The translations under genes and the position numbers were made by a program. A stretch of DNA of 64,000 bases from Rhizobium sp. 9140 (lineage in GTDB: Bacteria > Pseudomonadota > Alphaproteobacteria > Rhizobiales > Rhizobiaceae): assembly GCF_900067135.1 (NCBI RefSeq), contig NZ_FJUR01000002.1, forward strand, positions 733,501 through 797,500, read 5' to 3'. A model generated the notes under the pieces. It saw only the letters and a list, made by a program, of their open reading frames with translations, made no database searches and was not told the origin of the DNA. Below, one piece after another: positions 1 through 64,000 of this stretch. How positions within the stretch are numbered: the first letter of the stretch is position 1; each line of letters opens with the position of its first letter.

Positions 1-749
1 TCGCCAACTCCTTCAAGCCTGCGGCCGAAGCCCTGGCCCATCCCGTCGCGCTTTTCTCCAAGGCATTCTCCCTAGAAAACTACCGGCGGCTGGATACGGT
101 CGGTGCCGGCTGGACCGTCTATGCCGGCAACTCGGTCATGATTGCGCTCGGAACCGTGGTTCTGACGGTGCTCGTCGCCGTTCCCGCCGGCTATGGCTTC
201 TCGAAGTTCCGCTTTCCCGGTCAGTCCGCGCTTTTCATCGTGGTGATGGCGACGATGATGATCCCGTTCCAGTCGATCCTCACACCGCTCTTCCTGATCC
301 TGAAAGTGCTGAAGCTTCAGAACAATCTGTTCGGCCTCGTGCTGATCTACGTGACCTTCCAGCTTCCCTTCTCGATCTTTATGATGCGCAATGCCTTCGA
401 TGCGGTGCCGCGCGCGTTGATCGAGGCGGCGCGGATCGACGGGGCTTCGCAGTGGACGATTCTCAGGCGGATTATGCTACCGATCGCCCTGCCCGGCGTC
501 GCGACGATCGCCATGTTCGCCTTCCTCAATGCCTGGAACGAGTTCCTCGCCGCGCTGATCTTCCTGTCGGACCAGAACAAGTTCACGCTGCCGATCATGC
601 TGGTCAACGTCTCCTCCGGCATCTACGGCATCATCGACTGGGGTGCGCTGCAGGCCGGCGTCACCGTCACCATGGTCCCCTGCATCATCCTGTTCCTCCT
701 CCTGCAACGCTATTACGTGCGCGGTCTCACCGCCGGCGCCGTGAAATGA
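1..749 (+). CDS. Carbohydrate ABC transporter permease (MalG/UgpE type), 5' end outside window
   Basis: Inner-membrane permease subunit of a CUT1-family sugar importer. The reading frame is open from base 3, so the start lies upstream; the first ATG at 138 is internal. About 248 residues are present with several hydrophobic segments. The cytoplasmic EAA loop that contacts the ATPase is clear (EAARIDGASQWTILRRI). The stop overlaps the start of the GH127 gene (ATGA at 746-749), and the ATPase gene follows at 2732, so all three form one operon. The neighbouring arabinofuranosidase suggests that the imported sugar is an L-arabinose-containing oligosaccharide; that is inference. Confidence 0.93.
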   Translation, partial: ANSFKPAAEALAHPVALFSKAFSLENYRRLDTVGAGWTVYAGNSVMIALGTVVLTVLVAVPAGYGFSKFRFPGQSALFIVVMATMMIPFQSILTPLFLILKVLKLQNNLFGLVLIYVTFQLPFSIFMMRNAFDAVPRALIEAARIDGASQWTILRRIMLPIALPGVATIAMFAFLNAWNEFLAALIFLSDQNKFTLPIMLVNVSSGIYGIIDWGALQAGVTVTMVPCIILFLLLQRYYVRGLTAGAVK

Positions 750-2722
750 GCATCGTGCATTCCCAGAAGGCTTCTCCCATGTCGTCCACGCCCGCCTCCC
801 CGCGCGTCCAGCCGTTGACCGCGCCCCACCGCTTCGTCCCCGTCGATCATGCCTCCGTGGATTTCACCGGCGGGTTCTGGGAAAGCTGGTCGGACACCGT
901 GCGCAACGTGACCATCCCCACCCAGCATATGCGGCTAGAGGAGGAAGGGTTTCTCGAGGTCCTCGACTTCGACAAGCCACCGTCGCCGCTGGTGCGCCGT
1001 ATCCAGCCGAGCGGGCTGTCGATGCAGCATTTCTTCGACAGCGATTTCGGCAAATGGATCGAGGCCGCAAGCTACACGCTGAAAGCACATCCGAATGCCG
1101 AGATCGAGGCGAAGATAGACGCGATCGTCGAGAAGCTCGAACGGGGGCAGATGACCGACGGCTACCTCAACAGCTGGTTCATCCGCCGCGAGCCGGAGAA
1201 ACGCTGGACGAACCTGCGCGATCTCCACGAGATGTATTCGATGGGGCATCTGCTCGAGGGCGCCGTCGCCTATTTCGAAGCGACGGGAAAACGGCGCTTC
1301 CTCGACGTGATGATCCGCGCCGTCGACCACATCATCGACACGTTCGGCCCGGAGCCGGGCAAGCTGCGCGGCTATGATGCCCATGAGGAAATCGAACTGG
1401 CGCTGGTCAAGCTCTACCGCGTGACGCGCGATCCGCGGCATCTGGCCCTTGCGACCTACTTCGTCGACGAGCGCGGCCGGATGCCCTCCTATTACGATGA
1501 GGAAGCCCGCCGTCGCGGCGAGAACCCGGAGGATTATGTCTACCAGACCTATGCCTACAGCCAGGCACACATGCCAGTGCGCGAGCAGACACAGGTGGTC
1601 GGCCATGCGGTGCGCGCCATGTATCTCTTCTCCGCCATGGTCGATCTCGCGCATGAAAATGACGATCCGACCCTGAAGGCAGCCTGCGAGCGGCTGTTCG
1701 ACAACCTCACCGGCCGCCAGCTCTACGTCACGGGCGGGCTCGGTCCGTCGGCGTCCAACGAAGGTTTCACGCGGGAATACGATCTGCCCAACGCGACGGC
1801 CTACGCCGAAACCTGTGCTGCCGTTGCGCTCGGGTTCTGGAGCCACCGCATGGCGCAGCTCGATCTGGATGCAAAATATACCGACAAGCTGGAAACCGTG
1901 CTCTTCAACGGCGCGCTCTCCGGTATCTCGCGCGACGGCGAGCATTATTTCTACGAGAACGTGCTGGAGAGCCATGGCCAGAACCGCCGCTGGAAATGGC
2001 ATTACTGCCCCTGCTGCCCGACCAACATCGCCCGCCTCATCACCTCACTCGGTCAGTACGTCTATTCCGCGACGGATGCGGATCTGGCGGTACATCTCTA
2101 TGGCGCCAACACGGCGAAGGTCGCGCTTGGGCAGACCATCGTCCGGCTCACGCAGGAAACGCGCTATCCCTGGGACGGCGATATCCGGCTCGCGCTCGGG
2201 CTCGATACGCCCTCATCCTTCACGCTGCATCTGCGCATCCCCGGCTGGTGCCGGGCGGCACGGTTGACGGTCAATGGCGAGGCCGTCGATGTGAGGGCAT
2301 CCGTCACAAAAGGCTATGTCGCGATCCAGCGCGCCTGGGCCGATGGCGACGAGGTACGGCTGTCCCTCGACATGCCGATAGACCGGCTCTACGCCCATCC
2401 CGCGGTGGGCGAGGATGCCGGCCGGGTGGCGCTGAAGCGCGGTCCCGTGGTCTATTGCGTCGAGGAAACCGATATCGGCACCGAGCCGCAACGGTTGCGG
2501 CTGCCCGCCGATGCCAAGCTCGACGTCGCCTATGATCCGGACCTGCTGGGCGGCGCCACCGTGCTGACGGGCGAGGCACTGGAGGCTGAGGCGAGCGATT
2601 GGGACGGGCTCTACCGCACGGTCCCGCCGGCACTCAAACCCCGCGCGTTCAAGGCGATCCCCTACCATCTCTGGGCAAACCGCGACCCGGGCGCCATGCT
2701 CGTCTGGCTGAACGAGAAGTAG
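746..2722 (+). CDS. GH127 family beta-L-arabinofuranosidase
   Basis: Glycoside hydrolase of family GH127 (DUF1680), 658 residues, that releases beta-L-arabinofuranose from oligosaccharides. Residues matching the Bifidobacterium HypBA1 active site are visible: Glu339 (acid/base, in SNEGF), Glu355 and Cys357 (AETCA), and the HYCPCCPTN motif with Cys423 and Cys424, one of which is the cysteine nucleophile while the others bind zinc. The Glu339 to Glu355 spacing of 16 equals that in HypBA1. I chose the ATG at 746 because it overlaps the permease stop as ATGA; the frame is open further upstream but inside the permease gene. There is no signal peptide, so it likely acts on imported sugar in the cytoplasm. 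Confidence 0.93.
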   Translation: MSIVHSQKASPMSSTPASPRVQPLTAPHRFVPVDHASVDFTGGFWESWSDTVRNVTIPTQHMRLEEEGFLEVLDFDKPPSPLVRRIQPSGLSMQHFFDSDFGKWIEAASYTLKAHPNAEIEAKIDAIVEKLERGQMTDGYLNSWFIRREPEKRWTNLRDLHEMYSMGHLLEGAVAYFEATGKRRFLDVMIRAVDHIIDTFGPEPGKLRGYDAHEEIELALVKLYRVTRDPRHLALATYFVDERGRMPSYYDEEARRRGENPEDYVYQTYAYSQAHMPVREQTQVVGHAVRAMYLFSAMVDLAHENDDPTLKAACERLFDNLTGRQLYVTGGLGPSASNEGFTREYDLPNATAYAETCAAVALGFWSHRMAQLDLDAKYTDKLETVLFNGALSGISRDGEHYFYENVLESHGQNRRWKWHYCPCCPTNIARLITSLGQYVYSATDADLAVHLYGANTAKVALGQTIVRLTQETRYPWDGDIRLALGLDTPSSFTLHLRIPGWCRAARLTVNGEAVDVRASVTKGYVAIQRAWADGDEVRLSLDMPIDRLYAHPAVGEDAGRVALKRGPVVYCVEETDIGTEPQRLRLPADAKLDVAYDPDLLGGATVLTGEALEAEASDWDGLYRTVPPALKPRAFKAIPYHLWANRDPGAMLVWLNEK

Positions 2723-2731
2723 GAGACAAAA

Positions 2732-3835
2732 ATGGCTCGGCTCGAACTGCGAAACGTCGTCAAATCCTATGGCATCTACGAAGCCGTACGCGGCATCGAT
2801 CTGGAAATCGAGGACAAGGAGTTCGTCGTCTTCGTCGGCCCGTCCGGCTGCGGCAAATCGACGACGCTCCGGATGATCGCCGGTCTCGAACACATCACCG
2901 GCGGCGATATCGTCATCGGCGATCAGGTGGTCAACCGCTTAGGCCCGGGCAAACGCGACATCGCCATGGTGTTCCAGAACTATGCGCTCTACCCGCACAT
3001 GTCCGTGCGCGAGAACATCGCCTTCTGCCTCGAACAGCAGCGCCTGCCGAAAAGCGAGATCGAGAGCCGCATCCAGACGGCCGCGCGCACGCTTCACATC
3101 GAAGAGCTTCTGGACCGCCGACCCGGCCAACTCTCCGGCGGGCAGCGACAGCGTGTCGCCATGGGCCGGGCGATCGTGCGCAATCCCAAGGTGTTTCTGC
3201 TCGACGAGCCGCTGTCGAACCTCGACGCCAAGTTGCGCGTGCAGATGCGAACCGAAATCAAGCGCTTACATCAAGTCTTGCCGACCACCACGGTCTATGT
3301 CACGCATGATCAGATCGAGGCGATGACCATGGCGGATCGCGTCGTCGTCATGAATGGCGGATTGATCGAGCAATGCGGCCCGCCGCAGCGTCTCTACCAT
3401 CACCCGGCCACGCGCTTCGTCGCCGGCTTTATCGGCTCGCCCGCCATGAACTTTCTAGAGGCTCAACTTCTCGACGTCGCGGGGCAACGCGTCGTTCGCC
3501 TCGAAGACGGCACGGATTTGCCTGTGCCGTTGGAACGCGCCGCCCTTTACGCGTCCAGCATAGGCCGCCCGGTCACCTTCGGCATCCGCCCGGAAGCTGT
3601 GAGCGCCGCACAGCAGCGCCCAGGCTACGCGCCGTTGACCGCCCGGATCGACCTCGTGGAACCGCTCGGACCCTCGACCATGATCTATTTCGACGTGGGA
3701 ACAACCACCCTCTGCGCCAGCATCGACCCGGAAGCCGGCGCCAAGGCGGGAGAGGACATCGTTCTTTCCATCAACATGAACCAGATGCATCTGTTCGATG
3801 CGGAAACGGGCGTGTCTCTGACTCCCATTCCGTAA
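2732..3835 (+). CDS. Sugar ABC transporter ATP-binding protein (UgpC/MsmK type)
   Basis: ATPase subunit, 367 residues, energising the CUT1 sugar importer whose permease ends at 749. It shows Walker [10 protein letters not shown] (residues 36-44), signature LSGGQ (134-138) and Walker B VFLLDEP (154-160), followed by a C-terminal TOBE-like regulatory domain of about 130 residues typical of MalK/UgpC proteins. It starts 9 bases after the GH127 stop with a good ribosome site (AGGAGA) just upstream. This family often serves several sugar importers, so its substrate cannot be read from its own sequence. Confidence 0.95.
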
Positions 3836-4022
3836 GGCGTGCTCCTTTTCTGCAACGGAGCGCAAAGGCACAGTCTCAATCTCGCGAAAGCCTTCGTGGG
3901 CGTTCGCCAGATCAAAGGTTTTACGCCGCGGCCATCTGCATCGTCTCCCCCTTCCCGAACATGCGTTCCAGATCAAGAAAGCAGATCATTCCGTCCGGCT
4001 GGGCGATGATACTGTGCTGTTG

Positions 4023-4565
4023 ATGTCCCGAAAGTCGGCATCGGCAAAGGGTTCACACATTAGGAAAATCGAGGATGTGTTGGAGACAGACTTGGTAAAC
4101 GTTTACGCAGACGGTTCCTTCCGCCAGACGTCTTCGACAGGTGGGTGGGCGTTCGTGGTTTTCCAGAACGGACAGGAGATCCATCGGGCGCACGGGTTTG
4201 CGACCGGGATGTCGAACAACAGCTTCGAGCTTATGGCGGTTTTGAAAGCAACGGCGTGGATCGCGACCGAACGTGCCAGCACTTCCGCTACCATCTGGAC
4301 GGACTCGCGCCAGACGGTGAAAGGGTGTCAGATCTCCAGGGCTATCTGGAGAAACAACGGTTGGCGTCGTATCGAGGCAAATCCCAAGAAGCGAAAGCGT
4401 GTCATACAGGACGCCGCGTTATGGAAGGAGCTTGACCATCAGCTCACCGCCAATCCCCACATTCGCATTGCATGGTGTCGCGGACACGATGACATTCCAG
4501 GCAATGAACTGGCCGATGCAATGGCGCGGACAGCGGCAATGGAAACGCATGTGACCATCGGCTAG
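4023..4565 (+). CDS. Ribonuclease HI-like protein
   Basis: RNase H fold protein of about 180 residues, expected to cut RNA in RNA-DNA hybrids. The DEDD carboxylates are visible: Asp30 (VYADGS), Glu69 (FELMAVLKA), Asp94 (WTDSRQ) and Asp165 (GNELADAMA), with the flexible-loop His155 (RGHDDIPGN). Numbering assumes the ATG at 4023; GTG at 4014, CTG and TTG lie directly before it in frame and there is no convincing ribosome site, so the start is uncertain. It differs from a short housekeeping RnhA by an N-terminal extension of about 25 residues, and probably is an accessory copy. Neighbouring genes are unrelated. Confidence 0.85.
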   Translation: MSRKSASAKGSHIRKIEDVLETDLVNVYADGSFRQTSSTGGWAFVVFQNGQEIHRAHGFATGMSNNSFELMAVLKATAWIATERASTSATIWTDSRQTVKGCQISRAIWRNNGWRRIEANPKKRKRVIQDAALWKELDHQLTANPHIRIAWCRGHDDIPGNELADAMARTAAMETHVTIG

Positions 4566-4568
4566 ATG

Positions 4569-4895
4569 TCACATCGTTTTTTCTGCGCCGAAGGTTTTTG
4601 CGTCCGGAGCACTCGGCAAAGACCCAGCGCATGCGTGAAGCGCCGCGACGACAGCCCGTAGATATTCTCCACGCCTGCCATCTCCCGCCCGTCCTGCTTC
4701 GCTCGACAGCTCGCCCCGTATCCTGTCGATAAAGCCCAGATGATCGAACGCATCCGACCGCACGTTCACCTCGACCTCTTCGACGTAATGCGACACCAGC
4801 AGACCCAGATCGAGGTTCCTGTCCGCCTGGCACATCAACGCCATCTGCTGGGCGAGTTTGACCATCTGCACGTATGGCCCGAGCGCAGTGCTCAT
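4569..4895 (-). CDS. Hypothetical protein, 108 residues
   Basis: I do not recognise the family. The predicted protein is soluble, with an N-terminal half likely to be helical and an alanine-rich C-terminal half. Support for a real gene is a clean ribosome site (GAGGAGA, about 5 bases before the ATG at 4895). Its stop lies 4 bases from the end of the convergent RNase H gene. No signal peptide, metal motif or membrane segment is seen. Confidence 0.5.
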   Translation of the reverse strand: MSTALGPYVQMVKLAQQMALMCQADRNLDLGLLVSHYVEEVEVNVRSDAFDHLGFIDRIRGELSSEAGRAGDGRRGEYLRAVVAALHACAGSLPSAPDAKTFGAEKTM

Positions 4896-5131
4896 GACAT
4901 TCTCCTCTGTGGCTGGCTGTCCCGATCGCTGATGGGTGGCAGAAAGGACGTCGAACTGCCCTGAAGATGGGGATGCGGGATCGCGAAGCTATCTTTGCCC
5001 GAGATAAATTTTCCGTCAGAAGCCCCGTATACAGCCAAGGCTGTCCGCAAGATAGACGCCCGTGACAGGGAGCAAGAGGGTAAAACGCTCCCTGCGTTGA
5101 CTTGGCCGGATCTGAGGCCCATCTCACCGCC

Positions 5132-5761
5132 ATGTCGAAGCGCGAGAAAGATGACGTCGAACTCTTGCGGATCTGGACGTTGCCGTCAGCGGCGACGCTC
5201 GGCTCATCGGTGCGCGCGAAAGGCATTCTCCTGGAAATGCGCGCGCGACTGCCGGCATCAACGAAGAAGCTGCTTGTTCTGGAGTCGGGGGAGCTTGTTC
5301 TTGCGATGCCCGCCAGGGCGAAGGCCGAATTCAGCGCCGCCGCCAGCATTGTCTCTGCAGCGATGAAAGATATCGAACGCCTCCCGGTGATCCCGCGCGA
5401 GATCCAGGACATCCTGACGATCAAGCCAGGCGAGAGACATCGCTGGCTCGCGGACGGGCGGCTTCCGAGTGCCGGAACAAGAACAGTCCGACTGGCAGGC
5501 CGCGCCAAGAAGATCACCTTTCATGTTTTCGATCCCCGGATCGTCGAAGACCTCCTCAATAGCGGCAGGGTCGATGCGTGGCGAGAAGATGACCTGGCCG
5601 CTGCCGCCGAGAACCGTCGGCGGGCGGCTTACAAAGCCAAGCTCACCCGTTCGTTGAGGAAGGGTCGGAGTGTGGTGGCGTCACCACCAGCGGGTCCGGA
5701 TGAGGCGGCTGCAAAACTGGACGATTGGGAAGCGTTCGGCCGCGACGGACTTTTGCGTTGA
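5132..5761 (+). CDS. Conserved-looking hypothetical protein, about 209 residues
   Basis: Unrecognised soluble protein. The N-terminal half (from MSKREKDDVELLRIW) is helical and charged. The middle holds a DILTIKPGERHRWLADGRLP segment and an ITFHVFDPRIVEDLL stretch, and the C-terminal 60 residues are rich in Arg, Lys and Ala, which hints at nucleic acid binding. ATG 5132 is preferred over 5102 because the intervening residues look non-coding, but neither has a strong ribosome site. From memory, similar proteins occur on Rhizobiaceae plasmids without known function. It stands alone between the RNase H region and the MalT-like regulator. Confidence 0.6.
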   Translation: MSKREKDDVELLRIWTLPSAATLGSSVRAKGILLEMRARLPASTKKLLVLESGELVLAMPARAKAEFSAAASIVSAAMKDIERLPVIPREIQDILTIKPGERHRWLADGRLPSAGTRTVRLAGRAKKITFHVFDPRIVEDLLNSGRVDAWREDDLAAAAENRRRAAYKAKLTRSLRKGRSVVASPPAGPDEAAAKLDDWEAFGRDGLLR

Positions 5762-6070
5762 CCCACCGTTCTCAGGGTCGGGGAAGATCGACATGTGGAT
5801 GATCCGATAATGGCGTCGAAACCAGCCGCCTTTCCATCAGGCCCCGCCGCAAGGCTGCCCGTCGATCTCGGCAAAATAGGCCACCAATGCGGCTTTTTCA
5901 GCCAAGCCCACGTCTCTTCAAGCTTTAGGCAGCGCTTCGGCTTGAGCCCACGAATGTACGGCTGATGAGAGCACCGGAGGCTGAAGCCGTCCGGGTTTCC
6001 AAACAGGCTCCGAGGCCATAAGATCGCTCTATTCGCCCCTGTTGCGAGCCGTCCTTTATGCCTGGGAAAA
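5762..6070. other. Intergenic region upstream of the MalT-like regulator
   Basis: No gene, tRNA or convincing hairpin is visible in these 309 bases. Both strands have short open frames but none resembles a protein that I know. It presumably carries the promoter of the regulator gene starting at 6071. Confidence 0.5.
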
Positions 6071-8755
6071 ATGCCGAAAGCCGTGCTGCCCACATCGTCG
6101 CTTCGCCGGCAAGCCCGCTTTCGACCGCCGTCGATTGCGGGCAAAGTCGCACGCCCCCGGCTTCTCGATCTCCTGTCGCTGCCCCGGCAACGGCGGCTGA
6201 CGATCCTTGTCGCACCGGCCGGCTACGGCAAGACATCGCTCGCCGCGCAATGGTATCACGGACTTCTATCGCAGGGCCTCACGGCCGCGTGGGTATCGCT
6301 CGGGCCGGATGACAGTGACCAGAGCCGGTATTTGCTGGCGATGATCGAGGCCTTGGGCCAGACCCTCGACCATCCGGCAAAGCCGGTCGATGCCGGCTCC
6401 GTGTCCGTCGCCACGCTCCTGTCCGTGCTCGTCACACGTCTGCAACGCGTTCAACCGGAGGCGACGCTGTTTCTGGACGATTATCATGCTTCCCAGACCG
6501 ATGGCACGGAGGCGCTCGTCGCACGGCTGCTGTCGCATGACGATCTCGGACATATCCGGTTCGTGCTCGTCTCCCGCAGCGCGCCACGATTTCCGACATC
6601 CGCCCTTCGCCTTGCCGGGGAGGTCAAGCAGATCGGGCTTGCCGATCTCGGATTTTCCGACGACGAGGTGCAGGCCTTCTTTGGCGGCGATGGCGCCGCG
6701 CTGAGCGGCCCGCAGCTGAAAAGCCTGAACGAACGTGCCGAGGGCTGGGCGGTCGCGTTGCAGATGATGCGGATTCTGCTGGAGGAGTCCGGCGCCGACA
6801 GTCCGGCCATTCTCTCCGCGTTCAAAGATCGCAGCGGCGACATGGGACAATATCTGTCGGAGCAGGTCTTCTCGGGCCTCTCGGCTCCCCTGCAGAGGCT
6901 GCTTGTCGAAACGTCGTCCCTGCCGGCCATCAGCCGCGGGCTTGTGTCCGCGCTTTGCGACCAAACGGTCGTCGGAGCCTTCGCCTCCTTGCGCGAACAG
7001 GCTCTGCCCATTGCGGTGCTCGATGACGAGGGACAATGGCTGCGCCTGCATCCCGTTCTCACAGGGTTCCTGAAGGATGAGGCCGTTCGTCTCGGCATCG
7101 ACAGCGGCGCGATCCTTGCCCGTGCCGCGCGCTGGTTTGCCGGGGAAGGCGATCTCGAGGCGGCGGTCGAGCATGCCTTTGCCGCCGGCGCGCCGGAGCT
7201 TGCGGCCGAGATCATCGAGGCGGCCGGAGGCTGGCGGCGGGTGTACACGACGAACCGAGGCGGTGCTGCCCTGTTCCGCAAGCTCTCGGACGAGGCGGCA
7301 AAGATCGATCTCTCGGCCTACCCTCTCACCACGCTCGGCCTTGCCGTCGTCAGCGCCAAGACGGCGCAGCTCGATGCGGCGGATTATTACCTTGAGATCG
7401 CGTCCCGTGGAGCAGACACCATGGACGAAAGGCTGGCGAGTGCGCTTCGGGTCGTGCGGGTTCTCGTGTCGCTCTACACCGACCGCTGGGTCAGCAGCGC
7501 GGATCTTGGAGAACTGGAGCGCGAACTTGGCGGTCACTCCGGCCGAGAGCTCGTGCATCGCGCGCTCTCGCTTAACATGCTCTCCTATAATTTCCTGATC
7601 CGCACCGATCTCGATCGCGCTTTGCATTACGGCAATCTCGCCATGCAGGCGTTCCGGGATGGCGGTGCGGATTTCGGAGCGTTGCACCTCTATACCCATA
7701 TCGGCCAGGCATCGTTCTTCAGCGGCGACATGACCTCGGCGCAGGAAGCCTATGACCGCCTGATTGCCGAGGTCGCGGCCCATATCGGTCGTGGCAGCGA
7801 TTTCGATGCCGTCGGCCATGTGCTGAAATGCGAGGTCCTGTCGATGCGGGGGGACATCGTGGAGGCCGGACGGGCACTTGCCTGGGCGCTACCGCATGTC
7901 GAACGGCATGACACGTGGCTCGATCCGTTGGCCGCCGGCCTGCTGGCGCAGCAGCGCGTTCTCATCCTTTCGGGCGACACAATCGGTGCGCACGCGGCCA
8001 TGGACCGGGCGCGGTCAACGGCAAGACGGCGTGGCTTCGACCGGCTGGTCCGGATGATCGATGGAGAGCGTGTCGCGCTGCTGATCGCGTCGGGCGATCT
8101 CGCGGAAGCCGCGCGTTATGCCGAGGCAAGCGGGTTCGGCGAGAAGGCGGCGCGGGCGGACCAGCCGAACGACCTGTCGCTGCGGCTGCGGGGAACGGTG
8201 CCGGCCCTTCTGTGGGTGCGGATGCATCTAGCGCAAGGGCGCCTCGACGTGGCGCGCGATCTGCTCTTGCGGCTGGAAACGAGCCAGGCCCGCAAGCCGC
8301 ATGTTCTGCGCCAGATCGAACTGCGTCTTCTCGGTATCCGGCTGGCGATGGCCGCCGGCGACAGCACGACCGCCGCCAGCCGACTTTCGGATCTCGTGCT
8401 CGGCCTGCCCGTCATGGACTATCGCGCCATGCTCCTGTCGGAAGGGCCTGCCTTTGTTACTGACATCCTTGCGCTCGCCCGCGCGGCACCGGTGCCGGGC
8501 GTCGTCCTGCAGCGTCTGTTGCAGGCGGCGGGATCGCCGTCTCCGGTCGTCACGAAGACCGGCGGCCTGACGGAACGCGAACAGGCCGTGATGCAGCTTC
8601 TGAGCGCCGGCCTGGGGAACAAGGATATTGGCCGGCGACTGTCCCTCAGCGACAACACGGTCAAGTTCCATCTTCGGAATATCTTTGCAAAGTTTGGCGT
8701 GACGACCCGCACGGGCGCGGTGGCGGCAGCACGCACAGCCGGCCTGCTTCCCTGA
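6071..8755 (+). CDS. LuxR-family transcriptional regulator of the MalT/LAL type
   Basis: Large STAND-ATPase regulator, 894 residues, the usual size for MalT-like activators. The N-terminal P-loop domain has Walker A APAGYGKTS (48-56) and Walker B TLFLDDYHA (132-140). The long middle is helical, TPR-like, and likely binds the signal. The C-terminal 65 residues are a LuxR helix-turn-helix (LTEREQAVMQLL, then NTVKFHLRNIFAKF). It lies 120 bases upstream of the co-directed hyuB-hyuA-ABC operon and is its likely activator, by position. Expected activation is by ATP plus an inducer, perhaps the transported substrate. Confidence 0.9.
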   Translation: MPKAVLPTSSLRRQARFRPPSIAGKVARPRLLDLLSLPRQRRLTILVAPAGYGKTSLAAQWYHGLLSQGLTAAWVSLGPDDSDQSRYLLAMIEALGQTLDHPAKPVDAGSVSVATLLSVLVTRLQRVQPEATLFLDDYHASQTDGTEALVARLLSHDDLGHIRFVLVSRSAPRFPTSALRLAGEVKQIGLADLGFSDDEVQAFFGGDGAALSGPQLKSLNERAEGWAVALQMMRILLEESGADSPAILSAFKDRSGDMGQYLSEQVFSGLSAPLQRLLVETSSLPAISRGLVSALCDQTVVGAFASLREQALPIAVLDDEGQWLRLHPVLTGFLKDEAVRLGIDSGAILARAARWFAGEGDLEAAVEHAFAAGAPELAAEIIEAAGGWRRVYTTNRGGAALFRKLSDEAAKIDLSAYPLTTLGLAVVSAKTAQLDAADYYLEIASRGADTMDERLASALRVVRVLVSLYTDRWVSSADLGELERELGGHSGRELVHRALSLNMLSYNFLIRTDLDRALHYGNLAMQAFRDGGADFGALHLYTHIGQASFFSGDMTSAQEAYDRLIAEVAAHIGRGSDFDAVGHVLKCEVLSMRGDIVEAGRALAWALPHVERHDTWLDPLAAGLLAQQRVLILSGDTIGAHAAMDRARSTARRRGFDRLVRMIDGERVALLIASGDLAEAARYAEASGFGEKAARADQPNDLSLRLRGTVPALLWVRMHLAQGRLDVARDLLLRLETSQARKPHVLRQIELRLLGIRLAMAAGDSTTAASRLSDLVLGLPVMDYRAMLLSEGPAFVTDILALARAAPVPGVVLQRLLQAAGSPSPVVTKTGGLTEREQAVMQLLSAGLGNKDIGRRLSLSDNTVKFHLRNIFAKFGVTTRTGAVAAARTAGLLP

Positions 8756-8875
8756 TGTCCTGACCTTTGACCACCCGTTCGGGCGGGTATTGCTGCCCGC
8801 ATCCCACCCGTCTGGCTGGCTATGCCGCGTTCCCATCCCCTCCTAGGCTGTGCTTCACGAACCAAGGGGGTCCAC

Positions 8876-10564
8876 ATGCCGTCCGGACAGAACGCCGTCG
8901 ATCCGGTGACGCAGGAAATCATCGAGGGCAAGCTCGTTGCCACCGTAGATGAGATGGGCATCGTGATGGCCCGCACCAGCATGAGCCCCGTCATCTACGA
9001 AGTGCTCGATTTTGCCTGCGGCCTCCTGACCCGGGATGGCGAGCTCGTGGCGCAGATGAACGGCATCACGCTCTTCACGGGCACGTTCGGGGTGCAGGTC
9101 AAGGCATTGATCGCGCGATTTGGCGGACAACTTGCCGATGGCGACGTGCTTCTGACGAACGACCCGTATGCCGGGGGAACGCATGCATGCGACTTCGCAA
9201 TCGTCAAGCCGCTCTTCGTCGATGGCGCGATACTGGCATACGCGATCAACGTCGCCCATTACCTCGATGTCGGAGGCTCTGTGCCCGGCAGTCTTGCGCC
9301 AAACGCCACCTCTGTTTTTCAGGAGGGCCTGCGGCTTCCTGGCGTGAAGGTGATGCGGGCCGATGCGTTCAGCGACGAGATCCTGCACATCATCGCCGCC
9401 AATGTCCGGATGCCGGAGATGGCCCTCGGTGATCTCAACGCGCAGATCGCCACCGTTCGCGTCGCCGGTCGTCGGATGACGGAGCTTGCGGCCAGGTACG
9501 GGGCAGAGGTGGTCGAGGCGGCATTCGCGCATCTTCTCGTCACCAGCGAAGCCAGCGCGCGCGCAGCGATCCTCGCCTTGCCGGACGGCGTGTATACGGC
9601 AACGGACGTGATCGACGGCGATGGCGTCACCGACGCACCGATCGAGGTCAGGGTTACGATCACCATTGCGGCGGATCGGATCGTCGCGGACTTTACGGGC
9701 TGCCCGCCCGCCGTTGCCGGGCCGATCAACTGCGCACGCGGCGCGCTGCAATCCGCCGTCAAGACCATCGTCAAGGCCCTCGTCGATCCCCAGGCCCCAT
9801 CCAACGAAGGGTGGTTCCGCCCCCTCGACGTCATCTGCCCGCCGGGAACGGTGTTCACGGCGGAAATGCCCTCGCCGACCGGCTGGTATTACGAGGGTTC
9901 GGTCCACGCGTCGGAACTGCTCTGGAAGGCTCTGGCGCCGCTTCAGCCCGGACGGTTCTCGGCCGGGTCCTATTCCAGCCTCTGCGTGGTCTACATTTCC
10001 GGCCGGGACGAAAACGGTACGCCCTTCATCCACATCGAGCCGCAGCACGGCGGCTGGGGCGCAACGCCGGACGAGGACGGAGCCGGCGCGCTGATCGCGC
10101 TGACGGATGGCGACACCTACAACTATTCCGTCGAGGTCATCGAAGCCCGCTTTCCCCTGCGGGTTCGCCGCTACGCGTTGAACGTCGAAGGCGGCAGCGG
10201 CGCCGGGCGCCGACGCGGTGGTTTCGGCATCATCAGGGAGTACGAGGTGCTTTCGACGGAAGCATCTGCCTATGCCAGCTTCGGCCGAACGAAAACCCTC
10301 CCCTGGGGCGTTGACGGCGGGGCGGAGGGAACGGCAAACCGGCTCGAGATCGAACGGCACGCCGGAAGCCTTGATGTTCATGGCCGTGTCGCACATCTCG
10401 ATCTCGCCCGGAACGATATCGTGCGGATCGTCACCGGTGGCGGTGGCGGCTGGGGAGATCCGAAGGAGCGCGAACGGCCAAGGATCGCGCAGGATCTGCG
10501 TGACGGACGAGTGTCGCCAGATGTGGCGCTTGAGATATATGGCTTTGAGGAAGCGGCATCATGA
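8876..10564 (+). CDS. hyuB: Hydantoinase B/oxoprolinase family protein
   Basis: HyuB-type subunit, 562 residues, partner of the HyuA-type protein encoded next. Such pairs hydrolyse cyclic amides (N-methylhydantoin, 5-oxoproline or related rings) with ATP, or carboxylate ketones in the acetone/acetophenone carboxylase branch. Family signatures seen are DPVTQEIIEGKLVATVDEM near the start, NDPYAGGTHACDF, and a C-terminal GGGGGWGDP motif. The ATG at 8876 is chosen because GGGGG lies just before it; the frame extends to 8822. It overlaps hyuA by ATGA. No biotin or extra subunit genes are present, which favours a hydantoinase/oxoprolinase role over a carboxylase. The substrate is unknown. Confidence 0.92.
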   Translation: MPSGQNAVDPVTQEIIEGKLVATVDEMGIVMARTSMSPVIYEVLDFACGLLTRDGELVAQMNGITLFTGTFGVQVKALIARFGGQLADGDVLLTNDPYAGGTHACDFAIVKPLFVDGAILAYAINVAHYLDVGGSVPGSLAPNATSVFQEGLRLPGVKVMRADAFSDEILHIIAANVRMPEMALGDLNAQIATVRVAGRRMTELAARYGAEVVEAAFAHLLVTSEASARAAILALPDGVYTATDVIDGDGVTDAPIEVRVTITIAADRIVADFTGCPPAVAGPINCARGALQSAVKTIVKALVDPQAPSNEGWFRPLDVICPPGTVFTAEMPSPTGWYYEGSVHASELLWKALAPLQPGRFSAGSYSSLCVVYISGRDENGTPFIHIEPQHGGWGATPDEDGAGALIALTDGDTYNYSVEVIEARFPLRVRRYALNVEGGSGAGRRRGGFGIIREYEVLSTEASAYASFGRTKTLPWGVDGGAEGTANRLEIERHAGSLDVHGRVAHLDLARNDIVRIVTGGGGGWGDPKERERPRIAQDLRDGRVSPDVALEIYGFEEAAS

Positions 10565-12624
10565 TCAGACTGGCAACGGATGTCGGCGGTACGTTCACCG
10601 ATCTCGTCGGCTACGACGAGCGCAACGGCCGGGTTTTTACCGCAAAGAGCCTGACGACGACGGAGGATCAATCCAAGGGCGTCCTCGACGCGATCTCCGC
10701 CTGTGAGAGAACCGATGGCCTCGCCACCCGCGACGTGACGTTCTTTGCCCATGGCGGCACCACCGTGATCAACGCGATCACCGAGCGCAAGGGCGTGCGA
10801 ACCGCACTGGTCACGACGGCGGGGTTTCGGGACGTGCTGGAGATCGGGCGCGGCAACCGTCCGGACCTTTATAACCTTCAGTTCAAGAGCCCCGAACCTT
10901 TCGTCCCGCGCCACCTGCGTTTCGAGGTCCGTGAACGGATGGACGCCAGGGGAAATGTGGTTCTTCCGTTCGAGGAGGCCGATCTGGCGTCGATCATAGC
11001 AGCCTGCAAGGCCGAGCGGATCGAGGCTGTCGCCATCCTTTTTCTCCACAGCTACGCCAATCCCCTGCACGAGGAGATGTGCGCCCGCCTGCTGGCCGCA
11101 GCGCTCCCGGAGGCGACCGTCTGTGCAAGCCATGCCGTCTCTCGACAATGGCGCGAATATGAGCGGTCGAATACCGTCGTGCTGAACGCCTATGTCCAAC
11201 CAATCATTCAGCGCTATTTCGAGCGGCTGGAGCGCGCCCTGATGGCGCGCGATCTCACCTGTCCTTATTACGCCATGCAGTCGAACGGCGGCATCTCCAC
11301 CTTCGACCAGGCGACCGCACGCCCATTGACGCTGGTGGAATCCGGACCTGCCGGCGGCGTCGCCGGGGCGGCCTGCATCGGGCGCCTCCTGGGCGAGAGC
11401 GAAGTGCTCCACCTCGATGTCGGCGGCACAACGGCCAAATGCTCGCTGATCCATGAGGGACGGCCGACGCTGAACGTCGATTACAAGCTTGAACATACCC
11501 GCATCGCCCCCGGACATCCGGTCCAGGTACCGGTGGTCGATATCGTGGAGATCGGATCGGGCGGCGGTTCCATTGCCCGTATCGACACGCAGGGCCGCCT
11601 GCGCGTGGGGCCGGAGAGCGCAGGTTCGACCCCGGGGCCGGCCTGTTACGGTCGCGGGGGAACCCGGCCGACGCTGACTGATGCCCTCGTCGCCATTGGC
11701 ATTTTCGATCCGGAGAGCTTTGCCGGCGGGACGATGCGCCTCGATGTCTCCAGGGCGTCCGAGGCGATCGCATCCGTCGCCGGTCCCCTCGCCATGTCGG
11801 TGGAGGATGCCGCACTGGCCATCATCGAGATTGCGCATGCCAGCATGATCAATGCTTTGAAGCTGGTGACGGTGCAGCGGGGCCATGATCCGCGCGATTC
11901 CGTCTTCATCATCAGCGGCGGTGCTGGACCGGCGCTGGCCAGCCGTCTCGGCCGAGACCTCGCGGTCAAGGCAACGATCATCCCGCCGCATTCCGGCATC
12001 TTCTCTGCCTGGGGCATGCTAGCCGCCGAGCCGCGGGCAGATTTCCGGTCGACCTGGTTCGCGCCATTGTCGCACGAGGCTCTCGCAGCCCTCGCTAAGC
12101 GCTTTTCCGGCCTAGAAAGGGAAGCGACGACCTACTTCGCCAAGGACGAAGACGCCCCGATCCGCTTCCTCTATCAGGTTGAGGCGCGCTATCGTGGTCA
12201 GGAACACGGCGTGTTCGTGGGCTTCTCCGTCGAGGATACTGTGGAAAGCTTTTCCGAACGGCTGCACGCGGCGCATGAGCGTGCCTATGCCTTCCGTTTG
12301 ACGACAGCGCCGGTGGAGATCACAACGATACACCTCGAAGCCGTCCTCGAAGGCCCGGTCATCACGCTGCCTGTGCAGAGCGCGGCCGGGCGATCGCTCA
12401 GGGCGGCGCTGAAAGGCGAACGACGAGTCTATTTCGGCCGGGATAGCGGATGGCTGCCCTGCCCCGTCTATGATCGCCTGGCGTTGCCCATCGAGCAGGA
12501 TATCCCCGGTCCGCTGTTGGTCGAGGAAGCGACGACCACCAGCCTCGTTCAACCCGATCAGGTGCTGACCCTGACCACAAACGGCATCATGGTCATTCGC
12601 GAAGCCGGACGGGGAGGCCGCTAG
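10561..12624 (+). CDS. hyuA: Hydantoinase/oxoprolinase A family protein
   Basis: HyuA-type ATPase subunit, 687 residues, of the ASKHA-like fold. The N-terminal TDVGGTFTDLV phosphate motif, the HGGTTVINAITERKG segment, and LDVGGTTAKCSLI in the second half are diagnostic. It is translationally coupled to hyuB (ATGA overlap) and followed without any gap by the ABC ATPase gene (stop at 12622-12624, start at 12625). The arrangement suggests that the imported compound is the substrate of HyuAB. Confidence 0.93.
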   Translation: MIRLATDVGGTFTDLVGYDERNGRVFTAKSLTTTEDQSKGVLDAISACERTDGLATRDVTFFAHGGTTVINAITERKGVRTALVTTAGFRDVLEIGRGNRPDLYNLQFKSPEPFVPRHLRFEVRERMDARGNVVLPFEEADLASIIAACKAERIEAVAILFLHSYANPLHEEMCARLLAAALPEATVCASHAVSRQWREYERSNTVVLNAYVQPIIQRYFERLERALMARDLTCPYYAMQSNGGISTFDQATARPLTLVESGPAGGVAGAACIGRLLGESEVLHLDVGGTTAKCSLIHEGRPTLNVDYKLEHTRIAPGHPVQVPVVDIVEIGSGGGSIARIDTQGRLRVGPESAGSTPGPACYGRGGTRPTLTDALVAIGIFDPESFAGGTMRLDVSRASEAIASVAGPLAMSVEDAALAIIEIAHASMINALKLVTVQRGHDPRDSVFIISGGAGPALASRLGRDLAVKATIIPPHSGIFSAWGMLAAEPRADFRSTWFAPLSHEALAALAKRFSGLEREATTYFAKDEDAPIRFLYQVEARYRGQEHGVFVGFSVEDTVESFSERLHAAHERAYAFRLTTAPVEITTIHLEAVLEGPVITLPVQSAAGRSLRAALKGERRVYFGRDSGWLPCPVYDRLALPIEQDIPGPLLVEEATTTSLVQPDQVLTLTTNGIMVIREAGRGGR

Positions 12625-13710
12625 ATGGCGATCGCAATCGACATACAGTCGGTGAGCCGCGCCTACGGCCCCATCAAGGCGCTGGATGGCATCGATCTCT
12701 CGATCAAGGCCGGCGAGTTCTTCACGCTTCTCGGCTCCTCCGGCTGCGGAAAGAGCACGCTCCTGAAGCTCATCGGCGGGTTCGATCGTCCGAGCGCAGG
12801 TTGCGTCCTGTTCGATGGCCGTGACGTGATCGACGTTCCCGCCAACAAGCGGCCCGTGAACACCGTTTTTCAGAGTCTCGCGCTGTTCCCGCACATGACC
12901 GTTGCGGAAAACGTCGGCTACGGTTTGAAACTGCGCGGTCTTTCCGGGGCCTCTCTCAAGGCGAAGGTCGAGGATGCGCTGGATCTGGTCGAACTCCCCG
13001 GCTTCGGCTCCCGCATGATCGGCATGATGTCCGGCGGACAGCGCCAGCGGGTCGCACTTGCCCGCGCTCTGGTCATGGAACCGGGAATTCTTCTGCTCGA
13101 CGAACCGTTGACCGGGCTTGATGAGCGCCTGCGCCAGCAGATGCGCGACGAGTTCGGCCGGCTTCACCGGCGAACCGGCGCGACCTTCATCCTCGTCACG
13201 CACAATCAGGATGAGGCATTGAGCCTGTCGGATCGCATGGCGATCATGCACAAGGGCCGGATCGAGCAGCTGGGAGTGCCGGCGCAGTTCTTCGAGCATC
13301 CCGCAAACAGCTTCGTCGCCCGCTTCGTCGGCATCGATACCCTGCTCAAGCCGGAGCGGATCGAGATGCGGGATAACGGTCCTCACGCCATCGTTGGCGG
13401 CCAGTCTCTGCGGCTCCGCGCGCCGGTGACGACCCTAGGCGCCGACAGCCTCGTCGCCGTTCGACCGGACAGGTTGCGGATTTCGGAGACTATCGACACC
13501 GCGGATCTCGTTCTGACGGTCGTGGATATCACGTTTCGCGGGCTGCAGACGGATGTGCGCCTTACCTTCGCCGACGGTCAGAACCTCGTCGCCGTCGTCT
13601 CCAGCGACAGTCCTACGGCGACGGTGAAGCCGGGCACGCAGGTACCGCTTTCGCTTCTTCCGGATGCAGCGATGCTTCTATCAGGTTCGGGAATGCCGCC
13701 GGCCGCGTGA
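12625..13710 (+). CDS. ABC transporter ATP-binding protein (PotA-like)
   Basis: ATPase of a spermidine/putrescine-type importer, 361 residues. Walker A GSSGCGKST (37-45), signature [15 protein letters not shown], Walker B ILLLDEP and a switch-region His (LVTHNQDEA) are all present. A C-terminal TOBE-like domain follows. The gene abuts hyuA with no spacer and precedes the binding protein and two permeases, completing an ABC importer. The family also moves opines, thiamin and other amines, so the ligand cannot be named. Confidence 0.93.
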   Translation: MAIAIDIQSVSRAYGPIKALDGIDLSIKAGEFFTLLGSSGCGKSTLLKLIGGFDRPSAGCVLFDGRDVIDVPANKRPVNTVFQSLALFPHMTVAENVGYGLKLRGLSGASLKAKVEDALDLVELPGFGSRMIGMMSGGQRQRVALARALVMEPGILLLDEPLTGLDERLRQQMRDEFGRLHRRTGATFILVTHNQDEALSLSDRMAIMHKGRIEQLGVPAQFFEHPANSFVARFVGIDTLLKPERIEMRDNGPHAIVGGQSLRLRAPVTTLGADSLVAVRPDRLRISETIDTADLVLTVVDITFRGLQTDVRLTFADGQNLVAVVSSDSPTATVKPGTQVPLSLLPDAAMLLSGSGMPPAA

Positions 13711-13742
13711 CGCGACGGAGGTCAACAAAAAGGGGAACGACC

Positions 13743-14915
13743 ATGACGAGACGTCCAGTGCCTTCCGCATTCGCCAGCAATATCGGCCGGCGCCAGATCC
13801 TGAAACTCATGGGGATTGGGGGCACGGCTCTGGCAGCCGGCGGCCTCGGCCTTGGCGGGCGCGCCCTTGCACAAGAGGCGGGAACGGTCGCCTTCTGGGC
13901 AACCGCAACGCTCGATATCGCCGACAAGTGGCCGGAATTCGCGACTCAGGCCGGCATCGCACCCGAGTTTACCGACAACGGCAACGACCTTGGCCCCGTC
14001 ATCGCCCGCCTTGCCGCGGGGAATGCCAACGATCTGTTCGACGTCGGCGGCTTCCAGGGGGGCGCGGAAAAAGAGCTCGCCCGTCAGGGTGCCATCGTTC
14101 CGTGGGATCTCTCGAAGATCCCGAACTACGAAAGCGTCTGGTCCTGGGCCAAGGACATCGCCTATCTCAAGCAGGACGGCAAGCAGTACGGCATACCCAC
14201 CGTCATCAACGCGGACTCGATCATCTATCGGCCCGACAAGCTCGGCAAGATCGACAGCTACGGCGCCATCTTCGACCCGAAGCTGAAAGGCCGCGTGGCC
14301 ATGGAGGATGCCTGGATCAACAGTGCCATCTTCACCGCCATGTATCTGAAGGAAAGCGAGAACCAGCCGATCAAGGACCCGGGAAACCTGTCGGAATCCG
14401 AACTCGGCCTCGTGATGGAATTCCTGATCAAACACAAGACCGACGGACAGTTCCGCACCTTCTGGAACGGTTGGGAGCAGGGCGTGCAGCTCGTCGCGGA
14501 CGAGGAAGTCGATGCCATGACGGGTTGGGAACCGATCGTCTACGAAGGCCGCAAGCGTGGCCTTCAGGTGGAATATGCCGCACCCGTCGAAGGCTATGAG
14601 GGCTGGGGCAACAATACGGTGTTGCTGAAAGGCGCCGAAGACCGTGGAACCGCCGAGGCGGCGCATCGGTTCGTCGATGGGCTTCTGGGCGGCTTCTACG
14701 GTTGCGAACTGGGCAAGGCGCGCGGCTACATCGTGCCGACCGACAAGAACCTCGACTACGCCAAGGCCCACCCGACGGAATATGCACCCGAAGAGGTCGA
14801 GAAGCTCGCCGAGCACGTCAAGGCGAAGTTTGCGGGCAAGGTCTTCTGGCAGAACGCGCGGCCGGACAATTTCCAGCTTTATGAGGAATGGTGGCAGAAG
14901 CTGCGGAATGCCTGA
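13743..14915 (+). CDS. ABC transporter substrate-binding protein (PotD-like), Tat-exported
   Basis: Periplasmic binding protein, 390 residues. The N-terminus carries a twin-arginine signal (GRRQILKLMGIGGTALAAGG) with probable cleavage after ALAQ, so it is folded before export. The body resembles polyamine/opine binding proteins (motifs such as NADSIIYRPDKLGKI and MTGWEPIVYEG). ATG 13743 is chosen for its AGGGGAA ribosome site; the frame opens 12 codons earlier without one. A strong hairpin follows the stop (14950-14974). Confidence 0.92.
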   Translation: MTRRPVPSAFASNIGRRQILKLMGIGGTALAAGGLGLGGRALAQEAGTVAFWATATLDIADKWPEFATQAGIAPEFTDNGNDLGPVIARLAAGNANDLFDVGGFQGGAEKELARQGAIVPWDLSKIPNYESVWSWAKDIAYLKQDGKQYGIPTVINADSIIYRPDKLGKIDSYGAIFDPKLKGRVAMEDAWINSAIFTAMYLKESENQPIKDPGNLSESELGLVMEFLIKHKTDGQFRTFWNGWEQGVQLVADEEVDAMTGWEPIVYEGRKRGLQVEYAAPVEGYEGWGNNTVLLKGAEDRGTAEAAHRFVDGLLGGFYGCELGKARGYIVPTDKNLDYAKAHPTEYAPEEVEKLAEHVKAKFAGKVFWQNARPDNFQLYEEWWQKLRNA

Positions 14916-14949
14916 TCGCGTGACGGAAGCTCTGCGATCTCCAGAAAAG

Positions 14950-14974
14950 GCCGGCGGCAATCCTTGCCGCCGGC
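14950..14974 (+). terminator. Intercistronic hairpin after the binding-protein gene
   Basis: Perfect inverted repeat: GCCGGCGGCAA, a 3-base loop (TCC), then TTGCCGCCGGC. No T-run follows, so it is more likely an mRNA-stabilising or attenuating hairpin than a full terminator. It sits between the binding-protein stop (14915) and the first permease start (14996), the usual place for a device that keeps binding protein in excess over membrane subunits. Confidence 0.75.
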
Positions 14975-14995
14975 ACCGCCAACCGGATCCTGCCC

Positions 14996-15853
14996 ATGAA
15001 CCGTCGCCCCCTCGCCCTCATCGCATCGCCGCTCCTCGCCATCCTCATGCTCGGCGTCGTGCCGCTGGTGCTTGTGCTCGTCTGGAGTTTCTGGACCTGG
15101 GATCCCGCCACCTACTGGATCAAGCCGGATCTGAGCCTTGCCGGGTACGGCGCGATCCTCGACGCGGGTCGCTGGACGGTGATCGTCTCGACCCTGCTCA
15201 AGGCTGCGGGAACAGCTGCCTTGTGCGTGGTTCTGGCCTTTCCCATCGCCTATGCCGTTCATTTCCTCAGCGGACCGCGCCTGCAGACCTTCCTCCTCGC
15301 TTTGATCACGATCCCCTTCTTTACCTCCTACCTCATACGCGCCTTTTCCTGGCGGCTGGTCCTCGGGCGAACCGGCATCGTCAATACGACGCTCCAGCAG
15401 CTCGGCCTGACGCAAGCACCGCTGGACTGGCTGCTCTTCAGCAACTTTGCCGTCGTGGTCGGACTGGTCGCCTCCTATCTTCCCTTCGCGGTCTTTCCGC
15501 TCTTGCTCGCCTTGAGGCGCGTCTCTCCGGACCTGATGGCCGCCGCGCAGGATCTCGGCGCCGGTTTCTGGCGCACTGTCCTCACGATTCTCGTGCCGCT
15601 GACCATGTCCGGCATTTTCGCCGGCTTCCTGTTCGTCTTCGTCATGGTGGCCGGCTCGTCCACGGAGGTGCAGATGCTGGGCGGTGCCGGTGCCTCCATC
15701 GTCTCGGTGATGATCAACGACGTCATGCGGGTCGCCAACTACCCCCTCGCCTTTTCGATCTCCACGGTCGTCCTCGCCGTCATTTTTGCGCTCGTGCTCA
15801 TCGGCAATGCCGCCTTCGGACTGGCCTCGCTGTTCGGAGAGGAGGAACGATGA
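14996..15853 (+). CDS. ABC transporter permease (PotB-like)
   Basis: First inner-membrane permease of the polyamine-type importer, 285 residues, with about six hydrophobic segments starting with LIASPLLAILMLGVVPLVLV. The EAA-type loop is recognisable (MAAAQDLGAGFWRTVLTILV). It starts 80 bases after the binding-protein gene, past the hairpin, and overlaps the second permease by ATGA (15850-15853). Confidence 0.93.
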   Translation: MNRRPLALIASPLLAILMLGVVPLVLVLVWSFWTWDPATYWIKPDLSLAGYGAILDAGRWTVIVSTLLKAAGTAALCVVLAFPIAYAVHFLSGPRLQTFLLALITIPFFTSYLIRAFSWRLVLGRTGIVNTTLQQLGLTQAPLDWLLFSNFAVVVGLVASYLPFAVFPLLLALRRVSPDLMAAAQDLGAGFWRTVLTILVPLTMSGIFAGFLFVFVMVAGSSTEVQMLGGAGASIVSVMINDVMRVANYPLAFSISTVVLAVIFALVLIGNAAFGLASLFGEEER

Positions 15854-16650
15854 CCGTCCACGAAGGTCTCGGCAACCGCATCGTCCTCTGGGTCATCGCC
15901 GCTCTCGGCCTGCTGGTGATCTACGCGCCACCGCTCTATCTGCTCGCGATCTCGTTCAATCCAGCGCTGCAGCCGGGCCTGCCGAGCCTGTCGGCCCTCA
16001 GCCTGGACTGGTATATGGCGCTTCCACGGGAGAAGGCCCTGATCGGCGCGCTCCAGCAATCGTTCCTGATCGCGTTCGCTACGGCTGTTCTCGCAACGTT
16101 TCTGTCGCTTCTGGCCGCCCTCGGCTATATCGAGCTGCGGCTCGGGCGAACCACGTGGTTTCTCGCGGTCCTTTTGCCCATGTTCGTGCCCGGCGTGGTC
16201 CAGGGGCTGGCGCTCTCCGCCGTCTTCACCCGGATCGGCGTGAAGGCTTCGATGATCACGGTCATTTCGGGTCACCTGCTCTGGGCGATGCCGTTCGCCT
16301 TCATCGTCATTCTCACGAGCTTTGCGGCCGTGCGGCAGAACGTTCTGCTGGCGGCAGCCGATCTCGGGGCCGGCCGGTGGCGGCAGTTCGCCGATATCAC
16401 GCTGCCGCTTATCCGCCCGGGCCTGGTCAGTGCCTTCATCTTTTCGTTCCTGCTGTCGCTGAACGAATTCACGCGCGCCTTCTATCTCGCCGGACGTCAG
16501 AATACCCTTCCCGTCGTCCTGTTCAGCAAGATGAACTCCGGCGCCTCCCCCGTGATCTACGCCATGTCCGGCGCCATCTTCATCGCCTCCGTTCTGATGG
16601 TCGCGGCGCTCGTGATGTACAATCTCGTGAGAGAAAAACGTATGAACTGA
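15850..16650 (+). CDS. ABC transporter permease (PotC-like)
   Basis: Second permease, 266 residues, last gene of the hyuBA-ABC operon. The ATG at 15850 overlaps the preceding stop; the frame is open far upstream inside other genes. Six hydrophobic segments and the EAA loop (AAADLGAGRWRQFADITLPL) are visible. It should pair with the PotB-like subunit to form the channel. No terminator is obvious in the 190 bases before the convergent gene. Confidence 0.93.
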   Translation: MTVHEGLGNRIVLWVIAALGLLVIYAPPLYLLAISFNPALQPGLPSLSALSLDWYMALPREKALIGALQQSFLIAFATAVLATFLSLLAALGYIELRLGRTTWFLAVLLPMFVPGVVQGLALSAVFTRIGVKASMITVISGHLLWAMPFAFIVILTSFAAVRQNVLLAAADLGAGRWRQFADITLPLIRPGLVSAFIFSFLLSLNEFTRAFYLAGRQNTLPVVLFSKMNSGASPVIYAMSGAIFIASVLMVAALVMYNLVREKRMN

Positions 16651-16841
16651 CGTGGGAAATGGTTGCATGTGGTGGTGCAGGCCAGAGACATGGGTTGCGG
16701 GCAATGCCAACAAAGCCTCTTTACTGGACTGAGCCTCAGAGGCCAGACAGTTTATGACGTCGTGACTTTTCGTTGCGTTGCATGCGGTCACCTCGACTCT
16801 TCTGCATTGAGCAAGAAATAGACTGGGGCGCCTTCCAAGCG

Positions 16842-17219
16842 TCAACTCTTCTCCCTGTAGAAGATCATTCCGCCGTGGTGCAGCGTGTCGCTGTCGATGA
16901 AGGCCCCATCGGCGGTGAAGCCGGTGTCGTCCCAGTAGTCGATGTGTGTGCCGGTTACGCGGTAACGGCCCTGGTAAGCGCTGCGGCGGGTGCCGCGAGC
17001 TTCGTCGTAGCGGCCGGTGGGAAGCAGTTCCTGACGAATGCGGCCGTCGCCGGTGACCCACATGCCGATATAAGGATGGCTCTGCGGCGGGGCGTTGGTG
17101 ATGGTGTCAGGGCTCTGCGCGTTGTTGAATTGCGTGGGCATGGTGTCCTCTGCCTTTACATTGTGGCCCACCGCGCTGATCGAAAGGGCGGTGACGATGA
17201 TACGGAGGAGATTGCTCAT
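16842..17219 (-). CDS. Atu4866-family protein, secreted
   Basis: Small protein of 125 residues belonging to the Atu4866 family (named from Agrobacterium; beta-barrel-like, function unknown). An N-terminal signal peptide is likely (ending around VGHNVKAED). The family core runs from YIGMWVTGDGRIRQELLP through the GRYDEARG, DYWDDTGFTADG and HHGGMIFYR motifs. The start overlaps the stop of the carboxymuconolactone decarboxylase-like gene by ATGA, so the two are co-translated. Expression probably depends on the LysR regulator at 18607. Confidence 0.85.
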   Translation of the reverse strand: MSNLLRIIVTALSISAVGHNVKAEDTMPTQFNNAQSPDTITNAPPQSHPYIGMWVTGDGRIRQELLPTGRYDEARGTRRSAYQGRYRVTGTHIDYWDDTGFTADGAFIDSDTLHHGGMIFYREKS

Positions 17220-17737
17220 GGCTGCTTCACCTCCGGTAGTGTCGGTGCTGGACGCTCAGCGGCGGGCTCATCGCTCTTGACGTCGAGCCGCTCGCGGAAC
17301 AGATCCGACAAGGCTTGAGAGGCCGCAATCGCCTTGGGGAACCCCGCCGGTACGGTCACCATGTAGATGACCTCCTTGAGCTCTTCCTCCGACACGCCGA
17401 TGTTCAGCGCATAGCCGGCATGAATCCTCATGAAAGCGGTCTCGCCGATGGCGGCGAAGGCTGCGACCGCAGCGAGTTGGCGTGTCCGGTTGTCGAGGCC
17501 CGTGCGCGACCAGACGTCTCCCAGGGCATAGGCCTCAGTCGCTTCGGCAAGGAAGGGGAACTCCCGCCGCATGCCTTCAAGCGTTGGCTGCGTCATGCCG
17601 TTGTTCAGGCTACGGATGACCGCAGACCCGCGCTCCCGCCTTTCTTCTGCCGTCCGGGCGAGTGCGGCTTCCGGAAAGAGCCCGAGAAGCGAGACGGCGG
17701 CGGCCGTTGCCAGGTTGGATCCGAACTGCTGGAACAT
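17216..17737 (-). CDS. Carboxymuconolactone decarboxylase-family protein, exported
   Basis: 173 residues with an N-terminal hydrophobic signal (AAAVSLLGLFPEAALA). The core is the gamma-CMD fold (LDNRTRQLAAVAAFAAIG, then a GYALNIGVSEEELKEVI segment). It lacks the CxxC pair of AhpD-type members, so a peroxidase role is unlikely. It is followed by the Atu4866 gene and preceded, 38 bases away, by the SDR gene, all on the minus strand. Similar CMD-Atu4866-SDR sets beside LysR regulators occur in proteobacteria, from memory; the substrate is unknown. Confidence 0.88.
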   Translation of the reverse strand: MFQQFGSNLATAAAVSLLGLFPEAALARTAEERRERGSAVIRSLNNGMTQPTLEGMRREFPFLAEATEAYALGDVWSRTGLDNRTRQLAAVAAFAAIGETAFMRIHAGYALNIGVSEEELKEVIYMVTVPAGFPKAIAASQALSDLFRERLDVKSDEPAAERPAPTLPEVKQP

Positions 17738-17775
17738 GATGTTCTCCTTTTGCGGCCGTGTTACGTCGTGGCCGG

Positions 17776-18498
17776 TCAGAATGCCGCTCTGGTCGGACGA
17801 ATGACGATCTCGTTGACGTCGACATCCTCGGGCTGCTCGATCGCGAAGCGGACGGCGCGGCCGATTGCATCGGCTGTCAGTGCAATCGCGCGGTATGCCT
17901 TCATGCCTTCGATCGCTGTTGGGTCCGTGATCGTGTTGGCCAACTCGCTTTCAACGACACCCGGATGGATGCAGGTGACGCGCAGCTTGTCATTTTCCTG
18001 GCGCAGACCATCGGAGATCGCCCGGACAGCATATTTCGTGGCGCAATAGACAGCCGCGGTTGGCGACACCGTCAGAGCACCCACGGAGGCGATGTTGATG
18101 ATCTGGCCGGAACCGCGTTCGGTCATCTCCTGCAGGACAGCGGCAACGCCGTAGAGCATCCCCTTGATGTTGACGTCGATCATGGTGTCCCACTCGTCGA
18201 CCTTCAGCGAGGCCATCGGCGACAGCGGCATGACGCCGGCATTGTTGACGATCACGTCGATCCGCCCGAATTCCTGTCGAGCTGCCTCTGCGAAGGCCGC
18301 GACGTCGGCACGATCGGTCACGTCGACCCTGCGGGTCATGACCGTTCCGCCGGCCGCGCGGATCTCTCCGGCGACGGCCTCCAAACGATCGGTCCGGCGG
18401 GCGCCGAGAACGACGGTCGCGCCGGCCTTTGCCAGTTCGTGGGCGATGCCGACCCCGATGCCGCTGGAGGCGCCAGTGATCAGAACGATCTTATCCAT
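17776..18498 (-). CDS. Short-chain dehydrogenase/reductase
   Basis: Classical SDR, 240 residues, an NAD(P)-dependent oxidoreductase. Visible are the cofactor motif GASSGIG near the start, NNAG (IVNNAGVMP), and the catalytic YxxxK (YCATK) with an upstream Ser (IASVGALT). ATG 18498 is chosen for its GAGGAGA ribosome site; the frame reaches 18555. It is the first gene of the SDR-CMD-Atu4866 operon and is divergent from the LysR gene, whose product is the probable regulator. The substrate is not deducible. Confidence 0.92.
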   Translation of the reverse strand: MDKIVLITGASSGIGVGIAHELAKAGATVVLGARRTDRLEAVAGEIRAAGGTVMTRRVDVTDRADVAAFAEAARQEFGRIDVIVNNAGVMPLSPMASLKVDEWDTMIDVNIKGMLYGVAAVLQEMTERGSGQIINIASVGALTVSPTAAVYCATKYAVRAISDGLRQENDKLRVTCIHPGVVESELANTITDPTAIEGMKAYRAIALTADAIGRAVRFAIEQPEDVDVNEIVIRPTRAAF

Positions 18499-18606
18499 AA
18501 CTTTCTCCTCTTGAATCCGCTTGATGCGGTAGCCAGGAGAATAGTCCTGAAGCACTGTCGTGATAACTCACCGACTTGTTCACTCGCTGGTAAGGAGTTC
18601 TAACCA

Positions 18607-19566
18607 ATGCAGTCAGACCTCAATGCACTTGCAGCTTTCGCTCTCGTTGCGGAGAAAAAGAGCTTTCGCGCCGCAGCCGACGCAATGGGCGTCACCCGCT
18701 CTGCCGTCAGCCAGACGATCCGCAGGCTTGAAGAAACGCTTGGCATCGCACTCGTCCATCGGACGACCCGCAGCGTGTCGTTGACGGAGGCAGGTGAACG
18801 GCTCTACGTCGACGCAGCGCCGGCGCTGCGGAATATGCGCGGAGCTATCGAGGCGGTCGTCAACTTTCGCGGCCGACCGCGAGGGCAACTGACGCTCGCG
18901 GTTTCGTCGATCGCAGAGAGTTTCCTGTCGGGGCCAATGCTCGCTGCGTTTCTGGAGGAAAATCCGGAGGTCACGCTGCACATCACCGTCACCGACGAGG
19001 AGTTGGACATCGTCGCGGAGGGCTACGATGCAGGGGTTCGACTCGGCGAAGTGATCGCCCAGGACATGATCGCCGTGCCGGTCTCGGGTGAGCAGCGCCA
19101 GTTGGCCGTAGCGTCGCCGGCTTATCTTCAACACTTCGGGACGCCAAACCATCCGAGCGAGCTTGCAAGCCGTCGCTGCATCGGCTGGCGTCGAGCCACA
19201 AAGGTCGCACCCTACCGGTGGGAGTTCGAAGAAGAGGGGCGGGCTTTCTCTGTGGCTGTGACGGATACGGTCACCACGACCGACATGGCGTTGATGATCA
19301 AGCTCGCCTGCGCAGGCGCCGGCATCAGCTTCGGCATGGAGGACAGTTTCCGGCCGGCAATTGCGAGCGGGGAACTGGTGCCCGTTCTTCAGGACTTCTG
19401 CCCGCGCTTCCCGGGCTTCTTTCTCTACTACCCCAGCCGCCGCAACATCGCGCCGAAACTCAAAGCGCTGGTGGAGTATTTGCGAAGATCGCGCCAGAGT
19501 GGAAGGTTGGATGAGATTATGACAGACGCCGGAGGACAGGCAGGCGCCGACCTTTCGCAAGCATAG
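18607..19566 (+). CDS. LysR-family transcriptional regulator
   Basis: 319 residues. The N-terminal winged helix-turn-helix (ALVAEKKSFRAAADAMGVTR, SAVSQTIRRLEETLG) and a C-terminal effector-binding domain are clear. It starts 108 bases from the divergent SDR gene, the standard layout for LysR control of a neighbouring operon. Its subtype resembles regulators of SDR or aldo-keto reductase genes. The inducer is unknown. Confidence 0.93.
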   Translation: MQSDLNALAAFALVAEKKSFRAAADAMGVTRSAVSQTIRRLEETLGIALVHRTTRSVSLTEAGERLYVDAAPALRNMRGAIEAVVNFRGRPRGQLTLAVSSIAESFLSGPMLAAFLEENPEVTLHITVTDEELDIVAEGYDAGVRLGEVIAQDMIAVPVSGEQRQLAVASPAYLQHFGTPNHPSELASRRCIGWRRATKVAPYRWEFEEEGRAFSVAVTDTVTTTDMALMIKLACAGAGISFGMEDSFRPAIASGELVPVLQDFCPRFPGFFLYYPSRRNIAPKLKALVEYLRRSRQSGRLDEIMTDAGGQAGADLSQA

Positions 19567-20123
19567 CAGCTACAATTTCGACTCTAGCAGTTCCCATCTC
19601 ACCAAATGCGATGCCTTGAACCTCTATGCCATTCCGGACCATAAAGTTCTTCGCCAAATCAAGTGATCTCGAAACCTGTGCAAACGTCCGACGCGTTTCC
19701 AGTTCATGTAGAACAGCTATCCGGATCTTGAGGTCAACCGACGTATCGTCGATGATCGCCGCATGGGCCGATCCCGCCAATTTACTTGGAGGAGGTGGAT
19801 TGTCGTCGCATGGCGAAGGCATTGGCGTGTAAGAGCCTAAAATGGAAACGGCCAACTGATGACGGTAAAATAGTCATGTTCAAGACGACAAAGCCACCAC
19901 AGTCCATCGTCATACCCCAAACAACTGGAGGGATAGAGTACGCCGCACGCGACTGGCACGGAGCCTGCGATGCGTTTCTCGGCATGCCCGCAATCGGTCC
20001 AAGGAAGGCAAGCGGATAGCCCATGCGGGTGCGAAAGGCCATTCCACACCATCAGTTTTCGTTGAGACAACCCGGCTGTTGCTGTCAGGGCGCAACCCTG
20101 CTCTGACGGGGTAATTGCCAGTC
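19567..20123. other. Gene-poor stretch with no convincing gene
   Basis: 557 bases with lower coding quality than the flanks. A minus-strand frame (19517-19855, 112 codons) and two shorter ones exist, but none has a ribosome site or a family I know, and the first overlaps the end of the LysR gene. A small hairpin (CAGGG-CGCAA-CCCTG, 20086-20100) lies just past the end of the minus-strand nrsF paralog and could help end that transcript, but it has no T-run. Confidence 0.5.
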
Positions 20124-20759
20124 CTACCAGCTTAGAAAGCGCCTGCCGGCAAAATAACCTGCTGTGGCCACGATCAACGTTGCGATCGAGTACCAGGTCA
20201 CCATGAACAGCGGACTGTCGTCGGGACAATTGAAGGCGTAAAGAGTGGCGGCAATGCCGGCTGAGGCAAGCGCCGCGATAGCACCAGCCAAACCGGGGTT
20301 GTCTGGCGCGCCGTGCCGCATGGCCAGAAAGAGAAACACGGTCGGGAAGAAGGCGAGCGCCGGGATGGTCATCAGACAATGCAGCGCGTTCTGGCCGATC
20401 AATCTCGTGGTCCACAGACCGGCGGGAACAACAGCCAGTTCGATGATGACAGCGCTTGTCAACAAGACTGGTCCGAGGAGAAGCAGCCAACGCCAGGCAG
20501 TCAGGCTTTGACCCGGCCGGACCATCCGCCCGATCAGCAATGCCGCAGAGAGAAACAGCGACAGCGTTACGACGAACTTGAACGGGAAGCGCAGGGTTTT
20601 GATAGCCTGATCGAAATCCGGGCGTAATCCCAATGTCAGAAAGAACATAGCCGCTGCCACCAAACTACCGACGATCATCGCCAGCGCAAGCGCCTGAGAC
20701 AGGTTGGCCGGCCGACGCGTATCCTCGGCGATCAGCTTGATTAACTCGTCCGTCTTCAC
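20124..20759 (-). CDS. NrsF-family anti-sigma factor, second paralog (DUF1109)
   Basis: Integral membrane anti-sigma factor, 211 residues, six hydrophobic segments. It aligns without gaps with the adjacent paralog at 20941-21576. I chose the GTG at 20759 (MKTDELIKLIAEDTRRP) because it gives exactly the same length and N-terminus as that paralog; an ATG-led frame reaches 20804 but adds unrelated residues. Cys128 (in QNALHCLMTIP) and Cys178 (in NCPDDSPLF) sit at the same positions as in the paralog; such cysteines are thought to sense metals or oxidants in NrsF/OsrA proteins. It lies 181 bases downstream of the first copy, with no own promoter of the GTAAC type. Confidence 0.88.
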   Translation of the reverse strand: MKTDELIKLIAEDTRRPANLSQALALAMIVGSLVAAAMFFLTLGLRPDFDQAIKTLRFPFKFVVTLSLFLSAALLIGRMVRPGQSLTAWRWLLLLGPVLLTSAVIIELAVVPAGLWTTRLIGQNALHCLMTIPALAFFPTVFLFLAMRHGAPDNPGLAGAIAALASAGIAATLYAFNCPDDSPLFMVTWYSIATLIVATAGYFAGRRFLSW

Positions 20760-20940
20760 GCAGATGTTCTTTCTAATAAGATGATGCGATCCATTCCCTG
20801 TCATGTGGACTTCATATGGGGTTTGGCTTGCGCCTCATCAATTTCAGGCTTGTCTATCAAGGGGCATCTCGACGTTCCCTACGACATAGGGCCATTCGCC
20901 GCCATCTGCGCGACGACACTGTGTAGGTCCGACCAAACCC

Positions 20941-21576
20941 TTACCACCGCAATGTCTTGCCGCCAATCAAGGCGCCGGTCGCGGCAACGATCGAAATCGC
21001 AATCGGATACCAGAACATGACAAAGAGCGGGCTGTCGTCATCACAATTGGCTGCGTAGAATGTTGCGGCAATGGCTGCCGACGCCACGCCCGCAACGGCA
21101 CCGGCAAGCGCCGGCCGGACAGGCGCCGCATAACGAAGCGCGTAAAGGAAGCAGGCAAGCGGCCCGAAGGACAGGAACGGAATGATCGTCAGACATAACC
21201 CCGAATTATGCCCCATCATCCGCGGCATCCATGTCGCCGGCGGCATGACGATCAGTTCGAACGCCGCCGAACCAAGCACCAGAAGAACTGGCGTAACGAG
21301 AGCTATGGCTGCCCATTTCAATGGCGCCCCTGGTTTGCCGATCCGACGCATGACCACACCAGCCGTGACCGCCAGAGACATGGTGATGACGAACTTGAAC
21401 AGGAACCGCCCGGTCGCGATCGCGGTGGCGATATCGTCACGCAGGCCGATCACGGAAAAGAAGGAAATGCCGGCGATCAACGTCGCGGCGATAGCGGCGT
21501 GAGCAAGAATGTGATCGAGATTAAGACGGACCGGCGTATCCTGCACGAGAAGATCGATCAGATCATCGGTTTTCAT
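20941..21576 (-). CDS. nrsF: NrsF-family anti-sigma factor, first paralog (DUF1109)
   Basis: Membrane anti-sigma factor, 211 residues with six hydrophobic segments, expected to hold the ECF sigma factor encoded just upstream. The N-terminal cytoplasmic stretch MKTDDLIDLLVQDTP is the sigma-binding end. Cysteines at 128 (SGLCLTIIP), 142 and 178 (NCDDDSPLF) are candidates for signal sensing. The start overlaps the sigma stop by ATGA (21573-21576), ensuring coupled synthesis. In Caulobacter the homologous pair responds to heavy metals and in Bradyrhizobium to reactive oxygen. Confidence 0.92.
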   Translation of the reverse strand: MKTDDLIDLLVQDTPVRLNLDHILAHAAIAATLIAGISFFSVIGLRDDIATAIATGRFLFKFVITMSLAVTAGVVMRRIGKPGAPLKWAAIALVTPVLLVLGSAAFELIVMPPATWMPRMMGHNSGLCLTIIPFLSFGPLACFLYALRYAAPVRPALAGAVAGVASAAIAATFYAANCDDDSPLFVMFWYPIAISIVAATGALIGGKTLRW

Positions 21577-22130
21577 ATCGCGCGCTCCCCGTACAACGAC
21601 GCCAGCGTCTTCAAGGCTCGGTGAAGGGAAACGCGAACCGCGCCCTCCGTCATCTTCAGACGATCGGCGGTCTCGCGAACGCTCGACCCTTCGATGGAGA
21701 TCGACTGGACAATGGTCCGTTGGGGGTCTTTCAGCTTCGCCAGGATATGCTCGATATCGATGCGGTCGGAAACGGAAATGCGCTCGTCGGTTTCGAGCGT
21801 TGCGATCACATCCTCCAGCGGAACCATCGCCTGCTTGCCGCGGCGGCGAAGGCTATCAACCAGCTTGTTGCGAACCATAGCCGAAATCCACGGGCCGAGG
21901 GGTCTGGACGGATCCCACGTCCCGCGTTTGAGATGGATTGCCAGCAACACTTCCTGCACCACGTCTTCAGCCTCGCTTGTCGGCGCTCCGAACTGTTCAC
22001 AGCGCCTGCGCGCCATGACACGCACATGCGGTGTCAATGCTGTCAGCAGGTTGTGATAGGCGTTGCTATCGCCCGCTATTGCGGCGCGCATCCACGACGC
22101 CCATTCGATCTCGCGCGCCGGATGTCTCAT
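21573..22130 (-). CDS. sigF: ECF RNA polymerase sigma factor, sigma-F type
   Basis: 185 residues with sigma region 2 (TSEAEDVVQEVLLAIHLKRG, then PLGPWISAMVRNKLVD) and region 4 (SIEGSSVRETADRLKMTEGA, VRVSLHRALKTL). It is coupled to nrsF. A GTAACG-N16-CGAA element at 22145-22170 faces it, implying autoregulation. With the ATG at 22130 the predicted leader is only about 8 bases; the next in-frame ATG, at 22091 (MRAAIAGDS), would give a normal leader, so the start is not settled. It is the probable master of the nine-promoter regulon in this window. Confidence 0.93.
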   Translation of the reverse strand: MRHPAREIEWASWMRAAIAGDSNAYHNLLTALTPHVRVMARRRCEQFGAPTSEAEDVVQEVLLAIHLKRGTWDPSRPLGPWISAMVRNKLVDSLRRRGKQAMVPLEDVIATLETDERISVSDRIDIEHILAKLKDPQRTIVQSISIEGSSVRETADRLKMTEGAVRVSLHRALKTLASLYGERAI

Positions 22131-22144
22131 CCGATAAAGCCTAA

Positions 22145-22170
22145 TTCGTGCCTCGCAAGGAGAACGTTAC
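22145..22170 (-). promoter_or_regulatory. Predicted sigma-F promoter of sigF-nrsF
   Basis: Reads GTAACG, 16 bases, CGAA on the minus strand, directed at the sigma gene 14 bases away. Same element and same spacing as eight other sites in the window, so the sigma factor probably drives its own synthesis. Confidence 0.82.
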
Positions 22171-22238
22171 AGCGCGGGAACGGCTCATTTGCTGTCATGT
22201 GAAAAGACCATCTGGAGCTGCAACGGCGAGCGAAGTCA

Positions 22239-22850
22239 TCAGGCGGAGACATGCGCTGCCTCGCGAACGTCGGGTTCAAGAAGAGAAAAGACCGGACGGA
22301 TCAGTCCCTGGAGCAATTCCCCCTCCGGCCGCGTTCTGGCCAGGACCCTGATGCCCACTAAGGTGCTCAGAAGCGTGCGAGCCACATCATCCGCCTTGTG
22401 ACGCGAATTGACCGTGCCATCGACTTGGCCCCGTTCGACGCACCGTCGGAAAAAGGCCTCCACCTGCCGCAGAACCTCGGCGACCACCCGCTGAAATTCG
22501 GAATCATGCGGGGCCACCTCCAGCGCGGAGTTGACCAACATACATCCCTTGCGTTTCGTGTCGCTCAACGAGCGCTCGATGATTTCCTCGAAAAACGCCC
22601 TGATCGCCTCCCGTGGAGGCTTGGTTTCAAAGCGCCCCACCCGGTCGCCAAAACTCCTCTTGACGTAAAAATCAAGGGCTTTGCGATAAACAGCGCGCTT
22701 GTCGCCGAAAGCATTGTAAATGCTGGCGGTGGTTATTCCCATCGCGGTGGCAAGATCCCGGATCGATGTCGTCTCGTATCCATGCTGCCAGAAACGCTCC
22801 ACGGCAAGCACAAGAACGGCTTCCTCTTCGAATTCTCTCGGTCTTGCCAT
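22239..22850 (-). CDS. TetR-family transcriptional regulator
   Basis: 203 residues. N-terminal TetR helix-turn-helix: MARPREFEEEAVL, then TTSIRDLATAMGITTASIYN. The C-terminal domain resembles the AcuR/YcdC-like group (KGCMLVNSALEVAPHD). It is divergent from a decayed peroxiredoxin gene that begins about 140 bases away, which was probably its original target. With that target broken, its present role is unclear. Confidence 0.92.
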   Translation of the reverse strand: MARPREFEEEAVLVLAVERFWQHGYETTSIRDLATAMGITTASIYNAFGDKRAVYRKALDFYVKRSFGDRVGRFETKPPREAIRAFFEEIIERSLSDTKRKGCMLVNSALEVAPHDSEFQRVVAEVLRQVEAFFRRCVERGQVDGTVNSRHKADDVARTLLSTLVGIRVLARTRPEGELLQGLIRPVFSLLEPDVREAAHVSA

Positions 22851-22979
22851 TCACCCTGTCTCGCAAAACGTTGATCGGATCGACCTGTAGCTCTACCGAT
22901 GCATTTTATAACAACCGATTTAAAACTCAAGAAGCCGTGTCGCAATCTCTTGCGAAAACGCCGCTTACGCGCTGAAAGG

Positions 22980-23326
22980 AACGATCACTTGAGGATTGAA
23001 CAGGAACTCCTCGATTACAGAACCCGTTTCAAAGCCAGCGCACCTGCCGGCATCGCCGCATTTCTGGACTCCAAAATCGAGGAACTGACCGCGATATTTC
23101 TGTTCAACGGCGTGCCGAACGTCAGAGATCTGGCTCCGGACGTCTCTCTGCCCGGAGTGACCGGCGCGCCTCTTTCTCTCGACGGAGCCTTGGACTGCTA
23201 ATCCCCGCCATCTTCGCGATCGGAGGCCACCGGAAGATAATGCTGGTTCACAGCGAGATCGACTATCGCAAGCGGCTTTCCCCGGACGCCATCGGCGAAG
23301 CCCTGCACGCAGCGGAGATGGCTTGA
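22980..23326 (+). pseudogene. Peroxiredoxin (AhpC/TSA) remnant with internal deletion
   Basis: Two pieces of an alkyl hydroperoxide reductase-like peroxiredoxin. The first (TTG at 22989 after GAAAGGA, to the stop at 23199-23201) matches the N-terminal part: QELLDYRTRFKASAPAGIAA, then VRDLAPDVSLPGVTG. The second (23204-23326, different frame) matches the C-terminus: PAIFAIGGHRKIMLVHSEID, then YRKRLSPDAIGEAL. The middle, some 100 residues including the catalytic Cys motif, is gone. The product would be inactive. It is divergent from the TetR gene. Confidence 0.8.
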
Positions 23327-23363
23327 TACCGGCATTGTCCGGTATCATTGTTTGAACCTGTGC

Positions 23364-24110
23364 TCAGGAACGCGGCATGGCCTTATCCAGAAAGGCCAGC
23401 ACACGCCTCCAGTTTTCCTCGGCGCCCAACGGGTTCGTGTCACGTCGAAGGCTGGAGGAGCCGTGGACCCCGTGCCGGGGCACATATCGTTGCGCCCGAC
23501 CGTTCGACACAGCTTTCGCCAAGGCCATCGCGCTGGCGATTTCGTCGGCGTCCGGCGCGGAGGTTATATAGACAGGTATCTCCAGTCGGGATGCCGCTTT
23601 CTGGATCGAATAGCCGGCAATGTACTCGGCCGGCGAAAAGGCCAGGAGAGCCTTTACCTCCGGATGGTTTGCCGCAACGACAAACACCAGCGCAGAAGAA
23701 TAGCTCGATCCCCATAAGGCAATGGGAGCGCTGGCACGAGCCCTGGCGAAACTGAGGGAAGCCTCAAGATCAGGTAGGGTGTCGGCGTAGGTAACGCCTG
23801 ACCGGACGTTCGCAGCCGTTTCGTTCACCGAGCCCCAGAGGTCGCTGCCGGAACGCAGATCGACGGCAAGGGTTTCGAAACCCGCCTTGTTAAGGAGCGG
23901 TGCCAGCGGTTCATATTCGCCTTTGTTCGATGCGGCCATGTGAAACAGGAGGATTGTGCCTCTGGCTGGCCCCACCGGCTTGCGGAGATCGGCGTAGATT
24001 CGCACACCGTCCTTGGCCGCGAATGACACCTCGTCAGCCAGCGCCGGAAAGACTGCCGTAAGGTTCAGGGCTGCGGCGATAGCGAGACCGACAAGATGAG
24101 GCAAGCGCAT
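23364..24110 (-). CDS. Secreted alpha/beta-hydrolase (dienelactone hydrolase-like)
   Basis: 248 residues from the ATG at 24110, which has GGAG 6 bases upstream; the frame reaches 24152. A signal peptide is evident (LVGLAIAAALNLTAVFPALA). The fold signatures are LLFHMAASNKGEY, the nucleophile elbow GSSYSS, and a late His (PRHGVHGSSS). Substrate unknown; likely a periplasmic ester. A GTAACA-N16-CGTA element (24146-24171) lies about 36 bases upstream, so it probably belongs to the sigma-F regulon. It is divergent from the DUF1223 gene, which has its own such element. Confidence 0.88.
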   Translation of the reverse strand: MRLPHLVGLAIAAALNLTAVFPALADEVSFAAKDGVRIYADLRKPVGPARGTILLFHMAASNKGEYEPLAPLLNKAGFETLAVDLRSGSDLWGSVNETAANVRSGVTYADTLPDLEASLSFARARASAPIALWGSSYSSALVFVVAANHPEVKALLAFSPAEYIAGYSIQKAASRLEIPVYITSAPDADEIASAMALAKAVSNGRAQRYVPRHGVHGSSSLRRDTNPLGAEENWRRVLAFLDKAMPRS

Positions 24111-24145
24111 GGGAACTCCGGGAAATATTTGCATTGAGCCTCTGA

Positions 24146-24171
24146 TACGCACCCGCGTCCACGGTTGTTAC
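24146..24171 (-). promoter_or_regulatory. Predicted sigma-F promoter of the secreted hydrolase
   Basis: GTAACA, 16 bases, CGTA on the minus strand; the -10-like half ends 36 bases before the ATG at 24110. It sits 44 bases from an opposite-facing copy (24216-24241), a divergent pair. Confidence 0.82.
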
Positions 24172-24215
24172 CGAACGGATTGATATTCGTCGGTCGATCA
24201 CGAGGCTGTGACCCC

Positions 24216-24241
24216 GTAACATCCGGGCGTGTCCCGACGAA
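24216..24241 (+). promoter_or_regulatory. Predicted sigma-F promoter of the DUF1223 gene
   Basis: GTAACA, 16 bases, CGAA on the plus strand, ending 55 bases before the ATG at 24297. Faces away from the hydrolase promoter. Confidence 0.82.
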
Positions 24242-24296
24242 TCCGCACTGTCCCTCTGGATCCTCCAGGGCGTGACGATCCTTTCGGGAGCGTGCC

Positions 24297-24995
24297 ATGG
24301 TTTACCTCAGCGAAATCCAAAAAGCGGCCTTTGTCTTGTCTGTCGTCGTCGGGATCACGATGCCTGCTCATGCGGCAGATCGCTCACCGACGGTCGTTGA
24401 ACTGTTCACCAGTCAGGGCTGCTCGTCCTGTCCGCCGGCCAATGCCAATCTTACCAAAATCAGCAAGCGGCCGGATGTTCTGGTGCTGAGTTTTTGAGTG
24501 ACGTATTGGGATTATCTCGGCTGGAGAGACACCTACGGAAAGCCGGAATTCACCGAACGCCAGATTGCCTACGAGCCGGCTCTCAACCAAGCTGGTCCCT
24601 ACACCCCGCAAATGGTCGTCAATGGACGCGCGACCGTCGTCGGAAACCGGTTCGACGACGTCCTATCGCTTCTCGACGATGCCCAACCTGGGAAAGGGCC
24701 AAGTCTCGCACTGATCGGACAGAAGGTGCGGATCGGTTCGTCCGATATCGACACGCCGGCCGACGTCTGGCTGGTTCGCTATAATCCTTCCGTCGAAGCG
24801 GTTCCGGTGGCGCGGGGAGAAAACGGCGGCAGGACGCTGCAGCATACACATGTGGTTCACCGTCTTGACCGGCTGGGAGTTTGGAATGGCCAGCGCGCGT
24901 CTTTCACCCTGCCGGCCTCGGAACACGGCTTGAAGACCGCAGTTCTCGTCCAGCGCCCGAACGGCGGCCCGATCCTGTCTGCAGTCACGGATTAG
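24297..24995 (+). pseudogene. DUF1223 family secreted thioredoxin-like protein, interrupted by in-frame TGA
   Basis: The frame encodes a normal-length DUF1223 protein (232 residues plus the stop) but has TGA at 24495-24497. Upstream part (66 residues): signal peptide ending AHAADRS, then the VELFTSQGCSSCPPANA motif with the redox CxxC. Downstream part (165 residues) resumes in the same frame as VTYWDYLGWRDTYGKPEF and keeps the family motifs TPQMVVNGRATVVG and HVVHRLDRLGVW. The start has GGGAG 7 bases upstream. The site normally holds a non-Cys residue, so selenocysteine is unlikely; nonsense mutation, readthrough or sequencing error are the options. Confidence 0.8.
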
Positions 24996-25017
24996 ACCTC
25001 CGCTGTCCGTCTCGTTT

Positions 25018-25431
25018 TTAAAAAGGCTTACCGACGGCCAGCCACGCAATCGCAGCGACTGCGATGAGCGTGGCGGCCGGTGCGTGCCGAACCAAGGCCG
25101 GCAACTCCACTCCGCCGCGTAACGCGCGGCGAAGCATGTCTGCCTCGACAGTGTGCAGCCCGGTCAGGAAGACCGCGGGTATCGTCTTCAGCAGCAGCCA
25201 GATCGAGGTGTCCCACCCAGCTCCGAAAGCCATGGTGAAGCCAGCCAGCCAGACGACCGCCAAGGCCGGCGTCGTCACGATAGTATCCCACCGCAGGACG
25301 CCTTCGACGAACCGGCGGGAGCGTTCATCGATCCGGGGATGCGTGTTCCTCAACGTCATGGCGAGCAGCAAAATACCGCCGATCAGAAGAACGACAGCAA
25401 AGACATGCACAGCCTTCACATAAAGATACAT
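25018..25431 (-). CDS. CopD-like integral membrane protein
   Basis: 137 residues with four hydrophobic segments. Its first helix (YVKAVHVFAVVLLIGGILLL) and the WLLLKTIPAVFLTGLHTVEA stretch resemble the CopD/DUF2269 group of small four-helix proteins, which keep histidines in the membrane; a role in copper or haem handling is plausible but unproven. It converges on the DUF1223 frame (22 bases between stops) and lies 68 bases downstream of the YghU-type gene, so it may end that operon. Confidence 0.7.
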   Translation of the reverse strand: MYLYVKAVHVFAVVLLIGGILLLAMTLRNTHPRIDERSRRFVEGVLRWDTIVTTPALAVVWLAGFTMAFGAGWDTSIWLLLKTIPAVFLTGLHTVEADMLRRALRGGVELPALVRHAPAATLIAVAAIAWLAVGKPF

Positions 25432-25499
25432 GCCGGCATATCCCTACCACCGTTCCGTGTGCGTCGATCGACACCGTACGAAGCGCGGTCGCCTCGTCA

Positions 25500-26375
25500 T
25501 CATGCCGGAGGCGCGACCTTGTCCTGCGTCTTCGTCTCGAAGTCGCTGGCATCGTGGCGCTCATGCAACTGCTCTGCCGGATCGCCTGATATGCGGTTGA
25601 CCATGCGGCCGCGCTTGACAGTTGGGCGCATATGGATCTGATCCGCCCAGCGCTGGACGTTCTTGTAGTCCTGAACCTGAAGGAATTCGGCGGCGTCGTA
25701 TTGCCAGCCTTTCGCGAGACCGCCGTACCAGGGCCAGATGGCCATGTCGGCGATGGTGTATTCACGGCCGGCGATATATTCGCTCTCGGCCAGACGGCGG
25801 TCGAGCACGTCCAGTTCGCGCTTCACCTCCATGGCGAAGCGGTCGATCGCATACTCGATCTTCGTCGGCGCATAGGCATAAAAATGACCGAAGCCGCCGC
25901 CGAGATAAGGGGCACTGCCCATCTGCCAGAACAGCCAGGAGAGGCATTCCGCACGCGCCGGCTGTTCGTCAGGGAGGAAGGCGCCAAACTTCTCGGCAAG
26001 ATAGGTCAGGATCGACCCGGATTCGAAGACGCGGATCGGAGTGCTGCCGCTACGGTCCAGCAGGGCCGGGATCTTCGAGTTGGGATTCACGTCCACGAAA
26101 CCGCTTCCGAACTGATCGCCATCCCCGATCCTGATCAGCCACGCATCATATTCTGCCCCGGCATGGCCAAGCGCCAGCAATTCCTCGAGCATGATGGTGA
26201 CTTTCACACCATTCGGCGTGCCCAGCGAATAGAGCTGAAGGGGATGGCGGCCGACGGGCAGCGCCTTGTCATGGGTCGGCCCGGCGATCGGCCAGTTGAT
26301 ATTCGCGAACGCTCCACCACTCGGCTTGGTCCAGGCCCAGACTTTGGAGGGAACGTAAACGGGAGAATCTGTCAT
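25500..26375 (-). CDS. yghU: Glutathione S-transferase, YghU type
   Basis: 291 residues, closely similar along its length to E. coli YghU, a disulfide-bond reductase of the Nu class. Diagnostic pieces: KVWAWTKPSGGAFANINWPI, LYSLGTPNGVKVTIMLEELL, RIGDGDQFGSGFVDVNPNSK and the C-terminal EQLHERHDASDFET. ATG 26375 matches the start of E. coli YghU and has CGGAG upstream; an alternative ATG at 26402 would overlap the preceding GST stop. Likely co-transcribed with the other GST gene. Probable role: reduction of glutathione-linked or organic disulfides/peroxides in the cytoplasm. Confidence 0.93.
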   Translation of the reverse strand: MTDSPVYVPSKVWAWTKPSGGAFANINWPIAGPTHDKALPVGRHPLQLYSLGTPNGVKVTIMLEELLALGHAGAEYDAWLIRIGDGDQFGSGFVDVNPNSKIPALLDRSGSTPIRVFESGSILTYLAEKFGAFLPDEQPARAECLSWLFWQMGSAPYLGGGFGHFYAYAPTKIEYAIDRFAMEVKRELDVLDRRLAESEYIAGREYTIADMAIWPWYGGLAKGWQYDAAEFLQVQDYKNVQRWADQIHMRPTVKRGRMVNRISGDPAEQLHERHDASDFETKTQDKVAPPA

Positions 26376-26401
26376 GTGAGCTCCGGATATCTCGTTGGCC
26401 A

Positions 26402-27106
26402 TCAATGGGCTGAAGGATAATTGGACGGAAAGAGCGCCTTTTTCGTCTCTTCGTCTGTGATCCGTTTGAACGGATGTTCCTTTCCGACATCGCGAGCGCG
26501 AGCAACCGCCGGCCGTGCATCCACGGTCTCGAACAGTCGTTTCAGATGAGGATAGGCCGACAAAGGATCGCCCGAACCTTTCAGAACGCGCGATGCACGA
26601 TCAAGCCATCCCCATGCCGACATGTCGGCGATCGTATACTGTTCACCGAGGATGAAATGACGTCCGGCCAGATGATCGTTGAGGACCTGGTAGTGGCGTT
26701 CCGCCTCCCGCCGATAGCGATTGACGGCATAATCGAGGCCGTCTGGCGCTGCGAACTGAAAATGCACGGCCTGCCCAGAGAACGGCCCCAAACCGGACGC
26801 AAGAAAGAGAAGCCATGACAAAAGCTCCGGGCGCGCCTCCGCCGGACCAAGGAAGCGTCCCGTCTTCTCGGCAAGATAAAGCAGGATTGCGGTCGAATCG
26901 AAAACACGCACCGCGTTGCCGCCCGCCCCTTCGGTGTCGACGATCGCTGGAACCTTGCCGTTCGGATTGACGGCCCGGAATGCGGGCAGATGCTGCTCAC
27001 CCTTGCTGGTGTCGATGGGGAACGTCTCATAGGCGAGGCCCGCCTCTTCGAGAAAAAGAGCAACCTTTGCCGGGTTCGGGGTCGGATGATAATAGAAGTT
27101 GATCAT
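26402..27106 (-). CDS. Glutathione S-transferase family protein
   Basis: 234 residues with an N-terminal thioredoxin-fold GST domain (INFYYHPTPNPAKVALFLEE) and a C-terminal helical domain (AGRHFILGEQYTIADMSAWG). It resembles the YfcG/YghU-like group, whose disulfide-reductase activity uses glutathione. It precedes the YghU gene with no gap. No GTAAC-type promoter is seen in the 178 bases upstream (27107-27284), so this pair may not belong to the sigma-F set. Confidence 0.9.
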   Translation of the reverse strand: MINFYYHPTPNPAKVALFLEEAGLAYETFPIDTSKGEQHLPAFRAVNPNGKVPAIVDTEGAGGNAVRVFDSTAILLYLAEKTGRFLGPAEARPELLSWLLFLASGLGPFSGQAVHFQFAAPDGLDYAVNRYRREAERHYQVLNDHLAGRHFILGEQYTIADMSAWGWLDRASRVLKGSGDPLSAYPHLKRLFETVDARPAVARARDVGKEHPFKRITDEETKKALFPSNYPSAH

Positions 27107-27284
27107 GACGGTTTCCGCTTTGTGATAGGAATGGCGATCGGCTTATTGCCAGGATGCCGGTAATCGTTAGCAGCCGAGTTGACTGAGCCTGCCACGCGCT
27201 GCACGCCTCTCGATCATATGTCTGGCTCCCAGTTGCCGTCGGTATCCGAGGTCGATTTGGGCTGCACCGCAGTCTGATCGCGAG

Positions 27285-27797
27285 TCATGCTGGATAAAGC
27301 CGCCTCAGGAGATGGTCGATGGACAGTTTGCCCGGCCCCCATGCCATCAACGACAGGGCCATCGCAGCCCAGGTGATGTGTATCGGCCATCCATCGGGCA
27401 CGGTCAATTCGACGATCAGCGTCATGAACAGCAGGCCGGTGGCGGCAAAGCGGGTGCCAAGGCCGAGGACCAGCAGGATCGGGAACGTTATCTCGGCGAC
27501 GCCTGATAGAAACGCCATCGTTTCCGGCGCCGGATAAGGATAGGGGCCGCCCGGAAGATGCAGCCTGAATTCGTCGGTGAAGAGGATGATGGCTGTGTCA
27601 TTCAGCTGCAGGAAGCCATCCCATTTCAGCACCCCGGACTTCCAGAAGGGCACGGCCAGCGCGACGCGCATGACGGCCTGGACGAATGTCGGCTGGGCGA
27701 TGGCGCGAATAAGGCTCTGTGCCATCTCCACACGTGTCGCGATCGGCTGCAGCCTGGCCTTGATGGAAGGCTGCTGGGTGGTGGTCGATATCATCAT
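27285..27797 (-). CDS. DoxX family membrane protein, last gene of the bufferin operon
   Basis: 170 residues, four hydrophobic segments, DoxX family (MRVALAVPFWKSGVLKWDGF, then PETMAFLSGVAEITFPILL). It overlaps the bufC-like gene by ATGA (27794-27797). DoxX proteins routinely close bufferin operons; their function there is not settled, with a role in membrane redox proposed for the family. Confidence 0.9.
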   Translation of the reverse strand: MMISTTTQQPSIKARLQPIATRVEMAQSLIRAIAQPTFVQAVMRVALAVPFWKSGVLKWDGFLQLNDTAIILFTDEFRLHLPGGPYPYPAPETMAFLSGVAEITFPILLVLGLGTRFAATGLLFMTLIVELTVPDGWPIHITWAAMALSLMAWGPGKLSIDHLLRRLYPA

Positions 27798-28594
27798 GCG
27801 TCTCCAAGAGTGATGGCAGAAAACGCGCCGGCTTCGATCATGCCCGCGACGCTGGCGCCGATGTCAAAGGACGAAGAAGCGTCAACAGCCCTGGCTGCGG
27901 CGATGCCCAAGGGCTCGCCCGAAATCAAGGATAAAAGAAATTCTCCGCCACCAAGCGGAAGGTGGCGCACGACAACGTCCATCGCGGGCCGGGTGATCAG
28001 CGCATCCTCCGCCTCGGCGGTCTCGATCGGCCCGGCGGGACCGTCGCTGCGGTTGGCGGCAAAGATCGTCAGTGCCGGATAGGCCGAGCGAATGATCCGC
28101 GTCGCCGGATGGGCGATGAACACAAGCTCACCGAGCCGCTCCGGCGGCACACAGGAAAGCGCATCGGCTGCAAGCGGCTCGACATCCGCAGCATGGTAGG
28201 CATCCAGCCATGCGCGCTCGATCCTTGCGACATCGGCAAGCCAGGGCACCGATTGGGCATATTCATATTGCGCGATGAAATCAGGAAAGTCGCGGCCATA
28301 TTCGAAGAGCAATGGCGATGTCGGCGGCGTGGCGCGAAGGTGAAAGCGGGCCATGGCGCGAAAGAAGTCAGCTCCGGTGAGACGCTGGACGGCGGGGTAA
28401 ATCCCGATAAGCGCGTCAATCAGGCTGACGGTGACGTTGTTGCGGTAAATATTGTAGCGCTTGACCGCGCCCTTGCCCTTCGGTCCTACGACGCCCTCAG
28501 GCGTTCTGGCATCGGGGTCGATCAGGGCCGATGAAAATTCAGCGCTATAGGCAAGGGGCCGCGCGGGTCCGCCAATAAAATCAAGCTGCGGCAT
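27794..28594 (-). CDS. bufC: BufC/HvfC-type peptide modification partner (DUF2063)
   Basis: 266 residues. The N-terminal DUF2063 domain is recognisable ([51 protein letters not shown]). This subunit pairs with the DUF692/MNIO enzyme encoded just upstream and is thought to deliver the precursor peptide. It overlaps bufB by 14 bases and the DoxX gene by 4, a tightly coupled operon. Confidence 0.9.
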
Positions 28595-29507
28595 GGCTTT
28601 GATTCCGTCCGATGATCGTGGCGTAGTGGTCGAGAATGGCCTGCGCTGCGATGGCTTCCGCCCTTAATATCGGCCAGTCCGGTGTCTTGCTGTCCCATTC
28701 GACAAGCGTCGGTATGGGGCCGCAACGGGCAATCACAATCTCATAGAGTTTCCAGACCGCGTCAGCCACCGGCCCATCATGGCTGTCGATCAGGAGCAGG
28801 TCGCCCTCGTCGTCGGATTGTTCGGCATGGCCGGCCAGGTGGATTTCTCCGACAGCGGCAAGCGGAAAGTCGGCCAGATAATCCAGCGCCGAAAAGCCGT
28901 GATTGGTCGCGGAGACGAAGACATTGTTGACATCGAGCAGAAGGCCACAACCGGTACGCTTGGCAATCGACCGGATAAAGTCGGTCTCGCTCATCATCGA
29001 CTGGCTGAATGTCACATAGGTTGACGGATTTTCAAGAAGGATCGGGCGACCGATGGTCGCCTGAACTTCATCGATGTGGTCGCAGACGCGCGTCAGGCTA
29101 TCCCCCGTGTAGGGAAGTGACAGCAAGTCATTGAAGAACGTCGTCTGATGCGTCGACCAGGCGAGATGCTCGGAAACCAAGGCCGGTTCATAGCGCTCCA
29201 CAAGCGCGCGAAAACGTTGCAGATGCACCTTGTCGAGAGGCTGAGGGCTGCCGATCGACATGCAAACGCCATGCAGCGACACGGGGTTGTCGCGGCGGAT
29301 CTGCTCCAGAATCCGGTGTGGCGGTCCACCGGCACCCATGTAGTTTTCGGCATGCACTTCGAAGAAGCCGCGTTGCGGCCCGTCGGCGGCGATTGCCGGC
29401 AGATGTCCATGCTTGAAGCTTGTTCCTGCCAGCCCCGCAATCGGATGGATCGGAAAGCGGAGAGTTTGTGCCGCAACCGCTGTTGTTGGCATCATATCTT
29501 TGGTCAT
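28581..29507 (-). CDS. bufB: MNIO-family (DUF692) peptide-modifying enzyme, BufB
   Basis: 308 residues, TIM-barrel multinuclear non-haem iron oxygenase, expected to convert cysteines of the BufA peptide to thiooxazole-type groups. Metal-ligand motifs visible: [56 protein letters not shown] and LVEWD. ATG 29507 has GGAGAG upstream; the frame extends to 29693 without family similarity. It sits 44 bases after the bufA-like gene. The cytoplasmic enzyme acts before export of BufA. Confidence 0.93.
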
Positions 29508-29551
29508 AACTTCTCTCCGCCTCCAACTGGTCATTGCTGTCGCATGCGAGA

Positions 29552-29857
29552 TTAAATGGCCTTCAGAGAGCCATGATGGCCGTTCGGCAGAACAATCGAG
29601 GTGCAAGTGCCGCCTTGGACGAACTTCCACGCGTTGCCCTGAAAGTCGACGGTCGAAGTGCCCTGGCAGGAAGTACCGGCACCGGCGGCACAATCATTCT
29701 GCCCTTTGAGGGCAATGCCGAAGCACTTTTCCTTATGCGCGGCAACAGCCGCTTTGGCTTCGGCCTTCGTGAGCGGTCCAGCGCTGACCATCGAAGCGAG
29801 AGCGGTGGTTATAGCGCCCGCGAGCACCACCGAATTGATTGCAGTTTTCACAGACAT
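29552..29857 (-). CDS. bufA: Bufferin-type metallophore precursor, BufA1 (DUF2282)
   Basis: 101 residues: signal peptide ([19 protein letters not shown]) followed by a short mature peptide with the bufferin cysteines [24 protein letters not shown] and GTCTS. In Caulobacter such peptides, after modification by BufB/BufC, bind copper in the periplasm. ATG 29857 has GGAG 6 bases upstream; an ATG at 29869 and a longer frame exist. A GTAACG-N16-CGAA element (29904-29929) lies 46 bases upstream, so sigma-F control is likely. It is first of bufA-bufB-bufC-doxX. Confidence 0.93.
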
Positions 29858-29903
29858 TGCGATCTCCATATTGCTTTGACGCTCTCGTTGAGCGCGAAAC
29901 AGA

Positions 29904-29929
29904 TTCGCCAATGTCCTGACGTTCGTTAC
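29904..29929 (-). promoter_or_regulatory. Predicted sigma-F promoter of the bufferin operon
   Basis: GTAACG, 16 bases, CGAA on the minus strand. The GTAAC half also forms part of an inverted repeat (GTTAC...GTAAC, 29926-29946) whose other arm faces msrP but lacks a CGNA partner. Confidence 0.85.
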
Positions 29930-30052
29930 GGGTCCCCGGGTAACGTCTTCGTGATGACGGGGGCTTTCCCTCCGCAAGCTGCAGGGATGTCGCGGCCAGG
30001 ACCGGAAGGACGCTCCTGTTCCCATTCGGGACAAATTTTATCGAGGGACCCT

Positions 30053-30078
30053 GTAACACCGGCGGTGTCTCCTACGTA
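30053..30078 (+). promoter_or_regulatory. Predicted sigma-F promoter of msrPQ
   Basis: GTAACA, 16 bases, CGTA on the plus strand, ending 38 bases before the msrP ATG. Divergent from the bufferin promoter. Confidence 0.83.
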
Positions 30079-30116
30079 AGACTGGAAACAGAGCCATTTC
30101 CAGCAAGGACGTTTCG

Positions 30117-31067
30117 ATGTCGATCTATCGCCCGCCGCACATTTCCTCTTCCGAAATTACACCGCGCCCGGTCTATCTCAAGCGTCGAGAATTCCTCGGA
30201 ACGGCCCTGGCCGGCGCCGGGATCACGGTTGCGAGCGGCAGGGGCGCATTCGCCGGTACGCTGAACGCTACGAAGACGGATTATACCGTCAAGGAGAAAC
30301 TGACGCCGATCAAGGACGTGACGACCTACAACAATTTTTACGAGTTCGGCCTCGATAAGAGTGACCCTTCCGCGCTTTCCGGCGACTTCAAGCCAAGCCC
30401 GTGGACGATCACGGTCGATGGCATGGTCGGCAAACCGCAAACATTCGACATCGAGGCGCTGATCAAGGCGTTCCCGCCGGAAGAGCGCATCTATCGGATG
30501 CGCTGCGTCGAAGCCTGGTCGATGGTCATTCCCTGGGACGGCTTTCCGCTGGCGGCGCTGCTCGACAAGGTGGAGCCGCTTGGCAGCGCCAAGTTCGTTG
30601 CCTTCGAGACCATCGTGCGGCCTTCGGAGATGCCTGGTCAAGCGGGCGCCTTTCAATCCCTGAACTGGCCTTATGTCGAAGGGCTGCGCCTTGACGAAGC
30701 CCGCAACCCGCTGACCCTGCTCGCGGTCGGGCTGTACGGCGAGACGCTGCTCCCTCAGAATGGCGCACCGATCCGCCTCGTCGTTCCGTGGAAATACGGG
30801 TTCAAGGGCATCAAGTCGATCGTGCGCATCACGCTCACCGACAAACAGCCTGTCAACACCTGGCAGGCGGCCAACAGCCAAGAGTACGGCTTCTATGCAA
30901 ACGTCAATCCTGCAGTCGATCATCCGCGCTGGAGCCAGGCCACTGAACGGCGCATTGGCGAAGGTGGATTCTTCAGTGCCAGCCGCCACCCTACCCTGCC
31001 TTTCAACGGCTATGGCGATCAGGTCGCCAGCCTGTATAGCGGCATGGATCTGAAAGCCAACTTCTGA
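30117..31067 (+). CDS. msrP: Protein-methionine-sulfoxide reductase catalytic subunit MsrP
   Basis: 316 residues, periplasmic molybdopterin enzyme (YedY) that repairs oxidised methionines in envelope proteins. A Tat signal is present ([20 protein letters not shown]). The molybdenum-ligand cysteine is Cys130 ([16 protein letters not shown]). Other family motifs: [12 protein letters not shown] near residue 75 and [21 protein letters not shown] lies 7 bases before the ATG. The stop shares one base with the msrQ start. The upstream GTAACA-N16-CGTA element suggests stress control by the sigma factor at 21573. Confidence 0.96.
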
Positions 31068-31708
31068 TGATCTCGTCATTCGCTCTGCCGAAACGTTGGC
31101 AACCGGCTTCGGTCTGGGGGCTTTATTTCATCGGGCTGCTGCCGGCGGGATGGACATTCTATCTCGGCGCCACCGACCAACTCGGCGCCGATGCGATCAA
31201 GACCTTCGAGCTGTTCCTCGGACTTTGGGCGGTCCGCTTTCTGCTGCTGACGCTGGCGATCACGCCACTTCGGGATCTCTTCGGCTGGAACTATCTGCGC
31301 TATCGCCGAGCCCTCGGTTTGCTCTGCTTCTACTATGCGCTGATGCATCTGACCGTCTACATCGTTCTCGATCAGGCGCTTGAGGTGCAGACCGTCATCA
31401 ACGACGTGCTGAGGCGGCCGTTCATCATGTTCGGCATGGCGGGCTTCGTGATGCTGCTGATGCTCGCCGTGACATCGAACACCTTCGCGATCAGACGCCT
31501 GGGCAAGAAATGGATCTGGCTGCATCGCCTGATCTCTGTCGTCGCGGCCTCCAGTGCCCTGCATTTCGCGCTGTCTACCAAGATTCTGTCGCTGGAGCAG
31601 TTTATCTATATCGGTTTGCTGATCGCGATGATCCTCTATCGAGCATACCGGCCGATCATGATGGAGAGGCGGCGGGTGGCGCGAAAAGCAGGAACGGCAT
31701 CCCGCTGA
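31067..31708 (+). CDS. msrQ: Haem-binding membrane subunit MsrQ
   Basis: 213 residues, six hydrophobic segments, ferric-reductase-like (YedZ) b-type cytochrome that passes quinone electrons to MsrP. Conserved features are TLAITPLRDLFGWNYLRYRR, ALMHLTVYIVLDQ and WLHRLISVVAASSALHF, which include the haem-ligand histidines. It is coupled to msrP by a TGATG overlap. Confidence 0.95.
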   Translation: MISSFALPKRWQPASVWGLYFIGLLPAGWTFYLGATDQLGADAIKTFELFLGLWAVRFLLLTLAITPLRDLFGWNYLRYRRALGLLCFYYALMHLTVYIVLDQALEVQTVINDVLRRPFIMFGMAGFVMLLMLAVTSNTFAIRRLGKKWIWLHRLISVVAASSALHFALSTKILSLEQFIYIGLLIAMILYRAYRPIMMERRRVARKAGTASR

Positions 31709-32210
31709 ATGCACGGACGGTCGACCGGACGTGTCCAGCCGTGCCGGCACGCGCCGGCCCTTGCCCGTATCGCCTTGCCAACATTCGGCAGACAGCGCCT
31801 GCGCGGCGTTTGTCACCTCCAGGGAAAGCACTTGCTCCCGCTGGTGCGGGCAGGCCGACTGCTGGCTTTTCCCAACGCCCTTCAATCGTGCCTGACGCAA
31901 ATGCGGTCCGCCTCGGTCATCCCGAATTCCTGACGACGGCCAACGCGATCTGCCACAACACCCCTCCGCAATCCGGCCGGTACAGTACATCGCACAGCCT
32001 GTCGCATTCTCGAAGTCGCGTGGTTTTGCTTCAAGTGTTTTGAACCGTTTACACGCATGTGACCGAACGTCGGGAAATTTTATGAGCGCCGCTCGAAAAT
32101 GAAAAACCGGCTGTAACGAACCGCTCCTCTCAACCGTATTGTGCATTGTCAGACGCGTGCAGCCACCTCCTCCGGTCGCTATCGACGTCCCCGCCTGAAG
32201 GAGCAAACGA
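31709..32210. other. Intergenic region holding the TPR-gene promoter
   Basis: 502 bases between msrQ and the TPR gene. No frame on either strand resembles a known protein. The only feature I can support is the GTAACG-N16-CGTA element at 32113-32138. The first 350 bases look like former coding sequence in composition, but I cannot identify it. Confidence 0.5.
32113..32138 (+). promoter_or_regulatory. Predicted sigma-F promoter of the TPR gene
   Basis: GTAACG, 16 bases, CGTA on the plus strand, ending 72 bases before the ATG at 32211. It could drive five co-directed genes to 38134. Confidence 0.8.
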
Positions 32211-33539
32211 ATGAGACGCGATGCTTATGGTCTGGTGACCAGCACGAATAGCGACGAGGCACAGAGAGCATTCGAGACTGCGGTCTTCGGGTTGGCGGCG
32301 CATCGCCCCACCGCGGGGGCTGCCATTCAGTCGGCTCTCAAGGCTGATCCGAACCACGTCGCCGGTCATGTTCTGAAGGGCTTTGCAAACCTGATCCTGG
32401 CGCGCTCCGAGCTCGACGTTCCGGCCGCGGCCGCACTTGGCGATGCCCGGGCGGCGTTGGCGATCAAGGGCGGTGGGTCCGGCGACGAACGTATTCTGGT
32501 TAAGGCCCTCGAATTTGCCGCTCGCGGCGCCTTTCATCAGGCCGCCGATCTTCTCGATCACGGCTTCGAGGATAGCCCAACCCCTTTTCTTCCCTTCAAG
32601 ATTTCCCAAGCCCTGCGTTTTATGCTGGGCGATGCCGCTGGCATGCTCGATGCAAGCACCCGCGCTGTCGATCGACTGACATTTGAATCGCCGGCGGCAG
32701 GTTTTGTCTTGGGCTGCCATGCCTTTTCCCTCGAAGAGCATGGACGCTACGGCGAGGCTCTGACCATAGGGCAGCGCGCCGTCGCGCTGCAGCCCGATGA
32801 TTCCTGGGGGCTGCATGCGGTTTCGCATGTCTTCGAGATGCGTGGCGATACGCTCGAGGGCATCGATTGGCTCGAAAGGGGTCGAAAATCGTGGTCCCGC
32901 TGCAACAATTTTTCGTTTCACATGGCCTGGCATCTGGCGCTTCTGCATCTCGAACGTGGCGACCATGGCCGCGTTCTGCAGATTTACGACGACGAGGTCC
33001 GCCCGCAGCAAACCGACGATTTCCGTGACATGGCCAATGCCATCTCGCTGTTATGGCGCATGCAGCAATCCGGCGTTCACGTTGGCGATCGCTGGTCGGA
33101 TGTCGCGGACATCGCCTACCGTCGCCGGTCCGACACGACCCTGATCTTTGCCGCTCTGCATAATCTCGCGGCCATGATTGCGGTCGGCGAACAGGAGGGC
33201 GCAGCCGAACTCGTGGCCCAGATCGAAGCCAAAGCGCTCGGCACGGACGATCAGGCTCGCGTCGCCGCCGAGATCGGCATCCCGATGGCGAGGATTCTGG
33301 CCGGTCTCGATCGATCTGCCGACCGCCGCATGCTCGAGCGGATGGTGACCAATCTTCCCAGGATCGGTGGCAGCAACGCCCAGCGCGATTTCTTCGTGCT
33401 TGCCCTTGCCAAGGCGGTCGGGACGGGCGGCGACAGGGCCGGTGTCACACGCATCGGACAGATCCGGCAACGCCTGAAAGCGCAGGACCGCCTTTTCAGA
33501 TCCATCGAACACTCGGTCAGCATTCGACTGTCCGCATAG
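32211..33539 (+). CDS. Tetratricopeptide repeat protein, 442 residues
   Basis: Cytoplasmic TPR-type protein with no signal peptide. It matches, from memory, the StaR/TTC38-like group: VLGCHAFSLEEHGRYGEALT, WGLHAVSHVFEMRGDTLEGI, and FSFHMAWHLALLHLERGDHG are the characteristic segments, with helical repeats throughout. It starts after AAGGAG (7 bases upstream). A sigma-F-type promoter precedes it, and a small membrane protein gene follows 26 bases after. Biochemical role unknown. Confidence 0.88.
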   Translation: MRRDAYGLVTSTNSDEAQRAFETAVFGLAAHRPTAGAAIQSALKADPNHVAGHVLKGFANLILARSELDVPAAAALGDARAALAIKGGGSGDERILVKALEFAARGAFHQAADLLDHGFEDSPTPFLPFKISQALRFMLGDAAGMLDASTRAVDRLTFESPAAGFVLGCHAFSLEEHGRYGEALTIGQRAVALQPDDSWGLHAVSHVFEMRGDTLEGIDWLERGRKSWSRCNNFSFHMAWHLALLHLERGDHGRVLQIYDDEVRPQQTDDFRDMANAISLLWRMQQSGVHVGDRWSDVADIAYRRRSDTTLIFAALHNLAAMIAVGEQEGAAELVAQIEAKALGTDDQARVAAEIGIPMARILAGLDRSADRRMLERMVTNLPRIGGSNAQRDFFVLALAKAVGTGGDRAGVTRIGQIRQRLKAQDRLFRSIEHSVSIRLSA

Positions 33540-33565
33540 CGTCAACGCCAAGAAGGAAAGCCACA

Positions 33566-34048
33566 ATGTCCATGATGGAAATGCAGAAAAGCCGTATCTT
33601 TCCGGAAATCCGGCCCAGCCTCGGGCGCTCGATCATCCTGTCGGGCCTGGCAGCCGATATCACCTGGGAGATCTGGGCGCGGCTGGTCACGCCGCTCTGG
33701 ATCGGCGGCCCACTGGAGCCGGCAGCCCTCGTCCAGTCGGTGTTCGGCTTCAACAATCTGCTGGCTGCCGAAGCCATCCATGCCATCGTCGGCATCCTCT
33801 TCTATCCGATCGGCTATCTCTTTGTCGCACGACCTTTGCAGCGGCTGATGTTCCCCACACTGCCCTTGTTGCTGACGGGCATGGGGTTCGGCGTCGGGCT
33901 CTGGGTCTTCGCGCTCTACGTCATGGCCCATCTCTTCGGTGGCCAGCCGGCCTTCCTCGGCTTCGTCCCTTTGACCTGGGCATCCCTGGTCGGCCACATT
34001 CTGTTCGGCACGGTTGTCGCGTTTGTCATCCGCCAGATCGAACGCTGA
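33566..34048 (+). CDS. Small integral membrane protein, 160 residues
   Basis: Four hydrophobic segments (around residues 22-42, 60-85, 95-120 and 130-155). I do not know a function; similar proteins are annotated hypothetical in rhizobia. GAAGGAAAG precedes the ATG. It lies between the TPR gene and the TPP enzyme gene, all in the same direction, and is probably co-transcribed from 32113. Confidence 0.8.
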   Translation: MSMMEMQKSRIFPEIRPSLGRSIILSGLAADITWEIWARLVTPLWIGGPLEPAALVQSVFGFNNLLAAEAIHAIVGILFYPIGYLFVARPLQRLMFPTLPLLLTGMGFGVGLWVFALYVMAHLFGGQPAFLGFVPLTWASLVGHILFGTVVAFVIRQIER

Positions 34049-34121
34049 CCGGTCGTTGAGGAGGCCTGCCCGACCGATCATCCGGCGGGCAGGCCCGCGA
34101 TTTCCAGATCCCGTTCCACCG

Positions 34122-35789
34122 ATGACATTCGGCGGCCAAACCCTGCGAGACAGCATCGTGACCCTTGATATCCCCGCCACGCCGAGAGTGGCCGACATCG
34201 TGGCCCGCACCCTTCATGCCCATGGGGTCCGGCATGCGTTCGGCATGCCGGGTGGAGAGGTGGTGACCCTGATCGACGGCCTGCAGGCGGCCGGCATTGC
34301 CTTCCACCTTGCCCGTCATGAGACGGCTGCGGCCATCATGGCGGCCGGCGCGAGCGCGATGACGCAAAGCCCGCAGCTTCTTGTCACGACGGTCGGCCCC
34401 GGACTGGCCAATGCCGTCAACGGCATTGCCGATGCCGCACAGGAGCGGGTGCCGTTGCTTGTCATCTCCGGCATTGTCGATCGGGCAACGCGCGCGCGTT
34501 ACACCCACCAGGTCATCGACCACGCCCAATTGCTTCGTCCCCTTGTCAAAGCCTCTTTCGAGGTCGAGCCGGAAAGCGCCTCTGCCACCGTCGCGCGCGC
34601 GGTTGCACTGGCGCTGAGCGAGCCGATGGGGCCTGTACATCTCGACCTCTCCCCCGCCAGTGCGGCCGCATTGTCGCCAAGTGCCGGGATCGTATCGCCA
34701 CCCCACCGCCTGAGGCCAACGGTGGCGACGTCGGATCAAACCGTGCGGATGCTGTCTGAACGGATCGCTGCTGCACAACGGCCGCTCATTCTCGCGGGTC
34801 TCGAGGCCGTGCGCGATCATGCCGGCCCGGCTCTTCGGCATCTGTCGGAAACGATCGGTGCGCCCGTGATCACGACCTACAAGGCAAAGGGTCTCATTGC
34901 CGAAGACCATCCGCTGGCGCTGGGCGGAGCAGGCCTGTCGCCGCTTGCCGATCGCCTCCTGCTCGATCTCCTGGGGATGTCGGACCTGATCCTTCTGGTC
35001 GGCTACGATCCGATCGAGATGCGGCTCGGCTGGCTGGATTTCGTGCGCAATCCCCAGATTCTGGTGGAGATCACGACGGCGACAGCCGATCACGCCATGC
35101 ACCATGCAGAACAGGTGATCCAGACGGCGCCACGCGCGTTCTTGCAGGCGCTGTCGGCGGGGCTTGTCGATCGGACGACGTGGCCCGGCGGTGAGCCCTT
35201 CAAAACGAAGGCCGAACTGACGCGCATCTTTGCCACTAGGTCCCCTTGGGGGCCGCATGCGATCATCGACGCGCTCAACGCGGCGGTCGATCCGGAAGCT
35301 GTCGTCACGGTCGACAGCGGTGCACACCGGATCCTGTTATCGCAGAAATGGATCGCCCAACGCCCGACATCCCTGCTGCAATCATCGGGCCTCTGCACGA
35401 TGAACGCGGCGTTGCCCCTGGCGATCGGCGCCAAGGTCGCCGACCCCTCCCGTCAGGTGTTTGCCGTAATGGGCGACGGTGGCCTTGAGATGGGTATCGG
35501 CGAACTGGCGACGCTGCGCGATCTCGGCCTGCCGATCGTCATCGTGCTTTTCCAGGACCGCAGTCTGGCGCTGATTGCCCTGAAACAGGCGTCCGCCGGT
35601 CTTCAAAGCGCCGGCGTCGTGCTTGGCGAGACGGATTTTGCCATGGTCGCGCGCGGCTTTGGCGGCTATGGCATTCATGTGGAGACGAGTAATGACCTCC
35701 GTAACGCGCTTGAGGCCGCCCGCAGGCGCACAACCTTCACCCTCATCGCCTGCCGGTTCGACGCCAGCGCCTATGATGGCGCCTTCTGA
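34122..35789 (+). CDS. Thiamine pyrophosphate-dependent enzyme (acetolactate synthase-like)
   Basis: 555 residues with the three-domain ThDP fold. The N-terminal PYR domain has the proton-relay Glu (LARHETAAAIMAAG); the middle domain is Rossmann-like; the C-terminal PP domain has GDG (VMGDGGLEMGIGELAT). The usual Asn pair about 25 residues after GDG reads Gln-Asp (VIVLFQDRSLALI), so magnesium binding may be altered. ATG 34122 is the best in-frame ATG but has a weak ribosome site; GTG at 34160 is possible and 34014 improbable. It overlaps the OpgC-like gene. Substrate unknown; with the CaiB gene beyond, an acyl-CoA decarboxylase role is imaginable. Confidence 0.85.
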   Translation: MTFGGQTLRDSIVTLDIPATPRVADIVARTLHAHGVRHAFGMPGGEVVTLIDGLQAAGIAFHLARHETAAAIMAAGASAMTQSPQLLVTTVGPGLANAVNGIADAAQERVPLLVISGIVDRATRARYTHQVIDHAQLLRPLVKASFEVEPESASATVARAVALALSEPMGPVHLDLSPASAAALSPSAGIVSPPHRLRPTVATSDQTVRMLSERIAAAQRPLILAGLEAVRDHAGPALRHLSETIGAPVITTYKAKGLIAEDHPLALGGAGLSPLADRLLLDLLGMSDLILLVGYDPIEMRLGWLDFVRNPQILVEITTATADHAMHHAEQVIQTAPRAFLQALSAGLVDRTTWPGGEPFKTKAELTRIFATRSPWGPHAIIDALNAAVDPEAVVTVDSGAHRILLSQKWIAQRPTSLLQSSGLCTMNAALPLAIGAKVADPSRQVFAVMGDGGLEMGIGELATLRDLGLPIVIVLFQDRSLALIALKQASAGLQSAGVVLGETDFAMVARGFGGYGIHVETSNDLRNALEAARRRTTFTLIACRFDASAYDGAF

Positions 35790-36918
35790 TCCGGCCCCGG
35801 CAGGCGGTCCTCTCGCTCAGACGATCAAACGTCCCCGCGATCCGCGGCTCGATTTTTTCCGCGGCATCGGCATGCTGATCATTCTCTTGGCGCATATCCC
35901 CGATGACGGCTGGGCGCTCTGGATACCGGCGCGGTTCGGTTTTTCCGACGCGACGGAGATGTTCGTTTTCCAGTCGGGAATGGCATCGGCGATCGCCTTT
36001 GGATCGACGTTCGATCGAAGCGGCGCGCTGATCCTCTTTGCCCGCGTTGCCCAGCGCATCTGGCAGATCTTCTGGGCGCATATCGTCGTTTTTATCGTCG
36101 TCACGGCCATCATGGTGGTCGCGGGAACGCGCTACGACGGCGTCACCTATGTCGAAAGCCTCAATCTCGTACCCTTCATGAGGGATCCCGGGAACCTCCT
36201 CGCGGGCCTGCTGACGCTCACCTACGTGCCGAACTATTTCGATATTCTGCCGATGTATATCGTCATTCTCGCACTGATGCCGGTCATGATCCTTGCGTCG
36301 AAAGCCCATCGGCACCTGCCCTTTTTCCTCATGATCGGCTTATGGTCGGCGACCCAGTTCGGCCTGACGGGGCTTCCGGCCGAACCGTGGTCGGATCGTC
36401 AGTGGTTCTTCAATCCTTTCGGTTGGCAGTTGCTGTTTTTCACCGGTTATTTTCTGATGCGCGGCAATCTGCCGTCGCCCGCTTACGATCGCAGGCTGGT
36501 GGCGCTGGCAATCGCGGTGGTGGTTCTCACCGTGCCGTTTGCCTGGGTGCGCTTTCAGGACGTTCATCCCTTCTTCCAGATGGCGGCGGCAAAACTCGCC
36601 CCCCTCACCGACAAGACGAATTTCGGGCTGCTGCGCTTCGTGCACTTTCTGGCGCTCTGCTATATCGCGGTGCAACTGGCGGGTCGGAAAGGCGAACGTC
36701 TGCGCGGTCGCATCGTGCGCGTGCTGACGGTGGTGGGGCAACAATCGCTTGCCGTGTTCCTTACCGGCATGGTCATCGCCCACCCCATCGGCATCGCGCT
36801 CGACCACGCCGGCCGAACCGTCCCGGCAGAGATCGCCGGCAATCTGTTTGGGTTCTGTACGATGATTGCGACCGCCTATCTCGTCCGTTGGTTCAAAAGC
36901 TCTCCCTGGAAATCATGA
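35773..36918 (+). CDS. OpgC family membrane acyltransferase
   Basis: 381 residues with about ten hydrophobic segments. The family's start is clear (RDPRLDFFRGIGMLIILLAH, then GFSDATEMFVFQSGMASAIA). OpgC proteins transfer succinyl groups to periplasmic glucans, and rhizobia have several copies. ATG 35773 or 35776 lies inside the end of the TPP gene (17-base overlap), implying translational coupling. Whether the acyl donor is linked to the CoA-transferase encoded next is open. Confidence 0.9.
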   Translation: MMAPSDPAPAGGPLAQTIKRPRDPRLDFFRGIGMLIILLAHIPDDGWALWIPARFGFSDATEMFVFQSGMASAIAFGSTFDRSGALILFARVAQRIWQIFWAHIVVFIVVTAIMVVAGTRYDGVTYVESLNLVPFMRDPGNLLAGLLTLTYVPNYFDILPMYIVILALMPVMILASKAHRHLPFFLMIGLWSATQFGLTGLPAEPWSDRQWFFNPFGWQLLFFTGYFLMRGNLPSPAYDRRLVALAIAVVVLTVPFAWVRFQDVHPFFQMAAAKLAPLTDKTNFGLLRFVHFLALCYIAVQLAGRKGERLRGRIVRVLTVVGQQSLAVFLTGMVIAHPIGIALDHAGRTVPAEIAGNLFGFCTMIATAYLVRWFKSSPWKS

Positions 36919-36925
36919 GGCCCCG

Positions 36926-38134
36926 ATGACCGAAATCCGACGCGCCGCCAGCCTCGACGGGGTGCGCATCCTCGACCTCTCGCGCATTCTGGCAGGACCC
37001 ACATCGACGCAATTGCTCGCCGATCTCGGCGCTGATGTCATCAAGGTCGAGCGCCCGGATGTCGGCGACGATACGCGAAGCTGGGGACCGCCCTTCGTCA
37101 GCGATGCCGATGGCAATGACAGTGACCTCAGCGCCTATTTCCTTTCGGCCAACCGCAACAAACGATCGATCGCCATCGATCTTGCCAGCGACGAGGGCGT
37201 CACCCTCATCAAGCGGCTGGCGGCGATCTCGGATGTGGTCGTCGAGAACTACAAGCCTGGCGATCTGGATCGGCGGGGACTTGGCTTTGAGGATATCCGG
37301 GCCGTGAAACCCGATATCGTCTGGTGCGCGATCTCCGGTTTCGGCCAGACCGGCCCTTATGCCGAACGCACAGGATATGATTTCCTCGTCCAGGCCATGG
37401 GCGGCATCATGAGCATTACCGGGGAAAGTGACGCTGCCGGCGGACGCCCCGTCAAGGTCGGGCTTGGCATCGCGGATGTCATGTGCGGCATGTATGCGAG
37501 TGTCGGCATCCTTGCGGCCCTTCGTCATCGCGACCGCACCGGTGAAGGCCAATATATCGACCTTGCCCTTTACGACACGCAAGTCGCCTGGCTCATCAAT
37601 GCCGCCACAAATCATCTCGTATCGGGCAAGGTGCCGGGCCGTATCGGCAACCGGCACCCGAATATTGCGCCCTATCAGACCTTTGCAACGGCGGACGGCG
37701 AAATTGCCATCGCGGTCGGCAACGACCAGCAGTTCGCGCGGTTCTGCGCGGCAATCGGTGCGACTTCACTGGCCGAAGACACGCGCTTCAGGCGCAATCG
37801 CGACCGCGTCGTTCATGTCGATGCACTGGATCTGCTGGTGACCGAGGCGCTGCGAGCCGACACCGCGGAAAATTGGGAACGACGCCTCCTCGCCGTCGAG
37901 ATCCCGGCGGGCCGCGTTGCCACCATCGATCAGGTCGTCTCCAACCCGCAGACGCTGGCGCGTGATATGGTCGTGCCGATGCAAACCACCGATGGCAAAG
38001 CGATCCGCGTGATCGGCAATCCGCTCAAAATGTCCGCCACGCCCGCCCGCTTTGACCGGGCTCCGCCACATGTCGATCAGGATCGACAGAACATTCTCGA
38101 TGAACTCGCCAAGATCGAGACGAGACGCCGGTAA
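36926..38134 (+). CDS. CaiB/BaiF (class III) CoA-transferase
   Basis: 402 residues. Family III CoA-transferase motifs: GVRILDLSRILAGPTSTQLL, ADLGADVIKVERPDVGDDTR, SANRNKRSIAIDL, and the likely catalytic Asp in IDLALYDTQVAW. It starts 8 bases after the OpgC-like gene. It moves CoA between acids such as formate/oxalate or succinate/dicarboxylates; the exact pair cannot be read. It is last of the five co-directed genes that follow the promoter at 32113. Confidence 0.92.
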   Translation: MTEIRRAASLDGVRILDLSRILAGPTSTQLLADLGADVIKVERPDVGDDTRSWGPPFVSDADGNDSDLSAYFLSANRNKRSIAIDLASDEGVTLIKRLAAISDVVVENYKPGDLDRRGLGFEDIRAVKPDIVWCAISGFGQTGPYAERTGYDFLVQAMGGIMSITGESDAAGGRPVKVGLGIADVMCGMYASVGILAALRHRDRTGEGQYIDLALYDTQVAWLINAATNHLVSGKVPGRIGNRHPNIAPYQTFATADGEIAIAVGNDQQFARFCAAIGATSLAEDTRFRRNRDRVVHVDALDLLVTEALRADTAENWERRLLAVEIPAGRVATIDQVVSNPQTLARDMVVPMQTTDGKAIRVIGNPLKMSATPARFDRAPPHVDQDRQNILDELAKIETRRR

Positions 38135-38139
38135 CAGGC

Positions 38140-38818
38140 TGTGCCAGCAGAGACCGTTCCACCGCACCGACGACGAGGACGACGGCATACACCGCCAAGA
38201 GAAGACCAAGGGATTGCAGGCCCATGCGCAGGGGTGTCGAACGCCCCTTGGCGGCGTCGAGGACGCCCAGGAAAATGCTGGCAGACAGTCCCCCTAAAGC
38301 CCAAAGTCCGAGAAGCAGTCCGCCGGGAATGAGCGGCTCGGCATCCATATCGCGAGGGCAAAAAAACGAAGCCGAAACCCTGTTTGATCACATCCATCCA
38401 GGCTCCGGCGCGCGGCAGCGCTTGTGAACCCGCCGTTCCGAAGATGATCAGCGCTCTCCCTCACGGGCGAGAGCTGCCGCCAGAATAGGATAGAGCCGAA
38501 ACACGCAAGGGGTGAAGGCCAACAGGATGCCGAAGCCGAAAAAAGCTGCAAGCAACAGGGGTATTCCGCCGCGAACGAGGAATCGATCGACGATATCGTT
38601 GCTGTGTGCCGTCGTCGTGGACGGCGGGGCCGTCAGGCGGGAACGATGTGCCGATAAAGATAGTAACCGGGCGGCATCTGCCAGTGCAGATGGATCTGGC
38701 CGATGCTTCCCCGTCCGACGCTCAGCTTGAAGGCGTCGTTGAACGCCAACGGCGTTTCGGAAGCCGACACACCGCCAGCCGTCGCCATCAGAGCCCATAA
38801 GATCAAAAGGAAGCGCAT
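38140..38818 (-). pseudogene. Decayed dsbD-like gene (thiol:disulfide interchange)
   Basis: Three out-of-frame pieces in dsbD order. From 38818: signal peptide LLILWALMATAGGVSASE, then the N-terminal domain motif HLHWQMPPGYYLYR. From about 38640: the first membrane segment FFGFGILLAFTPCVFRLYPI with its redox Cys-Pro context. From 38348: late membrane segments (GGLLLGLWALGGLSASIFLG, GLLLAVYAVVLVVGA). Most of the gene between is deleted and the C-terminal thioredoxin domain is absent. It lies downstream of the YHS gene on the same strand. Confidence 0.72.
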
Positions 38819-39056
38819 GGCTATGCCGCTACCCGACCGGTGCGACCGTCATCCGGCAGCGGATCGATCGACGCATCGGGATCGGAGACGGGGGCACTCC
38901 GGCGATCCTGGGAGCCGGCCCTGAAGCTGGGCGTGATCCGGAAGGAGCATTCCTGCGAAAGGCGGTGCAAGGCGATCATGGTCTATCCGATAACGTCGCT
39001 TGAAGGGACGCCCATCCGCGCAGCGAACGGGCGTTTGCCTGCATGTGCAGCAGGGA

Positions 39057-39515
39057 TCACGGCGCCGCCTGTGCCCTGACAGTCTCCCAGTTCGCATTGG
39101 CCTTCGCGATATTGCCGCTCACATCCTGTCGCCAGGTCTTGAGGACACTGTCGTTGTAATTGAGATAAAGCTTGTTACCCACCACCGTGAAGGCCTGGGG
39201 CTCGGTTGTCGCCTTGTGTCCCTGAGCCGTCCCAAACGCGCAGTAGCCGCCATACTGCGGCACGAAATGTGCCGGATCGGCGGTGGACATGTTTCGATGG
39301 GCTGCCGATGCGAAACGGAACGTCGCACCTTGATAACTTGCCGTGTATTTTTCCGAGCCCTTTACCGGTTTATGATCGGTAAAATAGGCGACCGGATCAT
39401 AACCATTGATCGCGACCCCTCCGGTCGCGAAGATCTCTTGCGCGAAAACGTTGGCGCTCAGCGAAAGCGTCAGAGCAGAGGCGAGCGGAAGTATTTGACG
39501 TAACAAGACGGTCAT
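39057..39515 (-). CDS. YHS domain-containing protein, exported
   Basis: 152 residues: signal peptide ([18 protein letters not shown]), then the YHS core GGVAINGYDPVAYFTDHKPV, KGSEKYTASYQGATFRFAS and YGGYCAFGTAQGHK. YHS domains are linked to metal, notably copper, binding. AAAGGA precedes the ATG. A GTAACC-N16-CGAA element at 39554-39579 ends 38 bases upstream, making it a likely sigma-F target alongside the bufferin operon. Confidence 0.9.
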   Translation of the reverse strand: MTVLLRQILPLASALTLSLSANVFAQEIFATGGVAINGYDPVAYFTDHKPVKGSEKYTASYQGATFRFASAAHRNMSTADPAHFVPQYGGYCAFGTAQGHKATTEPQAFTVVGNKLYLNYNDSVLKTWRQDVSGNIAKANANWETVRAQAAP

Positions 39516-39553
39516 TTTTCAATCCTTTCATGAGATGATCACCACCCGCCTAT

Positions 39554-39579
39554 TTCGCCGTGGCAAGGGGAGAGGTTAC
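39554..39579 (-). promoter_or_regulatory. Predicted sigma-F promoter of the YHS gene
   Basis: GTAACC, 16 bases, CGAA on the minus strand; identical to the Caulobacter sigma-F consensus as I recall it. Confidence 0.84.
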
Positions 39580-39626
39580 ATCCATCACGATCACGAGTTC
39601 GTGCGGGACAGGCCAGGAAGCCGGAC

Positions 39627-40175
39627 CTATTGGGAACACATGGCAAGTGCGACTTTCCCTGTGAGCTCCCGGATCACGCTGTCTTTTTCTGCGGCCTCCC
39701 GTGTCAGGTTGCGGATCTGAGCTTCTGAAGAGCGGGAAACCTCCCAGAACGTCACGGTGAAGATGATCGGAACCGTCATGACGGAACCATCGCGGGACTG
39801 ATGGTCCTCTTGGGGGGCCTGTTCCGGCGTCGCAACACGACCCCACAGCCTGAGAGCGCAGGCATTCCCGACCTCGCATCGAAGAACGGCATCCGGCGTC
39901 GCCTCAGGGCTGCTCATCGCATGGCGAAGCGTGACGGCGTCGGCATGAAACCGAAAGGTAGAATGATCGATGACATGGGGCGTCATCACCTGACCGGACA
40001 CAACTTGGAAGACGATCCCCGGCGCAATGCGCGCATAATCGATAGCAATCCGCCGTTGGCTCTGTACCAGATGTGCAATGCTCGGCGTGATCTTCTGTCC
40101 CCAGACGGCAGCACCTGCGGCAAAGTGGTAGACGACAGGATGTCCCCTATTGGGCGTGACAACCGAATTCAGCAT
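39627..40175 (-). CDS. Hypothetical protein, 182 residues, predicted sigma-F target
   Basis: I do not recognise this protein. It starts MLNSVVTPNRGHPVVYHFAA with a weakly hydrophobic N-terminus that is not a clear signal peptide. The middle is histidine-rich (VMTPHVIDHSTFRFHADAV), the segment near 135-150 is hydrophobic (VMTVPIIFTVTFWEVS), and the end is a charged helix (AQIRNLTREAAEKDSVIREL). ATG 40175 has CAGGAG 7 bases upstream. A GTAACG-N16-CGTA element is 84 bases upstream. It could be a heme or metal protein, but this is a guess. Confidence 0.7.
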   Translation of the reverse strand: MLNSVVTPNRGHPVVYHFAAGAAVWGQKITPSIAHLVQSQRRIAIDYARIAPGIVFQVVSGQVMTPHVIDHSTFRFHADAVTLRHAMSSPEATPDAVLRCEVGNACALRLWGRVATPEQAPQEDHQSRDGSVMTVPIIFTVTFWEVSRSSEAQIRNLTREAAEKDSVIRELTGKVALAMCSQ

Positions 40176-40259
40176 CGCTCTGCTCCTGTGGGATACCGGC
40201 GCTACAATGCCGCCGGGACGTTTTGAAAGTGCGTGGTGGCCCTTTCCACTATGATCCAA

Positions 40260-40285
40260 TACGTCTGACGGGGACGGTTCGTTAC
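40260..40285 (-). promoter_or_regulatory. Predicted sigma-F promoter of the 182-residue protein gene
   Basis: GTAACG, 16 bases, CGTA on the minus strand, between the poly(hydroxybutyrate) depolymerase-like gene and the start at 40175. Confidence 0.8.
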
Positions 40286-40321
40286 AGGGCGGCGAAATCT
40301 ACCCATCCCGCCCGGCAGGAA

Positions 40322-41134
40322 TTATTTCGGGAATCCCAGAACGGTGAGGCCGGCGTCGAGCCAGCCCGCACCGGCCTCGTGGCCGCGGTTGTGAACACAC
40401 ATGATGCTGTCACCGCGAAGGCAACCGGGAACGTCGTCACAGACAACGCCGCCTACGACAATCTGCCTGGCATGCGTCACATCGCACTGCGACCGCTGGC
40501 GCATGATGGCAAGGCTTTTAAACGCATCACCTTGATGAAAGGCCTTGCCGATGGCGCGCCCTGCCAAGGGAAACGTGGTATCGGCGCTGCCATGAAAATG
40601 CACCATGGGCGGGACGTCGGAAACGCAATCGGACGCCTTCGGTAACGGGTCCCAGAAGACGCCGGAGAACGTCACCATACCGGCCGCCTTCTCACCCTGC
40701 TGGCAGGCTGTGTACCAGGCCATCGAAGCGCCGATTGAGAACCCGCCAATCACGATCCGGTCCGGCGTAAAATGCTCCCGCTGCCTTAGATCATCGAAAA
40801 GGCCGCCGATAAATCGCTTTTCATCTCGCCGGGCGCTTGGACTGCCGGGAAAGGACCATCCGCCATCGATGCCATCGACCGCCACATAGGCGAGGTGATG
40901 CGCAAGTGTCATGGCGACCAGGGGACGTTGCTCCATTTGCAGATCCGCCGATCCCTTCCATCCGTGAAAATAGACGAAGGCGCCTCGCACATCGCCGTCC
41001 GCGGGAAAGGCGATGCGATACGCGCCCCCGGGTATCGGACAGCCGGTCTTCACACCGCAAGGAACCTCGGCAATGGCTGGGGAAGCCAGCCCAATCGCCA
41101 GCAAGGCAAGAACGGATAAACGCATGGTCGACAT
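40322..41134 (-). CDS. Secreted alpha/beta-hydrolase, LpqC/PHB-depolymerase-like
   Basis: 270 residues with a signal peptide (LSVLALLAIGLASPAIAE). Fold elements: VYFHGWKGSADLQ (oxyanion region), GGFSIGASMAWY (nucleophile Ser), VHFHGSADTTFPL (acid) and a late His (CVHNRGHEAG). Several cysteines may form disulfides. ATG 41134 or 41125 are both possible. A GTAACA-N16-CGAA element is 77 bases upstream. Likely substrate: an extracytoplasmic ester or polyester, unproven. Confidence 0.86.
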   Translation of the reverse strand: MSTMRLSVLALLAIGLASPAIAEVPCGVKTGCPIPGGAYRIAFPADGDVRGAFVYFHGWKGSADLQMEQRPLVAMTLAHHLAYVAVDGIDGGWSFPGSPSARRDEKRFIGGLFDDLRQREHFTPDRIVIGGFSIGASMAWYTACQQGEKAAGMVTFSGVFWDPLPKASDCVSDVPPMVHFHGSADTTFPLAGRAIGKAFHQGDAFKSLAIMRQRSQCDVTHARQIVVGGVVCDDVPGCLRGDSIMCVHNRGHEAGAGWLDAGLTVLGFPK

Positions 41135-41211
41135 CTCATCTCGATGAATTGGCTTTCACGTCCAAGGGGCAGTTGGCCTCAAGCGGGTCCGCAGCGGCCC
41201 ACGATGGACAG

Positions 41212-41237
41212 TTCGTCCAGGAGAGGCGATCTGTTAC
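41212..41237 (-). promoter_or_regulatory. Predicted sigma-F promoter of the LpqC-like hydrolase
   Basis: GTAACA, 16 bases, CGAA on the minus strand. It is the rightmost of the nine sites. Confidence 0.8.
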
Positions 41238-41333
41238 ATCGAAACCGGGCAGCGTCATCACATCGCCGTTTATTGACGATCGGTCTCGCCCGCTTGCCGT
41301 CCGAACACAGCCATGAGATTTGGTTTGGCGACC

Positions 41334-41969
41334 TCACTCCTGAACGGGTAGCACCCGGCGCTTGAGGTCCTCGATGTCACGTTCCAGCGCAGCGATCTTG
41401 AGGTCACGTTCAGCGATCAAAGCCTGCAAAGGCTCCGGTTCCACAAGATGCGGGATATGCTGCGGACAATTGACATCCCATGTGTCGACCGTAAAAAGCA
41501 TGGCGCGCTCGACCCTCGCCCGATAGTCAGGCGGCGTTAGACGGGTCATCAGATCCTGGTCGCCCTCAACGACCCGAATTCTGCCCCACAACTTGACGCG
41601 CTGACGGAGATTGTAGTCAATCAGGAACAGGTGCGCCTTCGGATTTTCCGACAGATTGCCGATGGTGATATACTGGCGATTGCCCGCGTAGTCGGCAAAA
41701 CCCACCATACGCCGATCGAGAACCTTGAGAAAACCAGCAGGACCGCCACGGTGCTGGATATAGGGTTGTCCATCAGCGCTGGCCGTTGCCAGAAATGCGC
41801 TTTTCCTGCTTTCGATGAACCGGACGAGATCGGGTGACAGGTCCACCGGCCAAGAGCCATTGTCCTCCATGCGTGCATAAATTGCCCTTGAATGCCTCTC
41901 TGTCTGGGCAGCCTTTACGGCAGAGCTGAAGGCGACGTCGCTGGGGACAGGATTTCTGACTTCGGGCAT
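41334..41969 (-). CDS. Pyridoxamine 5'-phosphate oxidase-family flavoprotein
   Basis: 211 residues with the split-barrel FMN-binding fold: SRKSAFLATASADGQPYIQH, then GFADYAGNRQYITIGNLSEN and KAHLFLIDYNLRQRVKLWGR. The C-terminus ends in a coiled-coil-like helix (IAERDLKIAALERDIEDLK). ATG 41969 has AAGGAG 9 bases upstream; the upstream ATG at 41987 overlaps the preceding stop as ATGA and would also be in frame. Operon with the DUF1348 gene. Members reduce or oxidise small molecules through FMN; substrate unknown. Confidence 0.87.
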   Translation of the reverse strand: MPEVRNPVPSDVAFSSAVKAAQTERHSRAIYARMEDNGSWPVDLSPDLVRFIESRKSAFLATASADGQPYIQHRGGPAGFLKVLDRRMVGFADYAGNRQYITIGNLSENPKAHLFLIDYNLRQRVKLWGRIRVVEGDQDLMTRLTPPDYRARVERAMLFTVDTWDVNCPQHIPHLVEPEPLQALIAERDLKIAALERDIEDLKRRVLPVQE

Positions 41970-41983
41970 GGATCGAATCTCCT

Positions 41984-42448
41984 TCATAATCCCAGTTCGC
42001 TGAGGGACGGATGGTCATGCGGCCTTGGACCAAGCGTCCAATGAAAGACACGTTGACCGTAATGGATGGGCAGATCGTTGATGCTGGCGATGCGCAGCCG
42101 CATCAGCCCCTCGCCATCAAACTCCCAGTTCTCGTTTCCGTAAGACCGGAACCATTGGCCGGAATGATCATGCCATTCGTAAGCGAACCGCACTGCGATA
42201 CGATTGCCCTGATAGGCCCACAGTTCCTTGATCAGCCGATAATCGAGTTCGCGGGTCCATTTGCGTGCAAGGAAGCCACGAATGTCCTCCCTGCCCTCGA
42301 TAGATTCTGCGCGGTTTCGCCAACGGCTGTCGGGCGTGTAGGCCAGACACACGACATCCGGATCACGCCCGTTCCAAGCATCTTCGGCCCTGCGGACCTT
42401 GATGATAGCGCTTTCCTGATCAAACGGCGGCAAAGGGGGACGCGACAT
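41984..42448 (-). CDS. DUF1348 (NTF2-like) family protein
   Basis: 154 residues, highly characteristic of DUF1348: [58 protein letters not shown] and [20 protein letters not shown]. SnoaL/NTF2-like fold, function unknown, often found beside oxidoreductases. First gene of the pair with the PNPOx-like gene. Confidence 0.93.
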
Positions 42449-42508
42449 AGCACTCTCCGGTTCAAGAGGAAGCCGGCCACCATATCCGGCCGACCTCCAT
42501 TCAGTGCT

Positions 42509-43045
42509 TCAGGATACGGCGGGAAAATCGATTTCCGTGCCGGCGACTTCGTTGATGTAGTTCGTCCAGGTATTGAGGGCTACGTGCTGGACGATCTCGA
42601 CGATCTGCGCGTCGTCGTAACCGGCTGCCTTGACGGCGCTGACATCCTCGCGCGTGACATGACCGCGTTCAACCGCGACCTTGGCGGCAAACCGGATAGC
42701 GGCATCCACCTTGGCATCGTTGGATCGGCCACTGCGATTGGCTGCAATTTCGGCGTCATCGATCTTTGTCAGGTTCTTTCCGATGTAGGTGTGCGCCGCA
42801 AGGCAGTAGCCACAGCCATTGATTTGCGCCACGGCAAGCGCAATCCCTTCGCGGGTCTGGGCGGCAAGCCTGCCCTTGCCGAGCGCACCGGACATGGCAA
42901 GATAGCCTTCGAGCGCAGCAGGGCTGTTGGAGACCACGCGAAACAGGTTGGGAACGCTCCCGAACTGGGATTTGACCTGCTCCAGCAGCGGACGAGAGGC
43001 TTCGGGCGCATTTGCAATATCGGCGGGCGTTACGATGTTTGTCAT
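42509..43045 (-). CDS. Carboxymuconolactone decarboxylase/AhpD-like protein
   Basis: 178 residues. Contains the AhpD-type redox motif INGCGYCLAAHTYIG with CxxC and the following His, so it may be an alkylhydroperoxidase. ATG 43045 has an AGGAAAGG ribosome site; the frame extends to 43138 through non-family residues. It is divergent from the LysR gene at 43155 (109 bases between), the likely regulator. Confidence 0.9.
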   Translation of the reverse strand: MTNIVTPADIANAPEASRPLLEQVKSQFGSVPNLFRVVSNSPAALEGYLAMSGALGKGRLAAQTREGIALAVAQINGCGYCLAAHTYIGKNLTKIDDAEIAANRSGRSNDAKVDAAIRFAAKVAVERGHVTREDVSAVKAAGYDDAQIVEIVQHVALNTWTNYINEVAGTEIDFPAVS

Positions 43046-43154
43046 TGTCTTGCCTTTCCTGAGGTTCAAGCGACGACCGCACCATCTCACCTTCCACTTT
43101 TCGGGAATATCCGGTATTTTTGAAACATGATCTCTCATTTCTTAAAAACATCAA

Positions 43155-44069
43155 ATGGACCGTCTGGACGCCATGGCTCTCTTTCTCGACGTGATGGAAA
43201 GGGGCAGCCTTTCGGCAGTGGCACGCGCGCGGTCCATGCCGCTGGCGACGCTGAGCCGGAAAATTTCCGATCTCGAGGCTCATCTGGGGACACGATTGCT
43301 GCAGCGCGCAGGGCGCGGGCTGGTGCCGACTGAAGTCGGCTTCGATTATGCCAATGCATGCCGTCGCATCCTTGATGACGTCGCCGAAGCGGAACGGGTT
43401 GCGGGTGGGGAATTTTCCCGGCCGAAAGGCAGCCTGATCATCACCTCCCCTGTTGTGTTCGGCCGGCTGCACGTGCTTCCTGTCATCGCCGACTTTCTGA
43501 AGCTGTATCCGGAGATTCGGGTCCGCCTGATCCAGTCCGACAGGATCGTTGACCTGGCAGAGGAGCATGTCGATCTTGCCGTGCGCATTGGCACGCTCAG
43601 GGATAGCGGGCTTGCGGCCCGCAACATCGGCACACTTCGCCAAGTCCTTTGCGCCAGCCCCGATTACCTTTCACAGCATGGCCGCCCCAGCCGGCCGGAT
43701 GAGTTGGAGAACCATTTCTGCGTGAGTTTCGAAACGCTGACGAGCGGCAGCAACTGGACTTTCCACTCTGCGGACGCGGATCAGCACGTCGATATCCATC
43801 CACGGCTGACCGTCAACACGGCCGAAGCAGCCGTCGATGCTGCGATATCCGGTCTCGGTCTGACACGGGTCCTGTCTTATCAGGTTGACGATGCACTTCG
43901 GGCCGGCAGTCTCGAAACCTTCATGGAAGAGTTTGAAGGGCCTGCCTGGCCGGTGAGCCTCATCTACCCCAAACGAGGGTCAGTGCCGAAAAAGATCAGA
44001 GTCTTTATCGATTTCGCCGCCGACCGGCTGAAATTGCGGTTATCGACACTCCGCCAATCCAGCCGATGA
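43155..44069 (+). CDS. LysR-family transcriptional regulator
   Basis: 304 residues. The helix-turn-helix is at the N-terminus (FLDVMERGSLSAVARARSMP, LATLSRKISDLEAHLG) and the effector domain follows. It is of the AaeR/PgrR-like group by its overall pattern. It probably controls the divergent AhpD-like gene. Confidence 0.93.
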   Translation: MDRLDAMALFLDVMERGSLSAVARARSMPLATLSRKISDLEAHLGTRLLQRAGRGLVPTEVGFDYANACRRILDDVAEAERVAGGEFSRPKGSLIITSPVVFGRLHVLPVIADFLKLYPEIRVRLIQSDRIVDLAEEHVDLAVRIGTLRDSGLAARNIGTLRQVLCASPDYLSQHGRPSRPDELENHFCVSFETLTSGSNWTFHSADADQHVDIHPRLTVNTAEAAVDAAISGLGLTRVLSYQVDDALRAGSLETFMEEFEGPAWPVSLIYPKRGSVPKKIRVFIDFAADRLKLRLSTLRQSSR

Positions 44070-44152
44070 CGTTTTGATGAAACCTATTAAAGCTTATTTA
44101 TAAAGTTACCACTGGTATTAAGGAGCGCGGCCTTCAAACTACGACGACTGAA

Positions 44153-44440
44153 ATGAATTCGAAAACCAATCTTTGTTTGCGCGCGGTCATCATCGTGCTG
44201 TCGCTGACCCCATCACTTGCGATGGCGGAGGACGTGCCGTCCAGACTGTCACTTTCCGACGCCCGCTACATAGTGGAGAACGCAACCAGCGACTGCTAGG
44301 CGAAAAATTTCAAAGTCTCAGCAACGTTGGTAGATGCAAGCGGCCAGATCTGCCGCTCCGGCAAAGCGTGGTGTTGTCGCGGCAAGCAAGCCGCTGCCGA
44401 CAAGAACTGCAAGGCCCATTGTGGAACGAGAGGAAGATGA
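44153..44440 (+). pseudogene. Small Cys-rich secreted protein gene with in-frame TAG
   Basis: ATG 44153 opens a signal peptide (LRAVIIVLSLTPSLAMAED) and runs 48 codons to TAG at 44297-44299. The same frame then continues 46 codons to TGA (44438-44440) and is strikingly cysteine-rich, with CRSGKAWCCRGKQ and NCKAHCGTRGR. Together this would be a 95-residue exported peptide with most of its cysteines after the stop. Either the amber codon is a mutation, or a short 48-residue product is made. No known family; no obvious ribosome site (AAGGAG lies 29 bases upstream). Confidence 0.5.
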
Positions 44441-44458
44441 TGCCGTTAGCAGGTTCCA

Positions 44459-44531
44459 TTTAACCTTTAACATAACTATTTCCTAGGTTACATATGCCCT
44501 GTAACTTTTCAAATCAAATTTTTTAGGTTAC
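44459..44531. promoter_or_regulatory. Repeated AGGTTA(C/A) boxes upstream of the CGNR regulator
   Basis: An AT-rich 73-base stretch holds AGGTTAC at 44485-44491 and 44525-44531 (40 bases apart), the reverse-oriented CTGTAAC at 44500-44506, and TTAACCT near 44459-44465. The pair at 44485-44506 forms an imperfect palindrome. They end 9 bases before the ATG at 44541, so they may be an operator for autoregulation. None has CGAA or CGTA at the sigma-F spacing. Confidence 0.5.
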
Positions 44532-44540
44532 TCATCGGCC

Positions 44541-45230
44541 ATGACTGATGCCGACCGCCCCCTTCCGACCACCGTTGCGCGCCGGGCTCTGCCTGCCATT
44601 GCCCTTGGCGATCATCTGGCGCTTGATTTTCTCAATTCCGTCGCTACTCCCCAAGGAGAGGTCCTAGACTGGATAGGTTCGGGCACGGATCTGGTGGACT
44701 GGCTTGAAGTGTTCGGAGCAATCACCAAAAGCGACGCTGCAGACATTCGCGCCACGTGGAATGCCGCGACGCTGGATGCGATTGCGCGCGAAGCCGTTGT
44801 CTGGCGTGAGGCGTTTCGCAGTCTGGTTGGACGGATGGCATCCGAGGGGCGTTCGGCGCTGCGCATCGAAGATCTGCAACTGATCAACCGCTGGCTGCTG
44901 CCGGACAGGATGACACGTCAGCTCGTGACTGGCACGACCGGAGAGGTGGAGCTGGTGCATCGTCGTATGTGGACCGATGCCGCGCAAATCATGGCGCCCG
45001 TTGCCCTTGCCGCCGCCGAGATGGTCGCTGGTGACGATTGGGGCAACATTCGTCAATGTGAAAACCCGGCCTGCACAATCTGGTTTCAGGATCGAACAAA
45101 GGGACACCGCCGCCGCTGGTGCAGTCAGGCCCTCTGCGGAAACCGTTTCAAGGTTGCGGCCTTTCGGGAGCGTCAAAAATACGGACGCCGAGTCGCTGTC
45201 TCGGCAGGGACAAAAAGTCCCTCGGCGTAA
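44541..45230 (+). CDS. CGNR zinc-finger protein with ABATE domain
   Basis: 229 residues. The N-terminal ABATE domain (IALGDHLALDFLNSVATPQG) is followed by the C-terminal CGNR treble-clef zinc finger: RQCENPACTIWFQDRTKGHR, then RRWCSQALCGNRFKVAAFRE. These proteins are thought to be ligand-responsive transcription factors. Repeated boxes directly upstream fit autoregulation. No co-directed partner gene is evident nearby. Confidence 0.92.
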   Translation: MTDADRPLPTTVARRALPAIALGDHLALDFLNSVATPQGEVLDWIGSGTDLVDWLEVFGAITKSDAADIRATWNAATLDAIAREAVVWREAFRSLVGRMASEGRSALRIEDLQLINRWLLPDRMTRQLVTGTTGEVELVHRRMWTDAAQIMAPVALAAAEMVAGDDWGNIRQCENPACTIWFQDRTKGHRRRWCSQALCGNRFKVAAFRERQKYGRRVAVSAGTKSPSA

Positions 45231-45989
45231 AGCATCATGGCTTTGCTCCTGACCTTACCTACGCGCTCCAACAAAAACGCCCTCCCATCGCCGATTGTCA
45301 TGAGGTGATCCCCGAACAACGGGGCGACCAGGAAACATGCCAGTTTATGCCGCGCACCGACTGCGACGCCGGACGCCGCATCCATCATGATCAGCCGATC
45401 GCCACCTTTTAAGGACGACGACTGTCAAAAGGATGCGCACGAACTCCGATCGCAATTCAGCATGCTGCGAGGCTTGCCTAGTTTGCTCCACCGTGGCGTT
45501 GTTTGCGGCGCTCGTCTATCGCCGGCATGGTCACGTGATAGACTTGTTTAAGCCTGCGAGATCTTGCGGCGAGCGCCCTTCAGCTTGCTCTTCGGAATGA
45601 AGAGGGCCGACCACGTAACCGTTGCGGCGTGCCTTGGTCTGCACCGCCCTATAGATGAGGAAGCCAAAGCTTTCCCCAGCCTGTGTGGTTCTGGTCTTCT
45701 CTACCGGCAGTGACTGCAAAATGCTGCGATAAGGCCCCCTGTGCTTCATAATTGTGAAAACCCGGACACGTTACTCTTCTCAACACGGGCGCGTGCATTC
45801 ATGATGCTTTCCCGATCCACGTTCTTCTACCAGATTTCATCTGAACATCGGGACCTTGAGATATTACGGAGTAGAACCGCTATACGGTGTCGCGGCAGGT
45901 GACCTAGGTTAGGAGATCGCCCTGCCTGAAAGGCGACGCATGTCTGTCATCGGCAATTTCGAAGAAGTCCTGCAAGACAGAGGTTCACG
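45231..45989. other. Long gene-poor stretch
   Basis: About 760 bases. The only candidate I would mention is a minus-strand frame at 45531-45749 (72 residues, MKHRGPYRSILQSL start), soluble and basic, without a ribosome site or known family; it may be real or chance. The rest shows no recognisable protein, RNA gene or repeat. The last 100 bases carry the promoter region of the LysR gene at 45990. Confidence 0.4.
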
Positions 45990-46963
45990 ATGCCGGAGAT
46001 AGTGTCGTGGGATCTGGTTCGCGTTTTCCTCGCTCTGTCGCGGCTGCAGAAGTTCGAGGCCGCGGCGCATCAGCTGGGCCTCGATTCGACCACCGTCCGG
46101 CGGAAACTCCAGAGGCTCGAAAAGATCGTCGGCGGCCCGCTGTTCGACAGCGACGGCGGTATATTGACCGTTCGCGGGGACCACCAGTTGCTTTTCGAAA
46201 CCGCCAAGGAGATGGAGTCGGCGGCCCGGCGGTTTGCCAACAGTGCCGTGCGCTCATCGAGTGCGGGGTCGATCCGCCTCTCCGTCATCGACATCATCGG
46301 ACGACTGCTCACGCCGGAATTCGCTGGCTTCACGGCGGCCCATCCGGGGATCTCGCTGGATGTCACGACCGAAACCCATTTCGTCGATCTCGACGCCGAC
46401 AGGGTCGATATCGCCATTCGCATGGCACGGCCGGAACGCGGGCGGCATGAATTGCGGAAGGTCGCGGATGTGGACTTCGCGGTTTATGGCACGCGTCCCT
46501 ACCTGTCGTCTCTGGCGCAGGATACCGCAAAACCGCTCGATCTGGTGGTTCTGAAACCGCATTTCCCCATCGCGATCACGATTTCAGCCTTGCAGAGGAC
46601 CGGTGGTTTCTCTCATTGGAGCGTCCACTGGTGTTTGCCGGCTCCACGGACAATTACCCGATGCTGCATGCGATGTGCCGGGAGGGCATGGGCCTTGCGC
46701 TGCTTCCGCGCTTCCTCGGCGCCGGCGATCGGCAACTGGAAGAATACCCAGTCACCGGAGGCCGCAACCGGATCCCCGTCTGGATCGTGATCCGGGAAGA
46801 CTCGGCCGAGGCACCCAAGGTGCGCCGGCTGGTCGATTACCTCGTGGAACGGTTCAAGGACTACCGACCTTTGCTGAACGGTGCGCACACCGCAGGGAAT
46901 GACGATGAGGCCGAAGGCGCCGATCCGGATCATCCGGTGGATGGTTCTTTTTCCCCGGGGTGA
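45990..46963 (+). pseudogene. LysR-family regulator, frameshifted
   Basis: The first 190 or so codons encode a LysR helix-turn-helix (FLALSRLQKFEAAAHQLGLD) and the start of the effector domain. Near 46562-46580 the similarity moves to another frame, which reads HDFSLAEDRWFLSLERPLVF, then HAMCREGMGLALLPRFLG, and ends normally at 46963. The offset equals loss of one base or gain of two. The original frame runs on to 46790 through meaningless residues. It stands next to the aniline-dioxygenase-like genes and was likely their regulator; it may be inactive, unless the shift is a sequencing error. Confidence 0.82.
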
Positions 46964-46989
46964 ACGATGCCGTCATTGCGGGAGAAACG

Positions 46990-47030
46990 AAAGCAATTTG
47001 CATGAAAGAGGAAGAACGCAAATTGCCTTC
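46990..47030. terminator. Hairpin between convergent genes
   Basis: Inverted repeat GCAATTTGC (46993-47001) and GCAAATTGC (47018-47026), extendable to 12 of 13 pairs, with a 16-base loop. It lies between the ends of the LysR gene (46963) and the convergent reductase gene (47091), so it may end transcription from both sides, though the stem is AT-rich and T-runs are short. Confidence 0.45.
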
Positions 47031-47090
47031 GGTCCTTGATGTGCCGCACTTCGGTCTCGCAAAACCGCTGCACATTTTTGCGCGACATGC

Positions 47091-48056
47091 CTAGAGATCC
47101 AGAACCAGGCGGGTCGAGCGGCTTCTGGAGCAGCAGACGGCGATGCGCAGGTTCGAAGCCTTCTCCGCATCGGTCTGATAGATATCGTGATGTTCGGGCT
47201 CGCCCTCCAGCACATCGACAAGACAGGTGCCGCACATGCCCTGTTCGCAGGAAAGCTCGAGATCGAGGCCGGCTTCGACCAGAACTCTGGCGATGCTGCG
47301 CCCCTTGGGAACGCGATATTCCCGTCCCGTTGCAGCATCCACGACCGTGAATTCCCGGTCCTGTTCCTCCCCGACGACGCTCAGAGGATGGAAGTGCTCC
47401 TGGTGAATTGTGTCGTCCCGGTAACCTTGAGCTCTTGCGCAGGCCGTTACCGCCACCATGAAGCCTTCCGGCCCACAGGTGTACAGATGCAGTCCGTCGG
47501 AAGGCGCCGGCAGGTCACGCCGCGCGTCGAACATCGCCGAACTCGTCTCGTCGCAAAAGTGGAAGGTGACGTTCGCAGCGAAGGGAACCGCTTCGATCAG
47601 CGGCAGAAATGCCGCCGAGTGCCGGTCCCGCGTGAAATAATGCAAGCCGAACGGCACGCCCCGCGCGTGGAGAGCATGCGCCATCGACAGCAGGGGCGTG
47701 ATGCCGATGCCGCCGGCCAACAGGACGGCCCTGTCCGCATCGCGAACCAGCGGAAACAGGTTCCGAGGCGCGCCAATTTTCAGGACATCACCGGGATGCA
47801 GCCGGTGAACGGCCTCCGACCCACCGCGTGAGGCCCGGTCTTTCAGGACGCCGATCCGGTAAACGTCCTCCTCGTCAGGGTTGCCGCACAGCGAGTATGG
47901 CCGGACGAGGTTTGGGCCGAGATCGACATCGATATGGGCGCCGGGCTCGAAGCGTGGCAGTTTCACTCCGGTATCGTGCGAAACGAGATCAAGGCTGACG
48001 ATGTCCGCGGTTTCGCGGTTAATCCGCTCTATGCGGACGGGAAAGCGTTCGATCAT
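47091..48056 (-). CDS. Ferredoxin-NAD(P)H reductase component of a Rieske oxygenase
   Basis: 321 residues of the phthalate dioxygenase reductase/VanB type: flavin-binding domain (VRPYSLCGNPDEEDVYRIGV), nucleotide domain (AVLLAGGIGITPLLSMAHAL) and a C-terminal plant-type [2Fe-2S] domain with CEQGMCGTCLVDV plus a late Cys (AVCC). It supplies electrons to the dioxygenase encoded divergently at 48239. Role parallels AtdA5/TdnB of aniline dioxygenase systems. 182 bases separate the two divergent starts. Confidence 0.92.
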   Translation of the reverse strand: MIERFPVRIERINRETADIVSLDLVSHDTGVKLPRFEPGAHIDVDLGPNLVRPYSLCGNPDEEDVYRIGVLKDRASRGGSEAVHRLHPGDVLKIGAPRNLFPLVRDADRAVLLAGGIGITPLLSMAHALHARGVPFGLHYFTRDRHSAAFLPLIEAVPFAANVTFHFCDETSSAMFDARRDLPAPSDGLHLYTCGPEGFMVAVTACARAQGYRDDTIHQEHFHPLSVVGEEQDREFTVVDAATGREYRVPKGRSIARVLVEAGLDLELSCEQGMCGTCLVDVLEGEPEHHDIYQTDAEKASNLRIAVCCSRSRSTRLVLDL

Positions 48057-48238
48057 TCCGACGACCCTCTGTTTGCCATTCCCCCAGCATAGCGGGGAGC
48101 GTGGCAGGCCGTAGGCGGCAAGGCTTGCATTCCTGCAAATCCGTCTGGCTTTTCTGCGAGCGCCAGCCGCTGGAGCAGCCGGATGCTCAAATGGTAGTCA
48201 TGGACATTCCTTAGGCAAACAGGAAGGGAAGGCGATCC

Positions 48239-49561
48239 ATGGACACAGGTTTATCTCCGCCAGGCGTAGCCGAGGCGCTCCGCTTTGATCGGTATTTTCG
48301 GTCCGGCTACGTCCATCGCGACGTCTACACCGATGCGAGGATCTTCGATCAGGAGATGCGCGCCCTGTTTGGAAGGACCTGGGTCTATATCGGCCACGAG
48401 AGCGAGGTTCCCGCGCCAAACGACTACGTGACCCGTGAGATCGGCCGGCGACCGGTTATCCTGACCCGGACCCGAAAGGGCGACGTCGCTGTCCTGATCA
48501 ATCGCTGCACCCATCGGGGCGCGCTGGTCTGTCGCAAGCCCCGGGGCAATACGAAGCGCTTCACCTGCGGCTACCACGCATGGTCCTTCGGTACGGATGG
48601 AAGCTGTACCTCCGTTCCGCTGCGCTCCGGTTACGGGGAGGATCTCGACATGCGCGAGCTCGATCTGGCGAGGCCCGCGCACACGGAGTCCTATCGCGGC
48701 TTCGTCTTTGCCAGCATGGCGCAGGATGTACCCCCTCTGGTCGATCACCTGGCGGGCGCCCGGCAGCAACTCGACGCGTGGATCGATCGCGGCGACCGGC
48801 AGGCGATCGTCGTGCGCTCCGGTGCGATGAATTTCAACATCCACACCAACTGGAAGTGCGTCTACGACAATGCGGCGGATGGCTACCACACGCCGTTTTC
48901 CCATGAATCGATGCTGCGGGTGTTCCAGGATCGCTACGGCGATGTCGATCTCGCCTATTATCAACAAGACTTCGATACATCGCCCCTCTTCATCAAGGCG
49001 CTCGGCAATGGCCACACGATGCTGGACCAGCGCCCGGCCATGCACGCCGACAGCGCCTGGGGACGGCAGCACCCGCATCCGAGCCGGGAGCAGGTCGAGG
49101 CCGTCATCACGGAACGCTACGGGAAGGACGCCGCTATCGCGAAGCTCGACGCCTCCACGGGCTCCGGCATGAACCTCAACATCTTTCCGAACCTGCTGAT
49201 CATCGGCAACCAGATCCAGGTTCTGGAACCGCAAGCCGTCAACCGGACGCTGGTCAAATGGTACTCCACGACGCTGGAGGGCGCTGACGCGGACATCAAC
49301 CTTGCGCGCATGCGCATGCAGGAGGACTTTCCGTCCTTCGGGGAGGTGGACGACGCCGCCCAGTTCGAATCCTGCCAGCAGGGCATGACCCTGGTTCCCG
49401 AACTCGAATGGATCGACATGCGCCGGCACATGACGACCGGGGCTGGCTACACCGACACCGACGGACACTGGCGCGAACCCGTTTCGTCGGATCTCCACCA
49501 GCGGACCTACTTCGACGCGTGGCGCCGCATCATGGGCGAAAGCCCGCTTTTCACAGCCTGA
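48239..49561 (+). CDS. Rieske aromatic ring-hydroxylating dioxygenase, alpha subunit
   Basis: 440 residues. Rieske cluster: Cys90-x-His92 (CTHRGALVC) and Cys110-x2-His113 (CGYHAWSF). Catalytic domain: DNAADGYHTPFSH with bridging Asp210 and iron ligands His217 and His222. It adds both atoms of oxygen to an aromatic or amine-bearing ring. GGAAGG lies upstream of the ATG. The beta subunit and a glutamine-synthetase-like gene follow, an order that resembles the aniline dioxygenase gene sets. Confidence 0.95.
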   Translation: MDTGLSPPGVAEALRFDRYFRSGYVHRDVYTDARIFDQEMRALFGRTWVYIGHESEVPAPNDYVTREIGRRPVILTRTRKGDVAVLINRCTHRGALVCRKPRGNTKRFTCGYHAWSFGTDGSCTSVPLRSGYGEDLDMRELDLARPAHTESYRGFVFASMAQDVPPLVDHLAGARQQLDAWIDRGDRQAIVVRSGAMNFNIHTNWKCVYDNAADGYHTPFSHESMLRVFQDRYGDVDLAYYQQDFDTSPLFIKALGNGHTMLDQRPAMHADSAWGRQHPHPSREQVEAVITERYGKDAAIAKLDASTGSGMNLNIFPNLLIIGNQIQVLEPQAVNRTLVKWYSTTLEGADADINLARMRMQEDFPSFGEVDDAAQFESCQQGMTLVPELEWIDMRRHMTTGAGYTDTDGHWREPVSSDLHQRTYFDAWRRIMGESPLFTA

Positions 49562-49581
49562 TGGATTTCCGGAGATCGGCC

Positions 49582-50211
49582 ATGCCCCAGACGATTGCGA
49601 CACCCAGAACGCTCCGCACGGATATAGAAGGCTATTTCGGCTTGAGCTATTATCAGGCGGTGCAGGCGATCGTCGAGGATTGGCGCGCGCTGGCCGAAAT
49701 CCCGGCGGAGCGCCTCGCCGACCCGGCCGACACTGCCGCCGTGACGCGCCTGCTCCATGCCGAAGCGCGGCTGCTCGACGCGGAGAGACTGCCGGAATGG
49801 CTCGGCCTGTTCACCCCGGACTGTGCCTACTGGATACCGGCGGACACCGCGATCTCGACACCGTGGACCGCGGTGAGTTGGGAGTTCAACGACCGCCGCC
49901 GGCTGGAGGAGCGTGTGGAGCGGCTGGGTACCGGCAAGGCCTATTCGCAGAGCCCGCCGACGCGCTCCGCCCATCTCTATTCCAACATCGAGGTTTTCCG
50001 GGGCGCCGATTGGTCCGGCGCGACCGAAAACACGCTGCACGTGCTCTGCACCTTTCTCATCCAGACCAATTTCGCGGGACATCCGTCAACCAGGGCCGGC
50101 TGGAACGGCTACATCGTGCGCAAGGAAGGACCGTCCTGGCGCATCGTTCTCAAGCGCATCAGCCTCTACGACGCCGATCTCGCGCAGGACAACAACAGTT
50201 TCACGCTCTAG
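49582..50211 (+). CDS. Ring-hydroxylating dioxygenase, beta subunit
   Basis: 209 residues, SnoaL/NTF2-like small subunit: LLHAEARLLDAERLPEWLGL, then the FTPDCAYWIPADT and SAHLYSNIEV motifs, and RISLYDADLAQDNNSFTL at the C-terminus. ATG 49582 has CGGAG 8 bases upstream; an ATG at 49561 overlaps the alpha stop and is in frame too. It builds the alpha-beta hexamer; no catalytic metal. Confidence 0.92.
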   Translation: MPQTIATPRTLRTDIEGYFGLSYYQAVQAIVEDWRALAEIPAERLADPADTAAVTRLLHAEARLLDAERLPEWLGLFTPDCAYWIPADTAISTPWTAVSWEFNDRRRLEERVERLGTGKAYSQSPPTRSAHLYSNIEVFRGADWSGATENTLHVLCTFLIQTNFAGHPSTRAGWNGYIVRKEGPSWRIVLKRISLYDADLAQDNNSFTL

Positions 50212-50233
50212 AACAACGAAGGGGAACAGGAAG

Positions 50234-51727
50234 ATGAACGAGCTTACCCGTCCACAGGCAATGATCGGAAAGCAGACGGATTCCGTGGGGCGCAGCGGAT
50301 TTGTCGAACGCATCGGACTGGCGACGCCGGAGCGCGAGGAAGCGCTTGGCGCTCTGGTCGCCCGGATCGCCGAACTCGACCTGGAGGTGATCCGCATCGC
50401 CTTTGTCGATGTCCACGGCCAGCTGCGGATTCGGCCGGTCGAAGCCGGGCATTTCCGTTCGGTCGCGCGCAACGGCATGCCGTTCGGCACGGCCCTGTTT
50501 GCGATGGACAGCGCCAACTTCATTTTTCAGAACGTGTTCTCCGAGGACGGCGGCTTCGGCCGCAAGGATATGGGCGGCGCGGGCGACATGCTGGCGGTTC
50601 CCGATCTATCGACCTTTCGCGTCCTGCCATGGGCGCACAAGACCGGCTGGATCCTGTCCGATATCTACCTGAAGAGCGGCGACCGCTGTCCCTTCGATCC
50701 GCGCGGCAGCATGCAGCGCGCCTGTGCGGATCTGGCCGCGCGGGGCTACGGCTTCGTGGGCGGCGTCGAGGTGGAGTGCCACATCTTCAAGGTCGACGAT
50801 CCCAAGCTCAGCCTTGAGAACTGTAGCCATCCTCCCGTACCCGCATCGGTCTCCCCGATCCGCCATGGCTACCAGTACATGTCGGAATTCGTCAGCGACG
50901 AGATGGAATTCGTTCTGAAGCCGCTGCGGCGTGCCTTGCTGGACGTCGGTCTCCCCCTGCGTACGGCAGAGTGCGAATGGGGTCCGGGACAGGTCGAAAT
51001 CACGCTCGACCCGCTGAACAATGTCGAGGCGGCGGATGCCATGATCCTCCTGCGGTCCACCGTCAAGCAGGTCGCGCGCCGCATGGGATTGCTGGCGAGC
51101 TTCATGACCAAGCCGGGCCTCCCGAACGTCTATTCCTCCGGCTGGCATCTCCATCAGTCGCTGAGCCACAGCCAGTCCGGCATCAATGCCTTCTCCTCCG
51201 CAACCGACAGTATTTCGGAGGTCGGCCTCGGCTTCATCGCCGGATTGCTCGAACATGCGCCGGCCGCAACGGCGTTTTCCAATCCGACGATCAACGGCTA
51301 CAAGCGCCTGAACGGCAACGCGCTGGCGCCCCAGCGCGCCATCTGGTCGGATGACAACAAGGCCGCGATGCTGCGTCTGGTCGGCGGGATCGGCGATCCG
51401 GCGACGCATCTGGAAAACCGCTCCGGCGAACCCGCCGCCAATCCCTATCTCTACATGGCATCGCAGATCTATGCCGGCCTCGACGGGATCGATCGCAAGC
51501 TCGATCCGGGTCCCGCCCTGTCCGACCCCTATGCCCAGACGGACAAGCCGGCGCTGCCGAAGAACCTCAACGAGGCCGTCGAGGCTCTCGACAGCTCAAG
51601 CTTCTTCCGTGCAAAGCTCGGAGACGACGTGGTGAACCATTTCATATCGACGAAGAGAAGCGAGATCGGCCGGTTCCAGTCCTATGTCACGGATTGGGAG
51701 CAGGGGGAATATTTCGAGATGTTCTGA
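50234..51727 (+). CDS. Glutamine synthetase-like gamma-glutamylamide ligase
   Basis: 497 residues with the full GS catalytic domain: [59 protein letters not shown] and [19 protein letters not shown]. It is longer than, and distinct from, nitrogen-assimilating GlnA. GS-like enzymes in amine catabolism attach glutamate to aniline or alkylamines. Position after Rieske alpha and beta genes supports gamma-glutamylation of an aromatic amine before dioxygenation. GAACAGGAAG precedes the ATG. The glutaminase-like partner found in aniline operons is not present here. Confidence 0.92.
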
Positions 51728-52044
51728 TCCCGCGATGGGATTGGGGTGCAAGCCAGATAGCCCGCCATTCTCCGAGCCGCTCATCCTCGTCGCAATCGAG
51801 ATCATAGACGAACGGATCCTTGTCGTGCGCTACGGCATGGCCCCGGCGATCTCGAAGCTTCCATGGCGGCGTTAGAAGATAATTATGGATCGTCACGTTG
51901 GAGTATCTGGTCTCTGCAATCCGCATTTGGCGCATCTCGGCCGACAAAAATATTTCATTGATCCTCGAGGTCCAGAAGCAGTGTACGTGAACCGAAATGA
52001 AGTTCGCTCGATCAAACCACCCGATACCTTACTCGGCCGATACC
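51728..52044. other. Intergenic region after the dioxygenase operon
   Basis: 317 bases with no gene I can support. A short hairpin (ATCCC-GCGAT-GGGAT) lies just after the GS-like stop and could help to end the transcript. The repeated CCGATACCTTACTCGG-like bases near 52020-52050 form a small direct duplication. Confidence 0.45.
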
Positions 52045-53013
52045 TTACTCGGCGCGTGAGCCTTCTCCTTTGGAATTTGCAATATGCCACGCGACCGCTT
52101 CCTGTACGGCTTGCAGCGATGTGTGCCGGGGGACGAAGCCAAGGAGGCGCAGCGCCTTTTCCATCGAGCAGTTCGGGCTGCGCGCAATATGCTCCCATGT
52201 GGCTTTCGCGTCGTCAGCGCTCTGGCCAGCCGCCCATTGGTCATAGGGAAGGAATTCCAGGTTCGGTTCATGACCGAACCAGCGCGACATGCTCTCGGCA
52301 TATCCGCGCAGCGTCAGCGCCTTGTCGGAAACGGCGTGGAAGCTCTCACCGAGTGCCGTTGCATGGGAGGAAATGGCCGCCATGAACAAGCGGGCGATAT
52401 CTTCTGCATGGACATGATGGACGGTCTCCAGGCCGAAGTTCGGCAGGACAAGCGTCTCACCGCGCGCCAGCATCGAAAACACCTGCGGATTGAAGTTGCC
52501 CTGCGGATTGAGCGGGGTCCAGCCAGGACCGACGATGTGCCCGGGATGAAGAATGGTCGCTGGAAACCCGTCCACATGCGCCTTCCTCAAGAGGTAAGCT
52601 TCAATCTCTGCCTTCTGCACCCCATAGTCGCCGAACGGATATTTTGGTGCGTCCTCAACGGTGGGAACAGCAACGGACGTGCCGTGGGTCCAGATCGTGC
52701 CTGTGTGAAGGAAATGACCGACGTGACCGGACAGAGCTTCAACCAGCATTTCAGCGCTGGGTTTGGTGAAGCAAATCATGTCGATGACGATGTCGGGCTT
52801 CAGAGACCGGATGTCCTTGCCAAAAGTGCCGGCGTGCTCCAGCGCCTCCCGATCCATTTGCAGACGTTCGACCTGACGCCATGCCGCGTTCGCCTGGTAG
52901 GGCTCAGCCACGCCACGACTGATGGCAACCACCTCATGGCCCGCTTCTACGAGGGCGGGGACGAGGTAGGTCCCGACATGCCCCGTTGCTCCGATCACGA
53001 TCACACGGGTCAT
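52045..53013 (-). CDS. NAD-dependent epimerase/dehydratase family protein
   Basis: 322 residues, extended SDR with N-terminal IVIGATGHVGTYLVPALVE and a PFGDYGVQKAEIEAYLL segment bearing the YxxxK-like pair. ATG 53013 has CAGGTGA upstream; the frame reaches 53139. The substrate is likely a nucleotide sugar or similar carbonyl, but the family is broad. It stands alone. Confidence 0.88.
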   Translation of the reverse strand: MTRVIVIGATGHVGTYLVPALVEAGHEVVAISRGVAEPYQANAAWRQVERLQMDREALEHAGTFGKDIRSLKPDIVIDMICFTKPSAEMLVEALSGHVGHFLHTGTIWTHGTSVAVPTVEDAPKYPFGDYGVQKAEIEAYLLRKAHVDGFPATILHPGHIVGPGWTPLNPQGNFNPQVFSMLARGETLVLPNFGLETVHHVHAEDIARLFMAAISSHATALGESFHAVSDKALTLRGYAESMSRWFGHEPNLEFLPYDQWAAGQSADDAKATWEHIARSPNCSMEKALRLLGFVPRHTSLQAVQEAVAWHIANSKGEGSRAE

Positions 53014-53468
53014 AACGTCACCTGATTTCCTGGTTGATGGATGCTTGTGTTCGGGAACGCACACCTGTCGCTCGGGTTCCGAACGGTGCGAACGCGTGAA
53101 GACCTTCAGTTCCGTGGAGTTGTGCAAGATGCAGGACAAGATCGGTTGTGTCCAAACAGGTCAGACAGTTCCCAAGCTATATTCACATTGCCTGGTACAC
53201 GCTTTGATAACATCATCGCATTAGCAGGCTGCTCCGGCCTCAGGCCGATTGACTTCGACCAACTGCGGTGCCGTATGTGAAAGCACATTGCCTCACCCCA
53301 GACATGGTCGCCAGGCACTGTGGCCGCTTCCTGCCGCAAGATAAGGCGGCGCTGGCGGCGAAGATCCTCAACCAGGTCTGGCAGGCGGCGTGATGGACGT
53401 TCTCGCGTATCCGTCTGACGTGGTGCAGCGCCTGCTGGTCGCCACAACATCTGCCATTCCTCGATGCG
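53014..53468. other. Intergenic region with a possible gene remnant
   Basis: 455 bases. A plus-strand piece around 53277-53393 reads like a C-terminal protein fragment (LTPDMVARHCGRFLPQDK, ALAAKILNQVWQAA, stop) but lacks a start and a known family. No transposase or terminal repeat was found that would explain it. Confidence 0.4.
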
Positions 53469-54707
53469 TCAGTAGAGCAACCGCGTTCTGATCGTTCCGG
53501 GTATCTCGCGCAGCACCTGAAGGATGTCGTCTGCTGCCTCATTCACGCTCTCGACTTCGATGACCACGTAACCCGTATCGCCGTGGGTCTGCAGGAACTC
53601 GGCGATGATGTTCACCCCGCGCGAGGAGAAGATCTCGTTCAACCGGTTGAGCATGCCGGGGCGGTTTTCGTGGACATGGATGAAGCGCGTCCCGTTCGGG
53701 CGCTCGGGCAACTGCACCTGCGGAAAGTTGACGGCGCCCATCGTCGAGCCGATGTCGGAATACTCGACCAGCTTTCTGGCGACTTCCCCGCCGATACGCT
53801 CTTGTGCCTCTTCGGTCGAGCCGCCGACATGCGGTGTCAGAATCACATTGTCCAGGCCCTGCAGCGGGCTTTCGAAACGCTCGTTGTTGGAAGCCGGCTC
53901 TTTGGGAAACACATCGACAGCGGCGCCTGCCAGATGGCCGTCCTTCAGGACGTTCGCGAGGGCATCCAGATCGACCACTGTGCCGCGGGAGTTGTTGATG
54001 AAGATGGCGCCCTTCTTCATGCGGCGCAGCTCGGCTTCGGTGATCATATTGTGCGTCGAGGCTGTTTCCGGGACGTGCATCGTCACGTAATCGGATATGT
54101 CGAGGAGCTCGCCGAGCGACGCCATCGATTCGGAATTGCCGCGGCGCAGCCTGTCGGAGAGATCGAAATAGCGGACCACCATCCCCATGCTTTCCGCGAG
54201 CGCACTCAGCTGCGAGCCGATATTGCCATAGCCGACGATGCCGAGGGTTTTTCCGCGAACCTCGTGGCTGCCGACAGCGGATTTCTCCCATCCGCCCTGA
54301 TGCGCAGATGCCGAACGCGGAAAGATCTGCCGCGTCAGCATGATGATCTCGCCGATCACAAGTTCGGCCACCGAGCGTGTGTTCGAATAAGGCGCGTTGA
54401 AGACCGGAATGCCGCGGTGACGCGCCGCGTCCAGATCGACCTGATTGGTACCGACGGAGAAACAACCGACGGCCATGAGCTTTCTGGCGGACTCGAAGAT
54501 CTCTTCCGTCAGTTGCGTCCGAGACCGGATGCCGATGATATGCGCATCGGCGATATGGGCTTTAAGATCCTTGTCATCGAGTGCTTTGGGCAGATGCACA
54601 AGGTTGGTGTATCCACACGCCTTGAAATAATCCACGGCACTCTGGCTGATGCCTTCGAGCAGGAGCACGGAGATTCGATCGCGCGCGAGAGAGAGTTGGA
54701 GAGGCAT
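53469..54707 (-). CDS. serA: D-3-phosphoglycerate dehydrogenase
   Basis: 412 residues, first enzyme of serine synthesis, of the short E. coli-like type (410 residues) with one C-terminal ACT domain. NAD motif GIVGYGNIGSQLS; catalytic Arg (NNSRGTVVD) and His (TPHVGGSTEE); ACT start RFIHVHENRPGMLNRLNEIF, where serine inhibits. ATG 54707 begins MPLQLSLARDRISVLLLEG. Rhizobia usually carry a longer SerA elsewhere, so this may be a second copy. It stands alone on the minus strand. Confidence 0.93.
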   Translation of the reverse strand: MPLQLSLARDRISVLLLEGISQSAVDYFKACGYTNLVHLPKALDDKDLKAHIADAHIIGIRSRTQLTEEIFESARKLMAVGCFSVGTNQVDLDAARHRGIPVFNAPYSNTRSVAELVIGEIIMLTRQIFPRSASAHQGGWEKSAVGSHEVRGKTLGIVGYGNIGSQLSALAESMGMVVRYFDLSDRLRRGNSESMASLGELLDISDYVTMHVPETASTHNMITEAELRRMKKGAIFINNSRGTVVDLDALANVLKDGHLAGAAVDVFPKEPASNNERFESPLQGLDNVILTPHVGGSTEEAQERIGGEVARKLVEYSDIGSTMGAVNFPQVQLPERPNGTRFIHVHENRPGMLNRLNEIFSSRGVNIIAEFLQTHGDTGYVVIEVESVNEAADDILQVLREIPGTIRTRLLY

Positions 54708-55004
54708 GGGTAAACCTTCATTTTCCGGTATCGGAACAGGTGACGTCGTATGCCGGCTGTTGCGGCACGCTTCAGCGGTGGTTTGCGACCATCCGGCAGA
54801 AACCACAAGCAACCGGAAGGTGCTTATGCACACGCTGTGATAGGTGGAAGCCGCGCTGATGCATGGCTTCTTTTACGTCACATGAGTCGGAATGACGGGA
54901 TGGATGCAGCGTCGTCTCGTCGTAAAGTCGCTACCGGCTGACGGAAAAACCGGACAATCCGGCAACTGGTATTGGTTGCCGGATTTAAATCTCGCGAACG
55001 GCGA

Positions 55005-56000
55005 TCAGCCCTTGATGAACGCCAGAAGATCCGGGTTGATCACATCGGCATGCGTGGTGAGCATGCCATGCGGAAAGCCCTTGTAGAGCTTGAGGACGCT
55101 GCCCTTGATCAGCTTGGCCTGCATCTCGACGGCGGCCTTGTAGGGGACGATCTGGTCGTCGTCGCCCTGGGTCACGAGCGTCGGGACGGTGATCGCCTTC
55201 AGGTCCTCCGTCTGGTCGGTCTCGGAGAAAGCCTCGATGCCGTCGTAGTGCGCCTTGGCGCTGCCCATCATGCCCTGACGCCACCAGTTGTCGATGACGC
55301 CTTGCGACACCTTGGCATCCGGCCGGTTGAAGCCGTAGAAGGGGCCGGCGGCGACATCGAGGAAGAACTGGGCGCGATTGGCGGCTAAGGCCTGCCGGAA
55401 GCCGTCAAAGACCTCTATCGCGGTTCCCTCCGGATTGGTTTCGGTCTTCAGCATCAGCGGCGGAACGGCGCTGACGAGAACGGCCTTGGCAACGCGGCCC
55501 TGCGGCTGGCCGTAGCGCGCGACATAGCGGGCAACCTCGCCGCCGCCGGTGGAATGGCCGATATGGACGGCGTTGCGCAGGTCGAGATGTTCGGCCACGG
55601 CCGACGCGTCGGCGGCGTAGTGGTCCATATCATGACCGTCGCTGACCTGGCTCGACCGGCCATGGCCCCGGCGGTCATGGGCAACGACACGGTAGCCCTT
55701 GTTGACGAAGAACAGCATCTGCGCATCCCAGTCGTCGGACGACAGCGGCCAGCCGTGGTGGAAGACGATCGGCTGCGCGTCATTCGGACCCCAGTCCTTA
55801 GTGAAAATCTCGACGCCGTCCTTGGTGGTGATGAAATGATGGGTCATGGGTTCAAGTCCTTTCGGTTGAGGGGAAGCGGGTTTGCGGGATGCGCTCCGGC
55901 CGAATGCCGGCAGGGCAAAGGGGAGAGAGAGGGTGGAGCCGACGACGAGGACTTGCCGGCGCGACACGGCGAAGGGGTGCGAAAGCGGGTTCCCGGACAT
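55005..56000 (-). CDS. Alpha/beta-hydrolase, cofactor-free haloperoxidase-like, with Tat signal
   Basis: 331 residues. The hydrolase body ([33 protein letters not shown] nucleophile Ser, GFPHGM catalytic His) matches bacterial non-haem chloroperoxidase-like esterases. An N-terminal extension carries a Tat signal ([20 protein letters not shown]), supporting ATG 56000. The internal ATG at 55847, with AAAGGA upstream, would give a cytoplasmic form of the usual length. It begins 7 bases after the dps stop, so the two form an operon. Confidence 0.88.
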
Positions 56001-56007
56001 TGGCGGC

Positions 56008-56538
56008 TTACGCGGCGCCACGGGTGCTTTCGAACAGGAACCAGGCGCGGCGTTCCGCCTCGTCGACCCAGTTCTCGATCAGGCTGGCGGTGGCGATGTC
56101 GCCATGTTCGTCGCACAGCGCGTGCGTCGCCTTCAGCAGCGACACCAGCGTAATGTTGTCCTCGCGAAGTTCGGCCAGCATATCGGCCGGTGTGACGAAA
56201 TCCGCGTCATTGTCGAGAAGGCGCTGGACGCGGGAGATGTGGCCGACGGAGCGGATGGTCGTGCCACCGATCTTGCGGACCCGTTCGGCGATATCGTCCG
56301 TGATCGCAAGAATCTGCTCGCCTTGCTCGTCGAGCATCAGGTGGTAGTCGCGAAAGTGCGGGCCGCTCATGTGCCAATGGAAGTTCTTGATCTTGAGGTA
56401 GAGCGCGAAGACATCGGCGAGAAGGGCCGTGAGGGCGCCGGAAATGTCGGCCGTCGCATTGGTGCCAAGCCCGGTCGGCGTTGCGAGCGGGGCCTTGCGA
56501 TGCGTCTCGGCGATGATGCGGTCCATGATGGTCTCCAT
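56008..56538 (-). CDS. dps: Dps family ferritin-like protein
   Basis: 176 residues, DNA-protecting/iron-storing mini-ferritin. The ferroxidase motif is intact: [20 protein letters not shown] followed by DEQGEQI, with His, Asp and Glu ligands. A start at 56526 (MDRIIAETH) is also possible. Dps oxidises ferrous iron with peroxide and shields DNA during stress. Followed by the haloperoxidase-like gene. Confidence 0.93.
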
Positions 56539-56738
56539 TCAAGGGTTCAGCGGGTTGCTGGAGACGTTTCTAGATCAGGCGGGCGGCGCGCCATATCCAA
56601 TGCTTGGCTAGTCGAACCCACACCATCGTATAGTTTCACACGGCTTACATTCGCGATAGCTCGCCCGCCGCCCGCTCGCCCTTCAGCGTCCCCGGCGTGC
56701 CACCCCATTTCTGGTGTTTAAGCGTCCGCCTTCGGTCA

Positions 56739-58403
56739 ATGGACGCCATGATGTTTGCCTTTTCGGCATCGGGATGGCTTGATGCCGTTTTCGACACCAG
56801 CATGGAAGAAGCATTGCAGACGCACGGCCTTGTGAACCCGAAACGGCGCATGTCCGCTCGCCATGAGGGCGGCATCCTCTCGCTCGCCGCCCTCCTCGCA
56901 GCCACGGTTTTCTATCTCGATACGTTTACCGATATCCACAGCGCGCTCGCCACGCTCTATGTCATCACCGTGCTTCTGTCGGCGGAAACGCTGACGGAGA
57001 AGGGGACGCTGTTCCTGTCGGCGATCTGCGGCGGCCTTGCGATCTTTTCCTATCTGACGGCCCATGGTCTCCAGGCGGATCTCGCGGCGACCCTGCGACT
57101 GACCGTGGCGCTCCTGGCCCTTGCGATCACCTGCGCCCTCGTCATCCGAAACCAGCGGGCGCGCCTTCATCTGCTGCGGTCGAACGCCGATCTGCGCAGC
57201 AGCGAGGAGCGCTATCGCACCCTGTTCGAGCAGGGTCGGGTAGCCCTCTGGGAGCGCGATTATTCCAAAGTTCGAGAGATGCTGATGCGGTTGCGGGAGG
57301 ATGGGGTCCGTGACCTCCGTGCCTATGCAAGGGAGCATCCGGCCTTCATCGAAACCTGCATCGCCTGCGTGCCCACGATTGCCGCTAATGCCGCGGCCCT
57401 CGAACTTCTCGGCAATGTCGATCCCAAAGTGCGGGCCGGCGACCTACGGGCGATCCGCCGCTATATTGCCCAGGACGATACGACGTTCCTCGATCTTCTG
57501 GTCGCGATCTTCGAGGAGAGGCGGCATTTCGAAGGCAGAGGCGCAATCATCACCGCCGATGGCACGAGCAAGCTGGTCCTGCTCACCGTCGGCTTTCCCC
57601 GGGATGCGGCCGATTTCAACCGGGTGGTCGTGGGCATGTTCGATATTACCGAGCGCGAGAAGGCGCAGAAGGCGCTGTTCGACGCGCAGGCGGAGCTGGC
57701 GCTCGCCTCCCGCGCCGCCACCATCGGCGCCTTGTCGGCATCGCTTGCCCATGAGCTCAACCAGCCGCTCGGCGCCGTCATCGTCAATGCGCAGACACTC
57801 CTGCGGTGGCTCGACCGCGATCCCCCGGATCTGGCTGCGGTGTTCCGGTCCGCCGAGCGCATCGTTCGCGACAGCCAGCGCGCGAGCGACATCATCCAGA
57901 GCACCCGGTCGATGCTCGGCAACCGCACCCCCGCCTTCGAGCGAGTGTTGCTGCCCGATCTCGTTCTGGAGACGCGGACCCTGCTGGACAACGAGATCGC
58001 AAGGGCCAGGACCATCCTCGACGTGGATGCGAAGGCGGCCACGCCCGTGGTTCGCGCGGCTCGCATCGAGTTGCAACAGGTCCTGATCAACCTCATCACC
58101 AATTCGCTGCACGCGATGGCGGCGACCCCGGAAGCGGAGCGGCGGATATGGGTGACGATCGACGCTACGGACGCTGCCGGCGCGGTCGTCAGGGTGCGCG
58201 ACAACGGCCCCGGCCTCAGCCCGGAGGTCTTCAAGAACCTGTTCAAACCCTTCTGCACCACCAAGGAGACCGGTCTCGGCATCGGGCTTGCGATCTGCCG
58301 AAGCATGCTGGAGGTGCGCGGCGGAACCTTGACCGCCAGCAACTACCCGGATGGGGGCGCCCTGTTCGAGATGACCATACCCATCGAGGCACATCATGAT
58401 TGA
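56739..58403 (+). CDS. Sensor histidine kinase, membrane-bound
   Basis: About 554 residues (frame open from 56697; the start is uncertain among several ATGs). Four or more hydrophobic segments near the N-terminus (ILSLAALLAATVFYLDTF, LYVITVLLSAETLT) are followed by a PAS-like region (residues about 150-320), an H box (ALSASLAHELNQPLGAVI), an N box (NLITNSLHAM) and G boxes (GPGLSPEVF, GLGIGLAICRSML). This is the FixL/DctB-like HPK4 layout. The stop overlaps the response regulator start by 8 bases. Confidence 0.92.
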   Translation: MDAMMFAFSASGWLDAVFDTSMEEALQTHGLVNPKRRMSARHEGGILSLAALLAATVFYLDTFTDIHSALATLYVITVLLSAETLTEKGTLFLSAICGGLAIFSYLTAHGLQADLAATLRLTVALLALAITCALVIRNQRARLHLLRSNADLRSSEERYRTLFEQGRVALWERDYSKVREMLMRLREDGVRDLRAYAREHPAFIETCIACVPTIAANAAALELLGNVDPKVRAGDLRAIRRYIAQDDTTFLDLLVAIFEERRHFEGRGAIITADGTSKLVLLTVGFPRDAADFNRVVVGMFDITEREKAQKALFDAQAELALASRAATIGALSASLAHELNQPLGAVIVNAQTLLRWLDRDPPDLAAVFRSAERIVRDSQRASDIIQSTRSMLGNRTPAFERVLLPDLVLETRTLLDNEIARARTILDVDAKAATPVVRAARIELQQVLINLITNSLHAMAATPEAERRIWVTIDATDAAGAVVRVRDNGPGLSPEVFKNLFKPFCTTKETGLGIGLAICRSMLEVRGGTLTASNYPDGGALFEMTIPIEAHHD

Positions 58404-59031
58404 TGCGAGAAAACCGGCACCCGACGCTGACATGCCCGTCGTCTACATCGTCGATGACGATCCGTCGATCCGCGAGGCGCTGGTCGATCTCTTCCTGTCT
58501 GTGCGCACGGGCGCCAAGGCCTTCGAGAGCGCCCGGCAACTGCTCGACACGGCCGATCTGGAACGGCCTGGCTGCATTCTTCTCGATGTGAGACTTCCCG
58601 GCGCCAACGGGCTCGACCTGCAGGCGCATCTGGAGAAGCTGGGTAACCGCATGCCGATCATTTTCATGACCGGGCATGGCGACATACCGATGACGGTGCG
58701 CGCCATGAAGGCAGGCGCCGTCGACTTCCTCGCCAAGCCGTTCCGCGATCAGGATATTCTCGATGCGGTCTCGCTGGCGCTTCAGAGGGATCGCGAGCAG
58801 CGAGAGCAATCCGCCGCCAACGGCGCCGTTGCCGATCTGGCAAAGACCCTCACCCGCCGCGAACACGAGGTCATGGCCGCCGTCGTAAAAGGCCTCATGA
58901 ACAAGCAGATCGCCTTCAATCTCGGGATCAGCGAAATCACCGTCAAGCTGCACCGGGGCAATGTCATGCGGAAAATGGAAGCGCGCTCGGTCGCCGAACT
59001 GGTGCGCAAGGCCGAGTTGCTGGGACTGTAG
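58396..59031 (+). CDS. FixJ/NarL-type response regulator
   Basis: 211 residues. Receiver domain with acidic pocket (VYIVDDDPSIREAL), phospho-Asp (ILLDVRLPG) and conserved Lys (DFLAKPFRD), then a LuxR-type helix-turn-helix (LTRREHEVMAAVVKGLMNKQ, then ISEITVKLHRGNVMRKM). It is the cognate partner of the upstream kinase by overlap. Target genes unknown. Confidence 0.94.
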   Translation: MIDARKPAPDADMPVVYIVDDDPSIREALVDLFLSVRTGAKAFESARQLLDTADLERPGCILLDVRLPGANGLDLQAHLEKLGNRMPIIFMTGHGDIPMTVRAMKAGAVDFLAKPFRDQDILDAVSLALQRDREQREQSAANGAVADLAKTLTRREHEVMAAVVKGLMNKQIAFNLGISEITVKLHRGNVMRKMEARSVAELVRKAELLGL

Positions 59032-59124
59032 CAAAAGGCGGAAACCTAGACCCTTGTATGGTTCAACGGGCGCCTCCGAGAGCGCATAAGAGCCGTTAAG
59101 AAACTCACGCAAGGCGTCAGCACA

Positions 59125-59496
59125 GTGTCCACCACACCGGTCATAGCCATCGTCGACGACGATCCGTCGATCCGCGAAGCCCTTGACGATCTCGTCCTGT
59201 CCTGCGGCTATCGCAGCCGGCTGTTCCCGTCCGCGGAGGCCTTTCTGGCCGATACGGATCGCGCTGCTATCGATTGCATGCTCGTGGATGTCGCCATGCC
59301 CGGCTTAAGCGGCATTGAGCTGCAGGCGGCTCTCAACGCGACCCCGGCCGACAAGCCGCCGATGATCTTCATGACCTCATACCGCGACGAGCGGACGCGG
59401 GCAGCGGCCATGGATGGCGGCGCTTACGCCTTTCTCGGCAAGCCGGTCGATTCCGACCAGCTCGTCCGCTGTCTCGAAGACGCGCTGAAACCCTGA
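59125..59496 (+). CDS. Single-domain response regulator
   Basis: 123 residues, receiver domain only: IAIVDDDPSIREALDDLV, phospho-Asp in CMLVDVAMPGLSG, Lys in FLGKPVDSD. It starts with GTG, 93 bases after the FixJ-like gene. Its N-terminus is very similar to that regulator, suggesting duplication with loss of the output domain. It may act as a phosphate sink or protein-protein regulator for the same kinase. Confidence 0.9.
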   Translation: MSTTPVIAIVDDDPSIREALDDLVLSCGYRSRLFPSAEAFLADTDRAAIDCMLVDVAMPGLSGIELQAALNATPADKPPMIFMTSYRDERTRAAAMDGGAYAFLGKPVDSDQLVRCLEDALKP

Positions 59497-59506
59497 AACA
59501 TCGAAG

Positions 59507-59840
59507 ATGACGAACAGCTCGAGGGAACGGAAAGATATCCTACCAATGCATCCACACGTCCACGATCGAAACCGTCGAGCCGCGCACGCTCGGTTGCGAG
59601 GAATGCCTGAAGACCGGACAGGTCTGGCTGCATCTGAGGCTCTGCCGCGAATGCGGTCATGTCGGCTGTTGCGATCAGTCTCCCGGCCGTCACACTACAG
59701 CCCATTTCCATGCGACCCGGCACCCCATCATCGAGGGTTATGACCCACCGGAAGGCCGGGGCTGGTGTTACGTGGACGAAATCATGGTGGACCTGCCGAA
59801 CCAGACGCCGCAGCGAGGGCCGATCCCGCGTTACGATTGA
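59507..59840 (+). pseudogene. UBP-type zinc-finger protein with no usable start codon in frame
   Basis: The frame ending at TGA 59838-59840 encodes an almost complete ubiquitin-hydrolase-like zinc finger (LGCEECLKTGQVWLHLRLCR, ECGHVGCCDQSPGRHTTAHF, GWCYVDEIMVDLPNQTP). It is closed by TGA at 59508-59510 and contains no ATG, GTG or TTG before the first Cys-His. An ATG at 59507 lies in another frame, so a small indel between about 59510 and 59546 probably broke the start. In other genomes this finger is encoded with a cNMP-domain/thioredoxin-reductase-like protein, whose remnant follows. Confidence 0.72.
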
Positions 59841-59861
59841 ACTGCGTCTTGGGGCACTTGT

Positions 59862-60230
59862 ATGAATGTGCTTAGCAGCCATCAGATGGAGACGGCCAAA
59901 CGCTTTGCCAGCGGCGAGCCGAAGCGTTTCAAACCCGGTGACGTCGTCTACAAAATGGGTGACCACGCCGCTCCGGCGTGGCTTAAGCTCGAAGGCTCCA
60001 TGGACGTCTTTCGCCAAGAAGGCCTGTCGCACGAGGCGCCGATCACCGCCCATGAGGTGGGTCAGCTCTCGGGCGAGGTCGATCAAATTTCAGGGCGTCC
60101 AACGCTCGCCGGCGCCCGCGCTGGAGCGGCAGGCAATAAGCCATCGCGCTTCGATGCCGCCCACTTGCGGGCGCTGGTGATCGGCTCTGCCGATGTTGGC
60201 GAGCTCATCATGCGGTCCTTCTTCCTTCGT
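59862..60230 (+). pseudogene. Truncated cNMP-binding/thioredoxin-reductase-like protein
   Basis: From ATG 59862 the frame encodes a cyclic-nucleotide-binding domain (KRFKPGDVVYKMGDHAAPAW, EGLSHEAPITAHEVGQLSGE) and the linker typical of FAD-dependent thioredoxin-reductase-like proteins (HLRALVIGSADVGELIMRSF). Similarity stops near 60230, before any FAD or NAD domain, and the frame runs into ABC-transporter-like sequence, ending at 60332. The intact protein would be over 500 residues, so this is a remnant. Confidence 0.72.
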
Positions 60231-60453
60231 TTCGACAATGAATCGGAGGCCGGGATCAGGAAAAGCTTAAACGGGTCATGGCTGGAAAGACGGTCATTTC
60301 CATCACACATTGCCTCTCCTCCGTCGCAATGATGGACGGATCGTTGTTCTCGATCAGGGCCACATCGTGGAGGAAGGCAAGCCAGAGAAATTGATAAGGC
60401 AAGGCGACCTGTTTGCCTGTCTTTGGTAACGTCAGACGGCTGGCTTCAGAGAA
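60230..60453 (+). pseudogene. C-terminal remnant of an ABC exporter ATPase
   Basis: Pieces in shifting frames match the end of an MsbA-like exporter: DNESEAGIRKSL after a Phe, then VMAGKTVISITHCLSSVAMM, then VVLDQGHIVEEGKPEKLIRQ and a stop codon inside the final motif (LFACLW, stop, RQTAGF). At least two indels and one nonsense codon are present. It directly joins the cNMP-domain remnant, so a deletion fused two unrelated genes. Confidence 0.7.
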
Positions 60454-60871
60454 TCCGGTCCCTGTAGTGTTTCGGGGCTATCCAGCACGTATCGCGCCGG
60501 CCGAAGACGCGGTAGCGATGACGCGCAACGAAGCGGTAGACGGGATCGCGCAGGGCGGCAGGGACGATCCGGAACACCCGGACGACGGACCAGGGAAAGC
60601 CGAGCGTCTCGTAAATGCTGAGGACCGCATCGCTGTCCCGCCGCATCCGGTCTCCATCCACAACGAGCAGGCTTGCGGGATCCGCCGGATCCATTCCGTG
60701 CCTGCGATACAAGGATTTCCCGATCTCGCTCTGCATGGAAGCCAACCGGAACACGGCCTTGCGGTCTCGTTCAAGAACGAACTGGGCGTTCGCCGAGCAC
60801 AAGACGCATTCGGCATCAAACAGAATGATGGGACCGGTGGGAAGCGTCGCTAAATCAGGTGTCGGTATCAT
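60446..60871 (-). CDS. DCC family thiol-disulfide oxidoreductase-like protein (DUF393)
   Basis: 141 residues. The family's name motif is seen as LFDAECVLCSANAQFVLERD with CxxC, followed by FRLASMQSEIGKSLYRRHG and a C-terminal Y-R-F-rich end (HRYRVFGRRDTCW). ATG 60871 is chosen; the frame extends to 60964. It converges on the ABC remnant. Probably a small redox protein; its partner is unknown. Confidence 0.88.
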   Translation of the reverse strand: MIPTPDLATLPTGPIILFDAECVLCSANAQFVLERDRKAVFRLASMQSEIGKSLYRRHGMDPADPASLLVVDGDRMRRDSDAVLSIYETLGFPWSVVRVFRIVPAALRDPVYRFVARHRYRVFGRRDTCWIAPKHYRDRIL

Positions 60872-60950
60872 GTCAGATGTATAGTCGATGTCGATGACCG
60901 CTGAGAAGTGCCTTCCGACATATGAATCGCTTTGCCTGCCGCAAGATTTG

Positions 60951-62318
60951 CTACCGCTCCTCAAGTACAGCCAGCCCGACCATCATCAGGATGATCGACG
61001 GGCCTGTCTTGACGAGGGCACCAAGCGGTTCGATCCACATATCGGGGGTGATGAGGGCAGCAGAGATCATGTAAAAGAGGGAGAGCCCGATCCCTGCGAG
61101 GAGGCCAAGACGACATGTTCGGCGATGGAGGATCGCAAGACCGATCGAGATGTCCATCAAGCTGGTGACGATCGTGATCGCCTTTGCCAAGGGTTCGGCG
61201 AAGCCGTGATCTGTGAGAATACGCGTCGCCGCATCGAAAGCGACCGTCAGGGCGATGCCGCCAGAGACGACCCAGAATACCACGAGAACGCCGACGATCA
61301 TCGCCTTGAGCATGTAAAGGCGGGCAAACCAGCGCTCCTGCACGGTCGCTGCCGTCATCGCGAGCGTGCGAGGCCCCGAGAGCGGCTCGAGGCCCGTTTC
61401 CCGGCGCCATGTTGCAGGATCGCCGGTGACGCCGCGTGCCATCTCCACAAGCGCTGTCGAGCGGACGGGAGGACGCCACCCGAGCCAGGAGACCAGGTCG
61501 CCAGCCCGGCTTGCAGTCGTGAGCATCCAGCTCGGCACTCGGATCCGTCGTTTCGGCCCGGCAAGGCGGCGCGCCAGCCCCGCGAGCACGCTACCGACCG
61601 TCGAAGTCTCCGTTTCCATGATGTCCCAGTGGGACTGCCACGCGCGCCGGCCTCTTGTCCACTCCGCCAGCACGACCTCCACCGTGCGGCCGATATCGCG
61701 AGCATCCGTCACGGCGAAGGGGCGGGATGCGAGGGCCTCCGGCAGATCGAACGGGAGAACCGCCAGGGCGCGCATCAGGGCGCTACCGCCGTAGGCTGCC
61801 TCTGCGTGAACAAAGCCCGGGTGCAGGATGATAAAGGGCAGGCCGGACCCAGCGATGGTCGCTTCCGCCGCCCGCTTTTCCCGGCTGAAATCCGTCAGAT
61901 CGTCCCCCCCTTCTCCGGGGATCGAGACATGAACGAGAAGCCGGGGATCCCGGCCCGGCGGCCCATCTCTGTTGCCTTCGCCGGTCTCGTCCCGCAGGAT
62001 GTCGACGAGCGTGGCAACGAAATCCCGGTTGGCCCGCGCGGCCGGCGAACCCGGCGCATCCTGAAGCGCACCGATACAATTGACGATGACGTCGGCCTGC
62101 AGTTTTGAGATCGCCGCCTGTAAAGCCGGTCTCTCCGCATCGACGAGAGGCATTTGAACGGCCAGACCGTCCCAGGCGGCATTCTGCACGGGCGTGAAGC
62201 GCCGGGCGACGGGAACGACCTGATGGCCTTGCGCCAGAAGGTATCCGCAGATCGCCTCACCGATCAGACCGGAGGCGCCGAGAACGGCGACAATGGGGGC
62301 GCGGGGTAGCTGGGTCAT
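60951..62318 (-). CDS. SDR-DoxX fusion protein (NAD-binding plus DoxX-like membrane domain)
   Basis: 455 residues. The N-terminal 300 are an atypical SDR (VAVLGASGLIGEAICGYLLA; VIVNCIGALQDAPGSPA; FIILHPGFVHAEAAYGGSA). The C-terminal 130 hold four hydrophobic segments of a DoxX-like domain (KAMIVGVLVVFWVVSGGIAL, GLLAGIGLSLFYMISAAL). The fusion is a recognised architecture of unknown substrate. It overlaps the DUF2269 gene by ATGA, so the membrane pair is co-made. Confidence 0.9.
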   Translation of the reverse strand: MTQLPRAPIVAVLGASGLIGEAICGYLLAQGHQVVPVARRFTPVQNAAWDGLAVQMPLVDAERPALQAAISKLQADVIVNCIGALQDAPGSPAARANRDFVATLVDILRDETGEGNRDGPPGRDPRLLVHVSIPGEGGDDLTDFSREKRAAEATIAGSGLPFIILHPGFVHAEAAYGGSALMRALAVLPFDLPEALASRPFAVTDARDIGRTVEVVLAEWTRGRRAWQSHWDIMETETSTVGSVLAGLARRLAGPKRRIRVPSWMLTTASRAGDLVSWLGWRPPVRSTALVEMARGVTGDPATWRRETGLEPLSGPRTLAMTAATVQERWFARLYMLKAMIVGVLVVFWVVSGGIALTVAFDAATRILTDHGFAEPLAKAITIVTSLMDISIGLAILHRRTCRLGLLAGIGLSLFYMISAALITPDMWIEPLGALVKTGPSIILMMVGLAVLEER

Positions 62319-62929
62319 AGTCCGGGCTTTGCAATCATGAGCCAGAGGATGGCCATCACGGAGCCGAAGCCCGGAAAGCCGAACAGAAACCAGATGCGGT
62401 AGAAACGGTGATAAGCCGGGGAAAGCGCTGTTCCAGCACGGGCGGACTCCAGAGCGAGGTCACGCATGCGCGTCTGTATCCAGACAACAGGCAACCAGAA
62501 GGCGCCGGCCACCCCGTAGAGCAGGAGTGCCACCCCGAGCCAGCCTTCCCAAAGGGGAACGTCCATCAGATCCGCCAGGAGATAGCCGGTGATCGGCTGA
62601 ACGACCACCGCGCTGGCGGTAAAGACCATATCCGCCACGACCACCACTCCCGCCGTCTTCGCCACAAATCCGGCATCCCCGGAGCGGTGGGCCATCAGCA
62701 TGAAGAAGGCGATGCCCGTTCCCGTCCCCAGAAGAACGATCGCACCGAGGACATGCAGATATTTGAGAAGGAGATAGTCCAATATAGCCTGCCAGGATCC
62801 TGCCCGACCCAGGGATATCGCGGGTCCACGCACGATCCTGCTTAAACCGTCAGGTTGTGCAATGTAAATCCACAGCGGGACAAGAGCCTGGGTCGAAGCG
62901 GCTGCACGCGCGCCCAGGCGGAAGGTCAT
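62315..62929 (-). CDS. DUF2269 family integral membrane protein
   Basis: 204 residues from the ATG at 62929, but the family usually begins at the equivalent of LDYLLLKYLHVLGAIVLLGT, which would be a TTG at 62782 and a 155-residue protein. Four hydrophobic segments follow, with conserved His in the first. Upstream of 62782 the residues look unlike a membrane protein. Coupled to the SDR-DoxX gene; function unknown. Confidence 0.82.
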   Translation of the reverse strand: MTFRLGARAAASTQALVPLWIYIAQPDGLSRIVRGPAISLGRAGSWQAILDYLLLKYLHVLGAIVLLGTGTGIAFFMLMAHRSGDAGFVAKTAGVVVVADMVFTASAVVVQPITGYLLADLMDVPLWEGWLGVALLLYGVAGAFWLPVVWIQTRMRDLALESARAGTALSPAYHRFYRIWFLFGFPGFGSVMAILWLMIAKPGL

Positions 62930-62977
62930 TGATCCGATGCCACTGATCGTCCGATTTTCGGGCTGGAAGGAAAAGAA

Positions 62978-64000
62978 CTAGCGGCTGGAGAAATAAGCAG
63001 CGAGTGCTTCGATGTCGCGCTCCTCAAGATTCTCGGCAGCCGGAATCATCAGGTGTGCATAGGCACCCCCGCCGCGGGTTCCAGCGGCGAACAGGCGCAG
63101 CTGGCTTTCAAGATAAGGCGCGCTCTGTCCGGACAGCACGGGAAAGGCAGGGTTTCCGTCGCCCTTGTCGTGACAGGTGAGACAGGCGGGGATACGGCGG
63201 CCAGCATCGCCCGCTTCGGCAAGGCGGCGGCCATGATCGAGGCGTTCGGGTTTGCTTTGCGCAGGTGGTGACATTCGGCGCGCCTGAGCGGCGTAACGGC
63301 GGGCGAGATCGGGAAAACTGTCGGGCTCCAGCCCGCTGATGGCCACCTGCATCACGCCGCTCGGCCGCGCTCCAGCGGCGTAGGCGCGCAGACTCTCCAG
63401 CAAATAGGCCTCGGACTGACCGGCAAGGATGGGGATCAGGCTGTGCCCGTCGAGCCGCGTTTCCGCGTGGCAGCTGTCGCAGGCAAGGGCGGGTGGCTGG
63501 AGGGTGCCGATCTCGACCGGAGTGGCGAGGCCCGACAATTGCAGATAGGTCTGGCCGTCCATTTCCGGCAATTGCCGAAGGAAGGCGACCATCGCCCAGA
63601 CCTCGTCCTCCCGGTCGCGCGCTGGCCAATAGGGCATTCCGGTAAAACGCACGCCATGCTGGACGATCTCGAACAGCTGAGCGTCGGTCCAGGTCGGCAC
63701 AACCTCCTTCAGATCCGGCGGCGGCGGCAGCATGGCAAGGGCGGCTCCCGACCTCTTCTGCACGGGTGAGCCGTGGCAGAGCGCGCACCCAGTCTCGAAA
63801 TGGCCGGCAGCGAGCGGCAGCATGGCGGCATCGCTAAGAGGCGGGGTGGTGGTATCGAGAGCCGCCGTTCGTACCGAATTGCGCATGACCCAGTGCAAAA
63901 ACCAGTCGGTCGTCGCCCAGTGCCCGCCGCTCGCGCCGACCGGAATGATCCCCAGCCACGCAACCATCAGGCCGAGAACAGGCAAGGCGACCAGGGCCGC
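62978..64000 (-). CDS. Multi-haem c-type cytochrome, 5' end outside window
   Basis: About 340 residues present. Three CxxCH haem sites are visible: CALCH, CDSCH and CLTCH, each in its own cytochrome c domain with later Met ligands (e.g. TGMPYWPA). A hydrophobic segment (LPVLGLMVAWLGIIPVG) near the N-terminus is the membrane anchor or signal. The frame is open to the window edge, so the true start lies beyond 64000. It may pass electrons to or from the neighbouring membrane oxidoreductases. Confidence 0.9.
   Translation of the reverse strand, partial: AALVALPVLGLMVAWLGIIPVGASGGHWATTDWFLHWVMRNSVRTAALDTTTPPLSDAAMLPLAAGHFETGCALCHGSPVQKRSGAALAMLPPPPDLKEVVPTWTDAQLFEIVQHGVRFTGMPYWPARDREDEVWAMVAFLRQLPEMDGQTYLQLSGLATPVEIGTLQPPALACDSCHAETRLDGHSLIPILAGQSEAYLLESLRAYAAGARPSGVMQVAISGLEPDSFPDLARRYAAQARRMSPPAQSKPERLDHGRRLAEAGDAGRRIPACLTCHDKGDGNPAFPVLSGQSAPYLESQLRLFAAGTRGGGAYAHLMIPAAENLEERDIEALAAYFSSR

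Follow-up and report, generated by a model that had tools for sequence, protein, structure and literature searches.

Can nine short sequence elements, crowded into 19 kb of a Rhizobium genome, be the promoters of one stress response, and which genes would that response then include? The question arises in Rhizobium sp. 9140 (NZ_FJUR01000002.1, 733,501-797,500), in a stretch of 64,000 nt that is here called the window and to which all coordinates refer. It is highly probable that the elements are the -35/-10 promoters of the ECF16 (SigF-type) sigma factor encoded in the same island, presumably released under stress from its anti-sigma factor NrsF.

Nine elements with a single spacing

A pattern search of the window found exact matches to GTAAC(A/C/G)-N16-CGWA at all nine positions named in a preliminary description of this DNA. 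They stand before sigF-nrsF-nrsF (22145-22170, minus strand, with T before GTAAC and 14 bases to the ATG), the secreted hydrolase gene at 23364-24110, Hyd1 (24146-24171, minus, 35 bases from the start), the DUF1223 gene (24216-24241, plus, 55 bases), the bufferin operon (29904-29929, minus, 46 bases), msrPQ (30053-30078, plus, 38 bases from MsrP), the TPR-orf160-TPP-OpgC-CaiB operon (32113-32138, plus, 72 bases from TPR), the YHS gene (39554-39579, minus, 38 bases), the orphan gene (40260-40285, minus, 84 bases) and the second secreted hydrolase gene, Abh2 (41212-41237, minus, 77 bases). These distances bear out the range of 14-84 bases to a start codon given earlier. The elements had also been described as always intergenic and fixed in spacer, and both properties hold: none of the nine overlaps a called gene, non-coding DNA making up 15% of positions 20124-41987, and 17 bases separate GTAAC from CGWA in 9/9.

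The count of nine compares with a mean of 0.26 and a maximum of 2 in 100 shuffles. Allowing spacers of 14-20 added a single site in the window, with N16 at 11625, beyond the 19-kb stretch; one-mismatch copies in the window were close to background (17 in total, eight besides the nine, vs 9.5 expected), and degenerate or off-spacing copies there did not rise above it. GTAAC occurs 44 times on both strands of the window, 21 of them within 20001-42000, and is followed by CGNA at the element's spacing in 9/44. Eight GTAAC copies had been cited as examples without the second box; all eight indeed lack it, while seven of them sit 1-22 bases away from where they had been placed.

Agreement with mapped SigF-type promoters

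The likeness to the Caulobacter sigma-F promoter, as initially put forward, proved correct. The published forms are GTAACC-N16-CGAA for Caulobacter SigF (PMC3511200), tGTAACc-N16-CGAA for ECF16 (PMC3420878) and (T/C)GTAAC-N17-CGAA for Brucella ECF16 (PMC8315932), and the element before sigF (22145-22170), which is preceded by T, fits the last of these. Spacers counted on the printed Sinorhizobium meliloti RpoE7 sequences are N17 for SMb20530 and N16 for rpoE7 (PMC6180224). Mapped transcript starts underlie the element in Caulobacter, Bradyrhizobium, Sinorhizobium and Brucella (PMC3511200, PMC3420878, PMC6180224, PMC8315932), and in B. japonicum transcription begins 6 bp after the -10 box (PMC3420878).

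These mapped starts also bear on another reading, in which the element would be the binding site of a different regulator, such as the TetR-family protein encoded at 22239-22850 beside sigF, a gene that adjoins sigF in several relatives as well. The two boxes do not form an inverted repeat, each element faces a gene, and many loci without a detected relative of the TetR protein still have elements before sigF and the bufferin operon. A binding site of this kind is therefore very improbable and is rejected in favour of a promoter.

Distribution in the genome and the genus

The whole genome (5.43 Mb) holds 25 exact matches, vs 61 for the same pattern read backwards, and the density outside the 19-kb stretch predicts 0.056 elements within it, where nine are found. 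Classed by ORF length, codon-position GC and eye, with no homology search, the 16 outside matches comprise 13 in genes, two intergenic ones and one that is unclear (L024). One intergenic match (L022) lies before a second sigF gene, and the other (L008) has possible starts about 220 and 255 bases downstream. A genome-wide regulon is not seen with the exact element beyond the second sigF gene and possibly L008 and L024.

Equal frequency inside genes had been named beforehand as an outcome that would speak against the local regulon. Outside the island the matches do behave like background (13/16 in genes), whereas within it 0/9 fall in genes. It follows that the sequence by itself does not make a promoter; no intergenic enrichment is seen elsewhere, and it is the island and the conservation that give the element its meaning. 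In six further genomes of the genus there are 12-30 matches each, never more than two in 20 kb; NrsF matches occur in all six, in one genome as three pieces.

Conservation in relatives

Relatives were gathered in several rounds: 29 high-scoring SigF loci were fetched from a list in which some others were passed over, three further loci came from the best 20 of 83 records and 14 from the best 40 of 435, and 21 of 80 (L119-L139) entered from one search after weak matches had been dropped, giving a pooled set of 67 loci; L140 was only inspected. Matches with less than 40-50% query coverage were removed before counting, as were those below 45% identity in the per-gene counts and below 40% in the comparison with control genes. 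In that comparison, with identical upstream segments counted once, the N17 element was found in sense direction in 112/153 upstream regions of first genes vs 0/197 of control genes, counts that are not independent because many loci are close relatives.

Among distinct SigF orthologues, 42/56 carry the exact element before sigF (42/57 if the gene shared by the overlapping loci L120 and L135 is counted twice). The other 14 include five with a spacer of 16 or 18, three with one-base variants near the start, one with such a variant 306 bases away and five with nothing recognised. The element is kept in 4/5 orthologues of Hyd1, 7/8 of DUF1223, 35/40 of the bufferin precursor BufA, 10/11 of TPR (the eleventh with spacer 18), 5/7 of YHS and 5/5 of the orphan. 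MsrP could be compared once, with the only other close MsrP among the loci, which has the element. Abh2, with the element in only 2/8 relatives, is the least supported target of the nine. Across 112 distinct conserved sites there is a bias outside the boxes, with T before GTAAC in 62%, A or G after in 98% and then A in 71%, and spacer sequence varies from site to site as well as among orthologues.

The frequency of GTAAC itself in the window might suggest coincidence, or an artefact of composition due to a shared repeat. The excess over shuffles, the rarity of the exact element in the genome relative to its backwards pattern, its absence at control genes and the differing spacers all oppose this explanation, which is rejected as having practically no prospect of being right.

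The sigma factor and two anti-sigma factors

The sigF gene (21573-22130, minus strand) encodes 185 aa with the ECF architecture of sigma regions 2 and 4 (Sigma70_r2 and r4), and its best NCBIfam model is PRK12512 (263, cut-off 198). The preliminary description had noted a sigF-nrsF pair with one element in front; the pair is there, together with a second nrsF in tandem. Both NrsF (DUF1109) genes lie directly downstream of sigF on the same strand and score far above the PF06532 cut-off of 26.8, with 168 bits for nrsFa (20941-21576) and 170 bits for nrsFb (20124-20804). They are 44.6% identical, and nrsFa, which was scanned against the narrower equivalog NF042994, scored 90.8, below its cut-off of 300. 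In an alignment both proteins have C in the two conserved NrsF cysteine columns, and nrsFa has a third cysteine. The tandem pair recurs in relatives, the first protein having the third cysteine, and is apparently new: neither such a pair nor an expanded local SigF cluster was found described in the accessible literature on NrsF, DUF1109 anti-sigma factors, ECF16 in Rhizobium or on plasmids, and NrsF in Rhizobium leguminosarum, subscription papers being mostly outside this scope; a search for bufferin together with sigF gave nothing to the point.

On the SigF tree, which keeps both L120 and L135, the rows with at least four elements per 24 kb number nine (eight loci, the window included), and all fall in one 17-row clade with support 98/89. 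The R. laguerreae island has 14 elements. A label count on the tree was no better than shuffles (8 changes vs a mean of 8.6; 165/500 as low); the cause may be that the clade also includes truncated contigs and neighbours poorer in elements, and the statement about the clade rests on the supported branch only.

A second SigF-NrsF pair is present in the genome (41% identical, with the second SigF at C2:974947-975480) with its own GTAAC-N17-CGAA, and the island elements might be ECF16 promoters driven by this second SigF or by both sigma factors. Such a factor could read or share the island promoters, and proximity is not required: in Allorhizobium pseudoryzae a sub-cluster with five conserved elements showed no SigF relative within the 41.6 kb examined, and a SigF is listed for the replicon about 257 kb away. 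Against this, the many-element loci in relatives carry a SigF of the island-type clade, and the second SigF has only its own element within the surrounding 20 kb. We regard this alternative as rather improbable, and infer that the island SigF drives all nine units.

Genes behind the elements

The bufferin operon (minus strand) follows the Buf1-type order, for which the core cluster of PMC12452194 was used for comparison: the DUF2282 precursor (29552-29857, PF10048), the MNIO (DUF692) bufferin-modifying enzyme (28581-29507, PF05114 at 337 bits, with a start picked by eye according to the ribosome site), the DUF2063 partner protein (27794-28594, PF09836) and a DoxX-family membrane protein (27285-27797, PF07681). 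On the plus strand, MsrP, the periplasmic methionine sulfoxide reductase subunit (30117-31067, PF00174), adjoins MsrQ, the haem membrane subunit (31067-31708, PF01794); each is named from its domain and partner, a molybdopterin oxidoreductase followed by a ferric-reductase-like membrane protein. The following orf74 (31709-31933) has no Pfam match and is not counted here as a gene.

The plus-strand operon beyond it begins with a tetratricopeptide-type protein (TPR, 32211-33539), named from the annotation of relative locus L105, with no Pfam or NCBIfam match, and a small hypothetical protein (orf160, 33566-34048), with no Pfam match and co-linear in relatives (L105, L106). It continues with a TPP-dependent, acetolactate-synthase-like enzyme (34122-35789, PF02776/00205/02775), for which the 25 NCBIfam models among the matches listed all fell below their own cut-offs, an OpgC-family acyltransferase (35668-36918, PF10129) and a CaiB-type CoA-transferase (36926-38134, PF02515).

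Among the single genes, three encode proteins with a signal peptide recognised by eye: the alpha/beta hydrolase Hyd1 (23364-24110, minus, PF12146), the YHS-domain protein (39057-39515, minus; NF041384 at 152.6 bits, cut-off 70, and below the cut-off of Pfam YHS) and the alpha/beta hydrolase Abh2 (40322-41134, minus, PF02230), whose counterpart in L105 is annotated as a PHB depolymerase. The orphan protein (39627-40175, minus) has 56 homologues and no Pfam match, and its predicted model shows a tentative resemblance to PNPOx-type split barrels. The DUF1223 gene (24297-24995, plus, PF06764 on the downstream piece) has an in-frame TGA at codon 67, and a target broken by a stop codon counts against the regulon reading. 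Selenocysteine at this codon was considered but is made less likely by three relatives examined, which lack a cysteine at that place.

A possible mechanism and its significance

What is observed directly is the elements themselves, where they lie and which way they point, their constant spacer, their clustering and the way they are conserved at orthologous genes, while the reading of the promoters by SigF, the sensing by NrsF and the signal are taken from studied relatives. NrsF would presumably hold SigF (21573-22130) in an inactive state at the inner membrane until oxidant or metal stress in the periplasm acted on the cysteines of NrsF, and perhaps on its methionines, and set the sigma factor free. 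At nine units in the 19 kb, RNA polymerase with SigF would then start transcription about 6 bases past CGWA. These units are the operon of SigF itself, whose two anti-sigma factors would provide feedback, and eight effector units: the metal-binding bufferin peptide, repair by MsrPQ, YHS, DUF1223, two secreted hydrolases, TPR-TPP-OpgC-CaiB and the orphan. Against this picture stands a result from S. meliloti, where H2O2, cadmium and chromate each failed to induce RpoE7 promoter fusions.

The proposed regulon gains support from the element's presence at the known classes of SigF target, namely sigF-nrsF, the bufferin operon and MsrP. The wider membership first suggested is likewise supported by the conservation of the element at the other first genes and its absence from controls, though weakly for Abh2. 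Very probably the stretch forms a stress-response cluster complete in itself, richer in promoters and in kinds of gene than those studied; apparently new are the local concentration, nine here, and the members YHS, DUF1223, the secreted hydrolases, the TPR-TPP-OpgC-CaiB operon and the orphan protein.

The roles of these added genes would thereby be tied to one stress response, in which the members already known serve in copper binding and in the repair of oxidised methionine, and this shared link makes their functions testable by a single sigma-factor switch. The island also provides a natural setting in which to test how an ECF regulon expands, one unit at a time, with the promoter placed before neighbouring genes, and the recurring NrsF pair raises the question of two anti-sigma sensors on one sigma factor. 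A more tentative idea, which we find possible though doubtful, is that of a portable stress island in which each unit has its own promoter copy, so that units may be gained, lost or shuffled singly with control kept, and in which two NrsF proteins with different cysteine sets form a two-input switch that responds to metal and oxidant (possibly chlorine-species) stress in the periplasm.

Comparison with known SigF systems

Caulobacter crescentus SigF-NrsF shares with the island the promoter, sigF-nrsF, bufferin-type operons (CC3254-3257, CC2907-2905) and YedY/MsrP (CC2748). Its Table 1 gives ten genes in four units (CC2748, CC2905-2907, CC3252-3253, CC3254-3257) with one nrsF and, unlike the island, is without YHS, DUF1223, secreted hydrolase or TPR-TPP-OpgC-CaiB genes (PMC3511200). 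Sinorhizobium meliloti RpoE7-EcfR7, from the same bacterial family, has GTAAC-N16/17-CGAA and a bufferin-type operon as main target, but two promoters in one divergent pair and one anti-sigma factor (PMC6180224). The ECF16 system EcfF-OsrA of Bradyrhizobium japonicum resembles the island in its methionine sulfoxide reductase targets and has a related element, GTAAC(g,a)-N14-15-(c,t)CG(t,a), and a cysteine-dependent anti-sigma factor; it differs in having seven candidate promoters and other named targets (PMC3420878). BcrS-AbcS, an ECF16 system of hypochlorous acid resistance, shares the promoter and control of MsrPQ-type genes, whereas two promoters were mapped and the accessible part of that report gives no bufferin or expanded cluster (PMC8315932).

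Further counterparts, found in this analysis, are plasmid islands of Rhizobium leguminosarum WSM1689, R. sullae, R. laguerreae and R. binae, which have a SigF of the same clade, a TetR gene beside sigF and the element at a TPR gene; the orphan, YHS or DUF1223 genes are present in some of them as well. Their gene sets vary, that of WSM1689 including an SDR-Rieske series and a chlorite dismutase gene.

Nine strict promoter elements in a 19-kb stretch

The preliminary description had placed nine copies of a promoter element, GTAAC-N17-CGWA, between positions 22145 and 41237, and all nine were recovered as exact matches, against 0.26 expected in the window. As had also been claimed, none of them overlaps a gene as called, the non-coding share of the stretch being 15%, and all eight GTAAC copies cited as partnerless do lack the CGNA half; across the window, 9 of 44 GTAAC copies carry CGNA at the element's spacing. 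Permitting one mismatch gave 17 sites in total against 9.5 expected, the additions being about background, and permitting spacers of 14-20 added one site, located outside the stretch. The set is therefore strict, with no degenerate cloud around it. The distance from element to start codon is 14 bases for sigF (21573-22130), 35 and 77 for the secreted alpha/beta hydrolases Hyd1 and Abh2, 55 for DUF1223, 46 for bufferin, 38 for both MsrP and YHS, 72 for the TPR gene (32211-33539), and 84 for the orphan (39627-40175).

The 14 bases between the sigF promoter and the ATG (promoter and gap together 22130-22170, minus strand) hold no clear ribosome site by eye, and among the loci compared the sigF element lies 10-16 bases from the start in 28 of 29 element-bearing cases. 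Because the promoter ends so near the ATG, the sigF mRNA leader would be only about eight bases long.

Genes of the stretch

Genes were named by Pfam and NCBIfam. From left to right, Pfam gives NrsF, NrsF, an ECF sigma factor, TetR, an alpha/beta hydrolase, DUF1223, UPF0093, two GSTs, DoxX, DUF2063, MNIO, DUF2282, MsrP and MsrQ (MsrPQ being named by its two domains); then follow a TPR-type protein, orf160 (33566-34048), a TPP enzyme, OpgC, CaiB, YHS, the orphan, an alpha/beta hydrolase, PNPOx, DUF1348, CMD and LysR. Pfam found nothing in the TPR-type protein, orf160 or the orphan; the TPR name is taken from the annotation of the Rhizobium leguminosarum WSM1689 locus, and the YHS name from NCBIfam, its Pfam score being below the cut-off. 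Judged by eye, Hyd1, DUF1223, bufferin, MsrP, YHS and Abh2, which head six of the nine units, start with export signals, and this fits an envelope response. In the DUF1223 gene (24297-24995, plus strand), which lies behind an intact promoter, codon 67 is an in-frame TGA; copies in relatives are intact, and the TGA may mark a pseudogene, a recent nonsense change or a sequencing error. Part of the region is matched by 83 plasmid records, 69 from Rhizobium and the rest nearly all from related genera, so that the host very probably belongs to the Rhizobiaceae.

The element in the rest of the genome

The exact element was sought in the whole genome (7 contigs totalling 5.43 Mb, with the window at C2:733501-797500). 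It occurs 25 times, and the backward-pattern control 61 times, so that the element is the rarer; its density outside the stretch predicts 0.056 copies in 19 kb. Of the 16 matches elsewhere, 13 fall inside genes, a judgement made from ORFs and by eye, with no homology search. Of the other three, one precedes a second sigF-nrsF pair; L008 is intergenic and followed, at about 220 and 255 bases, by possible start codons; and the position of L024 is unclear. L008 and L024 are possible extra targets. In six other genomes of the genus the matches number 12 to 30, with at most 2 in any 20 kb, and NrsF matches are present in all six, one in three pieces.

The second sigF-nrsF pair (C2:974904-976150), outside the window, has its own GTAAC-N17-CGAA and comes with a divergent gene that by eye is alpha/beta hydrolase-like. 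Its SigF is the main rival to that of the island as sigma factor for the nine elements. Of the local sigma-F regulon as proposed, the site, spacing, orientation, clustering and conservation of the elements stand as observations; dependence of the nine units on the island SigF is what we infer.

Conservation in relatives

Conservation was followed in 67 pooled loci (46, plus 21 from named genomes), gathered on the similarity of their SigF or DNA, irrespective of the element; orthologues were counted at 45% identity or more and 50% coverage or more, with the exact element at most 450 bases upstream. The element precedes SigF in 42 of 56 distinct cases, BufA in 35/40, TPR in 10/11, DUF1223 in 7/8, the orphan in 5/5, YHS in 5/7, Hyd1 in 4/5, MsrP in 1/1 and Abh2 in 2/8. 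A spacer of 16 or 18 occurs at all five BufA misses, the single TPR miss and 5 of the 14 SigF misses. Within 300 bases, the 153 target regions hold spacer 17 in 112, spacer 16 in 11 and spacer 18 in 3, while control genes (NrsF, TetR, GST, DoxX, TPP, CaiB, LysR and others) gave 0/197 in the sense direction and 3 antisense matches with these spacers. Antisense spacer-17 matches in target regions number 66 and are tentatively put down to divergent gene pairs with a common intergenic region. In 112 distinct sites, columns beyond the fixed boxes show a bias not imposed by the search: a preceding T in 62%, A or G after GTAAC in 98%, and A next in 71%. In Allorhizobium pseudoryzae, a Hyd1-DUF1223-YHS-orphan-Abh2 block retains all five elements. 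In Rhizobium binae (L118, 7276-10600), IS66 genes separate an element from the hydrolase gene, a natural example in which the target has probably lost the link to its promoter.

Nine of the 68 SigF rows, representing eight loci, have at least four elements per 24 kb, and all nine fall in one 17-row clade (support 98/89) that includes the window. The number of label changes on the SigF tree did no better than shuffles, so the tie between many-element islands and one SigF clade is suggestive only. The sister island of Rhizobium laguerreae WSM1455 (NZ_CP088091.1) has 14 elements in 40.5 kb; it also has one more SigF-like gene and one more TPR gene, and the record has five SigF places.

A tandem pair of NrsF anti-sigma genes

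The two genes following sigF, nrsFa (20941-21576) and nrsFb (20124-20804), both on the minus strand, encode products of 44.6% identity. Both known cysteines are kept in each, and nrsFa has a third, which is present in 12 of 25 aligned NrsF rows, all first copies by names and positions; the 13 rows without it are second copies, nrsFb included, and two single NrsFs. The other two cysteines are not in every first copy, the S. mexicanum row being without both and two rows of a further relative (L120) without one. Ten of the 67 loci have several NrsF places (two in nine of them, three in one), and no report of a tandem pair was found in the literature searched. We infer both the sensing by NrsF and its signal. 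In the WSM1689 locus (L105, 15907-22471), which also has an SDR-to-Rieske gene series with its own element, a chlorite dismutase family gene is placed between the two nrsF genes, a hint of reactive chlorine species.

Comparison with known systems

The match claimed to the sigma-F promoter is borne out, the element being the ECF16 promoter of published systems. The Caulobacter SigF promoter is GTAACC-N16-CGAA, and sigF-nrsF, two bufferin-type operons and YedY depend on SigF there (PMC3511200). Other reports give (T/C)GTAAC-N17-CGAA, with starts by 5'RACE (PMC8315932), and GTAAC(g,a)-N14-15-(c,t)CG(t,a), with the start 6 bp past the -10 by primer extension (PMC3420878). For S. meliloti RpoE7, starts come from 5'RACE or RNA-seq, and on the printed sequences we counted a spacer of 17 at the bufferin-type promoter and 16 at its own (PMC6180224). 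Buf1 clusters are listed as including sigma and NrsF genes (PMC12452194), and DUF1109 and sigma genes are listed as neighbours of chlorite dismutase genes and termed RCS-sensing (PMC9751292). The promoter and the sigma factor are not new; what appears to be new is the size of the island, its membership and its anti-sigma pair.
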